Shown here in pieces: positions 1 through 64,000 of a stretch of DNA of 64,000 nucleotides; position 1 is the first letter of the stretch; each line of letters starts with the position of its first letter. The DNA comes from Verrucomicrobiota bacterium. GTDB taxonomy: Bacteria; Verrucomicrobiota; Verrucomicrobiia; Opitutales; Seribacteraceae. The notes under the pieces were generated by a model that was given only the letters and a program-made list of their open reading frames with translations, was not told the DNA's origin and searched no databases. The translations under genes and the position numbers were made by a program. The stretch covers positions 1-64,000 of the forward strand of contig JAOLZO010000010.1 of the NCBI GenBank assembly GCA_028343845.1, in the 5' to 3' direction.

Positions 1-272
1 GGCTCTCCTTCATGAAGTACATGGATACGTTCAATGAAGAAGGCATCGACTACATCGTTGAAAGAAGTACCGACCTGAGAACCTGGACCCGTTGGACCCA
101 AGGGACAGATGGAGCCACTTCCGGCATTCGTCAATTGGATATCAACGGAGGAGTAGCCGGTAAAGGCAAGGAGTTCGGAGGCGGAATGGAACGCGTTGTT
201 TTCGAAACTACGCAAACTGCCTCTCAGGCCGGAGGCAAGCAGTTCCTTCGCGTAAGAATCAAAACGAAGTAA
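1..272 (+). CDS. C-terminal fragment of a large exported repeat protein, paralogous to the next gene
   Basis: The frame is open from the window edge to a TAA at 270-272, so this is the 3' end of a gene that starts outside the window. The first ATG at 12 is probably internal. The visible residues hold a pattern of the form YIVERSTDLRTW followed by GGGMERVVFET and a terminal FLRVRIKTK. The giant protein downstream ends in the same way (YHVEQSDDLQTW, GGGMERATYVT, FIRLRITTP). Such tails are common at the end of exported Verrucomicrobia proteins. The domain upstream of the tail cannot be seen, so the function is unknown. The likeness suggests the two neighbours are paralogues in tandem. Confidence 0.75.
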   Translation, partial: LSFMKYMDTFNEEGIDYIVERSTDLRTWTRWTQGTDGATSGIRQLDINGGVAGKGKEFGGGMERVVFETTQTASQAGGKQFLRVRIKTK

Positions 273-316
273 GGCAAAAGCTAAACGCCGCCACTAGTTT
301 TAAGTTCTCTTTAAAA

Positions 317-347
317 CCAATGCCTTTGGGAACCCCAAACGCATTGG
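317..347. terminator. Hairpin after the upstream gene, possible terminator
   Basis: CCAATGC-C-TTTGGG (317-330) pairs with CCCAAA-C-GCATTGG (334-347) across a three-base loop, giving 13 pairs with one C-C mismatch. It lies 45 bases after the stop at 272. There is no T run on the plus-strand side; on the minus strand the hairpin would be followed by TTTTAAAG. It may stop or stabilise the upstream transcript, but a plain Rho-independent terminator is not shown. Confidence 0.4.
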
Positions 348-573
348 CATAAAGTGATCACCAATGGTTTTTACGGGCAAAGAGCCGAAGCTTATCTCTG
401 TTACAAACTTTCTTGTTTTTAGTACGAAAATGCAGAGTTGCGCTAATTGTTTGTATCCACTGCCAACAGTATCATCACGAAAGAAATTCCGGAGCCACCG
501 AATTAAGTGTTTTTTTGGCTCATATAATTGCCCTATGTGCCTTTCTGCGCCTATTTTTGAAGGTAAAAAACAA

Positions 574-600
574 CTGTTTTTTCCTTGAAGAAAAGAACAG
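574..600. other. Imperfect A/T-rich hairpin just upstream of the promoter
   Basis: CTGTTTTTTCC (574-584) can pair with GAAAAGAACAG (590-600) with one G-T pair and one mismatch. It ends eight bases before the -35 element of the giant gene. It could be a terminator remnant or a regulatory site, and no protein-binding motif is recognised. Confidence 0.25.
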
Positions 601-607
601 TCGTGCA

Positions 608-636
608 TTGAATAAAGATAACCCTTCGCTTATACT
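608..636 (+). promoter_or_regulatory. Predicted sigma70 promoter of the giant gene
   Basis: TTGAAT (608-613), a 17-base spacer and TATACT (631-636) match the sigma70 consensus at 4/6 and 5/6 positions. The predicted transcription start is near 642-646, so the message would begin at or a few bases before the ATG at 646. No Shine-Dalgarno purine tract lies before that ATG. This fits a leaderless or nearly leaderless mRNA. Confidence 0.65.
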
Positions 637-645
637 AATATATTG

Positions 646-3600
646 ATGTCCGTCCGTTCCCTTTGCCTTTGTATTTCGGTCCTTTGGATCTTGTTTGCGG
701 GTGTCTCCAAAGCGGTAGTCAAAGACGGTGACTTGCTCGTACGCTGGACGTTCGACGAAGGCAACGGAACCATTGCCTCCGATGCAACCGGAGACGGAGT
801 GGATGCACGGTTAAGCGCAAACACCTTATGGGGAGTGGGGAAATCGCGCGGGGGGCTGGATCTCAGTTCGGGAATCGGATACGCGGATGCCGGGCCTCAC
901 CCCAACTTGCAGGCCAGAATTGGTTTTTCCTATGCTTTATGGTTCAAGCCAAACGGGGTCCCTGCAGACTGGACCCAGATCCTGGCCAAAAGAGAAGGCG
1001 CCTATTCGCCCTTTTTCGTTCAGGTCGAAACCGGCGGATTGGGATTCCGGACCTATTTCAGGTTCATGACCAGCTATGTGGACAACGGAGTATACCCGAT
1101 CACTCCTGGGGCATGGCACTTTTTGGTCACTACCTACGACGGGAGCAAATTCAAAACCTACCTCAACGGCGTTCTTGCAGGGGCGGCAAACCAAACGAAT
1201 GCAGTCACGGTCGATAACGGTGAACTCGGTATAGGCGCGGCGCCCGACGGCAGTAACGTCTTCAATGGTTGGATCGATGACGTCAGGCTTTACGACACGA
1301 CATTAACGGCGGAAGACGTCGATCTGTCCTACAACGACGGGTTCGGCGATTTCGGGCCTGTGGTTGACTTCAACGTCACGAGGGCCAGTAACGTCTTGCC
1401 CATCCCTGCCTCCGTCACCTTCAAGGACGCATCGGGCAACCCGGTCGACGTTTCGGGTTTCGCCCTGGACGACCTCACCATCCAAGGTGGAGTCGCCGGC
1501 AACCTGAACGCGGTAAACGGATCCACCTACACCTTTGATCTGAATGCGACCAGAGACCCGCAGCGGATCTTTCTGACCGTCAATGCCGGAGCAGTTCAGG
1601 ACGTCGCAAACTCCGATTACAGCCAAAAGAACACCGCCGTGGTGACCTATAATGACAAAGTCACTCGGTCGGCAGACTTGGTAGGATGGTGGACTTTCGA
1701 TGAACTCAACGCATCCCTGGTCCCGGACCAATCGGGGGGAGAGGCCTTTGCCACTCTCGAGGGAGGAGCGGCGCTCAATACTTCCACTCAAAAATTCGGC
1801 GCCGGAGCATTGGCTTTGGATGGGATCGACGACTGGGCGGAGGTTTCCTCCGTTGGAATGCTTCCGAGCAAAATCACCCGGTTTGATGATCTGGAAGGCT
1901 GGTGGCCCCTGGATGGCAATGCCTCCGACATGTCCGGAAATTCCAGGGACGGAACGATCTCCGGGCAAAGCGAATGGGTCGGAGGAAGGATGGGCCAGGC
2001 GTTCAAACTTACCGGAAACGATCACATCGTGGCGACCGGATACAAGGGAATTTCAGGTACTTCTGCCCGTACGCTCTCGCTTTGGTTCAAGACGCTTGAA
2101 AGTGGCTGGGGCAACGGGTCTCTTATCTATTGGGGTAACAACTCACGGGGACAAAGATGGTGGCTGCGACTAAACGGCAACGACTTGAGGATAGATTTCA
2201 ACGGGGCGGTCCGAAACACAACCGAGTACAAGCTCAATGACGGACTTTGGCATAACGTCATAACCGTGCTTCCCGAGGGAGGGAACGACCGTTCCTCCCC
2301 GATTTTCTACGTAGATGGACAGAAGACCACGGTCAATGGACAGTGGGGTGGCCAAAATCAATTGAGTACCGGAAACGTGACCGATTTCGCCATTGGCAAA
2401 CGTTGGAACAATGCCCAGCGTTTCAGGGGAAGCATTGACGACGTCCGTCTCTACTCGATTGCCTTTACCGACTTTGAGGTGGAAATGCTTTACCGCGAAT
2501 CGGAGGGCTCGCCCTTGGACGTAGGCGAGAACAGTTATTCGATTTCCGTTTGGGCCAAACCAACCACTCTGGCTCCTGTTCAAGAGTACGACTTTGCAAC
2601 CGCTTGGTATGAAGGAGGTGGTGGTGAGTACATGCAAGTCCGCTTGGGTCAAGGCGCAATCGGTCAGGGTGATTACAACTCCATGACCATTTTCGATCCC
2701 AGCGCCCCCTTGCAAGCCGCCATGCTTTCAGGAACTGTAACCGAACGACTTTTCGACGGATCTTTCAACGACAACCAGTTGGATCCGATCGACACCGGAT
2801 CAGGCTTTCTCACCCGTAATGACCATGTCTACGAAGACACTGCTTTTGCAATCCCCATAAACTTCAACGGTGCCGCGGTAAACGCAAGATCGGGCGGACT
2901 AACCGGAACGGACCAAATAGGTGGACTTTGGTTTGGGAAGCTGCGCATAGGCGGTGCCGGACTCATCAAGTCTGGTTTCGTCACTTTCGGGACCAGAAGC
3001 GATGACGGGAGCGTATTTTGGCTCGATCTGGATCAGGATGGTTCCTTTTCCACTTCGGGATCCAAGGGTAGCGAATTAATCGTAAACAACAAGGGAGGAC
3101 ATGGGCAAAGAAATCGTGTCGGCACCGCCTATCTAGGATATAAGGCCCCCCTTCTGACCCGAACAGGTCTGTCTGAGAACAAGGGAGTCGCAATCGGAGC
3201 CGAAGGGTTCAGCATGGCTTCGCACGCCACGGCGTCCGGAAGCATAATGGGCTCGTCAAGCCTCGCCATGACAGCCGGCGAATGGTCTCATTTGGCCTCC
3301 GTCGTGGATCGCGAGAATGGAAGCATGCGCCATTATGCGAACGGAATCCTGGTTGCGGAGGAGTTTTTCCAGCCCGGACTGGCCGGAGAAAAAACGCTGG
3401 GAGACTGGTTCTTCGGAGGGATGCCCCTGCTCGACCGGTTCGAAGGAATGCTTGATGATGCCCGCGTCTACTCCGTGGCACTGAGCGATCAGGAAATTGC
3501 CAGGATTTACAACGGTGGAGAGGGAGACATGGGCTTGGTCGGCGTCTTTTCGGCTCCGGCAATCAGCTCAGCCGCTTCCATCCCGGTAACCCTTCAATTC

Positions 3601-6600
3601 CAACGCTTCGAGGAAACGGTAGCGATAAGCGGATTGGAAGCCGGCGACTTGAACGTCACCGGAGCGAGCGTATCCGGATTTTCCTCAGCCGACGGAAATC
3701 AAACCTTCACGTTCAACCTGATCCCCGATGCCAACGTAACCTCAGTCAGCCTGAATGTCCCGAGAAACGCAGGTAGCTTGGGAGGAGACCCAACCCTACT
3801 CGCATCTTTGCAGATACGGATGGTTCCACCCGTCCAAGGAAAGAACGATTTGGTCGACTGGTGGTGGCTTGACGATGGCCGGGGAACCTCCGTGCTAGAC
3901 AGCATTTATCCCCAACCGGGAGAACTGAAGGGACTCACTTCATGGTCAACCGATGCGATGTCCGGAAGTGCCCTGGCATTCCAGCAAGCCGGTGACTACG
4001 CTGATCTCGGCCCCCCTTCCACCAATTGGAACAACGATCAATTCAGCTTGTCGTTCTGGTTCAAACGCGACGAGGAAGGGTTTACCTGGTCCGGAAACGA
4101 GATATCCAACGTCATGATCGGGTTAAGCGGACAAGACGGCTCATCTTTGGAATTGGGAACCAAGGGAGGGAGCGTCGAGCTTTACATGAGCACTCTCGGT
4201 CGTTCAGAACGTACGCTTTTGGGATCGAGCGTGGTCGATGGCAAATGGCATTACCTGACCCTTACCTATGATGCAAACGCATCGAGCGGAATCGAACTGG
4301 AAGTTTTCCTGGACGGGAATTCAATCGGTTCGACGAATCAGTTCGGCGGAAGCTTGCTTCAGCAACCCGACGGAAGATGGTATTTTGGATTGGCCAACCC
4401 ATCGGCGACCACTTCAGGCCGCTTCTTGGGCAAACTCGATGACGTCAGGTTTTTCAGCAAGCCCTTGAGTTTGGTTGAACATCAGGTGAATTACAACGAT
4501 GGGCGCGGAGATCTTTCCTTGAGCGTTGATCCGACCTACCCGACCCAGACCCACCAGAACCCGGTCACGATAAGCCTGAATTTCCGCAAATACGGCCAAG
4601 CCTGGCCCGTCGATCTGAATGCAAGCAGGTACTTGGCCGCCAACACCCTGCTGCATTCCTTCTCCACCGGTTCTTCTTCATCCCATGTGCTTGAACTCAA
4701 CGTCACTCAGGATCCGGCGATATTGAGCATAAGCCTTCTTGAGGGACTGGGTAAGGATGACGAGGGTGACTTGAGCAAACCGATCACTCTCGATCTTGGT
4801 TACGGCAGACCGATCACCCGTTTGGAATCCTTGCAGGCATGGTGGACGTTTGACGAAAACACCGGAACGGTCGTGAACGACTACCTAGGCAGGTTCGTGG
4901 GCAATTTTGCAGATGACGGAAGCGCCAACGTCACTTTTGACGTGGGCAAGTTCGGAACCGCCTTGCGATTCCCCAAGAACGCATGGGTGGAAACCAATGC
5001 GGCAAGCACTGCGCTCCAGATCAACGGAAACAAACCGCGGACAATCTCCTTTTGGATGTATGTCGAGAGTGGACAAAGCGGTCAACCTGGACCGTATGGA
5101 ATCGGCAGAAGATCCTGCCCGAACGGGACCCACGAATGTTGGGCTATCCGTTCCTTTTGGGACGGAAACTACAGGCGTTTCCGCTCACAGCACTGGTGTT
5201 GGGATCCCGACGTGTACGTAAACGAAGGAGTTCGTGACAAGTGGGTGCACGTCGCGCACATCTATACCGGCACAAACGTACAGGTTTACGTCAACGGAAC
5301 CCAAAGGCGTGATTGGGTCAGAGAAGGCATAAGCACGGGAACCACCTATCCGCTCCAGATAGGCCGCTGGACCGAAGAGAACAATAACATGGGGCGTACT
5401 TTCAAGGGCTTGATTGATGATTTCCGGGTCTATTCCGCTTCCTTCTCCGGGCCCGACGTCGAAAAACTCTACGGAAATGGATTGGGAGATCTCACGGTTA
5501 TCCCGAACTTTACCTTGGACCGGGTTGTGGATTCCGAACCGGTTACCGGAGAGGTCCGTTTTCTCAGGGGAGGCCAGGAAGTGGAGGTGATTGACTTCGA
5601 TGCATCCGATTTATCCCTGACCAATGGAGTGATCACGGGTGGTCCGACCAAGCTGAGCGCAGGGGTCTATTCATTTCAATTGACCTTGAACAACTTCAAC
5701 CAAGACGCCGTTTTATCACTCCCCCAAGGCGTTCTGTTCGACGGATACAGTCAAGGAAACGAACCCGCTCAGGCCACGGTTCGCAAAATGCACCGGGCCG
5801 TGACCCGCGGAGACGAGCTATTGGCATGGTGGCCTTTTGATACGGACGCTCTGGGTGGTTCTACCGTCACCAGTCAGACGCCCGGAGCGGATACCGCAAA
5901 CCTCTATAACGCGGAGGTTTCATCCTTTGGCCGGTTCGGGCAAGGGATAAGGTTTGACAAGGACAAGCCGGATGCGCGGATGAGGCATAATTCCAATGGG
6001 GTTGATATTGCGCTCAACAATTGGACCCTCTCGGCATGGGCCATGAACTTGACGCCTCCGGACTCCGGTACCCGATCCACCCTTTTTCGCGGGCAAGACA
6101 CGCAAAGTGGTCGCGATTTCGATCGTTATCTCGTCATTCGAGGAAGCAATCGATTTCTTCATTCCTATGACGGAGCGGATGGCAATTGGAATAACCGGTA
6201 CCGGTCCGCCGGATACGAAATCGACCCCGTATCCTTAACCGGATGGCATCATTTTGCGGTGGTAGGACTTGGCAACAAGACCCTCTTCTTCGTGGACGGA
6301 GCCTACGTTGGACAAGCGGACCGTCAGGAACAAAGCGACGTTTATTATATTGGCAATTCGAGTACCGGTGAATTGTTTGCCGAATTCCTGGATGACGTCA
6401 GGATTTACGGAGCAAGCCTCAACAACATGGAAATCAGCTCCATTTACGGCGGAGGGTTTGGAGATCAGTTCACTTCGGTCAAAATTGACGAAAATTCAAC
6501 CGCTGATTCATTACCTCGAATTTTCTCCGTCCAATTTGGCAAAGATGATCAAAATGAATCCGTCTCCGGGCTGCTCCCCTCCGATTGGCAGTTAAACGCG

Positions 6601-9600
6601 GGTTCGATTAGTGAGATCAACGCCACCGGTACGGGAAGCTATCTCTTGTCGATCACCCCGGACGCATCCACCCGTTCCGCGAACCTTACCCTTCCTTCAG
6701 CTAGTTTGCAAGATGACTCAGGCAGGAACGTCGAAGGTTTTCGTTATGAATTCAAAGCCCATGAGCGGGTCTACCGGGATGCCGACTTGCTCAGTCGCTG
6801 GAGCTTTGAAGAAACCAACGGAACCAAGGTGAGGGACTTGAACGTCGGTCGCAATGACGGCTTTTTGGTCGGCGAGGCTCAATTGGGAACAGGCAGATTC
6901 GGAAATGGTTTGGTCTTGGATGGTTCGGGCGATTACCTGGACATTCCGAGCTTCAGAGGTTTGTATCAAGACGGAAACCTAACTTTTGCCGCGTGGATCA
7001 AGCTTACTAATTTGGGTTTCAGCAGCAATACGGATGATTCGGCTGTTTTTTCATCCAATGGGAACGATCAAAACACCGCCCTGCTTTGGTACAACGTAAA
7101 TACCATGGGAACAGGAAACCGCAGCTTCACCTTTAATTTGGGTGCTACGGGAACGGGTCTCAACCGCTTGGATGGATCGGACGGTTCCGCAAAGCAAGGA
7201 AAATGGCAACACTTGGTTGCCGTGATGAAAGACGTGGAGCGCTTTCTTTACGTAGATGGAAAATTAGTAGGCTATATGCCTCTTTCCGGCTTGGAAACCT
7301 TGCATGTCGAAGGAAACGGCGCCCGTATCGGAAGTTGGAGCAATGATTCGAACTATGATTTTTCCGGAGTCCTCGACGAAGTGCGGATTTATCGCCAAGC
7401 CTTTGCCCAGGCTGACGTTGACGTTCTTTACGGTGAGGGATTTGGAGACTTGGGTGTAATCCCCATTCTTTCCGTCGCATCCGGCAATTCGGCAGCTACG
7501 ATCCAAGGCAAGATTGATTTCTACAAATTCGGAATCCCTCAATCCGTGACCGGGCTGACCCTGTCGGACCTGAATGTCACCGGGGGGATTGCATCGAACT
7601 TGTCGGCCAATGGCTTGGGTTACCTTTTCGATCTCACGGCCAATACGCATCCAGCTCAATTGACCGTGAGCATCGCCAAGGGAGCGGCTCAGGCCGGTTC
7701 CACGCCAACCTCCGAAACCGTCTACTCCTTCATGCAGCATCCTACCATTACCGGTCAGGAAGATCTCATACTTTGGTATCTTTTCGAAAACAAGAATAAC
7801 TCCATGATCGACGATTTCTCTGGAAATGAGAACGACGGGCTTGTGTCAACCAACCAAACGCCTGGTATCCGGGGGTCCGAAGTCGTCGGGTGGTGGAAGT
7901 TTGACGAACAAAGCGGAAACTCGGTCCTGGACTCATCAGGAAATGGTCTGGATGGAGTAAAGACTGGTTCTGGCTCTTTTTCCGCTGGAAAATTCGGGAA
8001 TGCATTATCTTTCGGCGGTAATGGGGACAAAGTCACCATCTCGCATGACCCCAAGCTCGATTTGGCAAACTACACGGTTTCAATCTGGCTTAACTCCGTG
8101 AAAAGCAACGAAGCATGGGTTGGGGTTTTTGGCCGACCTGGCCGCCATTACAACTTTTGGGCAGGTAACTCCAATCAGGACAATTGGCTCATTCACCACA
8201 GGTTCAAGTGGGGTGGCAACTGGAATCAAGGCGCACCAGACGCCAGTCCCTTCCCTCACGGCGCATGGACTCACGTTGCGTTAACCAACGACGCAACCAC
8301 GGCCGCCACCTACGTAAACGGCGTGCTCAAGACTTCAGGCGGATCGGGAGCTCTCGAATATGATCCCAGCGATCTCTATGTAGGCGCCACGCCAGACAAT
8401 GGCAACGGAGCATGGTTCGAGGGGCAGATCGATGACGTCCGCCTATACGGAGTAGCCCTCGACGCCTCCGAGGTATCTGATCTTTACGGCTCGGGGAGTG
8501 GAGATTTCCACTTGATATCCACCCCACCCGAAAGCGGCTCCCTTGTGCCTGGAAAATTCAGCAAATCCCTCGCCCTTGAACCCAACGAGTATATGACGGC
8601 GGACGGAGGGAAATTACCCCTCTCGACCGAACTGACCCTCTCTCTCTGGTCCAAGATAAAGGATGATGATTTTGGGGTGGTAGCAAGTGCCGGACAGTTT
8701 CGCTTGGAATACCACGACGACAACACCATCAGAGGCTATGTCCGGATCGGTAACAATTGGCGCGAAGTGGGTTCCCGCTCGATACTCGGCCAATGGGCTC
8801 ATTACGCCTTGACCTATAATGGCGCTGAACTTGCCTTGTTTACCAACGGAGTCAAAACGGCCACGCTCACAACTTCCGGAACCCTTTACGCAAGTAATGA
8901 TCTGTTGTATTTAGGCCAGGGAACCAAGCTCGAAGTAGATGACTTCCGCATTTATTCCAAGGGGCTCGACGATTCCGAAGTTCTCCGCCTATTCGGACAA
9001 GCAACTGGTGACTTGGGGCTCAGACCCCTGATCAGCGGAACATCCCCTTTTGTCAGCAACCCGTCTCCCCAACTGACGACCTTGTTCATGGAGGGCAATC
9101 AAACCGTTTATGCCAGTGGATTGATTTCCTCGGAAATCAATGCCAGCGGTGCAAGCGTTCAGTCCTTTGCCGACAATGCCTCGGTGAATTACACCTTCGA
9201 GCTGAACGCTTCGTCCAATCCCTCGATGATCCGGACGGAAATCCCCTTCGATTCGATCACCAAAGACGGAAACCGTAGCCAAGCCGGGGCCTTCGAGTTT
9301 CATCACCGGATTGTCACTTCGGTCGAGAATGATCTTCTTGCATGGTACACGATGGATGATTTCAACGGGACTAGGGTCATGGACTCCTCCGGACGCCAAA
9401 GGCATGCCCGATACGTTGGCACGGATGCCACAACACCTGGCGGAACCATTACGGGATCGACTTCCCTGGCAGCCTATCCCGTGACCAATGCCTTTGATGA
9501 CGTTGCGGACAATCAAATTGGCAGGTGGCTGGCCAACCGGGCTACCCCTTCGTCAACCACCACCAACATCCACGTTACCTACGACTTCCAGACCTCAACT

Positions 9601-12600
9601 GATATCCGTAGCTACCGGATCGTTGCCCAACATTACGAAACCGTCAACCGTTCCCCCAAGAGCTGGACCCTCAGCGGGTCGAACGACAACTTGAATTGGA
9701 ACACACTGGACGCGGAAGGCAATCAAACAGGTTGGGCGATATGGGAAAGCAGGAGTTATGACGTCAGTTCTCCCGGATCTTACCGCTATTACAAAATCGA
9801 TTTCACCGAGGCAACGGGGCCCAACTCCTATCTGGGAATCGCCGAAATCGAACTTAATCCAAACTACGCGCTTGCTGCCGGAAAATCCGGAAACGCCATC
9901 AATTTGGACAATGATTACCTCCAGCTTCCTTTCCGGATTGATCAAGATGGAACGGGCAACGGGATGAGCTTCTCGGCTTGGCTCAAGCCCGATCAGGTCC
10001 AAGGTGGATTAGTGGACAACGAGCGAATGATCTTTTCCACGGACAACGGTGGCTGGGACTGGTCCCTTTCATTCCGGTTGGGCTCTTTGTCCGCATGGGA
10101 TGGAGCAGCCAGGGTGGAGTCTCTCTTTCAAGCGTTCCCGAGACAATGGTATCACGTGGTCGGCGTATTCGACCCTTCGCAAGCCCGGACCACTCTCTAC
10201 TTGAATGGCGAATCCACCACATTGGATTCCATCGGACTGGATGGCAACTCGGATTTGGTTCGCGTTGGACGGGGGTATGGGGACCGTACTTTTGATGGTT
10301 TGATTGACGACGTCCGCATTTGGGGCCGACCCCTTTCAACCAGTGAGGTTACCGAACTATGGGGCAATGGAATGGGAGATTTGGGTCCGCGAGCCCAATT
10401 CGATTTCGAAAGTCCGACTTTCGGGCAGACCGTGCAGGCTAGGATTTCCTTCAATCAGGCGATCTCCGACTTCAACGCATCGCAAGACCTTCAACTTACG
10501 GGTATGACCCTCGTGAGTTCAACTCCCCTTGCCGGCTCGGGCAACACCAAGTACGAACTTGTCTTCGCCCCCACCTCACTGTCTCCGGGAACACTCGCTC
10601 TGAAATTGCGTGATAACGCGATTACCGATTCTTTCGGGATGACCAATTCCGAGGTCGCTACCTCCATAGAATTCCGTCCGCACCGCATTCGCGAAGGAGA
10701 CCTCAGTCTTTGGTGGGAGCTGAACGAGGGAACGGGAACCCTCGCCGTGGATTCCGCAGGTGGGGACTTCAACGGAACGGGATCCCCAGCCTGGGCCTCG
10801 CCCGGGAAGTTCGGAGCCTCAAGCATAGGGTTTGACGGGACAAATGGAAAATCCATCGTCTCCACAGGTCTGTCCGAAGACAAAATGGCCGTGACGCTTT
10901 CCTTCTGGGTATTCCCCGAAAGTTCTGACTTTCATCTTTTCAGCCTGACCGGGAACGCGCCGGCAATGGCTATCTCCTTGCGCAATCAGCGCCCGGTGTT
11001 CTCTCTCGAGGGACTGGGGCAGCAATCCCTGCCTGGAACAGAAGTCGACGAATTCTGGGCCAAAGGCTATCTCCCCCTCAATCAATGGTCTCATCTCGCC
11101 ATGACGTTCGATTTGAGTGAAAGAACGGTCAGGTTCTACATCAACGGCGTCCTAGACAACGAGTCCTCATTCTCAAGCGGCCAACTTTTCCCTTCGTCAC
11201 AAGCATTCCGCCTCGGACCTCAAGACGGTACGGATGCTTCGGCAACCTTGGGTAGAGTCGATGATTTCCGTGTTTACGGGGCCGCCCTTTCCTCTTTGGA
11301 AGTCGGTCGCCTCTTCGGAAATGCCTCCGGGGATTTTTATCAGCGTACGATTGAGGTCACCCAAGCCAATGGCTACCAACTACCGGAAAAGGTTACGGTC
11401 CGCTTCCTTCAGGATGGCTTCCCCGTTTCCGTGGATGGCTTTTACCTGGCTGACTATTCCCCTGTTACGAATGGATCAGGGACCGCCCCAAGCTTGATTG
11501 AGCCTGGAGTTTATCAGTTTGAACTGACTCCAACCAACGCAGCGGCTCCGGTTTCCATGAGCCTGACGATTAACGGAACTGCAATCAGCACGGCATTCGG
11601 AGAGTCCTTCGCTTCCGCTCCGGTCACGGTGCCCTACGACGTACAAATGCCGACCGTCACCTCCCCGACTCAATCCAGATGGGCCAAGGGCGTTCAAGGA
11701 AGCTTTCGAATCGAAGCAAGTTATGCATCCAGTATCAGTACTGGGGCCTTGCCTGCGGGGCTTGAATTCAATGCGACCACACTGACCATTTCAGGAACGC
11801 CCGAGGTTTCCGGATCCTCGTCCACAACCATCACCGCCACCAACCCGATGGGCAACGATCCGCAAAACCATCAATTCACAATCTACGACCCCACGAGTTT
11901 TGCGGCCAAGATGGAAATCGACCTAATTGGAGCAACTGCGGGCGAATCCCCCGACAACCTACCGGGGCTGATCGTTCAGCTTGATGCCAACTCGCTAACC
12001 GAAGCAAACGGTTCAGCGCTCTCCTCTTGGCCTGATTCTTCGGGTGGCGGACATGCCTTGGATCAGGCTCGTGGCATTCCCTCCGTTACCACAAGCCAGG
12101 CATTGGGTGGGAAGAAAGTCGTATCCTTTGACGGATTCTCTCAATTGTACTCAACCTATGACTTCGGTTCATCCTTAACCGAGTATACGGTCTTGGCCCT
12201 TGCCCGACACACGGGCGAATCGAACGAAACCATCGTTGGTTCGGTCGGTTCCGATTGGGTATTCGGTTGGGGGAACGGAAGTTCTTCCTATTGGAAAATG
12301 GGGAATACCGTCGCTCAGTCCGTACCCGCGGATCAGTCCTGGCACCTGCTCGCAGGAACCTTCGATTCCGCAGGAAACATGATTCTTTGGCGCGACGGTG
12401 TGAAAGTAGCCGAGCAGACCGCAGTCACTAGCATACACTCGGTCCCGAAAAGACTGGCTTTGGGCGGATCCGATACCAATGCTAATTTTTCCAATTCCGA
12501 AGTAGCGGAGGTTTTGGTTTTCAACCGGGTTCTCAATAGCTCGGAATTTTCCGCCATGCAGGAATACCTACGTGTAAAATGGCAAGGCGGCGCTATATCG

Positions 12601-15600
12601 GACTTCCCTCTTTTGGTTCGCTTGGGAACGGTTTCCCACCCTGACTTTTCCCTGACTTCCTTTGCCGATCAGGCAAACGGCGGAGATCTTCGTTTCTTCG
12701 ATCAGCAAAACCGCGAACTAGTTTACGAAATCGACGAATGGAATGCTTCGGGAGAATCCACCGTTTGGGTTCAGACCAAAGAACTGAGCCCTAATTCGAA
12801 GATTCTAGCCTATTGGGGGAACGCTTCGGACGTGACCCCACCTGCCTATCGTTCCGACGGATCGCTTTGGTCTGGGTATGACGGAGTCTGGCACTTGGAT
12901 GACGCTCTTGATTCCTCGGTAAACTCAAGGACAGCAACGGCCAATGGCGGCGCAGTCCCGGGCTCGCCCGCAACCGTGGGCAAAGGCCTCACCCTGGATG
13001 GCACCGATGATTACCTGAACATCGGTGGTTATGGCGGTATTTCCGGCTCAGGGGCACGCTCCGTTTCCCTTTGGCTCAAATCCAATCAATCCAGCAGCGG
13101 CTTGGCGGGTTGGGGAGCGGTTGGAAACCTGTGGAACTTGTCCTGGAATAGCCAAGGTCCATTCGTCTCGACGGATAATGGTGGAGGAAAACGTCAGGGA
13201 GCGTTCAATTTGGGAGACGACCAATGGCACCACCTTACCCTTTCTTTTCCTGGCTCGGGCAGCGACTTAAACACAACGCGGGTTTTCGTCGACGGGAAGC
13301 TGGTTGATTCTCCTGCATCTTCTGTCTCAGGCTTGGTAAATACGCAAGGAGGAGGAAATCTTGCCATCGGGGCCTTGCACGACGGCACTTCCAAAATGAC
13401 AGGCATTCTTGATGAGGTACGCGTTTCATCGGTTTTCCGTGGACACGCCTGGGCAAGGCATTCCTATGAGAACCAAAAACCGGGGTCCAATTACCTCCAA
13501 TACGATTTGCAATACCTCTTGGCTCCCGTTTTACCCGCAGACCTCAACCTGACCGTAGTCGTTGGTCAATCGATGAACTACCAAGTTCAAAGCGATCCGC
13601 CAGCCACCTTATACGCTTATACCGGATCGTTGCCCCCGAGCTTGTCCTTTAACGCGGCTACCGGCGTAATTTCAGGCACACCTTCCGGGAGCCCCGGGCA
13701 ATTCGTACTTTCCCTTACCGCTTCCAATCCCAAGGGTAGCTCAACCACGACCTTGACAATCGAATCCAAAGGAGCGGTTGAAGCTCCGGTTGTTGCCATT
13801 GGCTCGATCCTTGAGGTGGGAGGCAGAAGCGCCACCCTTCAGGGACAACTTGTCGATTCAGGAGGGGTTGCCAATTCCGTGACCCTCTATTACGGCGATA
13901 CCGATGGCATCGAAACCCCAGGCGACTGGAATCACACCCTATCCCTCGGAACCTTCGATCAAGGCCCCATAAACGCAGGATTGAGCGGATTGAACAGTGG
14001 GCAGACTTATTACTACCGTTTTGCCTCGAATAACTCCGCAGGCACGGACTGGTCCGGTCCGGGAACCTTTGCCACCCTTTCCTTTGACCAGGGCACTTTG
14101 CGCTTTGACACCGGTTCCGATGAGACGGGCGATTCAGCGGGCTTGTTTTGGAACAAGGGAACGGGAGAAATAAAGGTCATGGATGCAAACTTGAGCACCG
14201 AGAACTATCTCGCCCCGGACGGAACGGCTTGGATGCTCACCAAGGCAAGCTTCCATTTCGGATCGGACTTTTATCTCGGACCAAACTTGGACAAGGTAGT
14301 CTTGGAGGGCGTAAATTCACTCTCCATATCAAGCGATGGGAACGTCACTTTGGCAAAGAGCATTACGGGATCCCCTTCACCTGCTTCCCCCCACGTACCG
14401 AATGGATCGTTGCTGGATGGTTATGATGCCTATTATGGTGATGACCCGGGCAAAGGACACAGATTGGGCCGCGGACGGCTAGGTGGATTCGGAGGCGGAC
14501 AGGGTCCGGGCAAAGGACATAGTCTCGGAACAAATAGCTCAGGCGGACTCTCTGGTGGTGGTGGATCCTTCGCGGGTGAAGGCGGGCCCGGGGCTTCCGG
14601 ACCAGCAGGGATTCGATACGGATCGGCAGAACTTGGATTGCTTGTAGGAGGTTCGGGCGGAGGCTTGGGCAACTTGGGCGAAGCTGCTGCGGGCGGAGGC
14701 GCTTTGGAAATCATCTCCGCAGGCAAAATCCTGATCAAGGATGGAATCGAAATCTCGATGAATGGGGGTGCGGTAATCGTCAACCCGAATCAAGGCGCCT
14801 ATTTTTCCGGTGGAGCTGGATCGGGCGGAGCGATCAGACTGGTTGCGAACAGTATCGTGAACAAGGGAATTTTGGAAACCCGCGGTGGGGATGCGTCCGG
14901 CATGGACAGCCGTGAAACCGGCGTCCGTTTCCTCTCCGATGCAGGCGGTGCAGGTGGAGGTGGACGCGTAGCCTTTCTTGCCGATGGGTCGATTGAAATG
15001 GGGACGGTGATCGTAGATGGCGGAGTTGCCAATGGGGATGGAATGGCCGGTATGATAGGAAGTGTTTTCTCGGGACCCCGCTCCCCTACCCCCGCAGTCG
15101 ACCTGAACCTCACCTCAGGCACTTTGGTCTTCGATACGGCCGGAGCCTGGACTCATACCTCGGGATTAAAGGGAAGAGGTACGGTGCAAAGATCGATCTT
15201 TTCCGAAAACGGTCTGAGTTACGGCTATGGGATTTGCACCTTCAATTTCAATGATTTTACACTTGGCGCCGGCGTTTCCATCGTAGTTCGCGGAAGCAAC
15301 TCCTTACGTTTCCAAATCGATGGTAACGCAACCATAGCAACCGATATCCAAGCGGACGGCCAAACCGGATTGCAAGGCATTTACTCTGGGTTACCCGGAG
15401 CCGGAGGCTGGTCTTCAGGCCGGGCTCTCAACGATACCGAGAACAATGGAAACTTGCATCCGGCTTTGGACGGACAGGGCCCCGGTGGCGGACGAGGCTA
15501 TGAAAAAACCAAGTCCAACGGAGGAGGAAGCTACGGAGGAGCAGGTTCCGGGGGATTGAATCTCGGCATTCCCGGCTTAACCTACGGGGATGAGAAAATC

Positions 15601-18600
15601 ACTCACCTCATCGGCGGATCGGGGGGTGGACACGCAAAAACCGGATCCGGAAATTCGGGCGGAGGTGGCGGAGCCATCGGTTTTGCAGTAGCCGGTACAT
15701 TCAGGTTGGAAGCAAACGGTACGATTTCAGTTTCCGGAGGGAAAGGCCAGTTCGAGCAAGATTCATCCGGGGCTGGTGGTTCCGGAGGTTCGATCAAGAT
15801 CGAAGCCGCCAGCATTCTCAACTCGGGTAAGATCACGGCCGTGGGTGGAGATGCCTACGGCTTGGGCGGACCGGGTGGAGGCGGACGGATTTCCCTCGTG
15901 ACCAGTGGTTCCCTCATGGAGGGAGACGTAAACGCATCCGGAGGGCGCTCACTGCTCTCCGTAACGGGAACCCATCGCTCTTCCGATTTGGTCGGCCATT
16001 GGACGTTCGATGAGAATTCCTCGGTTGCAATTGCAAGCGATTCAACTGCCAACAACCTTCATGCAACCATCGGGGGCAACCCTCAACGCTTGCCTGGAGT
16101 TCGGGACGGAGCCTTCTATTTTGACGGAAACGACGACCGGGTCTTCCTTCCCTCCGATCCAAAGTTGGCATTGGCCCAATACACCGTGTCCTTTTGGATC
16201 TACCCCGAGCGCAACAACGAGGGATGGACGGGGCTTTTCGGTCGTGGCAACCCAAGAAATTACGCAATTTGGCTTGGAAACTCGAATCACGTCAGTTCTC
16301 CCTTTGTTCACCACAGGTTCATGGAGGGTGCAGACACAAACCAAGGGGCGCCCAATCATACTCTTCCGGGATGGAACCAATGGTATCATGTCGTGTGCTC
16401 CAACGGCGGACTCGGGTCGGTTGCCCGGACTTACGTGAACGGGAGCTATTTCGAAGGGAATGCAGTAAGGGAAAAGCCCATTTTAGAGGAATTGGCAATC
16501 AACTCGTCTTCAGCGCCCTTGAATATCGGAGTCGATCCTGAAGCCGCTGCTTCCGACAGAGCATATTTCCTTGGCAGAATGGATGACGTCCGCCTGTACA
16601 ACGTTCCGCTGGGAATCGAAGACGTCAAGATCATCTACGTCGGAGAAAACAACTTGGGGTCAGCAGGTGCCAACGGTTTGAACGGAACCGTAAACAAACT
16701 CACCGTACCGGCGCTTCCTGCCATTTCGAACCTCTCGCTCACTTATGGCCAAAAAATAGTGGGAACGGATTTGGGCGAACAATCAGGGTTGACCTACTCG
16801 GTCAGCAACCTGCCTCCCGGCTTATCCAACCGCCAGGGCTTTCTTCCGACCGAGTTGCCGGGGCTTCTTGCCTGGTATGCTGCTGACCGGAACGGGAGCT
16901 TCGATTTTTATGCCGACCGCAATTACGAGCGTAACGATACCGTCGCCTCGAACGATCTCGTACTCGGCCTTGAGTTCAATGAAGGAAACGGAACCGTCGC
17001 CTTTGACTCCACGGGCAATGGAAACCACGCCAACCTGCTTAACCCAGCCCAATGGTCTCCGGGAAAGTCCGGCGGAGGGATAGCCTTCGACGGAGACAAC
17101 GACGGGGTTTTCTTCTCCAAGGTCGGTTTTATGAACCAGCCCAGCGCATTCACGCTTTCGCTTTGGTTCAACCGGACCAGTGACAAAGTCGGAATGTCAA
17201 CCAATCATGGCGTGGACAACGTGCTGGTCGCCCAAAGCAGCGCCAATTTCAACGACAACCTCGAGATCGGAACGTCAGGATCCGAGATCGAAGTTTATTT
17301 GGACTCGGGAGACGGAGCCGAGGATGCCTTCCATACGACTACCGGGGCTGGAATCTCAAACGGAGCATGGAATCACCTGACCGTTACCTATGGAACAGGA
17401 TTCAAGCTCTACCTAAACGGAGCCCTCCTTCTTGACCGCCCGGAATTCACAGGGCCACTCGATTCTTCCCAAGATTCCCCTCTTTCTCTCGGGATCGCCC
17501 GGGTATTCTCTGACCAATGGGGAGATTTCGAAGGGGGAATGGATGATTTGCGCATTTACAACCGCGAATTGAACGCAACCGAAGTCGGTCTGCTATTCGG
17601 TGGTGGCAACGGAGATTTTTCATCGACTATTTATACCAGTACGGAAAAAGGCCGAATCCGGTCTTGGAACGATCTATCCGGTAACGGAAGAGATGCCGAG
17701 GCTCCCTTTGAGACGGCTCCCTTGAAATCTTTCGATCAAGTGACCGGTTCGGAAATGGCCTTTTTCGATTATGGGAAGACACTCTCCATCAGTGATTCCA
17801 GAACCATGCCAATGACCGTCTATCTGGTCGGGCGGGAAACCGGGGTAAGCATGCCCGACAGGGAATTATTCACCTTCGCGGGCTGGCGAGTCGCAAACAG
17901 TGGAAACTGGGCCCTCAGAAGATGGAACGACAACAACCCCAGCATCCTTTCGAATGCCCCTTCGAGCTTGCATTCCGTCGTCGGTTGGAAATTCGACCGT
18001 TATGGATACGAGCTAAGGGTGAATGGTCAGAGCATGGGAGCAAGCTCCTCAGCCAACTGGCATCCGAGCGCGCTCTTTGACCGGATCAATGAGGACAGTT
18101 CCTTAGTCTTGGGTGAATTGATACTCCTCCCCCGTGTCCTTGGTCAGGACGAGGTCCATAAGATCGAAGGCTATCTTGCCCATCATTGGGGTCTCGCAAA
18201 CAGCCTTCCTGTTGGACATGCCTACAAGACCGGTATCCCCGAAGGACCCGAAGGGCTCGTTATCGAAGGGCAGCCTACCGTTGCAGGAACGCATACCGTC
18301 ACGGTAACCGCAAGCAACCAACTTGGCACGGACAGCGCGAGCTTTGATATCATCGTCAGCGCAATATCCCCCCAAGTCCAGACAAAGGGCGCAACCCAAG
18401 TCGGGTCAACCAGCGCCCTTTTGAACGCCAACCTTCTGGAGGCAGGCGGCGAAGCAACCTCAACCTCCTTCGAATGGGGACTTAACTCGGGCAGCCTGGA
18501 TCAAAATACTTCGATTTCCCTGCAATCCTCATCCGGTGAATTTTCCACCATGGTGAACGGATTGACACCTGGAGCCACTTACTACTTCCGGGCAAAGGCA

Positions 18601-21600
18601 GTGAACTCGGCCGGCATATCGAATGGAGACGCAATTTCATCCGATCCCCTTTTCCATTGGCCCCTTAATGATACGGGGGGAACGGTCAATGACCTAAGAG
18701 GGTTGGCCCAAGGCACGATTGTCGGAGCCAGTCCCTTTACCGGTCCGAGTCGCGGACAGTCCCTGCGGTTTGACGGTTCGGATGACTATGTTTCCTTTGG
18801 TGACCGAGACGAAATGGATTCGCCCGAACGCTTCACCCTTTCGCTTTGGTTCAAGCGCGAACAAGACTTGACCGACCGGTCGACCAACCACGCCGTGGAC
18901 AACGTCTTGGTTGCCCAGTCAAGCGGTGTATCCAACGACAATTTCGAGATCGGCACCCATGGGACCTTCATCGAAATCTATGCCGATTCAGGAACCGCCG
19001 CGACGGATGCGACGGTCCGAGTCGATGCGGGGGTAACGGATAACACCTGGTATCACCTCGCTTTGGTCTATGGCAGTGAGATGACACTCTTCCTGAACGG
19101 AACCAAGGTTTCGACTTGGACGCAATACAACGGGAGACTTGAAGATAGTGGAGTTTCGCCCCTTTCCATTGGAATCGCACGGCCCGGTGAAGATAATTGG
19201 GGAGAATTCAAGGGCTTGATTCAAAACGTGTTGATTTACGAGGCCGAACTTTCGGCTTACGAAATCAAGGTTTTGGCCGAGCAAGGCGCCGTCCAATCAT
19301 TCACGACCGGTACGCAACCCACTCCCCCGGTCGTTCGGACTCTTCCCGCCACCTCGGCAACGGATAACAATGCGACCTTGTCCTACGAATTGGTCACCTA
19401 CGATGGATCACAACCGGAAATCATCCTCTATTGGGGTCCGGTAGACCGACAGGAGAATGAAGGACTTTGGGCAAATCAATTGAGCCTCGGGCCCCAAGGG
19501 GTTGGCATAGGCACTCATACCGTGACCGGGTTATCCCCCGGACAAGACCTCTACTATCAGGTACAGGCAAAGGGATCGGCTCATAATGCATGGTCGGATG
19601 CCAGTGGGCACACGCGCACCGTTTCGGTGCCCGACGTCGCAACCCTGCTCGCGGTCGATCAATCGACGAATTCAGCCACCTTGCGCGGAACGCTCATAGG
19701 CAATGGGGGCGTCACTCAAACCATATCCCTGAGCGAACCGCTCGTGTCTAGCGAATTGATCGCGCATTGGCGCTTCGACGAAGGACAAGGGAGGGAAACC
19801 TATGATTCCACTGGTTTCAGCACCGCAGCCCAAATTTTCGATGGCGCGAATTGGGCAAACGGCAGAGGAGGACAGTTTGGGAAAGCCTTGGACTTCGACG
19901 GTGGTAACTTGGCTTACGTCCAAACCGGATCCTTCCAAATTGGCGGAGCCATGAGCTTCAGTGGTTGGGCATACAAAAGAAACTTGGGCAATTGGCAACG
20001 AATGGTCGATTTCGGCAACGGTACCAATGACAACCTTTTGATTGCAAACAGGTGGTCATCGAATCAAGTGGAATGGGGAATCCGAAGAGGGGGTGGAAAC
20101 ATTGCCTTGGTCGTTCAGGACTTCTGGGCTCTGAACGAATGGCAACACGTCGTGGCAACGGTTGATGACTCGAGTGTAATGAAGCTTTACCGAAACGGAC
20201 AATTGATGGGATCGATGATCGGACACCTGCCGAACAACCTTTCGAGAACCAACCAGTATATCGGCAAGAGCAATTGGCCCGACTCCTATTTTGACGGGAT
20301 GATGGACGATATCCGGGTATACGACCGTGCGATTACCCAGAACGAGGTAGATCAGATCTTCTCCGGTGACTTGGAGCAAACCGTGACCCTCGGAGGGGAA
20401 GACCCGGTCATCACCCTGTTCTGGGGTGACGAAGATGCGGGGCAGACGACCGCGGTGGACGCTTCTTCGCCTGATGCATGGGATGCAAGCAATCTTCTCG
20501 GAGTCAAAGCCCTGGGCGAATTCTCCTTCCCATTGAGCGGTCTTCCTGTAGGAAAAACCTATTACTACCGGTTCAAGGCCACCAATTCGGCAGGAACAAG
20601 TTGGTCTGCAACGGCATCCATCTTCTCAACCGGATCCTTTGGTTTCAAAGCCGATTCCTTTGCCGATGGAAACATGCTCCTCTGGCTTGATGCCACGGAC
20701 GTCAACGCAGACGGAAACCTTACAAACGAACCGGTCGGGGGCAGCTTGGACCAATGGAGAGACAAATCCGGAGCTAACCGCCATGCCGGAAACGGGAAAG
20801 GGCCGGACGTCAAGGTTGACCGTTGGAACGGATTGTCCGTGCTGAAGTTTGACGGTCAAAGCCAGTACCTGAGAGTTTCGGATTCGCCCGCTTTCGATTT
20901 TGGCGAGGATGCGACGATCTTCATCGTTGCCAAGGGAGATACCCTGGCTGATTGGCGCCCCATCCTTTCCAAGCGGGGCATGGATGGAGTCGGTTGGCAA
21001 TTCCGCAAGGACAACACCGATTTCGCAACGTTTACGGTTCGGGGAACGACAGGGAACGACGGCCAGCGCGGAGCGACCCCGATCAATGGCGATGCTCATG
21101 TCTGGGCGATGAGAAAAGAACAGTTCAAGCGCACCCAGTGGGCGGACGGAAACGAGGAGTATCACATCGACGACAGAGATTCCGTTCCCGCAACCACGAG
21201 CGACCTAGTGGTCGGTGCCCGTGATCAGGACGGAATCTCAGCCTTTGGAGGAGTCGAGATTGGTGAGATTCTCGTATTCGATTCCGCCCTGAGCGATCAA
21301 CAGGTTTCCCAAATGCAGGGGCATTTGGCCCACAAGTGGGGGTTGACTGACGAGATGTCGAACGCTCATCCCTACAAAACGGTCCCTCCCCTCTTCGAGA
21401 ACCGGCCTGAGATTACCCTTGATTCGAGCTACACCTTTTTCGTTCAAGGCAACGTCCCCGTAAGCATGCAGGTCACCACCAACCGCCCTGCAGACGCTTA
21501 CAGCGCTCTGGGCTTGCCTCCGGGACTCGATCTGAATTCCACCAGTGGCCTGCTATCTGGCACCCCAACCGCCACCGGAAGTTTCACGGTTACCTTCGAA

Positions 21601-24600
21601 ACAAGCAACCAGGCCGGTTCCTATGCAAAACAGGTCTTGTTCGACATCAGAGATTACTCGGACTGGCAATTCTCAAGCATGATAACCTTCCCTGGCTATA
21701 CGGGTTCTTCCCAGATTTCCGATTTCCCCGTTTATTTCGAGTTGAACAATTCCATCACCGGATTCAACTACGAACAATTCGCATCTCCTTATGGATACGA
21801 CCTCAGGTTTGTCATGGCAGACGGCAACGAGGAAATTGAATACGAAACAGTCCATTGGAATCCTGCCGGAATATCATCCTTCTGGCTCAACCTTCCCAGG
21901 CTTGACAACAATACTTCAATCAAGGCCTTGTGGGGTAATCAGAATGCGCTTTCCCAACCCGAATATTCCAAGGACGGACGCATCTGGGATGGATACCATG
22001 GCGTCTGGCATATGGATGGAACGGGTCAAGACCTGATCAAGGAGTCCAAATCAAGCTTTCACGGAACACCCTATAATTTCGGCACCATGCGAGAAACGGG
22101 AGTGATTGGAACGGCTCTCAGTTTTGACGGAGTGAACGATTACGTCGATTTGCCCATCGACTCGCACCCTCCGGCCGATGCCAGGAAGCTTTCGATCTCC
22201 TTTTGGAGTTACGGCGGAGACAAGCATCTTGCCATGAACTCCATCCTCGAGTCCGGTTCGGCCCTTGGCCGCCACCTGAACATTCACCTTCCATGGTCAA
22301 ACGCCAGGGTTTACTGGGATGCCGGAGTCGGTGGCATTGACCGAATCGAGAAAGAGGACAGCTTCTACAAGGGAACTTGGACCCATTGGGTCTTCCAAAA
22401 GGACCGTGATTCCGGATCTATGTACATCTACCGTGACGGATCGCTCTGGCAGTCAGGTTTTTCCAAGACCCGGCCTTTCGGTTCTCCGGTAGACAGTTTC
22501 AGGCTTGGATCCGCACGGTACGGAGGTAGTTACTGGCACGGCTTGCTTGATGAATTCCGGATGAGCTTGTCGATTGACTCCCCAGACTGGATTCTCGCCT
22601 CTTATCTCAGCCAACGCCCGGGCACGACCTTCTCACAGATGCAAGCCGTGCAGGGTCCGCCGATCATACTGGACGGACAGACCGTCGAGGGCTACGCAAA
22701 CGATCCGGGAAAACAGGTCTCCTACCAAGTGCAAACCTTCCCGGCAGCCAGTTCATTCTATGTTGTCGGACTACCCGCCGGTTTAAGTTTGAACCAAACG
22801 ACCGGAGTGATCAGCGGACAGCCTTTGCAGGGCGGATCCTATCAGGTGACCATTACCGCGCAGAACGGATATGGGAATAGTCAGGCGATTATACAGCTCG
22901 CCATTGTCGATCTCAACGGGTTCACCCATCAGGCCACGGTCAATTTCTCCGCTTACACCGGACCGACCCTCAACGATTTCCCTGCCTTGCTAAGGTTTGA
23001 CACCAGCACCCCGAACTTCAGCTTGAAAAGCTTCAAGTCACCCATGGCCAACGACCTTCGTCTTTTTGACAACGCAGGAAGGGAATTAAGCTACGAGATC
23101 GAATCGGTCGACCACCAAAACGGCGTTTTGCTCGTTTGGGTAAAAGTACCTGAATTCAATCAGTCCACCGAAATCCTTGCGAATTGGGGGAAGGCGGAAT
23201 TCGCGGACAAGCCCCCGGTCTATGCAGATGACGGATCGACCTGGTCGAGCGGATACCGGGGAGTATGGCATTTCCGGGCAATCAACGAGGTCGGAGTGCT
23301 GACGGATTCGTCCTACTACCGCAATCATGCCGAGGACGAATTCGGCTTCACCGAAAACAATTCAATCATCGGGACTGGCCGGGGCATATCCGGCGGAGTC
23401 GAGAAATTCATCAAGATCCCCTCCTCCTACTCCATGGATTCCCTACATGAGGAAAGCTACAGCTTTTCAGCTTGGGTCCGATTGGAAGAAGAACCCCAAA
23501 CAGTTGCCTTGGATTCGGTTTACGGGATGGGATTCCTCATGAGGCCGAACGATTCCTACTTCAATGACATCGAGACCCTTATCGCTCTTGAACCCCAGGC
23601 GGCAGGAGCTCGGATCATGCAGGCCGGCCCTAGACAGGGACTCTATTTCAATGGGGACAACGACTTCAGGAACGCAGGGATCGGGATCAACCGGAATGAC
23701 AATTACATGACCTTATTCCTGACCATGTTTACTCCACAGGAGAGCGGGCTGCATCAATTCCGCTGCACGGACAAGGACGATCGGGCAACCATTTGGCTTG
23801 ATCTTGACAGGGACGGGATTTTCGAAGCATCCGGGGACAACGGTTTCGAAAAAATGGGAGGGAATAACAACTTCACTTCTTCCCTGATCAATCTTGATGC
23901 GAACCAATCCTACAAGATGGCGATTGCCCACGGGGAATGGGGAGGCGGTTCCCGTCTCCGTCCCTGGTTCCTCACCCCCAGTGTGGATTGGAGAGTCATC
24001 GATCCAAGCGACCCGGATCAGCAAGGCTTCTTCAAGGTTCCGTTCGGGGTAGACATCTCCGCCAACCTCAGCCCCTACCAATTCTATCAACACGGAGCGA
24101 ATGAAAAGGCTTTTGTAGGAGGAGGACAATACGGGGCGACTCATTACCTGAGCGGGCAAAAAGTCACTGCAAACTCCTCGACCGCGTTGCCTTATGCCCA
24201 ATGGAAGCATTTGTTCGTAAACGTTGATCATGCCAACGGCCAGTTAAAGATCTACCTGGACGGAACCCTCATCGATACCGAAAGCTTCACCCCGGGTTCG
24301 AAGGGGCCCGAATTACTTGGCCAAGACTGGATTCTCGGACAAGGAATCGTTCCTTCGAGTTTGGACGAGGTACGTTTGTCCAAGAGCCCGCGTTCCGCTG
24401 ATTGGATCGAGGCAGCCTATCATAACCAAAAGCCCACTCCATCCTACCCCGCTATCGGTTCCGTAACCGGACCTCCGAGCTTTACTTCGGTTTCGTCCTT
24501 TACCATACAAGCGGACGAGCCCTTCACCCATATGGCAACCGTTACCGGTACGCCCATCGCCTTTACCGGCACCGGACTGCCCGGTGGCTTGATTCTCAAT

Positions 24601-27600
24601 CCGGCTGACGGGAACCTTTCGGGCATCCCATCGGTAGCAGGTACGTTCCCTGCAGTCATGAGAGCCCTCTACTCAGATGGTCAAAATGCAGAGCAGAATT
24701 ACGATTTCACGGTTCTTCCCGCCAAGCCGGAAATCAGTATCGGAGTCCCTTATGTGATTGATTCGGGAAGTATCCTGGTTCCGTTTGAGGTCCTCACCAC
24801 CGGCGGGATTGATCCGGACGTTTACGTCCTTGCCGATACGGTTGATCACGGAACGAACTTCTACTCGTGGGCCTATCGGGTACATGCCGGCAAGCTTGGG
24901 TTGGGAACAGGATCCACCATCGTAAGCGGACTTGCTCCCGATCAGAGGTATTACGTCCGTCTCTTTGCGGAAAACGTCTCGGGCTTTGACTGGACGGGGA
25001 AGGAATCATCCCCCCGGACGCAACCTGAGTCGACGCACCTGCCCTTCGGTCTCGCCCTTTGGTTTGACGGTGACGACATCACGGGGGATCCCAATAGCAA
25101 ACCTTCCGATGGGTTTGCCCTTACTCAGTGGTTCGACAAGTCGGGCAAGGGAAGGCACATGGCAAACGTCTTGGGAGATCCCGTCATAAGATTGGATGGT
25201 TTCGGAGGGCGTGCAGTCGTGGACTTTGACGGGAATGACCGGATGAATACCGATTACGACATGCGTGCCGGCCTGGAGTTGCAAAACTGGAGAAACGGCG
25301 GTTACACGGTTTTCGGAGTGTCCCGATACAAGGGTGGCGACAATGAACGGGTCATTACCTCTATCGGAACGAATTGGCTTTTGGGGCATCACGGAAATTG
25401 GATAGGCAGGTACTATTTCAACGGTTGGGTTGACCAGGGCTTCGCATCCGATACCAATTTCCACATCTTCGAAACCGTCCATCAGGGAAGAAGTTTAAGT
25501 AATGATCCATCCGCTACCGTCTGGACGGATGGCATCGAAGGCTCGTATCGCAACGGCGGGAAGCAGCGTTCGAACAATTGGAATTTCTTCCCTTCCAAAA
25601 TCGCGTTCGGAGCCTACCAAAACTCGGCCACACACGAATCATCCAAGGCTCAGGTCGCAGAGTTCCTTTTCTTTGCCGGACAGATGCTTGAGGACGATCG
25701 GCTCAAGATGGAGGGTTATCTATCTCACAAGTGGGGAATCCCCCTGCCCTCCAACCACCCATGGTACCTGAACAAGCCGACCTATGGAGAAGTGATCGTT
25801 ACGGGAACCACCCCCGTGATCGACACGAACCGTACGGAAGGACCGACTGTGGCCAACAGAACGCCGGCCAATTTGAAAAAGACTTCCGCAACCTTGACCG
25901 GAAGACTAGTGGATGCAGGACTCGGCACTCTCTACACGGGAGTCGGACAATCGGACTACGACCCCAGAGACGTATCCGGATTAAGACTTTGGCTGGATGC
26001 TTCCGACATTGACGGCGACGGGGTAACCGGACCCGCCCCCACTCCTACCGAAATCCCCTGGGATTTATCTACCCTCAATCCGATTCTTTGGCTCGATGCC
26101 AACCACTCCTCGGCACCGGGAGCGAGCTGGACAGACCGTTCGGCAAGTGGAAACGATGCGACAAGGAACGGTGGCCCCTACGTCACGACCCAAGCCTACA
26201 ATGATCTTCCTGTCATGACCTACGACGGGGTCAACGGACACTACCACAGTTTCAACCCGATCAGCGACATCCGTACGGTCTTCTGGGTGGTCAACCGCAA
26301 TCCCGGAACCTACTCCTTCCTGCTCGGGCATACGGGTAGTTATAATTTTCACACCAACAACAACCGATTCTGGCACAACAATTATGCCCATGCGAATGTC
26401 AAAAACGGTTCGCTTTGGGTAAACGGCGCCCTCACGGACGGTCTTAACCAAAACGTACCTTCCGATCTATCCGTGATTTCACTGAGGACGGCCGGAAACG
26501 TTTCTGCAAACACTTTCTCCAGAGATCGAAACCAAAACAACCGTTATTGGAGCGGCGAATTGGGTGAATTGATCATCTTCAATTACGTCATGAGCGACGA
26601 ACAGGTCCGAAAGGTCGAAGGCTACTTGGCTCACAGGTGGGGCCTCGAAGGCGATCTTCCCGGCGGGCATCCCTACGCCAGCTTGGATCCCAGAACCGAA
26701 ACTCTCACGATCCACGCACAGGTTGCAAAGGTCGAGGACAAGTCCGATCAAGATAACGACGCTACCCAAGCCAATACCGATCAGCAACCCGGACTTGTCG
26801 TGGAGGGTCAAAACTCTCTCCACCTCCTGAATTTCGACGGAATGAACGATCACCTGTCCTTTGACCGGATCGAACCCATACGCACCGCCTTGATGGTCGT
26901 AAAAAGGGAAGCCGGCAACACCGGATACATCCTGGGCGACAACACCCGTTACGATTTCCGTTCGGGCAATGGAAAGATATGGTCCAACGTATGGACGAAC
27001 CCGGACGTATACAATGGGTTGCTCCATGTCGACGGAAACTTCAGGGACGGTCTGAACAGCGATCTAACGAACGACGTATTTTCCATCTTGGCCGTCCGTA
27101 CGAAGGGTTCGACCATTGCAGACAGTTTCTCGAAGGACGGTGGCAGCGGAAACACCTGGAAAGGCGATCTGGCCGAGTTGCTTGTCTACAATGAACCTTT
27201 GTCCGATGAGGATATTCGCCGGATCGAAGGATACCTTGCCCATAAATGGGGCATTGGCACATTGGTCGGTTCCCACCCCTACAAGCTTTCTCCTCCGAAA
27301 AGAAGCAGGCCTACGGCGCAAACCAAGATTTTCTGGGGAGGAACCGACGGCGGGACCAACCCAGCCGCCTGGGATAACGTAATCGACACCGGTGAAGCCT
27401 ATGCCGGTTTAAGGAAGTTAACTTCCGGGGTAAACGTCCTTTCGGACCCCTTGCCTACCGAGTCCGGCAGTTCCTTCCCCGCCTCCGCCTTGCTTGACGG
27501 ACAACTGCCGTTGGACGGATGGCGTTCCAGCTGGACTGCCTGGTACAAGAAAAACCCCCTTCTGACCTTCAACTTGGGCAAGAAGAGAATAATGGACAAG

Positions 27601-30600
27601 ATCCGGGTCTATTACCAACCTTACGAAAGAGCGGACGAATTATTCGAAGTCGAGATCTGGACAGCCGATGAACAGATGAATTTTTCCCTTTGGAAAACCA
27701 TGCCCGGACCAGTCAAGCCCAAGGGGATCGGCGTGTTCATCGAATACGACTTGACCGGAGTGACGACCCGGGCCATCCGCCTGGCTCCCAAGTTCCAAGG
27801 TTGGGGACATCAATGGGGTGAAGTTGAGTTTTGGGTTCACGACCCGGGTGATTTCGAGGCAACGGTGGATGGCTTGGTCGAAGGCCAGACTTATTACTAC
27901 AGGGCCTTTGCCACGAATGACGGAGGTTCGGACTGGGCAAACGACACCAAGCAGTTCAAGTCCTCTGACCGGGCGGTTTATGATTCCGGAAAGTTGACCA
28001 TCAACACGAGCTTGGGAACGTGGATCCACAGCGATGGCGATTCCAGGGACGGCGTGATTGAACAGAAAATCTTCACCGACCTGCTCGGGAATCAATATCA
28101 ATATCAGGTTTGCCGGTTTACCTTCGATTCGATTGAGCTCCGGGGTAACGTTCAGGTCGAGGTGATCGGAACCGGATCATTGGAAATTTACGCGGCAAAC
28201 GGGAATGCTTTCATCGGTGTACCAATCAACGTATCGGGTGGAAGTGGCAACGAGGACGACCGTGGGCCTGCAGGTTCAGGAGGGTTTGCCGGCGGGCAGG
28301 TCAATGCAAGAGGCTTGGGACCTGGAGGAGGACTTGGTGGCACGCTTGCCGGAGGCGGGGGATATGGAGGCTCAGGCGGCAAATCCACGGCAACGACCGG
28401 TCTTCCTTATGGCGTAGGCGGCTTGGTTGATTTCCTCGGTGGATCCGGAGGCGGAGGAAGTGACAACACTTTCAGTGGAGGGGGTGGCGGTGGAGCCCTC
28501 AAGATCATCGCGTCTCAAAAGCTTACCATTGACAATTATCTCTTCTCATTGGGCGGAAGCGGACAGAACGGATCCGGGGCCGGTTCAGGCGGAGCTCTCT
28601 ACTTGAAGGGATCGGAACTCGAGCTCACGGCGAATTCCCTCCTCGACGTATCGGGAGGAAACGGTGGAGGAGCCGGAGGCAGAATTTTCCTGGAGGGTTC
28701 CTCTTCCCTCACAAACAAGGGTAATCGCAACTTGCGCGTCAACGGGGGACAAGGCACAAGCATAGGTACGGACGGAAGCGTTCGCTATGTCCGTCCTTCT
28801 CACTTGGAGGCCTTGGAGTACACGACAGGGACCATCATCATAGATACGGACAGCGGGACCTTGACTCATTCGAACGGCGACCTGGCTTACGGCTTTATAG
28901 AGGATCATTCCTATGTCGATGACAGCGGAGCGGTCTGGCCTTACTCGGTTTGCCGGTTCAGCTTTACCCAAATCAGCTTGGGCGGCGGAGTGGTGGTCAG
29001 CGTTCGGGGGAACAACGCCTTGCAACTCGATGCCTACTCGGGAGACCTCGTACTGGGGGCGAACATCAGAGTGGATGGCGGAGATGCCAAAGCCACTGAC
29101 GGTGGAGTCGCCATTGCGGGAGGATATCCTGGAATGGATGCAGGGGCTGGTCCGGGTGCGGGTCCAGGCGCTCCGGAAACAACTTCCACGGCAGGGCATG
29201 GAGCCGCATACGGCGGACATGGTTCGGGCAATTCCAAAATTTACGGAGACCGTGCTTTGGACAACCTTTTGGGAGGCAGTTCGGGTGGCTCGACCGCTAC
29301 CGAGGGTTCCGGGGCCGGCGGAGGCGCATTGTGGCTTAAGTCTGCGCGTGAAATTCTCATCAAACCCAACACCGTTCTCTCTGCAAACGGTGGGAATGGA
29401 GCCGGAGATGGAGCTTCCGGCGCTGGCGGAGGCATCAGGTTGGAAGGAATTCGGGTATATAATTATGGCAGAATCGAAGCAAAGGCGGGAGTAGGCGTAA
29501 AGGAATACAACCAAAGTCAAACCAGGGGATCTTCCGGAGGGCGTGTCTCCATGGTTGCATTAGGTGAAGTTTTCTTTGGCGAAGTCGACGTATCAGGGGA
29601 ATGGCAAACCAATGCCGGAGCTACCTATATCGGAGGCGATTACCTGAATGCCAATTTGGTTGCGGAAAATGCCAAAGTCACTTTCGACACGAAGACGGGG
29701 TACTTCTCAATCGAGGGAGGAGCACATGGAAATGGCGTGATTTCCACCCACAGCTACCTGGACAGTCAGGGCCAAACCTGGGAATACAAGATCTGTACCT
29801 TTGCCTTCAGTCAAGTTCGCCTATCCGGTTCGACCGAGGTGACGCTCAAAGGGGACAAGGCCCTTTCCATTCAGACGGTTGCCGGCGGCGAGATCTATAT
29901 CGAATCGACATTCAACCTGAATGGAGGCGATGCCTCAAACGACGATGGGTACGGAGGCAAAGCCGTACTCAACCCGTGGCCTGGCCGAAGTGCCGAGCTC
30001 TTGAACGGATTTGGACCGGGTGGACCTACGACGGCAGGCAACTGGGGTGTCAGCGCCAGCTATGGATATGGAGACGAACAGATCACTCATCTGCTTGCCG
30101 GAAGTAGCGGATCGAGCGGCAGGTACTACCAAGGCTCGGGATCTGGCGGCGGAGCCTTGGAACTGAGGGCGGACGGAGACCTCACCATCGCTCAGGGAAG
30201 CGTGATCAGCGCAAATGGCGGAGACGGGCGTACCAACGGCGAGAATTGGGATCATGGTGGAGGTGGTTCTGGAGGGGCGATCCGCTTGGTGGGCAAAAAC
30301 ATATACAACCGTGGCTTGATCCAGGTAATTGGAGGAAACCGCGGATCCGGAGGAGGACGAGTGGCCATGGCGGCTCAGAATATAATCGAAAAGGGCGTAG
30401 TGACCCTTGGCGGAGGGAGTTTCATCGAAGTCAAGCCTCCCGTGATCAGTGCTCCCGAGGTTCTTTATTTGGCCTATCGGGGAGCAACCTCCACCGAACT
30501 GCGCAAGAGTGTCGGTACCCGCCCTCAAAACCTCGTAGCCTACTGGCCAATGGATGACGGTGACGGCGCTATCGCCAAGGATGCCTTGGGCCGTTTTGAC

Positions 30601-33600
30601 GGAAGTCTGGTCGGGGGAACCACCTGGACAGGCGGCCGGTTCGGACAAGCTCTGAACTTCAACGGTACGGATGGATATGTCGCCACGCAAGCAACGGGTG
30701 AATTGCTCGGAATTGACGGTAAGGAAGCTCGGACGATTTCCTTCTGGGTCAAGGCCGACAACAACAACCCGGGAAGCCAGCCTGGCTTTTATGGATACGG
30801 AGACACGACCTGCCCGAACGGACTGAATAAGTACTGGGGCATGCGAAACATCAAGGACGGTGGCTACACCGAACTGATCAGTCAGCATTGGTGCTGGGAC
30901 CCAAGGTCAAGGCATGGCACGGACATCCGGACCGACTGGGTACACGTCGCCCATAATTACTCGGGGGCGGCCGTGACGATCTTTATCAACGGAAGCTTGG
31001 TATCGAATTGGACCAGATCTCAAATCAGCACGGGCAATGGACAGGCGTTCCAGTTCGGAAGATGGCGCAATGACGGCAATGCCTATTTCGGGGGAATGCT
31101 TGATGACATGAGGGTTTACGACGACATCCTTTCCGAATCCGAGATTCAGCAGATCTTTCAAGGAAACGACCTTACAACCGAGATGGTCCATATCCAGTTC
31201 AAAATGGATGCCACACAGGAGCCTACTTCCTACGGAACCACTGCCCTGCCATCTGGTCTGTCCCTGGACATGTATACCGGAGAAGTCACGGGCAAGCCTT
31301 TGGAGGTCGGTATCTTCGACGTCAACCTCACGGCAACCAATCTGGCCGGTGTCGGAACCAAGCCAATCCGGTTGATCATCGATCCGACCGCTCCGACTCT
31401 GACCACCTCCAACCCCAAAGACATTTCCTCCACCTCGGTCAGGCTTTCCGGCAAGGTGGAAAATGACGGCGGAGCCCAACCTTCCCTTTCCTTCTTCTGG
31501 GGCGATAACGATGGCGGGGAAAACCAGCAGGTCGACTTGAACGACTCAAGTCTCTGGGATTACAGGATAGACCTGAACGGCACCCACTCGAACGGCCTTG
31601 TCTCCAGCTTCTTAAACGGCTTACAGAAAAACACCCAGTATTACTACCGCTTGTTCGGAGGAAACTCCGTAAGCTCGGCGGTATGGAGCCTACCCTCACA
31701 GGAAGGCTTGTCCTCCTGGTGGACTTTTGACGAAACAAGTGGAACCGAAGCACTTGATTCAGTCGGTATCCGACATGCCACGCTCGTTGGCGTAACCGAG
31801 TCCGACCGCGTTTTCGGACGGGTTAACCGAGCCGTCAAACTGGGTGGATCGGGTGAACACGTCACGGTCAAGGGCTTCAAGGGCATAGGCGGAGAAAAGC
31901 CTCGATCCCTGGCCATGTGGATCAAGGCCTCTTCTTCATCCACAAGCGGAACGCTCGCATCCTGGGGGGCTCCAGGAAATGGATTGGGATGGAACTTCTC
32001 CATTAAAGCAGGAAGGCTCAGCATTGACGTCGGAGGAGGTGAGTTGACCGGAAGCACAATTGTGAACGATGACGCATGGCACCACGTGGCCTTGGTCTTT
32101 CCCGCGATCGGAAGCGGAGTCGAGGATATCGTTCTGTATGTCGACGGCGCAGTCGAAAACAATCCGATCAACGTCGCGCAAGCGATCAACACCGGAAACC
32201 AGTTCGACTTCAAGATCGGCACGGATGAAAACGGAAACCATTTCAATGGCCAAATTGATGAGGTCAGGCTTTATGAGAAAGATTTGTCCTCCAACGAGGC
32301 TGCGAGCATTTACTTGAATGGAACGATGCGTTTCCAAACCTCCTCGTTCTCCCTTCCTCCGGTCGTCGAAGTTGCAGGCATCACCCCGTCGGGTGGAGGA
32401 ACCGCCATTGTGACTGGAAATCTGGTCGCCTTTGACTCGACTCAGCCCAGCTTGAAGATCTATTGGGGAAATGAGGACGGAGGATTCGATCCGTTGAAAT
32501 GGGACGGTTCGGTTGACGTTGCCGGAGGAGCCGCTCAAGGGATGGGCGAGTTCAATGCAACGGTAAGCGGATTGCTTCCGGGAGAGACCTACTATTTCAG
32601 GGCTTTTGCCTCCAGTGCGGATGGTTCGGACTGGTCCAACGGCGACCCCCAGGTTCGAGAGTCGCTGGTTTCATACCTCAGGTTCGATGAGAGCAACGGA
32701 ACGCATGCCTTTGACTCATCTACATGGGAGCATAACGCAAGTGTCCAAGCCAACGATCCGAATGCAACCCGGCCCGATGGTTTTGCAGGAAGGGCTCTGC
32801 CCTTTGACGGAAAGGACGATTGGCTCAACCTGGATGCCAACACAACCGGATTTTTGGCTCAATCCTTTGATGGCCGAAGCGTAAGTTTCCGCCTGCGTCC
32901 GGTTTCAAAGGTCTACTCCGGTCCGGCTTTCACCCGATACGAACAACTTGCGGCCTACTACCCAATGGACGAAGGGACGGGATCGATCGTCGGGGATCTC
33001 GGAGTAGAGAAGCTGGATGGCGACTTGTTCGGATCACCCGCCTGGACATCCGCCCAGTTCGGACAGGGCTTGGATCTTGACGGCAGCAACGACATTGGCG
33101 ACCTCAGCGCCCAAGGCGCCCTCAGGGATCTGCACAAGAACTCCTACACGATCTCCCTTTGGGTCAACTCGGATACAGACAGCGCCGGCAGCGACTACAC
33201 CCAAGGCCAGCTCTATGCCCACGGTTTCATGGAGGCCATCCAAAACGAATACTTCACCGACATTGAAAATATGTTCGCTCTTACCCCAAGCGGGACCAGC
33301 ACTCTGACAAACGGCCCAGGAAACCGGGGGTTGGATTTCAATAACGACAACGATTATAGGAATGCAGGGATTGGCATAACTCGGAACAACAACTACCTGA
33401 GCCTTTTCAACGGAGTATTCCATGCCAAAGTGAGCGGGCCCTATGGGTGGGAAATTCGAGGAAACGATGATCGGGGAACAATCTGGATCGACTTGGATCA
33501 GGACGGCAAATTCGAAACGACCGGAAACAAGGGCAATGAGCAGATGGTTTATCAGCCCCAATGCTGCGGAACCCAATCGACCGTAATTAATTTGGATGCC

Positions 33601-36600
33601 GGCTACTATGCAATCGCCATAGCCCATGGTGAAGGCGGTGGAGGCTCCAATCAGGAGGCGTATTTCTATACCCCAGCGGGAGGAGGAGCCACTACGCTCA
33701 CCAAGATCAAGCCGACCGACTACCCCGACCTATTCCTCACCTCCAACGAGAGAACGCTTTTGAAGCGCGGGCCAATGAGACTTTCCATGGATGGTAACAA
33801 CACGATTTACTATACCCATGGAAATTTGGCCAACCAGGTCACCGTCGACTCAAATCAATCTCTCGGAATGGGGAATTGGACCCACGTGGCCATCGTGGCC
33901 GATTACAACTCCTCTTCCCTTCGTTTTTACTTCAACGGGGTCAAGACGGACGAACAATTGCTACCGGAGGGTGACCCGGTTGATCTTTTGGCTACCGAAA
34001 AATGGCGACTCGGAGGAACAAACCAAGTATTCAGCGATTATTTCGACGGAAAAGTCGATGACTTGCGCTTCTACCAAACCGACCTGAACGGTTCGGAAAT
34101 CCTTGCAATCTATCAGGACGACTTGAGCTCTGCCGTTCCCGCAGGCTATCAGCAGCAGATTTTGTACGACGAAGGAACCTCTGCATCCGGTCTTACCATA
34201 GGCTTGGATTCGGGAATCCTGAAGGCCAAGATTGCCGAGGGGGTCGGATCCGTCGAATTGGCCGACGTCACGTCGATCAGTGATGATCAATGGCATCACG
34301 TAATCCTGACCTTCGGGGATTCCCCAAAAACGATGAAGTTATACGTCGACGGCTCTCTTAAAGCCGGTCCCGGCCTTCTTTTGGACTCCACGATTTCCCT
34401 TCATCAGGAAACGCCCTCCTTCGGAATGACCCAGGGCACCTCCCAATACCCTGCTTTCGGCTTTTTCAAGGGTCAGCTTGATGACCTTCGCATTTACGAC
34501 CGGGGACTCAGCGAGAGCGAGGTTCTGGAAGTTTTTGCCGGAGACGTCCCCAATGACGGTTTCATTGAGTTTCTTGGAATCGAGAAACCGGTTCTGGAAA
34601 CGAGAAATCCTCTCGAAGTCATGCCCACTCATGCAACCCTACGGGCGGAGATTTTCTCAATCGGCGGACTGGTTACGACTACGGAAACTGTGATCGATCG
34701 GTCTTTCAAACCAGATACCATTGAAGGAATGGCGGTTTGGTACTCCGCTCAAGACATGAATGGCGATTTGACCGATGACCTGGGCCAAGTGCTCGGCAAC
34801 GGCGCAACGGTAAGCGAATGGAAGGATGCCTCGGGGAACGGTCGGGACATGACGGGCATACAAGGAGATCCGACCTATTACATCTCAGCCCTCGAGGGCA
34901 AGCCGGTTGTCAGTTTTGACGGAAACGACATGATCTGGGGCTCCTCGAGCTTGGATTTCCTTACCAACACAGGTTACACCATGGTTGCCGTTGCGCGTTA
35001 TTCCGGAGACACCAAATCAAGAGTCATTAGCTCGCGAAACCGCAACTTCCTGTTCGGCTATCATGCCGGCTTGACCGGCAGATGGTATGCCGAAGGGTGG
35101 ATTTCCACAGCCGGTCCGACCGATACCGACTGGCACATGCACCTCGGGACGATCGAAGCAAAGGGAGGTAACCCCAGAGCATCCTTCTGGAGAGACGGAT
35201 ACTCCCTCTCCATAGGCTCGACCGGATCGAACAATAATAATTTCGCGCCGGGCATCCTTCAATTCGGCGGATACAGGACAGGCTGGGAAAGATCAACTTG
35301 CGAAATCGCCGAGGTCATGATCTACGATCGGGAGCTCAACCCGAGCGAACGGGCCGATCTCGAAGGCTATTTGGCTCACAAGTGGAGATCTCCGACCAAG
35401 TTGCTCTCTTCGGGGCATCCTCATTTCGCGGCCAATCCGTATGACGGAATAACCAAGACCACCGAAGTGGTAAGCACGGGTGGAGATCCTCCGATCCTGA
35501 AGATTTTCTGGGGAGACGATTGGGTCGAGAACAACTCGACCGACATAGATGAGAACAATGCATCCAAATGGGATAACGTGATTGTGCTCAACGATGGAAA
35601 CCCCGTTTCGCTCGGTGTTCATGAAACCGTCCTGCAAAACCTTACCCAAAACAGCCGATACTTCTACAGGGCTTATGCCGAGAACCTGGGCGGGGCGGCC
35701 TGGGCTCCCTCGATCAAGGCCTTTACCGCCAGCGACACCCGCTTTACCAAGCACACAATGGATGGCCTTCTCCTTTGGCTCGACGCAACCGATCCGGATG
35801 GTGACGGAGTCCGCAACGACTGGCTGAACGAGCAGAAGGTCAGTCTATGGGTAGATAAGTCGAAAAACGAGAAGAATGCGCTTCAATCGGTTCCCTCGGC
35901 TCAGCCAAGCTATGCAAAGTCCGTTTTTGAAGATCTTCCCGCCATGCGCTTCGCATCCGGGGAATCAATGAACATAGGAACCCTGACCCTAGGATCCACT
36001 CCAATGAGCGTCTTCATCGTTGCCCAAGGGGTTGGCGTAGCTATCGGGGCCAATGACGGATCCAGTGGATGGAGCTTGGATGCAAAGATGGGGACGCGCC
36101 TGGGTTCCTATCATCAGGAATCCAACATTCTTCAGCAAATCACACTTGGATACGATCCCAGAACCGGTTACGGCCAGTTGATCGGGGAAATCGGGGAAAT
36201 CATGGTTTTCGACCGCTACCTGGAAGCGGACGACCGGGAACGGATCGAGGGCTATCTTGCCCACAAGTGGGGGATCACGGAAGATCTCGCAGGAACCACC
36301 TTCAAGATCAAGGAAGGGTTGTCGCTGTACTTCCCCTTCGAGGAAACGAATGGCGGTACGATATTTGACTCATCCAAAGCCAAAAGAAATGCCTCCCTTG
36401 TCGATATTACCGATAGCGACCTTGCCGTTCCGGGGAAATTCAATTCCGGCATACAATTGGGAACCGGAGCTACCTCGTATATCGACATGGGAGCCAACCA
36501 GGTTCCGTTGCCAAGCGACTGGACCATTTCCACTTGGCTGGAGGCTCCTCTGGTAGAAACCGGGGTTGATTTCAGGCGTACTCTTACCGCCGGAGGCAAT

Positions 36601-39600
36601 GTCAGGCACGTCGTCTTCAAGAAGGGAGGGATTTCGGAGCTCGGGGTTTACGTATCGGGTGCCGTCGGGTTCAGAGGTTCCGGTGTCAACGGCAACTCAA
36701 TTAGCGCGGGCTGGCACCATTTGGCCGCCGTGGGCAAGAACGGCTTAACGGTCTTTTATTTGGACGGAAATGAAGTAGGCACCTCCAACTACCGGGCTGG
36801 CGCTGCAATTGACACGGTCGGTAACATTGCCTCCGCGTGGGAACGCTTTGCTGACAAGATTGATGATTTCCGGGTTTACGCCCGCCCCCTTTCATCCACT
36901 GAAATAACGACTCTTTACGGAAGCGGACTTGGTGATTTCGGTGGGCATCCCTATGATACGGAAGCTCCGACCTTTGATAACGTCCCGGTTATCAAGCTAC
37001 CCAACAATCCAATCGTACACTGGACCTTTGACGAACTAAACGGCACGACCATTGCCGATGCGTCAGGGATGGAAAACAATGGAAGCGTGGTCAACGCGAC
37101 CATTGCAAATCTCTATGATCATTCCGAACCGGGAAGGGATGGTACCGCTTTGCGTTTCGATGAGAATCAATCCGTCTTCCTTCCCAAAAGCGCCAACTTC
37201 ACCCTTACGGATAAATTCACCCTTTGCTTCTGGCTCAAGACCGATGACGTCAATTCCGTCGTGCTCAAGAGCGACCAAATGAAGGTCGAAGTCCAAAACG
37301 GGTTCATCTCTGCCGGAGTCTACCTGGGCAATTGGATTAATACCGATGAAATCCCGGTGACCTTGGGTGATTGGGTGCACTATACCCTGATGTGGGACGG
37401 TTCCAAAGTAAGGTTCTTTGTAAACGCAGGCGAAGCCGTCACACCGATAAGTGTTGCCAACGGTGTCCTGCAGGGAACGGGGGGCGATGACAACACCTAC
37501 CTGGGAGCGCATTCAAGTGGCGGGCACACCTTGTCCGGACTCATAGATGACTTGCGCATCTTTAATCAGTCCTTAAGCGAAAAAGAAATCCAGAGAGTCT
37601 TCGAGTTTGAAGCTTCTCCGCTTATCGCACGCTTTGGGGAGGAATACGAATACCAAATCGAGTCAATCAAGGGTCCGACCGAATACAACGCTACCGGACT
37701 GCCCGTGGGACTGGAGATCGACTCCAACACAGGCTTGATTTTCGGCGAAGCCAATCAAACGGGCACTTTCCCGGTATCGCTGAGAATTGCGAATTCTTCG
37801 GGGCAGGACACCACGGTCGTCAGCCTCGTGGTGCTCAAGGGCAGGCAAAGCGTAATCTTCGATCAAGAAATCGGGGTCATCGTATATGGGGATGCTCCGA
37901 TCGACCTTAACGTAACCGCGACCTCGGGGCTGCCCATTACTTTCGATCTGGTAGCTGGCACTGACTGCGTTGATATAAATGGTTCGATCATGACGATCAA
38001 GAAACCGGGCTCGGTCAGCCTTTTGGCTAGGCAAAACGGTGACCTGAATTGGATGGCAGCGGAACCTTTCCCCATGGATTTCCAAATCATGAAAAGGGAA
38101 CTGGTCGTTACCGCGCAAGATCAATTCAGGGCAACGACCGAAGCCAACCCGACCTTGACCTACTCGATTCAAGGATTGGTGAGCGGAGACCTTGAGAATG
38201 ATTTCAATCAATCCATTGCCATCTCAACCTCCGTTACCGATGGAAACGTCTCCGTGCCGACTCCATCCGGCATCTATCCGATCAGCTTGACCAATGCTTT
38301 ATCCGAGCTCTACTACTTCGTTTATCTGAATGGCAACCTCACGGTTTCGGACAAAAGCCTGCAAACGTTGGTTTTCGATCAGAACCTCAGTTCGGTCCGG
38401 GCGAATTTGCTCTCGGTCAACCTGACTGGATACTCAATTGACAAAGATGGAAATATGACGGGACTTCCCCTGCTCTACAAAGTGGAAGACGAAACCGTTG
38501 CCCGCATCAAGGTCACTCGCCAAGAAGATCTTCTCGCTCATTGGAAACTCGATGAGGAACTCTACACAAGCGCCACTGATTCCGAAGGCGCTTACCACGG
38601 AACTCTGGTCAACCTTGCAAATACGGAACCGACCAATTCATGGAAACCCGGACTATTCTCGAACGCCCTCGACTTAGGCGCCCCCGGAGGGAAGGTCGAA
38701 CTTGGCAGCGTTCCCGTTGAAGGAGCATTCACGCTCTCCATGTGGCTGAAGTCCCAAGACTCCAACGGAAGCGCTTCGACCATCCTGTCAAAAGACGAGC
38801 TGATGGCCATGAACGTCTTCAAGTTCGAGAAAGCGGCAAGCTCAGGCATCGCTTCATTCAGGTTCTTCCCGGATGGCAACTCCACTTCTTTGGATCTCAA
38901 CTCGAGCTCTCCCGTGATCGTCGACAACCAATGGGTTCACTTGGTCGTAAGCTATGATGGAAATGCAACGCTTACGATGTATGCGAATGCCGTACAAGTC
39001 GCGCAATCTGCCGGGGTTTCGATTTCCGGAATGCCCTTAAATCAGCGCTATTCCAATATGAAAGTCGGCTCATCGAGTAATCCGTACGATGGATTGATTG
39101 ATGATCTCAGGATATACCAAGCCGCATTGAGTCAGACGGACGTTTCCGATATTTACGGACAAGGAGGCGGAGACTTCAAGCAGATCGAACTCATTGGTGC
39201 CGGCACGACCATGATCACGGCAACCCAGGGCGGCGACGACGTTTTTGCTCAGGCCGTTCCTGCTCAAAATTATCTTAGCGTAATCAGGGTTCCGCAAAGC
39301 CTCAGCTTCGCTCCGATCCTCGACCATTCGGTCGGCGACTTCCCCTTCATGCTGGAAGCAAACTCAACCTCCGGGCTACCGGTTTCCTTCTCCACTTCCG
39401 ATCCCACAAGGGCTGTCGTTCATGGTTCTCAAGTCACCATCTATGGCCCTGGCGAAGTAACGATAACCGCCGTTCAAACCGGTGACGCCCGGTACGAGCC
39501 AGCCGCAACGTTGAGTCACTCGTTCACAATCGGGTTCGGCAATCTTTTCTCGGATTCAGCCGGAGGACTCAAGTTATGGCTGGATGCCAACGACGTGAAC

Positions 39601-41544: not shown

Positions 41545-41716
41545 CCTCCTACTTGGAATATTTGATTCTTGGGTCCATGAGTAAGCAGAGCCCAGCTTGC
41601 CCAAACAAAATCGTCCCGCTCCCAGTTGAATAACCGCCTCGAACCCAAGGCTAGGGCTGTCCGAATTTCAGCCGATTAATCGAATAAGGCTCATGGCCCG
41701 AAAGAAAGATCCGCGA

Positions 41717-42367
41717 TCAATCTTCCGGCGTCCAGCCCAAGACCATATCGAAGTTAGCGGCCAATTCTCCTACTTTGGAACCAGGCAGAGGAAGAAACTC
41801 AGCAATTAGGGCATTCCTCGCTTTCTCGTCCTTGACGCGGTTCAATATAAAATCGCTTTTGTTTTGAGGCTCTCCCTTGATATAGCACTGCGTGATAAAT
41901 TTCTTTTTTCCCTTGGCGGAAACCGACATATGGAAATGAGGCGTTCTTCCGGGATAAGGAGGCGGCTTGATGGTACGAAAGAAATACCGCCCCTTGGAAT
42001 CGGTCATGAAACGGCCATAACCCTGGAAATTGGGATCCATTTTTTTCCGACTGCCTCCCCTTGAGTGAAGGTATACTCCCTTCCCGTCCACCTGCCAAAG
42101 CTCCACTGTTGCATGGCGGATGGGGTTTCCCTTGATATCCGAAACCTTGCCACCAAGATAAGCGACGGTCCCTACCGATGGAGTAAGGGCATCGTTAATG
42201 ACAATCAAGTCGTTATCCGTATCGAGAGGTAACTTGTCAGGGTAGAAGGGTCCCGGAGTTTGATAGGGCGTGCGCGTAAGCTGCTCGGCCATGAGTCCGG
42301 GGGTTGCGAATAGTGGGGCGAGCTTGAGGCTTTTACCCAGGAAGTTGCGACGAGTGAATATGTGCAT
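41717..42367 (-). CDS. Tat-exported intradiol ring-cleavage dioxygenase-like protein
   Basis: The 216-residue protein belongs to the protocatechuate 3,4-dioxygenase/catechol 1,2-dioxygenase superfamily of non-haem iron enzymes that cut catechols between the hydroxyls. The core reads DPNFQGYGRF, TDSKGRYFFRTIKPPPYP, then RTPHFHMSV. The Tyr in PPPYP and the two His of HFH match three of the four iron ligands; the Tyr of KGVYLHS may be the fourth. The N-terminus MHIFTRRNFLGKSLKLAP has a twin-arginine motif, so it is probably exported folded. I chose ATG 42367 over TTG 42403 because it puts RR at residues 6-7, the usual position. Exported members of this family often have unknown substrates. It is convergent with the giant gene and has no visible catechol pathway partners. 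Confidence 0.8.
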   Translation of the reverse strand: MHIFTRRNFLGKSLKLAPLFATPGLMAEQLTRTPYQTPGPFYPDKLPLDTDNDLIVINDALTPSVGTVAYLGGKVSDIKGNPIRHATVELWQVDGKGVYLHSRGGSRKKMDPNFQGYGRFMTDSKGRYFFRTIKPPPYPGRTPHFHMSVSAKGKKKFITQCYIKGEPQNKSDFILNRVKDEKARNALIAEFLPLPGSKVGELAANFDMVLGWTPED

Positions 42368-42456
42368 AAGCCCATAATGATCCTCAGCGACTTCAATCCT
42401 CAAGGTAAAAATGGTATGAATAGAAAAATATTATCCAATTTCGGGATCGTTTTGCA

Positions 42457-42485
42457 TTGCGAAAGATTAATTCCGTTGGGATAAT
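42457..42485 (+). promoter_or_regulatory. Predicted sigma70 promoter of the rhodanese gene
   Basis: TTGCGA (42457-42462), a 17-base spacer and GATAAT (42480-42485) fit the sigma70 pattern. The predicted start near 42492 gives a leader of about 30 bases before ATG 42522. The divergent dioxygenase gene begins about 90 bases upstream. Confidence 0.5.
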
Positions 42486-42521
42486 CAGGATTCTTAACAT
42501 TGCTAACCCTACGATTATTCT

Positions 42522-42905
42522 ATGAAAAAAATCTTCTCATTGCTTATTCTTTCCCTTTTTTCCACAGGTCTTTTTGCCGGTGAGTTTCCTGATATCAGCA
42601 TCAAGGAGCTTCAAAAAGCGATAAAGGACGGTAAGGTTGCCGTGATCGACGTGAACGGAGCCGGTTCTTACAAAAAGGGACATATCCCAACCGCGATTTC
42701 CTTCGCTTCCAATGGCAAGCAGCTTGCCAAGCACCTGCCCAAGGACAAGAGCACTTTGGTCGTTGCTTATTGCGGAGGTCCCGGATGCAGCGCTTACAAG
42801 CGTGGAGCCAGCGCCGCCGCCAAGCTCGGATACAAGAACGTCAAGCATTTGTCGGCCGGAATCTCCGGATGGAAACGTTCCGGAGCTGAAGTTGCCAAGA
42901 AGTAA
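42522..42905 (+). CDS. Periplasmic single-domain rhodanese-like protein
   Basis: The 127-residue protein has a signal peptide (MKKIFSLLILSLFSTGLFA, cleavage before GEFPD) and one rhodanese domain. VAVIDVNGAG and KKGHIPTAISF match the conserved rhodanese start, though the usual Arg after the Asp-Val is Asn here. The active-site loop is CGGPGC: Cys84 is the likely persulfide carrier and Cys89 may be a second thiol. LSAGISGWKRSG is the usual C-terminal motif. Rhodaneses move sulfane sulfur; the acceptor is unknown. No Shine-Dalgarno site is evident. The gene ends 23 bases before a strong terminator and seems monocistronic. Confidence 0.85.
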   Translation: MKKIFSLLILSLFSTGLFAGEFPDISIKELQKAIKDGKVAVIDVNGAGSYKKGHIPTAISFASNGKQLAKHLPKDKSTLVVAYCGGPGCSAYKRGASAAAKLGYKNVKHLSAGISGWKRSGAEVAKK

Positions 42906-42928
42906 GCTTCTTTACGACTCTTTTAAAG

Positions 42929-42954
42929 AAGGGCGCCCCCGGGCGCCCTTTTTT
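42929..42954. terminator. Rho-independent terminator between convergent genes
   Basis: AAGGGCGCC (42929-42937) pairs perfectly with GGCGCCCTT (42942-42950) across a four-base loop and is followed by a T run to 42954. It lies between the rhodanese gene and the convergent CxxCH gene that ends at 42953. The A-rich left flank gives U-rich RNA on the other strand, so it may act both ways. Confidence 0.9.
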
Positions 42955-44209
42955 ATTTTGTCCCGGCGTATTCTGGGAACCGGGTATTCAGAAACTCGTG
43001 AATTTCCTTTCTTTCGGCTTCTCCGAAATAAGTGAACCTGGAGGGAAGTTCAGAGCGGGGCATCGTCATCAAAGCCTTGATTCTGGAAAAAACGACGCTT
43101 TTCAGTTCCTCAGGCAATCCTTGAAAAGCCAAACTGCCGATCATGTAACTGCACCTTCTCTGCAAGAGCCTGTCCTTGAGGTTCAATTGGCGGAGGGGAT
43201 CTCCCCTGCCCTGAAAATCCTTGGCAAACATGGATTGATCGAAAGAGATCGGCCTGGGCAAAGGCGCTTCGTCACTGAACAGCGCGTATTCGACGATTCG
43301 GACTGCTTCTTGAGCAATCCGTTCCTTTCTTTTGACCGGGTTCCCTGCCTCTTCGATAAGAAAGAACTCTCTTAACCGGTAGGTCGCCCCTAGGCATCGG
43401 TTGATAAATCCCACTTGGTGTTCCAACATCAGGTTGGCGATTACCTCACTTTGAGGAACAAGGTATCGGTTCCAGTTAAAAAAAGTACCAGGCGGAGTGG
43501 AAACCTTGGTAACGACGGACTTGGACATGACTCCGGTCGAATTTGCCCAACTCGTGGGAAAAGTATGATCTCCCGTCAGATGCCAGCCACCGAACCTAAG
43601 ATCGTATGGTATGGAATGACCGGTCTGGGTTTGACGGAAAGCATCGATCGAGCCTCCTCCGGGACCTGGGATGACAGAGCTTATCAGAAGTCCCGGAACT
43701 CCGCCTATGTCCGGGCTTGCATGACAATTCATGCACCGGCGGGAGCGGGTGATGGTTGGGCGCCAAGCCTTGTCGTTGGTCGTTGGCGGCGAGAAGATGT
43801 ATGGGATGGCGCCAATTTCCGGATCGATTCCGATAATCTCGATCTGTCCTCCCGGAACATAGCCTAGGTAAAGGTCTTCATTAAAATAGATGGCTCGGGG
43901 ATTACGGGGTGAAATCCTGCTAAGTTGCAAACTGGTCGTGGAAAAGACCAATTGCTGGGAATACTTGCTTATTTTGAGTTTTGCAAGGAGGGCTTCGATA
44001 TACTCCATCTCATTGCCATAGTCATTTGGCCCCTCTCCCGCCTCCAGTGATTTCATAATCTTGCTGAAAGGATCCTGAGGCTCTTTTTCAAGGTATTGAT
44101 GGACCTCTGCCCGGAAACGAACCGTTTCCTCGACCTCTTCATCTACCGCAAAAAGAACCTGAATTCCCAACAGCATTCCCAATGCGATCTTTTTGGAGGA
44201 ACGGAACAT
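42953..44209 (-). CDS. Exported protein with a single CxxCH haem-type motif, function unknown
   Basis: A 418-residue protein with an N-terminal signal sequence (MFRSSKKIALGMLLGIQVLFA, likely cleavage before VDEE). One CMNCH motif (Cys159, Cys162, His163) would bind one c-type haem. Around it are YIFSPPTTNDKAWRP before and GGVPGLLISSVIPGPGGG after, with many conserved-looking aromatic residues. I do not recognise the family; it may be a cytochrome c-like or redox sensor protein. ATG 44209 is preferred to TTG 44245 because it places the signal peptide at the very start. It is divergent from the next gene, with 119 bases between the two starts. Confidence 0.65.
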   Translation of the reverse strand: MFRSSKKIALGMLLGIQVLFAVDEEVEETVRFRAEVHQYLEKEPQDPFSKIMKSLEAGEGPNDYGNEMEYIEALLAKLKISKYSQQLVFSTTSLQLSRISPRNPRAIYFNEDLYLGYVPGGQIEIIGIDPEIGAIPYIFSPPTTNDKAWRPTITRSRRCMNCHASPDIGGVPGLLISSVIPGPGGGSIDAFRQTQTGHSIPYDLRFGGWHLTGDHTFPTSWANSTGVMSKSVVTKVSTPPGTFFNWNRYLVPQSEVIANLMLEHQVGFINRCLGATYRLREFFLIEEAGNPVKRKERIAQEAVRIVEYALFSDEAPLPRPISFDQSMFAKDFQGRGDPLRQLNLKDRLLQRRCSYMIGSLAFQGLPEELKSVVFSRIKALMTMPRSELPSRFTYFGEAERKEIHEFLNTRFPEYAGTK

Positions 44210-44328
44210 CAAATCTTTCAAAAGGGAAGTTCGGCTTCTTGGCAACTCAAGTTATTCAGGAATCAAAAATTTCTCTTTGCCTTATTACGCAAGAAGGAGC
44301 ATGGTTAAAGAGTACCGAGTTACAGTTC

Positions 44329-46257
44329 ATGGTTTACGCTTTCAGATATACAGCTTGTTTGGGGATTTCATACCTTCTTTGTATCCTCTCATACGGCTTT
44401 GCGTCCACGGGTGAACTTGCCGATCCCACCGGAGCCCTCTCCATCACTTTGCCTGCCGGATCGCCTTCGGCTCCGAGTTACTCCGTCGCATCCTCCGGCT
44501 TGAAGGGAGAGGCTGTATTCCGGGGGCAGGTCAAGCTTGCCGCCGGTAATGACATTACCTTCCACCGGGTTCCGGATTTGCTTGATCCTACAAAGACAAG
44601 CGCCCCTTTCAGTCAGGGAATGCTTGCCACGCAACAAGCTAGAGCAACTGCCGTTTTGGACGGGAACAAATCACTCCTTCAAGTGAACTTGACCTTCCCC
44701 GGTTCAGGGTATCAGCTTTTTCCGCCCAAGGTTTTCGTTGACCTGCCTACCGACGGAAACGATTCGGCTGTTAACTATCAGCTGGCTTTGGTCGTAGCAG
44801 AGATCAATGCCAGCATGGGCCAGATCACCACTTTGACCGTAGAAGACCCGGGAAAGGGCTACGTAACCCCCCCTGGCATAAAAATCGAAGGGGGTGCTCA
44901 CTTCATCCGTTGCGCAGAGAGAGAATCGGCTGAGGAAGGAAAGTTTTATCTGATCACGGCAAATACCGGGGACGTCCTAACCTTATCCAATCCGTTTGGG
45001 GACGACCTCTCACAAGTATTCAAGGCAGAGTCTCTGGTCGAGATATTCGAAGCCTGGACACTCGGATCCTTGTTTGGTTATGACTCGAGCCTATTGCAGG
45101 ACGGAAATTCTTCCGTCGCAGATTACGTTTACCTGCTCAAACCACCCAACGAGCAAAACGGGACCACCGATGACTACCGTCCTTATTTTCATGACGGAAC
45201 GTCATGGAAAGAGGTTGGAGGGAATGGTTCCGATGCATCCGAAACGGTCATCTATCCCGACGAGTCATTTATGATCGCCCGGCGGAGCAATACCGTGCTT
45301 GACCTGGTCCTTTCCGGGACGGCCCTGACGCAAAATACCTTTGTCCAGATCCCCCAACAGGGAAAACGCTTCCTCATGAACAACCCATTCGGGATAGACA
45401 TGATGCTCTCTGACTTAATTTCCTCTGACAATATAGACAACAACGTTTCCAATGGATCGAAATGGTTAGCCGCGACCGCACAAGAATCAGCGGATAATGT
45501 CGAACTGCTCCATCAAGGTGTCTGGAGTACCTACTGGCATGACGGGACGAACAAGGACGTAACTGTAAAAGCCAGAATCTCCGCCCGTGCGGGGACAGGG
45601 ATAGCCGGGTCGATAAGCCTACAAGACCTGTCCATGAATTCCGCAGTCATAACCGGCATGACGAACCCTGCGGCAGGTTCGAATGTCACAGTCACGGCTG
45701 CTGGGCATGGGTTGAGAAACGGTTTTACGATCAAGGTTTCCGGCGCCAGGGGAAGAAAGACTGACCCAAGCAAAAATCAAGTGGACCAAGACGGGAACAT
45801 TGTCGGGGTTGGCACTGGCTTGATCATCAACTCAGCGGCGAACGGATATTTCGAGGTAACGAACGTTACGACGGACACCTTCGAATTAAAGGGGAAAAGC
45901 GGTAATTGCGATTTTCTAAGCGAAGGCACGGCAAAATGGACGACCGGAACCCCCGGCGCCGGATATTCTTCGGATGCCTTCGTTTCCTTCGTTGGTGGCG
46001 GGGGTAGTGGAGCCATGGGAATAGCGAAAGTACAAAATGGTTCAATATCCTCGATTATCATCACCAGCCCGGGTTCGGGCTATTCGGGCGCGCCCAAGGT
46101 CAAGGTTCATTCGGGAGGTTGGCGGAAACTCGGAGCTGGACGGGCTCCCTTCAATGACGTACTGATCCCTGCAGGCGCCGGAATTCTGTTGGTAAGGAAG
46201 CATCCGAGCGGGGTTTCCTCGACGCTTGCCATTCGCAATCCGATCAAGTTGGACTGA
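44329..46257 (+). CDS. Exported TIGR02597-like protein with GSGY repeats
   Basis: About 642 residues with a signal peptide (MVYAFRYTACLGISYLLCILSYGFA, cleavage before STGEL). The central part, with EGKFYLITANTGDVLTL, EAWTLGSLFG, DGTSWKEVGG, DESFMIARRSN and NNPFGIDMMLSDL, resembles TIGR02597, a family I know mainly from Verrucomicrobiota with no assigned function. Two flanking segments carry a GSGY-x-x-x-P motif: FPGSGYQLFPPKVFV and PGKGYVTPPGIKI in the N-terminal half, PGAGYSSDAFVSF and PGSGYSGAPKVKV near the end. GHGLRNGFTIKVSGARG and NGYFEVTNVTTDTFEL resemble surface-fibre repeats of phage-type proteins. ATG 44329 is chosen because earlier in-frame codons would precede the signal peptide. 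There is no enzyme motif. Confidence 0.65.
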   Translation: MVYAFRYTACLGISYLLCILSYGFASTGELADPTGALSITLPAGSPSAPSYSVASSGLKGEAVFRGQVKLAAGNDITFHRVPDLLDPTKTSAPFSQGMLATQQARATAVLDGNKSLLQVNLTFPGSGYQLFPPKVFVDLPTDGNDSAVNYQLALVVAEINASMGQITTLTVEDPGKGYVTPPGIKIEGGAHFIRCAERESAEEGKFYLITANTGDVLTLSNPFGDDLSQVFKAESLVEIFEAWTLGSLFGYDSSLLQDGNSSVADYVYLLKPPNEQNGTTDDYRPYFHDGTSWKEVGGNGSDASETVIYPDESFMIARRSNTVLDLVLSGTALTQNTFVQIPQQGKRFLMNNPFGIDMMLSDLISSDNIDNNVSNGSKWLAATAQESADNVELLHQGVWSTYWHDGTNKDVTVKARISARAGTGIAGSISLQDLSMNSAVITGMTNPAAGSNVTVTAAGHGLRNGFTIKVSGARGRKTDPSKNQVDQDGNIVGVGTGLIINSAANGYFEVTNVTTDTFELKGKSGNCDFLSEGTAKWTTGTPGAGYSSDAFVSFVGGGGSGAMGIAKVQNGSISSIIITSPGSGYSGAPKVKVHSGGWRKLGAGRAPFNDVLIPAGAGILLVRKHPSGVSSTLAIRNPIKLD

Positions 46258-46275
46258 GTTCGAGCCAAGTTTCGC

Positions 46276-48531
46276 TCACGACAATTGGTGGCAGTCGACG
46301 TCGAGTATGTCGTGGATATCCCTGTCTAGAGGGAATTCCTTTCTTCGTTTCTGAAACTCCGATAAAAAGGGAGTGACGGATTGAGTCAAATAGAGCAAGT
46401 GATACCTGTAGTACCCTTTGATCTTTTCCAATGGAGCGGGCGCAGGACCTTTGATATCGACGTTCGCAATGGGATTTGCATCAAGAAGGTTTCTCCACTG
46501 CTGAGCGTAAAACTCGACCTTCTCCGAACTCCTTCCCCGAAAGAGGTGACGGATGAGATGGCGAAAGGGCGGATATCCGAATTCTTCCCGCAATTCCATT
46601 TCCTCCTCCGAAAAGCCCTCCAGATCGGCTTTGCGGGAATATTGGATCGATGACGCATGCGGGGCATAGCTTTGAATGTATACCTCGCCTGCGCGATCTC
46701 CCCTGCCCGCTCTGCCTCCGACTTGAACGAGCAACTGAAAGGCTCGTTCGGATGCCCGAAAGTCTTCCATCCTGAGAGGCAAATCCGCATCCACTACGCC
46801 AACTAGAGTAACGTTTGGAAAATCCAACCCCTTGGCGATCATCTGAGTTCCAACCAAAACGTCGATTTTGCCGCGTCTGAAATCGTTCAAAACCTCACGA
46901 AAAAGGTTTTTCTTGGTCATCATGTCCGCATCGATCCTCATCACCACGGCCTTCCTTGGAAGCAAACTGCTCACGATATCTTCGATTCTCTGCGTGCCGT
47001 GGCCCTTTTTGCGTATGTCGAAGGATTGGCAAGAGGGACAGGCTCTGGGAGCGGGTTTGCGATAGCTGCAAAGATGGCAGCGGAGGTAACCGTCTGTCCT
47101 GTGGAAGGTCATGGCAATGCTACAGTCCTTGCACTGCTCGACATGACCGCAATCAGGGCAAAGCATAGTGGTATTGAAGCCTCTCCGATTGAGGAAAAGA
47201 ATGCTTTGCTCCCGGTCGGTATATCGTTGCCGAAGGGCTTCGATCAGTGGTTGGGAAAGAATCGGAGGAACTTTCTCGCGCTGGCTCTCCCTCCTCATGT
47301 CAACGAGGTGGATCAAGGGGAGTTCCCTACCGTCTATGCGTTTGCTCAAGGTAGATTTTTCATATTTACCCAAGGTTACGTTACGCAAGGTTTCAAGCGA
47401 TGGGGTAGCCGAACCCAACAAGCAAACCGCCTGGTTGAGCATTGCCCGGTAAACAGCCACGTCCCGGCCATGGTATCGCGGGTTGTCCTCCTGCTTGTAA
47501 GCAGGCTCGTGTTCCTCATCCACGACTATGAGGCGCAGGCGCGGCACCGGGGCGAAGACTGCGGAGCGCGCCCCGACCACTATCCTCGCCTCTCCGCGCG
47601 TGATCGAACTCCATGCATCAAGCCTTTCTCCGGCAGAAAGATGGCTATGCCAAACCACGACGTCTTCTCCATGCTTGCGAAATCGGTGACGCAACCTGGA
47701 AACTGTTTGCGGGGCCAATGCTACTTCGGGCACTAGAAACAAAACGCTCCCGCCCTGAGCCAAAGCTTCTTCCATCGCCTCAAAGTAAACCTCCGTCTTG
47801 CCGGAACCCGTAATCCCCAAAAGCATACGCGTCTTGAATGTTCCAGTGCTCAAGTCCTGCTTGATTTCTTTGGCCGCCTTTTCCTGCTCATCCGTAAGCT
47901 TGACTTCCACCGCGACGTCTTCCTGCGAATCGGTCAAATCGTCCGCATAGGCAACCCGCTTCACGGAATCTCTACTCTCCTTGGCAAAACCTTTTTGGAT
48001 AAGCCCCTTTGCCACGTTATCGCCCATTTTGAGTTTCTTCAGAGTTTCCAGCCACGCAACGGGCTTGCCTTCCTTAATCAAGAATTCCAAAAGAAGCTTT
48101 TGCTTGGGCGACCTATCCAACGCACTCATCGACGCTTCCAATGGCTCCCGATTGGAGAGCTCGAGCATCCTTTTTGTCTTGGAATTCGTTCCGTCCCGGA
48201 CCGAGGCCGGAATCATGCCCTCGAGAACCGCTTCGACCGAGGATGCATAGTAATCGCTCATCCAGCGGGCTAAAGCGAGCAAGTCTGAGCTCAATACGGG
48301 CTCCTCCCGAAGGACTGCGGATACATACTTGAGTTTCCCGACAGGCAAGTTTTCACTTGAGGTCAAGGAGCTTACGATCCCGAGCGTTCTTCGTGGACCG
48401 AGAGGCACAGACACAAGGGACCCCACTTGAATCAGGCCTGCGTGCTTTTCAGAAACCCCGTAGGAGAGAGCTTGATTGAAACCGCCAAGGGGTTGTACTT
48501 CTATGGTCTGGGAACGATTTGCTAAATTCAC
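46276..48531 (-). CDS. priA: Primosomal protein N' (replication restart helicase PriA)
   Basis: A 751-residue superfamily 2 DNA helicase that binds stalled forks and reloads the replicative helicase. Walker A is GITGSGKT (239-246) and the DEAH-type box is DEEH (338-341) within VVDEEHEPAYKQED. Eight cysteines (458, 461, 467, 470, 485, 488, 498, 501) form the two zinc sites. GTQMIAKGLDFPNV, DADLPLRMEDFRASERAF and GGRAGRG are helicase motifs V and VI. I start at GTG 48531, whose GTGA overlaps the stop of the upstream propeller gene. The frame is open for 51 further residues that do not look like PriA, and this start gives the usual length. The pair is probably translationally coupled. Confidence 0.95.
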   Translation of the reverse strand: MNLANRSQTIEVQPLGGFNQALSYGVSEKHAGLIQVGSLVSVPLGPRRTLGIVSSLTSSENLPVGKLKYVSAVLREEPVLSSDLLALARWMSDYYASSVEAVLEGMIPASVRDGTNSKTKRMLELSNREPLEASMSALDRSPKQKLLLEFLIKEGKPVAWLETLKKLKMGDNVAKGLIQKGFAKESRDSVKRVAYADDLTDSQEDVAVEVKLTDEQEKAAKEIKQDLSTGTFKTRMLLGITGSGKTEVYFEAMEEALAQGGSVLFLVPEVALAPQTVSRLRHRFRKHGEDVVVWHSHLSAGERLDAWSSITRGEARIVVGARSAVFAPVPRLRLIVVDEEHEPAYKQEDNPRYHGRDVAVYRAMLNQAVCLLGSATPSLETLRNVTLGKYEKSTLSKRIDGRELPLIHLVDMRRESQREKVPPILSQPLIEALRQRYTDREQSILFLNRRGFNTTMLCPDCGHVEQCKDCSIAMTFHRTDGYLRCHLCSYRKPAPRACPSCQSFDIRKKGHGTQRIEDIVSSLLPRKAVVMRIDADMMTKKNLFREVLNDFRRGKIDVLVGTQMIAKGLDFPNVTLVGVVDADLPLRMEDFRASERAFQLLVQVGGRAGRGDRAGEVYIQSYAPHASSIQYSRKADLEGFSEEEMELREEFGYPPFRHLIRHLFRGRSSEKVEFYAQQWRNLLDANPIANVDIKGPAPAPLEKIKGYYRYHLLYLTQSVTPFLSEFQKRRKEFPLDRDIHDILDVDCHQLS

Positions 48532-49934
48532 TGCAGTCGAAAGTCGTAGCACAAAAGCCTCGGTTGATGTCCGTGAAGCCTGTCGGTTTCGTTTTGCATG
48601 ACATACAGCAAGCCCTTGCTCAGGGCAGGCAACGTCCATGTCCCCGGGGCAAAGAACAATTGAGCTTTCTCTTCGATTTTCCATCCCTTTTCATCAAGTT
48701 TAACCCGAAGAAGAGAGCCTAATTCAGAAAGGCAGAGATAATGGTCTTCAAGCTTGAGCAAAGAGCCCCTGAAAAGTTCCAGACGGATTGCCCTCCCCTC
48801 GATTTCCTGACTCCAGCTTAGCCGGTCCCTCCAATAAGGCTTCCCGTTGCCAGCATTAATGCAAAAGACGTCAGCGCCTTGCTGGTGTCGACCGGCAACC
48901 CCATAGATCGCCTTACCGCTCTGAACAGGAGTCATCCAATGAACGTTGATCGATTCGTCCGTCCAAATTACGGATGGCTTGAATTTTTTGTCGAACTCAA
49001 GCATGACCCCACCCAACTCATAACATTCCGATAAAAACACCCGATTCTCTCCGACGGGAATGGGAGGCACCGCATTGGCAGATTCGAACCCCGATGCCCG
49101 CCAGGGAAAGCGGGCTAGTTTCTTACCGTCCTTTGGGTCGATGACTAACAATCCGCCAGCCGGCGGTCGGCTCTCCCCCCCTGTAAAGACCAGGCAAACC
49201 TCCTTGCCGTTGATCACGGCCCGGACTGGTGAGGAATAACTGGCTCCCCAAGAATCCTTGGTTATCCATTTCGTAGCCCCCGAGAGCCTGTCAAACGCAA
49301 CTACACACCGATCCTTGCTACCACCGACGTTGACGATCAGCAAGTCGCCAAGAACAAGCGGCGTGGATCCTTTTCCGAAAAAATATTGGGGAATCTCGAA
49401 TTCCTTGGCTAAATTCCTCTGCCAGATTTTTCGTCCTGTCTTGAGATCCAGGCAACTCAACCAAGCAGTCACCCCATGGGCATAGACCAGACCACCCGCA
49501 ATAACCGGGCTGGCTCTGGGACCGTTTGAATATCCGAAACGGTCTCTATATTCAACGGGGTATTCGAATTGCCAAATGGGAGTTCCCTTTTGCGGGTTAA
49601 TGGCCTCGAGCATCTCGTTCCCATCAATCCGGTGAAAGAGAATCAGCCTTCCGTCCTTGATTGCCGGGGATGCATAGCCTTCTCCCTTTCTTATCTCCCA
49701 AAGCAACTTCGGACCGGACTCCGGCCATTTCTTCAGTACTTTCGTCTCGGTAGATTTCGCATCGTCGGTCGGGCCATTGAATCTCGGCCAGTCTGAGGTA
49801 ACCGCATCTTCTCGTAGTGGGGAAGCCTTGGCGTGAGTAGTCAGCCTGGAGGGTTTCCCCTCTTCGGAAAACACGTCCTCAAGAGGGCTTGATCCAAGCA
49901 AGGCCAAGGTCAATGTGGTGATTAAGGTTTTCAA
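48528..49934 (-). CDS. Exported PQQ-type beta-propeller protein
   Basis: A 468-residue protein with a signal-like N-terminus (MKTLITTLTLALLGSS) and PQQ-like propeller repeats: KLLWEIRKGEGYASPAIKDG, TPIWQFEYPVEYRDRFGYSN, CLDLKTGRKIWQRNL, AFDRLSGATKWITKDSWG and VIDPKDGKKLARFPWRAS. These W-rich blade motifs match the PQQ_2 or BamB-like fold, common in Verrucomicrobiota and Planctomycetota, often near SWPRFRGP-type text; here SDWPRFNGPTDD is present. No quinone ligand set could be assigned, so it may be a scaffold rather than a dehydrogenase. The start is TTG 49934, with no ATG nearby. Its stop overlaps the priA start by four bases. Confidence 0.8.
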   Translation of the reverse strand: MKTLITTLTLALLGSSPLEDVFSEEGKPSRLTTHAKASPLREDAVTSDWPRFNGPTDDAKSTETKVLKKWPESGPKLLWEIRKGEGYASPAIKDGRLILFHRIDGNEMLEAINPQKGTPIWQFEYPVEYRDRFGYSNGPRASPVIAGGLVYAHGVTAWLSCLDLKTGRKIWQRNLAKEFEIPQYFFGKGSTPLVLGDLLIVNVGGSKDRCVVAFDRLSGATKWITKDSWGASYSSPVRAVINGKEVCLVFTGGESRPPAGGLLVIDPKDGKKLARFPWRASGFESANAVPPIPVGENRVFLSECYELGGVMLEFDKKFKPSVIWTDESINVHWMTPVQSGKAIYGVAGRHQQGADVFCINAGNGKPYWRDRLSWSQEIEGRAIRLELFRGSLLKLEDHYLCLSELGSLLRVKLDEKGWKIEEKAQLFFAPGTWTLPALSKGLLYVMQNETDRLHGHQPRLLCYDFRLQ

Positions 49935-50022
49935 GGGCTTGTCAAAAAAATAAATGGAAGAGAGCAGATAAAAGGAACTCGCACTGATTTGTTTTTATGC
50001 TTATTCAGTAATCGAGAGATAA

Positions 50023-51741
50023 GTGAAAGCAGTCATTAAGTCCACCCCTTCCGTTTTCAAGCAAAGGGAAAAACGTAGAAACGCAGCAAGGTTTCTCCGC
50101 TTCGCGTTGGTGCTCTTTTTCTTCGTGGGCATTTACATGTACGTATACCGCCACCTCATGAGCGCGGAAGTGGTCGCTGGGATACAATCGGATAGGCAAG
50201 GACCGGTGAGTTGGGTCGAATCCTTTTACTGGGTCCTCACCACGATGTCGACCCTGGGCTATGGTGACATTGTCTTCAAGGGAGACGCAGGGCGGCTCTT
50301 TGCCATGGGCGTCATGTTTACCGGCATCTTTTATATATTCATCGTTTTGCCCTTTGTCTTCATGCAGTTTCTTTACAAGCCCTTCATGGAGTATCAGACG
50401 GGAGCAAGGGTGGCCCGGAAATTCGAGCACCCCGGAGGCAAACACGTAATTTTAACCCATTACGACTCAATCAGTCATGCACTGATGGAAAAATTGACCC
50501 AATTCGGCTATCCCTTTGTTCTGATCGTCGAAAACCTGAAGGAAGCGCTGAGCCTTCACGACATGGACTTTCCCGTCATGCTAGGAAGCTTGGATGATGC
50601 CGATACCTTTGAGCACGCATCCATCCACAATGCGGCCATGTTGGTGGCGACCGATGACGACATCCGTAATGTCAACATCGCCTTCCGAGCGCGAGACGTA
50701 TCCCCTTCGCTTCCAATCGTTAGTACCTGCAGCCGCGACGCATCGCAGGACATTTTGGATTTGGCCGGCTCCACACACGTCATCAGATCGAGCCAGCAAA
50801 TGGGGAGCTTTCTTGCCAGGCGAATATGCTTCACCGACAATTTCACCCACCTCATAGGCTCCTTCGAGGAAGTGCAAATCGCAGAAGTAAACATTCACGG
50901 AACTCCTTTGGTCGGCCAACACCTCCGGGACACGAACCTACGTGAAGAGTATGGAGTCAATGTGGTAGGAATGTGGGAACGGGGCACTTTCGAGCCGCCT
51001 GAACCAGAAGCCATGCTCAACAATCACACCGTTCTTCTTCTTGCGGGCACCGAAGCAAATTTCGAGAAGTATGACGCCGCTTTCAAGGAATTCGCCCACA
51101 ATACTGCCCCCGTTATCATAATCGGAGCCGGAAGAGTGGGCAGGGAAACGGGAAAATCTCTTGAGGAAATGGGCATACCCTACCGCTTTATCGAAACGGA
51201 CGAGCAAAAGGCCGAAATGGTATCCCACGCAATCGTAGGCGATGCCTCCGACAAGTCCGTATTGGAGAGGGCCGGAATCAACAAATCTCCGGCCGTCGTG
51301 ATCACCAGTCACAACGACGAAAGCAATGTTTACCTTACGATTTACTGCCGTAAATTGCGTCCGGACATTCAGATCGTCACTAGGGCATTCGTCCAGCGCA
51401 ACGTAGAACCTCTGCATCGGGCCGGAGCGGATTTCGTAATTTCCCAAGATCACATGGGCGCGACTTCGATTTTCAACCTATTGAGGCGGGCAAAGATTCT
51501 CATGGTAACCGAAGGCCTGGACATTTTCAGTCAGAAGACCCCGCGAAGCTTGGTCGACACGAAGGTTCAGGATTCCAAAATCCGCGAAAAAACGGGTTGT
51601 AGCATCGTGGCGATCAGAGGCGTGGCGGGGACAGTCATAACCCCATCCCCGGACGACCAGTTCTGCAAGGAAGGCGAGATCATACTGATCGGGGACGAAG
51701 CAGCCGAGAAGGCATTTGAGGAAAAGTTTTGCCACGCATGA
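50023..51741 (+). CDS. Potassium channel with two RCK (TrkA-type) domains
   Basis: A 572-residue inner-membrane protein. Residues 24-44 and 90-118 are the two membrane helices, separated by a pore with the selectivity filter STLGYGD (77-82). Two regulatory RCK units follow. The first (about 140-360) has the fold pattern HVILTHYDSISHALME but lacks the glycine-rich nucleotide loop. The second has IIIGAGRVGRETG (GAGRVG 368-373), VGDASDKSVLERAGI and ITSHNDESNVYLT, and ends in a TrkA_C-like part (SKIREKTGCSIVAIRG). Such channels are gated by nucleotides or ions. The start is GTG 50023 after a GAGAG site. The propeller gene is divergent, 88 bases away. Confidence 0.9.
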   Translation: MKAVIKSTPSVFKQREKRRNAARFLRFALVLFFFVGIYMYVYRHLMSAEVVAGIQSDRQGPVSWVESFYWVLTTMSTLGYGDIVFKGDAGRLFAMGVMFTGIFYIFIVLPFVFMQFLYKPFMEYQTGARVARKFEHPGGKHVILTHYDSISHALMEKLTQFGYPFVLIVENLKEALSLHDMDFPVMLGSLDDADTFEHASIHNAAMLVATDDDIRNVNIAFRARDVSPSLPIVSTCSRDASQDILDLAGSTHVIRSSQQMGSFLARRICFTDNFTHLIGSFEEVQIAEVNIHGTPLVGQHLRDTNLREEYGVNVVGMWERGTFEPPEPEAMLNNHTVLLLAGTEANFEKYDAAFKEFAHNTAPVIIIGAGRVGRETGKSLEEMGIPYRFIETDEQKAEMVSHAIVGDASDKSVLERAGINKSPAVVITSHNDESNVYLTIYCRKLRPDIQIVTRAFVQRNVEPLHRAGADFVISQDHMGATSIFNLLRRAKILMVTEGLDIFSQKTPRSLVDTKVQDSKIREKTGCSIVAIRGVAGTVITPSPDDQFCKEGEIILIGDEAAEKAFEEKFCHA

Positions 51742-51858
51742 TCACTGTTTTTCTTTTGGAAGCACAGGCATATAACTAGATTTCTTTTCTTCGACTGGCA
51801 CCCTCCCTTGGAAACATAGGTTTCATGAAACTTGATTTACTTGCCTCCCCAATATCCG

Positions 51859-53730
51859 ATGAAGCCCTCTCCCTTTAGGCTATACCTTTTCCCCTTGATT
51901 GCATCCTTTCTGATTAGCGGATGCAGCAAGAGGGTCATACCGACCCTTGCCGAAGTGGAGGACTATTCCAAATACAAAGAGCCCTATTATTCAGGGACCA
52001 CCCAGCTTTGGGAGAAAGAATTGGAAGAGTGTCGTAAAACAGGGAAATCCAAGGCTATTATTCTGGATCATGGAGAAAATGCCCTGGCACTCAGGATCAA
52101 CCTTATCCGTTCCGCCCGAAAGAACATAAGAATTCAAACGTTTGACTGGGCATTTGACGAAGTCGGGAAATTTTTGCTCTGGGAACTCGTGCAGGCCAAC
52201 CAAGACCGGGGCATACAAATCGAAATCTTGGTCGACCACATGTTCAGTGACCATGATCCGCGCATAATCAGTTTTCTTTCATCTCACTGCCCGGGCATTG
52301 AAATCAAATACTTCAATCCGAGCGCCAACCGGCTCTCCCCGACCTTGTTGGAAAAACTCGCCAATGCGACCATCGACTTCCACGGACACAACTCCCGGCT
52401 TCACAACAAGCTCTTCGTGGTTGACGATTTGATTGCGATCACCGGAGGTAGAAACGTTTCCAATCGGTATTTCGACCAATCGATAGGTATGAACTACAAA
52501 GACCGGGACGTTTTGCTTATCCTCCCTGAGCAAGGAGAACTGAGGGAACTCCTCGATCTATACTGGCAGGACGTTCATTCCATTCCATCTGTTGAAATGC
52601 TTGAAGTGAGCGAATTCATCGAAGAGATGAAGGTTCCGCTGAAACTGGGAAGAAAGGATTTTTGCCCCTACCCGACTTTCGATGGAATCGGGAAAAAATC
52701 CAGTAACGAACAATGGATCTCGAAAACCTTTCTCAACCAGTCCTGCCAAGTGGATTCAGTGAAATGGATCTTCGACCTTCCCGAAAAAGTAACCCAAGCA
52801 CCCGTGGATTCATCAACAGTTTCGATTGCCTTGACCCAGGCGATCGATTCCGCTCGCTCGGAAGTTGTCATCCAATCCCCCTATTTTGTGCTGAGCGAGG
52901 AGGCTCGGAAGTTGTTCGAATCCACAAGATCAAAGGACCCCGAGGTTCGAGTACTGGTTTCGACCAACAGTTTGGCCGCGACGGACAATTGGCCCACCTA
53001 TGCCGCTCATTATAGGGAAAAGCGAATTTACCTCGAAGACCTAGGCTTGATCATGTGGGAGTTCAAACCTCTCCCCAAGGGCATACCGGACATGATGAGC
53101 TATGCAAAACTGCTTGATCGACTCCCCTTTCCTTCCGAAACCTTCAAGTACGGACAAAGCAAATTTAAAATCGATAAGACCTTGCCTCCGTTAAGCGGAT
53201 CGATCCCTGACAACCGGTCAAAAAACAAGGAGGAAAAGAGAATGAACCGACACTTGAAGACCCCGCCCTACCTGTCGTTGCATGCCAAGTCGATCGTGGT
53301 CGACGGAAACCTCTCTTACATAGGTTCATATAATTTGGATCCCCGTTCGGATTACTACAATACTGAGGTCGGCATCTTGATTGAGGATGAGAAGTTTTCC
53401 GAAAACCTCAGAAAAAGCATCTTGACGGATGCATCCCCTCAAAACAGTTACCTGATCGGGAGCAGAAAGAAAAAGCCGATCCTAAGCGCATTGAACAAAT
53501 TGTTTAACTTGATTTCGGAAAAAATCCCATTTTGGGATCCTTGGCCGATTCGGGCTCACACCTCCTACCGTTTGCGGCAAGGCAAGGACCCCGTATCCGA
53601 GGGCCACCCCCTTTTCTTCAAGAATTGGGAAGCCGTAGGTAATTTCCCTGGGCTAAACCTTTGGGCGAAAAAACAAATTTCCACCCGAATATTCAAAGCC
53701 ACTGGCATGTTCCTGAAACCATTACTCTGA
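51859..53730 (+). CDS. Phospholipase D-family lipoprotein (cardiolipin synthase-like)
   Basis: A 623-residue protein with a lipoprotein signal (PLIASFLISGCSKR, Cys at residue 24), so it should be anchored in a membrane facing the periplasm. Two HKD motifs are present: HNKLFVVDD (from 182) and HAKSIVVDG (from 475), each followed by a GxxN-type element (ITGGRNVSN, YIGSYNLDPRS). These are the two halves of a phospholipase D active site, as in cardiolipin synthases and their periplasmic relatives. IQTFDWAFDEVGKFLL and VVIQSPYFVLSEEAR also fit. ATG 51859 is preferred to TTG 51832 because it places the lipobox normally. Whether it makes or breaks phospholipids cannot be told. Confidence 0.85.
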   Translation: MKPSPFRLYLFPLIASFLISGCSKRVIPTLAEVEDYSKYKEPYYSGTTQLWEKELEECRKTGKSKAIILDHGENALALRINLIRSARKNIRIQTFDWAFDEVGKFLLWELVQANQDRGIQIEILVDHMFSDHDPRIISFLSSHCPGIEIKYFNPSANRLSPTLLEKLANATIDFHGHNSRLHNKLFVVDDLIAITGGRNVSNRYFDQSIGMNYKDRDVLLILPEQGELRELLDLYWQDVHSIPSVEMLEVSEFIEEMKVPLKLGRKDFCPYPTFDGIGKKSSNEQWISKTFLNQSCQVDSVKWIFDLPEKVTQAPVDSSTVSIALTQAIDSARSEVVIQSPYFVLSEEARKLFESTRSKDPEVRVLVSTNSLAATDNWPTYAAHYREKRIYLEDLGLIMWEFKPLPKGIPDMMSYAKLLDRLPFPSETFKYGQSKFKIDKTLPPLSGSIPDNRSKNKEEKRMNRHLKTPPYLSLHAKSIVVDGNLSYIGSYNLDPRSDYYNTEVGILIEDEKFSENLRKSILTDASPQNSYLIGSRKKKPILSALNKLFNLISEKIPFWDPWPIRAHTSYRLRQGKDPVSEGHPLFFKNWEAVGNFPGLNLWAKKQISTRIFKATGMFLKPLL

Positions 53731-53796
53731 TGGATGGACGGATCGGGAATTACTTCCAAGTTGACTACGGGATAATTACGCTTAACCTTATATAAC

Positions 53797-54405
53797 ATGA
53801 AATTTACTTTTTTATCTCTCGCTTTGATATTCGTCTCGTCGTTGGCCTTGGATGCCAAATCCAGACTCGGTGAATATTATCTTGGTTTTGGCTATACCTT
53901 GGTGGACGGAGGAAAGAGTGGTGACATCGAAGGTGGCTTGTTCGACATTAGCGCAAACAGCCTGGCGAGTGACTCAACCGACTTCATCCTGAACTTCAGT
54001 TATGGAGAAGTTGAAACCAACGGAACAGACGACTCTACCTTCAGTATCGGATTGGATTACGTCTACCACTACGACGAATATGTTTTCCAAAATGGAATGT
54101 TCAGGCCCTATGCCGGCTTGGGAATCAGTTACATCAGTGACGATATGGGAGCCAGGCTCGGAGACGACGGTATGACCTGGAGTTTCCTCGCAGGCACTGA
54201 AATCCTTTTTACCGACAATTTTTCCTTCATGTTGGGCGGAAGGTTTATTGGCTTGTGGTCTGATTTCGGAGAAAATGACTTTTATTTGAACACCGGGTTT
54301 TCCTACTGGATTAACGACGTTCACGGAATCGCAATTGAATACAATCGGGCTTTGGACCAAGAGGTTAGTTTCATTGGCCTGAAGTACTTGTATTCCTGGC
54401 AATAG
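53797..54405 (+). CDS. Small outer-membrane beta-barrel protein
   Basis: A 202-residue protein with a signal peptide (MKFTFLSLALIFVSSLALDA) and alternating aromatic and polar strands typical of an eight-stranded barrel: YYLGFGYTLVDG, DFILNFSYGEVET, FSIGLDYVYHYDEY, FRPYAGLGISYIS, WSFLAGTEILFTDNFSFMLGGRF and a final FIGLKYLYSW with an aromatic last residue region. PYAGLGISYI is a common barrel phrase. No substrate can be given. A TTGACT at 53761 and a TATATAAC just before the ATG are promoter-like but spaced too far apart for a confident call. No Shine-Dalgarno site is seen. The C-S lyase gene starts 22 bases later. Confidence 0.7.
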   Translation: MKFTFLSLALIFVSSLALDAKSRLGEYYLGFGYTLVDGGKSGDIEGGLFDISANSLASDSTDFILNFSYGEVETNGTDDSTFSIGLDYVYHYDEYVFQNGMFRPYAGLGISYISDDMGARLGDDGMTWSFLAGTEILFTDNFSFMLGGRFIGLWSDFGENDFYLNTGFSYWINDVHGIAIEYNRALDQEVSFIGLKYLYSWQ

Positions 54406-54427
54406 CGCCCCGCTTAAGGGACCTTTC

Positions 54428-57626
<3,199 letters not shown>

Positions 57627-57635
57627 TCCTTCATA

Positions 57636-57657
57636 TCCGTCCGGCTGTCGGACAGGA
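57636..57657 (+). terminator. Weak hairpin after ligA
   Basis: TCC-GTCCG (636-643 of this kilobase) pairs with CGGAC-A-GGA (649-657) with one bulged base and a five-base loop, ten bases after the ligA stop. There is no T run after it, so termination here is uncertain. Confidence 0.3.
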
Positions 57658-57688
57658 CGAATAGAATTGAGGGTATGCCCGCCTTCCT

Positions 57689-57717
57689 TTAGATTGTTCC
57701 GCTAGCCTGATATACTG
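57689..57717 (+). promoter_or_regulatory. Predicted extended -10 promoter of the riboflavin cluster
   Basis: TTTAGA (57689-57694), a 17-base spacer and TATACT (57712-57717) with a TG extension at 57709-57710 form a sigma70-type promoter. The start of transcription would fall near 57724, only a few bases before ATG 57728. Like the giant gene it has the same TATACT hexamer and almost no leader. There is no room for an FMN riboswitch. Confidence 0.55.
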
Positions 57718-57727
57718 ATCCGCTGAA

Positions 57728-58858
57728 ATGACCAAGTCTGCCAAAATGGGCTTTGACCCAGTTGAGGAAGCCATTGCCGAAATAGCCAATGGCAATATGG
57801 TCATTGTGACTGATGACGAATCCAGGGAGAACGAGGGCGACTTGATCATGGCCGCCTCCAAAGTAACCCCGGAAGCGGTAAACAAAATGATCGTCCATGG
57901 ACGTGGACTCATTTGCGTGCCCTTGCTCAGCAGTCAATTGACCAGGCTAGGCATATCGAGCATGGTTCCCCACAATAGGGAAGCCCAACGTACGGATTTC
58001 ACCGTTTCGGTTGACGCGGCAGAAGGAATTACCACCGGTATAAGCGCCTATGACCGGGCCAGCACGATTCAAATTCTCGCAAACCCCAAGGGTAATCCCG
58101 AACAACTCGTTCAGCCCGGTCACGTCTTTCCCTTGCGGGCCCGTTCCGGAGGAGTGCTCGAACGAGCTGGACATACCGAGGCCGCAGTCGACCTGGCCTC
58201 CCTGGCAGGCTTGCATCCAAGCGGAGTAATTTGTGAAATCCTCAAGGCCGACGGAAGTATGGCCCGTTTGCCCGACCTCAGGAAACTCAAGAAAAAATGG
58301 GGATTGAAGCTGATATCAATAGCTTCTTTGATTCAATACCGGCATCAAAGGGATCAATTGATCGAGAAACTTTCGGAATCCGAGTTCCCTACTGAATTTG
58401 GTCAATTCAAGTTGCATGCGTTCAGAAGCATTCTGGACGGACGTGTTCACTATGCCCTGACAATGGGAAAGATATCCGCCCGTTCATCCACCCTCGTCCG
58501 CGTGCAAACCGCAGACGTTCTTAGTGACGCCCTCGGATTGGAGACCGTCAAAGGCAGACTTAGGTCAGTTGACCAAGCCTTGAAGGCCATTTCAGCAAAA
58601 GGGTCGGGAGCCTTGTTGTATATGGAACCCCGACGGGCCGAGCTTCAAAAAAAAGAACCTTCCTCACCCGAACCTGATGAAACGAATCCCTTGAGCTCCC
58701 CTAAAATGGATTTTCGTGACTACGGAATAGGGGCTCAAGTCCTCGCTGCCCTGGGAATCAAGAAGCTGAGCTTGCTTTCCCGGGACCGCAGAAAAGTGGT
58801 TGGATTGGAAGGATATGGTCTGGAGATTACCGAATACGTACTTTTATCCAAAAAATGA
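57728..58858 (+). CDS. ribB: 3,4-dihydroxy-2-butanone 4-phosphate synthase with a degenerate RibA-like domain
   Basis: A 376-residue two-domain protein. Residues 1-205 form RibB, which converts ribulose 5-phosphate to the four-carbon riboflavin precursor: DDESRENEGDLIMAA, HGRGLICVPL, DFTVSVDA, GITTGISAYDRA and GHTEAAVDLA are intact. Residues 206-376 align with GTP cyclohydrolase II at the ends (TLVRVQTADVLSD, FRDYGIGAQVLAALGIKKL, GYGLEITEYV). The Cys residues of the zinc site and the RQEGRG-type motif are missing, replaced by DALGLETVKGR and YMEPRR. The second domain is therefore probably not a cyclohydrolase, as in RibBX-type proteins, and the cell needs another RibA. It overlaps ribH by four bases (ATGA). 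Confidence 0.92.
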   Translation: MTKSAKMGFDPVEEAIAEIANGNMVIVTDDESRENEGDLIMAASKVTPEAVNKMIVHGRGLICVPLLSSQLTRLGISSMVPHNREAQRTDFTVSVDAAEGITTGISAYDRASTIQILANPKGNPEQLVQPGHVFPLRARSGGVLERAGHTEAAVDLASLAGLHPSGVICEILKADGSMARLPDLRKLKKKWGLKLISIASLIQYRHQRDQLIEKLSESEFPTEFGQFKLHAFRSILDGRVHYALTMGKISARSSTLVRVQTADVLSDALGLETVKGRLRSVDQALKAISAKGSGALLYMEPRRAELQKKEPSSPEPDETNPLSSPKMDFRDYGIGAQVLAALGIKKLSLLSRDRRKVVGLEGYGLEITEYVLLSKK

Positions 58859-59328
58859 GCGACAACCCACCTAGTGAAAACTCCCTCTCTCCCGAAGGCT
58901 TGTCCTTCGGCGTGGTGGCAGCTCGATACAACGAGGAATTGATTGAATCTCTTTTGCAGAAGGTAAGTTCCTGTCTTTGTGAAAACGGACAACCGGCAGA
59001 GTTGCTGATCGAACGGGTCCCGGGATCCCATGAAATCCCTTCCGCTCTTCACCTCATGCTTAATGCGAGGACTTTTTCCTGCATGATCGGCCTGGGGGTC
59101 GTCATCAAAGGCGCAACTTCCCACCATCACTTAGTTGCCGAATCGGCAGGAAATGCGATTCAATCACTGGTATCGAGGCACGGCGTGCCCATTATCAATG
59201 GGATTGTCGTAACCGATGACCGGGATTCGGCAAACGAACGAATAAACGGCGAATTGAACAGGGGAAGGGAATTCGCCCAAGCCGCCCTGGAAATGGCCCA
59301 CTTACACGACAAATGGACGAAGACTTGA
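58855..59328 (+). CDS. ribH: 6,7-dimethyl-8-ribityllumazine synthase
   Basis: A 157-residue lumazine synthase, which joins the RibB product with the pyrimidine to form the direct precursor of riboflavin. FGVVAARYNEELIESLL holds the substrate-binding aromatic region. RVPGSHEIPSALH, GLGVVIKGATSHHHLVAE (with the catalytic His) and PIINGIVVTDDRDSANER are the family motifs. The usual Glu and Phe of VPGAFEIP are Gly-Ser-His-Glu here, a modest variation. The start ATG overlaps the ribB stop, and the 3' end overlaps nusB by 16 bases, so the three genes are translationally linked. Confidence 0.93.
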   Translation: MSDNPPSENSLSPEGLSFGVVAARYNEELIESLLQKVSSCLCENGQPAELLIERVPGSHEIPSALHLMLNARTFSCMIGLGVVIKGATSHHHLVAESAGNAIQSLVSRHGVPIINGIVVTDDRDSANERINGELNRGREFAQAALEMAHLHDKWTKT

Positions 59329-59774
59329 TAACCAATCCGAACTGGAGTCAAAGAAGACAGAACCGGGCAACCGCCTTCCGGTTCATTTTCCAGTGGGAAA
59401 TGAACCCGCCCGAGGACGTTAATGCGGAATTTTCCGAATTGCTTGGCAGGCTTGGTCAGGACGAGGAATATTTCTCCTTTGCCATCGAATTGGTTGATGG
59501 AGTCATTGAAAAAATTGAGGTCATCGACTCCATCATCCGAGAACTCGTGACCAATTGGGAATTCTCCCGGATCGCAAAAGCCGACTTGGCGTTGCTGAGG
59601 GTTGCCCTCTACGAAATCAAATACCGCCTGGATGTTCCACCCATCGTGATTATCGACGAGACCCTTGAGATCAGCAAAGAGTTCTCCAGTGAGAATTCAC
59701 GCAAATTCCTCAACGGCGTTCTCGACAAAGCGCTCTCGATGATGCCCAGACCGGCCCGGAAGCCCGCGATCTGA
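59313..59774 (+). CDS. nusB: Transcription antitermination factor NusB
   Basis: A 153-residue all-helical NusB, which with NusE binds boxA RNA to prevent early termination in rRNA operons. RRQNRATAFRFIFQWEMNP is the N-terminal RNA-binding pattern (family form R-x-x-A-x-x-x-L-Y). IIRELVTNWEFSRIAKADLALLRVALYEIKY and IIDETLEISKEFSSENSRKFLNGVLDKAL are the conserved helices. ribH-nusB adjacency is a classic gene order. It ends nine bases before the convergent ugd. Confidence 0.95.
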   Translation: MDEDLITNPNWSQRRQNRATAFRFIFQWEMNPPEDVNAEFSELLGRLGQDEEYFSFAIELVDGVIEKIEVIDSIIRELVTNWEFSRIAKADLALLRVALYEIKYRLDVPPIVIIDETLEISKEFSSENSRKFLNGVLDKALSMMPRPARKPAI

Positions 59775-59783
59775 GATCCGAGA

Positions 59784-61151
59784 CTATCTCTTGCCTATGG
59801 CAAAGGTGCGGAAACCGATTTCCTTGAGTTTCGCCAAATCGAGCAAATTCCGACCGTCAAACAAGTAAGCCGGCTTCGTCATTTGCTCGAAAACCTTAGC
59901 AAAGTCGATCTGCTTGAATTCGTCCCACTCCGTCAACAAGGCGATTGCATGAGTCCCCTCGCATGCTTCCTGGGCACTTCCGCAAAAGGCAACCCTCCCT
60001 GCTTCCTCGGAGCCTTCCTTCAAGTTTAGGGATGAAAGAATGGAATCGGCCTTTACCTTCGGGTCGTAAATGCGCAGGGATGCCTTTTCCTCAAGAAGTC
60101 TTTGGCAAACTGCAATGGCCGGGGATTCACGGACGTCATTGGTATCCTTTTTGAAAGCGTATCCCAAGATGGCAATCTTCTTGCCCGAAACCGTATTGAA
60201 CATCGCATCAAGCATCCTGCCCACGAAGCGTTCCTTTTGATAGTCGTTCATCCGGACGACTTGCTCCCAGTAGGACGCCACCTCAGGAAGACCGAAGTGA
60301 CTGCACAGGTAGGATAAGTTAAGAATGTCCTTTTGAAAACACGAGCCCCCAAAACCAACCGAGCTTTTGAGGAATTTCGGACCGATTCTGGAATCAGTCC
60401 CGATGGCATTGGCCACCTCGTCCACATCCGCCTCGGTCGCCTCGCAAAGGGCCGAAATCGCATTTATGCTCGATATGCGCTGAGCCAAAAATGCATTGGC
60501 AGTAAGTTTGGAAAGTTCGGATGACCAAAGGTTCGTGGTAATGATGCTCTCCTGCTCAACCCAATGAGCATAAATTCCGGCCACCGTATCAACCGCCCGT
60601 CTTCCCTCTTCATCGGTATCGCCTCCGATAAGAACCCGGTCGGGAGCAGCCAAATCCTCCATCGCCGTGCCCTCGGCAAGAAATTCCGGGTTGGATATCA
60701 CCTGATAGGAATGACCATTCGGGGACTCGCCGAGGATTTCCTTGACCATTTGAGCGGTGCGTACCGGAACGGTCGACTTCTCGACAACGATCTTGTCCCC
60801 TCCGCCCACTTCTGCAATCCGGCGGGCGCAGGCATCGACGTATCGCAAATCAGCAGCCTGACCCGCTCCGGCGCCATAGTCCTTGGTGGGCGTATTGACG
60901 CTAATGAAAATGACCTCCGAATCTCTCAGGTTGTCATCGATTTCAGTGGAGAAGAAAAGATTCCTGCCCCGGGCCTCCTGAACGATCTCGAGCAAACCGG
61001 GTTCGTAAATGGGTAATTCGTCGGAGTTCCACGCTTGAATGCGTTCCTCGTTCAGGTCTACCACGGAAACCGTAATCTCCGGGCATTTTTGGGCAATCAT
61101 CGCCATGGTAGGACCGCCTACGTAGCCAGCTCCTATGCAACAAATTTTCAT
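59784..61151 (-). CDS. ugd: UDP-glucose 6-dehydrogenase
   Basis: A 455-residue NAD-dependent enzyme that oxidises UDP-glucose to UDP-glucuronate for exopolysaccharide and surface sugars. The N-terminal Rossmann motif is [30 protein letters not shown] binds the ribose, and [10 protein letters not shown] and [11 protein letters not shown] follow. The active-site Cys is in [14 protein letters not shown], and [19 protein letters not shown] is the C-terminal UDP-binding region. The length and GGPTMAMIA text are closer to the animal-type branch than to the shorter bacterial Ugd. It is divergent from the hydrolase gene. No Shine-Dalgarno site is evident before ATG 61151. Confidence 0.95.
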
Positions 61152-61231
61152 AGAAAGACAATCTTAGTGTGAAATTTTGTTTCTTGCGATTCCATAATGA
61201 GGTAGTCCATATATGCGAATTACTATTCCCC

Positions 61232-62050
61232 ATGCCAGATTTTCAACAATTCATGCAAGTCCCGTGGCTAAGGTTGCTACTGCTCTTTGGCTGCATCTAC
61301 CTCGTCTTCTGCGCCCTAGCCGCCATCTATGCCGAAAAGATTCTCTTTCCAGCACCCATGCCTCCGGCTTGCGTGGCCGAACAAATTGATTTTTTCGTTA
61401 CCACTGAATCAGGGAACAAAATTGCCTGCGTACGGAGAAGCCCGGATCAGGAAACCAATGGACCGGTCATCCTCTACAGCCATGGCAACGGTGAGGATTT
61501 GGGCCATCTCATGGCATTCTTGGAAGAAACAAGCGAAAAGGGATTCGAGATTATCGCCTACGATTACCCCGGATACGGGCTTAGCGAAGGAAAACCCAGC
61601 GAATCCGGATGCTACGAAGCGATTGACGCGACCTACCGGCATTTGATCGACGAGTTAAAGATCGATTCCTCCCGGATCATCCTCTGGGGAAGATCTCTCG
61701 GATCCGGCCCATCCTGCTACCTGGCTTCACGCTCCGAGGTAGGAGGCCTTATCCTGGAAACTCCATTCCTTTCCGCCTTTCGCACCGTAACCGAGATTCC
61801 CGTTCTTCCCTGGGATCGTTTTCGAAACATGGAAAGACTAGACGATATCCATTGCCCCTCCCTGGTCATTCACGGTGAAATGGATGAAGTCGTTCCCTTT
61901 AGGCATGGCAAAAAGCTGTATCAAGGACTGCCCGAGCCAAAAACCTTTCTCGAAATCGGAAATGCCTCGCATAACGATTTCCGCGAAATCGGAGGTTCGA
62001 GATACGAATCTGCCATACGTGACTTTCTCGGCCAATTCATTCAAGATTGA
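61232..62050 (+). CDS. Membrane-anchored alpha/beta hydrolase (BEM46/ABHD13-like)
   Basis: About 272 residues from ATG 61232. An N-terminal hydrophobic helix (LRLLLLFGCIYLVFCALAAI) anchors it. The hydrolase has an oxyanion motif ILYSHGNGEDLG, YDYPGYGLSEG, the nucleophile elbow GRSLGSG with Ser155, Asp in HGEMDEVVPF and His in NASHNDF, so the catalytic triad is complete. The pattern fits the BEM46/ABHD13 or YfhR-like group of serine hydrolases with unknown substrates. GTG 61169 is an alternative start, but it adds 21 residues before the helix. A TTGCGA/CATATA promoter-like pair lies at 61184-61213, which favours 61232. Confidence 0.8.
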   Translation: MPDFQQFMQVPWLRLLLLFGCIYLVFCALAAIYAEKILFPAPMPPACVAEQIDFFVTTESGNKIACVRRSPDQETNGPVILYSHGNGEDLGHLMAFLEETSEKGFEIIAYDYPGYGLSEGKPSESGCYEAIDATYRHLIDELKIDSSRIILWGRSLGSGPSCYLASRSEVGGLILETPFLSAFRTVTEIPVLPWDRFRNMERLDDIHCPSLVIHGEMDEVVPFRHGKKLYQGLPEPKTFLEIGNASHNDFREIGGSRYESAIRDFLGQFIQD

Positions 62051-62138
62051 TATTCCTCTATTTTCCTGATATTGAACGAATTCAATTTTGGTGAGTCCAA
62101 TATAACGGACGGATAAAATTTGGTGTGGAGAATATAAA

Positions 62139-62945
62139 ATGCTTGGGTTGAACCGTAGGGAAAGAAAGGTCTTCCGATTTTCCCTCGTTAGCCATGTGGC
62201 TGTGGCCGTGGCCTTGTTCTTCTTGGGTATCTTGCCCGGTTGCGAAGACGAACCGGAAGTCCACGTCTTCGAGATGGCGGCTGCAATCCCCTTCCCTCAG
62301 CAAGTCGAAGACGTCCGCCAACCTCCTAGCCAGCCAAAACCTGCCCCGAAACCCGAACCCAAGCCGGAACCCAAGCCTACGCCCAAACCGGAACCCAAAC
62401 CGAAACCCAAGCCTACGCCCAAACCGGAACCTACGCCTAAGCCCACTCCGAAACCTACGCCTAAGCCCAAACCGAAGCCCAAACCCGAACCTCCGAAAAC
62501 CGTTTCGTTCGATCAGTTTAGAAAAACGCACAAATTGCCCAAACCTCAGGCAACCAAGCCCCCTCCCCCGACTCAGCGCGTTTCCAAAATCGACGTAAAC
62601 AAATTCACGCTCCCTCCAATCAAGTTGGACAGTTCTTTTGCCAACGCCAACTCCACGGTTTCGCCTACCGTCTTGAATCAATATCTCTCGGAAGTGCAGG
62701 CCAAATTGAACCGGGTTTGGCAAAAACTGCAGGCATCTGCTGATTTGGGCTTTGGGGGAGAAGCTTGGCTTAGCTTTCGGATCTCTTCAAATGGAACTTT
62801 GGTCTCGGCAAAACTTTCCCGGCGTTCCGGAAACCCCGTGCTTGACGATCTCGTTCTTCGGGTAAGCCGTACGGTTGGAAACGTCGGACGCCCCCCCGGA
62901 GGCAAATTGAATTCGAATCTTCAACTCCCATTCAGGGTCAATTGA
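62139..62945 (+). CDS. TonB/TolA-like protein with a long Pro-Lys spacer
   Basis: A 268-residue protein. Residues 14-34 form an N-terminal inner-membrane helix ([18 protein letters not shown]). Residues 66-120 are a low-complexity spacer of PKPEPKP and PKPTPKP units, typical of proteins that reach across the periplasm. The C-terminal third ([57 protein letters not shown]) is a TonB_C/TolA-like domain. It would pass energy from an ExbBD- or TolQR-like pair to outer-membrane partners. No exbBD or tolQR gene is visible in the window, so the partner is unknown. ATG 62139 has no strong ribosome site. Confidence 0.8.
62336..62490 (+). repeat. Degenerate hexanucleotide-based Pro-Lys repeat within the TonB-like gene
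   Basis: Tandem units such as AAACCC-GAACCC-AAGCCG-GAACCC-AAGCCT-ACGCCC encode alternating K/E/T-P. Third-base variation shows it is not a fresh expansion, but repeat length could change by slippage. It explains an apparent open frame on the other strand. Confidence 0.85.
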
Positions 62946-62963
62946 GCGTACTTTAGAACACGC

Positions 62964-63110
62964 ATGAAATTTGATTGGCGACGCCTAACTTCCCCGGTCC
63001 TATGCGTAGCCGGACTTTTGCTTTGCCTTTCCCGTGACCCGATTATCGGCCTAGGCGTCTTCTTGATCGCCTTTGCCCTGATTCTCGGATTTTCCCGCGG
63101 ATCGTCGTAA
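62964..63110 (+). CDS. Predicted 48-residue membrane peptide
   Basis: ATG 62964 opens 48 codons and ends with TAA at 63110, 18 bases after the TonB-like gene. The peptide starts MKFDWRRLTSP and then has two hydrophobic stretches, VLCVAGLLLCL and IIGLGVFLIAFALILGF, joined by SRDP, with SRGSS at the end. The positive N-terminus and helical hairpin pattern look like a real small membrane protein. Its 3' part overlaps the convergent ppk end at 63051. I do not recognise it. Its short length and lack of a Shine-Dalgarno site keep confidence low. Confidence 0.45.
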   Translation: MKFDWRRLTSPVLCVAGLLLCLSRDPIIGLGVFLIAFALILGFSRGSS

Positions 63111-64000
63111 CCTCTCTTCGAGTTCTTCCCTCTCGCTAGCTTTGACCGATTCGGAGATCAAGTGTTCCTGAATGGAGAACGGTTTTCTGTTCCGGCAGGC
63201 AACCTTCAGGTATCGACCGTTCCCTTTGAGCTCCGTAGCAAATTGATTGTCCCTGAGGTACCCTTCCAACTTTTCGATTACCCCCGTCTCCTGCTCCTCA
63301 TTTTCAATCGGAAAAGCCACCTCCACACGCCTGAAGAAATTCCTCGGCATCCAATCGGGACTGCCCAAGTAAGTCCTTTGATGCTTGGGCGCGTTTTGAA
63401 AGTGATAGACCCTGCTATGCTCAAGAAAACGCCCCAACAGGCTACGAACGCTCACGTTCTCGCTCAAACCCTTCACTCCAGGTCTCAAACCGCAGATCCC
63501 CCGAACGACAAGGTCTACCCTCACCCCCGCCCGGGAAGCGGCATACAAAGCGTCTATGCATTCGGGATCGATCAAGCTGTTTACCTTAATGATGATCCGG
63601 GCATCTTTGCCTGAACGGGCGGCCTTTGCCTCGAGCCCGATCAAGCGGATCATGCTCTCGTGAAAAGAAAAGGGCGCGACCAGCAGCTTCTTGAAATTCG
63701 GTTTCCGGGTATACCCGGTCAAGGAATTGAACAAGTTGGCCAAATCGGAGGTGTAGCTAGGCTTGGCGGTGAAGAAACTAAAGTCGGTATAGGATTTCGC
63801 CGTGCTCGGGTGGTAATTCCCCGTGCCCAGATGAGCGTACTTGCGCAGTTTGTTTTTCTCTCTTCTTACGACCAGGCAGCATTTGCAATGGGTCTTCAAT
63901 CCAGTCAGGCCGTAAACCACGTGCACGCCTACCTCCTCCATTTGCCTGGACCACTGGACGTTTGCCTCCTCATCGAAGCGTGCCTTCAATTCGACTAGCG
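63051..64000 (-). CDS. ppk: Polyphosphate kinase 1, C-terminal part
   Basis: The frame stays open to the window edge, so the N-terminal half of the enzyme lies outside. The visible 315 residues match PPK1, which makes long-chain polyphosphate from ATP: LKARFDEEANVQWSRQMEEVG, GLKTHCKCCLVVRRE, YAHLGTGNYHPSTAKSYTD, LVAPFSFHESMIRLI, KVNSLIDPECIDALY, VRGICGLRPGV and RFLEHSRVYHFQN (with a His that is probably the second catalytic one). The phosphate-accepting His of the other half is not in view. A charged C-terminal extension (EELEERLRRSAGKSENQGK) is unusual. It is convergent with, and overlaps, the small membrane peptide frame. Confidence 0.93.
   Translation of the reverse strand, partial: LVELKARFDEEANVQWSRQMEEVGVHVVYGLTGLKTHCKCCLVVRREKNKLRKYAHLGTGNYHPSTAKSYTDFSFFTAKPSYTSDLANLFNSLTGYTRKPNFKKLLVAPFSFHESMIRLIGLEAKAARSGKDARIIIKVNSLIDPECIDALYAASRAGVRVDLVVRGICGLRPGVKGLSENVSVRSLLGRFLEHSRVYHFQNAPKHQRTYLGSPDWMPRNFFRRVEVAFPIENEEQETGVIEKLEGYLRDNQFATELKGNGRYLKVACRNRKPFSIQEHLISESVKASEREELEERLRRSAGKSENQGKGDQEDA

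Follow-up and report, generated by a model that had tools for sequence, protein, structure and literature searches.

How a protein domain can take in a second one and remain intact has mostly been inferred by comparing distant homologues. The question arises in a marine Opitutales MAG (uncultured Verrucomicrobiota), in which a single 13,632-residue protein is encoded at 646-41544 of the forward strand of the window, the whole 64,000-nucleotide stretch of DNA that was analysed. An earlier note on this DNA had described a domain-in-domain architecture with about 21 inserts in one protein. Our analyses confirm it: about 22 modules lie inside other modules, and complementary host halves were recovered by profile tests for about 14 of the 22. 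With good though not complete confidence, we interpret the protein as a fibre that has repeatedly acquired complete modules by in-frame insertion into the loops of existing ones, from which they project, with a probable role in adhesion.

The gene is one unbroken frame from an ATG at 646 to a stop at 41544; the earlier note had located a real gene, which reaches past both ends of the range it gave (1669-39300). The N-terminus has a hydrophobic stretch resembling a signal peptide; a TSP3 match lies at the C-terminus, whose conserved end recurs in sister giants of the genus. Assembly artefact is ruled out as the source of so large an ORF because independent assemblies of three other genomes hold orthologues of similar length (13,423, 14,758 and 14,789 residues) with the same domain order. 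The product is probably one secreted, surface-displayed beta-sandwich fibre, its secretion route and surface location being inferred.

Nesting was assessed with family profiles made from intact copies, the pieces of each host being scored with the insert excised; this joined-fragment scoring was used instead of an automatic split finder on non-overlapping matches, which was too conservative. DUF2341-LamG pairs (e.g. residues 7004-7306) were left out of the count. Complementary halves were found at the LamG hosts S1 (two inserts), S2, S3, S5 and S6, the He_PIG host S7, the FN3 hosts S10, S12 (two inserts) and S16, and the KWG host S13. All features described below are on the forward strand, and model positions are prefixed m.

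The LamG host S1 (1666-3540) falls into three pieces, 1666-1881, 2521-2568 and 3175-3540 (m1-59, m62-75 and m123-214), separated by a LamG at 1882-2511, matched over the full length of its profile, and a PA14-like domain at 2569-3174, matched in part. S2 (7753-9021; pieces 7753-7848 and 8533-9021) encloses a LamG at 7849-8532 and scores 82 bits over the full model once joined. S3 (9322-10386; pieces 9322-9453 and 9844-10386, m1-36 and m35-214) encloses a discoidin (F5/8 type C, Pfam PF00754) domain at 9454-9843 and reaches 104 bits. S5 (32659-34554; pieces 32659-32916 and 34159-34554, m1-70 and m122-211) reaches 96 bits and contains a second LamG, S6 (32938-34140), which is itself host to a PA14 domain at 33244-33729 and reaches 123 bits. 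At these four hosts, S2, S3, S5 and S6, the match is far beyond chance: nearly the whole model is covered at 82-123 bits when the pieces are joined in order, whereas joining them in reversed order gives 58-83 bits. At S4 (23281-24426) the PA14 insert at 23554-24036 is a full match (231 bits), and the evidence from the profile test for complementary LamG halves (m50-80 and m111-209) is only moderate.

Similar splits affect hosts of other families. The He_PIG host S7 (16708-18363; pieces 16708-16839 and 18244-18363, m1-40 and m47-79) scores 41 bits when joined across a KWG jelly roll at 16840-18243. Among the FN3b hosts, S10 (19627-20637) has pieces at 19627-19743 and 20377-20637 (m4-37 and m26-98) on either side of a LamG at 19744-20376, and S16 (34579-35721) has pieces at 34579-34701 and 35446-35721 (m3-31 and m22-93) around a KWG at 34702-35445, scoring 26 bits joined against 8 for the N-terminal part alone. 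S12 (25840-27963) is in three pieces, 25840-25956, 27316-27420 and 27832-27963 (m4-29, m35-63 and m61-99; 63 bits joined), which are parted by a discoidin domain at 27421-27831 and by a KWG within a KWG. The outer KWG of this pair, S13 (25957-27315; pieces 25957-26067 and 26698-27315), scores 163 bits over its full model once the inner KWG at 26068-26697 is removed. The Ig-like host S18 (38308-39300), with a LamG at 38527-39180, scores 29 bits joined and 3 for its N-terminal part alone. In the KWG host S17 (35743-36981) a LamG at 36304-36942 precedes the C-terminal HPY motif; joining the pieces adds 9.5 bits and the true continuation adds 0. Profile evidence is weak for the FN3b host S14 (31381-32346), where a LamG at 31696-32328 lies ahead of the last strand.

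About a third of individual cases remain unproven, since their second piece is one short strand; six to eight cases in the window rest on such a terminal strand, and S8, S9, S11, S15, S19 and S20 depend on it. S8 is the KWG inserted in S7 (C part m17-218), a putative host of the LamG at 16951-17616. The putative FN3b host S9 (18355-19311, m3-94) has a LamG at 18640-19287 ahead of a putative strand, VQSFTTG, and the putative FN3b host S11 (24715-25839), with a KWG at 25024-25779 ahead of its last strand, has profile matches and only that strand to support the split. S19 (11896-12915) is a putative DUF2341 host (C part m19-119) in which a very short N-terminal strand precedes a KWG jelly roll at 11950-12579, and S20 (15076-16650) is a Gly-rich module followed by a LamG at 15970-16650, for which nesting is doubtful in the window. 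S15 (32347-34581; FN3b m2-100) is the putative outer host of the deepest nest in the window, which is four domains deep (FN3b > LamG > LamG > PA14); its two inner steps are supported by profiles, and the outermost rests on a short last strand. The earlier note's expectation that split halves would pair across their inserts therefore holds for about 14 of them and is unsettled for these short-strand cases, and one KWG that it took as nested, at residue 11700, is simply in tandem with the preceding FN3.

Structure prediction offers separate, if modest, support at two hosts. Using AF2 models and VIA-align, the S1 host LamG was aligned over 195 residues, drawn from a span of 1..618 that includes both inserts (Z 23.2; rmsd 2.4). 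For the S6 LamG the match extended to approximately 207 residues spanning 201..603 of the model across PA14 (Z approximately 21). In these models the halves of each host are predicted to form one jelly roll and not separate complete domains, the outcome that the earlier note had named as refuting it. Confidence is limited by pLDDT values of 63 and 68 and shallow alignments; the first PA14-like domain was badly modelled, and no hosts other than S1 and S6 were covered. Many of the structural matches were to clostridial neurotoxin binding domains, reflecting the shared jelly-roll fold only and having no bearing on function.

The most direct evidence comes from orthologues in 18 congeneric genomes. 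Besides the window, only G020 has the inner LamG of S2; the other 14 of the 15 relatives covering this site lack it, and their host LamG is intact. Likewise, the discoidin domain of S3 is missing from G013 and G004, and the inner KWG of S13 from G012, and in each the host is uninterrupted. Hence these three nests are directly proven by empty-site orthologues, and the tandem order that would have refuted nesting is not observed at them. The reverse pattern, a host intact in the window that contains an insert in relatives, occurs at no fewer than seven sites (residues ~360, 717, 1680, 2022, 3366, 5592 and 10505). At residue ~1680 the states form a ladder: an FN3a that is empty in the window holds a KWG in G019 and G022, and a KWG within a KWG in G012, G017 and G039. 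At ~3366, KWG modules have entered different loops of the same LamG, separately, in two clades. What looked like an insert in G022 at residue ~833 proved to be a stretch of undetermined residues and was not counted.

Inserts have also been filled or exchanged in turn. A further domain of ~180 residues lies inside the PA14-like domain of S1 in most relatives, an extra domain inside the S8 LamG in G013 and G009, and a KWG inside the S14 LamG in five relatives. The inner LamG of S1 has been replaced in the clade of G013, G004, G015 and G008. At S2, linkers are conserved and the insert cores of the window and G020 are not orthologous; that of G020 shares 66% identity with the S1 inner LamG of G013 and 32% with its counterpart at S2 in the window. 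Sister species with empty, filled and refilled slots show that the nests arose by insertion, although gain cannot be told from precise loss at several sites, S2 included. dN/dS is low for inserts and hosts alike, and both, host halves included, are under purifying selection.

These observations bear on two other accounts of the gene. In one, it would string together, in tandem, complete domains and others that are truncated and decayed, the halves being leftovers of unequal crossing over that never form one fold; the gene is indeed repeat-rich, and copies of LamG, FN3 and KWG also occur in plain tandem order. Decay does not explain why the fragments cover complementary parts of the model and give full-domain scores once joined, why the identical host is uninterrupted in congeners, why both halves are kept under purifying selection, or why predicted folds unite them. 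We regard this account as very improbable and largely refuted, surviving only for S8, S9, S11, S15, S19 and S20. The other account, unlikely on balance and yet a serious possibility, is that composites such as LamG[PA14] and KWG[KWG] formed a few times long ago and were copied whole, so that independent insertions number far fewer than 20. PA14 is similarly placed in S4 and S6, and the two PA14 domains are 48% identical; G013 at residue ~2022 has a whole KWG[KWG] matching, over 440 residues, the one that G012 has at a different site; and most nests are common to all orthologues. Against this, host families and loop positions are highly diverse, and the single-level ladders, together with inserts confined to particular clades, indicate repeated fresh events. 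At E 1e-15, the sampled genomes of the class yielded no counterpart of the S6 LamG[PA14] composite beyond the genus itself.

Under the insertion model that we prefer, LamG, KWG, PA14-like and discoidin modules would enter loops of FN3, Ig, He_PIG, DUF2341, LamG and KWG domains in frame, some of them going into modules that had themselves been inserted. The DNA mechanism is left open, because 22 variable junctions showed no target-site duplication, microhomology or junction repeat beyond chance expectation. Base composition of the inserts matches that of their flanks, and the best paralogue that the window's own genome offers for the youngest insert is only 41% identical, so there is no sign of a recent copy there. 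Turnover probably proceeds through illegitimate or ectopic recombination, for which this gene and its sister giants supply many LamG and KWG copies. An active, dedicated cassette-exchange system, driven by a recombinase or retro-element and diversifying the fibre, might be read from the replaced cores and conserved linkers at S2 and S1 and from related modules at different nest sites across species; with ectopic cases numbering only ~3 in 354 copies of LamG and KWG, and neither junction repeats nor a shift in base composition, we think such a system quite unlikely. That the giant fibre genes of this genus have a favoured process by which whole jelly-roll cassettes are copied or swapped in frame into loops, across sites and species, making nesting an evolvable means of diversifying the surface ligand-binding repertoire, is offered only as a speculation in which we place little weight.

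Split domains are known from the RTX adhesins AhLap (Aeromonas hydrophila), FrhA (Vibrio cholerae) and MpIBP (Marinomonas primoryensis), in which an Ig-like domain is interrupted by sugar-binding PA14 or CBM modules that stand out from the fibre axis; in AhLap, a vWFA domain within a beta-roll likewise carries a nested insertion (PMC12077191, PMC10865825). Our protein resembles these as a bacterial giant with PA14-type modules and split Ig-like hosts, and it shares the split architecture from which modules bud at S7, S10, S12, S16 and S18 (FN3b, He_PIG and Ig hosts), ligand binding being inferred. It differs in its probable N-terminal signal peptide, in hosts that include LamG, KWG, He_PIG and DUF2341, and in density, the 5,047 residues of AhLap having three ligand-binding domains of this kind, against ~22 inserts in 13,632. 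Nor does it meet the definition of an RTX adhesin by RTX nonapeptide repeats and a C-terminal type I secretion signal: the RTX repeat family was absent from Pfam scans of the whole protein, and no type I secretion signal is evident.

Among multidomain proteins in ECOD, 20% contain A1-B-A2 insertions (48,551 events), mostly simple and single-level, with inserts usually smaller than hosts (median 115 against 199 residues) (PMC13114784). The giant protein has the same elementary architecture and meets its criteria through complementary halves, uninterrupted homologous hosts and, as predicted for S1 and S6, one fold across the insert; but it places jelly rolls of ~210 residues in FN3 and Ig domains of ~90. 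Cyanobacterial RNA polymerase RpoC2 (Si3) has recursive insertion through six levels and ~12 domains (PMC13114784), with small beta modules that similarly bifurcate their hosts. RpoC2 is an intracellular enzyme and is nested more deeply, so that the earlier note was right that the density here is unusual and overstated the depth; the giant protein exceeds it in inserts per protein and in turnover between congeners. A second giant of the genus, the G018 upstream-type protein (10,277 residues), is another gene with a non-orthologous architecture, but has the same module families, a related C-terminus and splits of the same kind, including clear ones in Gly-rich as well as FN3 hosts. Literature searches brought up no relevant work on giant LamG proteins of Verrucomicrobia or Opitutales. 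Domain insertion, deep nesting and adhesin split domains are therefore already known; the density and the turnover within a genus are new.

Most likely, then, this is an adhesin-like fibre that gains lateral binding modules by in-frame insertion, its function being inferred and its mechanism unknown. Attachment to polysaccharide surfaces is its probable role, glycan binding being inferred solely from Pfam matches to LamG and discoidin and from PA14-like modules. Because jelly-roll termini lie close together, we infer that inserts are tolerated in loops and project sideways, and that each would therefore supply a further ligand-binding site while leaving the fibre no longer than before, as RTX adhesins do with their split domains. 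Since one orthologous gene in approximately 18 congeneric species offers empty, once-filled and twice-filled alleles at 10 or more sites, together with replaced inner modules, it allows direct tests of the rate and polarity of domain insertion, of its biophysics and of the loops it favours. The finding suggests a route by which giant bacterial fibres may gain binding sites sideways and not lengthwise.

The giant gene (window 646-41544, + strand) is a single open frame encoding 13,632 residues, with an ATG start followed by a probable signal peptide. Pfam scans find many Laminin_G_3 matches in its product, along with He_PIG, Big_12, DUF2341, FN3-like and MBG domains, two F5/8 type C (discoidin) domains and a TSP3 repeat at the C-terminus. 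Its named relatives come from marine Opitutales/Opitutia MAGs, and orthologues are present in 18 genomes, all of the same genus (G-numbers below denote such genomes unless stated); two complete orthologues are longer than the window protein. The neighbourhood is partly conserved among relatives, comprising another giant gene with a related C-terminus upstream and a gene of ~640-690 residues downstream. Window 1-270 is the C-terminal end of an upstream gene, truncated by the contig start; its terminal domain, ending in FLRVRIKTK, is of the same kind as in the giant genes. The conserved downstream gene (window 44182-46254, 691 aa) adjoins the giant gene in several relatives and has no Pfam or NCBIfam match.

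Nesting was assessed with module-family profiles built from contiguous copies only, against which the pieces flanking each claimed insert were scored alone, joined and in reversed order. Four LamG hosts cover essentially the full model when joined: aa 2370-2792 (S2; 82 bits against 62 reversed), 2893-3247 (S3; 104 against 83), 10672-11303 (S5; 96 against 58) and 10765-11165 (S6; 123 against 62). An FN3b host in three pieces (aa 8399-9106) and a host of the KWG jelly-roll type (aa 8438-8890) behave likewise when joined. The LamG at aa 341-965 (S1) is broken by one LamG and one PA14-like insert into three pieces (model 1-59, 62-75 and 123-214), and the break in the He_PIG host (aa 5355-5906) falls at model 40/47. 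Profiles made from intact copies served for a second test, which lends support to the Ig host (aa 12570-12882) and to the KWG host that has a LamG ahead of its terminal HPY motif. Where the earlier note had counted about 21 nested cases, our total is approximately 22 inserts in 20 hosts, some 14 of them independently profile-supported; cases in which only the last FN3b strand or the first DUF2341 or KWG strand lies beyond the insert are undecided. In two FN3b hosts (S10, window 19627-20637; S16, window 34579-35721) some 10-12 model positions are present in both pieces (GGVTQTISL ahead of the insert and QTVTLGGEDPVITL behind it, for example), resembling a duplicated target strand flanking the insert; no such overlap was seen at the other sites.

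AlphaFold2 models were made from 12 and 9 orthologues (mean pLDDT 62.8 and 67.9). Among solved structures the first, of the S1 region, best matches AbnA domain 4 (5ho2; Z 23.2, rmsd 2.4); the 195 aligned residues extend over model residues 1..618, an alignment that requires the outer LamG pieces to pack against each other across both inserts in the predicted model. In the second, one jelly roll aligns with ~207 residues drawn from 201..603, on both sides of a PA14 domain (Z ~21). Two modelled LamG hosts are thus predicted to join across their inserts, as had been claimed for the split halves; in the four-domain nest, this comparison did not resolve the FN3b and the outer LamG.

Whole-protein alignments of orthologues reveal domain-sized presence and absence within domains. 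The LamG inserted in S2 (aa 2402-2629) occurs only in the window protein and G020, the host LamG being continuous in 14 other relatives; two sister species, G013 and G004, have a continuous LamG without the discoidin domain of S3 (aa 2937-3066); and the inner KWG at aa 8475-8684 is missing from G012. Conversely, hosts intact in the window protein are filled in relatives by KWG in LamG at aa ~360 (G012, G022 and probably G019), ~3366 and ~10505, by an additional ~180-aa domain in a PA14-like domain at ~717, by KWG in FN3a at ~1680, by KWG[KWG] (one KWG nested in another) in FN3a at ~2022 in G013 only, and, in G013 and G009, by an unidentified domain within the LamG at ~5592. The site at aa ~1680 has three states that make up a ladder: empty, FN3a[KWG] (G019, G022) and FN3a[KWG[KWG]] (G012, G017, G039). 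At ~3366 KWG occupies different loops of one LamG in two clades, so two separate insertions are likely. On the gene tree, the insert found only in G013 is best read as a gain, and the absences of the discoidin domain and, in the window clade, of the additional PA14-site domain as precise losses. The S2 insert is hard to map simply, because the window genome and G016, and G020 and G024, are sister pairs; the empty site of G016 resembles the right-hand linker, which fits secondary loss, though only weakly. The ~190-aa domain at aa ~5592 (L020-L022, L055-L057), unmatched by module profiles, also occurs in G017 near aa 8490, 52% identical at a different nest site in a different species. At aa ~719 the PA14-like domain of G015 (L049) is interrupted directly by a KWG instead of by the other ~180-aa domain present in most relatives; this KWG shares 51% identity with one in G017, which stands there beside the ~180-aa domain.

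Inner modules may also have been exchanged. The core of the S2 insert is 28-32% identical between the window protein and G020, with linkers alike on both sides and the rest of the protein ~71% identical. The G020 module appears closer to the LamG nested at S1 in G013 (66% identity against a 54% background between the genomes), an excess that is suggestive, not conclusive, because the highest of 54 sliding windows between these genomes reaches 69%. In the clade of G013, G004, G015 and G008 the inner LamG of S1 aligns poorly with the window copy and the host halves are normal, and the KWG[KWG] of G013 at ~2022 matches that of G012 at ~1680 over 440 residues. Only ~3 of 354 LamG and KWG copies are clearly nearer to a copy at another site, so the majority of nests are stable within the genus.

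Where synonymous sites are not saturated, dN/dS is ~0.04-0.06 in nested modules as in the remainder, hence both are kept by selection. Insert junctions carry no repeat above chance and inserts match their flanks in base composition, on which grounds we propose that inserts would arise by in-frame recombination, illegitimate or ectopic, between the many related modules. Selection would then filter for loops able to accommodate a compact domain whose ends lie close together. Binding modules may project laterally from a fibre, a model borrowed from RTX adhesins and inferred from module content only. In those adhesins, the domains that bind ligands emerge from Ig-like domains that are split (PMC12077191, PMC10865825); by the Pfam scans, the giant protein is not itself an RTX adhesin.

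Domain insertion affects ~20% of multidomain proteins and nesting in cyanobacterial RpoC2 is as much as six levels deep (PMC13114784); the principle and the depth therefore both have precedents, and of the density and depth that the earlier note had called unusual, only the number of inserts per protein stands out. A 10,277-aa ORF of the upstream-neighbour type in G018 (L069-L071) has Gly-rich model positions 2-124, a complete KWG and then Gly-rich 121-261, and an FN3b also split around a KWG; in G275 (L066/L077), which belongs to a different family of the class, DUF2341 encloses a KWG-type jelly roll, with a LamG after it. With Gly-rich and FN3 hosts split in this second giant of the genus, and the KWG jelly roll inside DUF2341 in other Verrucomicrobiota, the nesting habit reaches beyond the giant gene. 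Two things are distinctive: how many inserts a single protein contains, and that their gain, loss and exchange can be observed when close relatives are compared.
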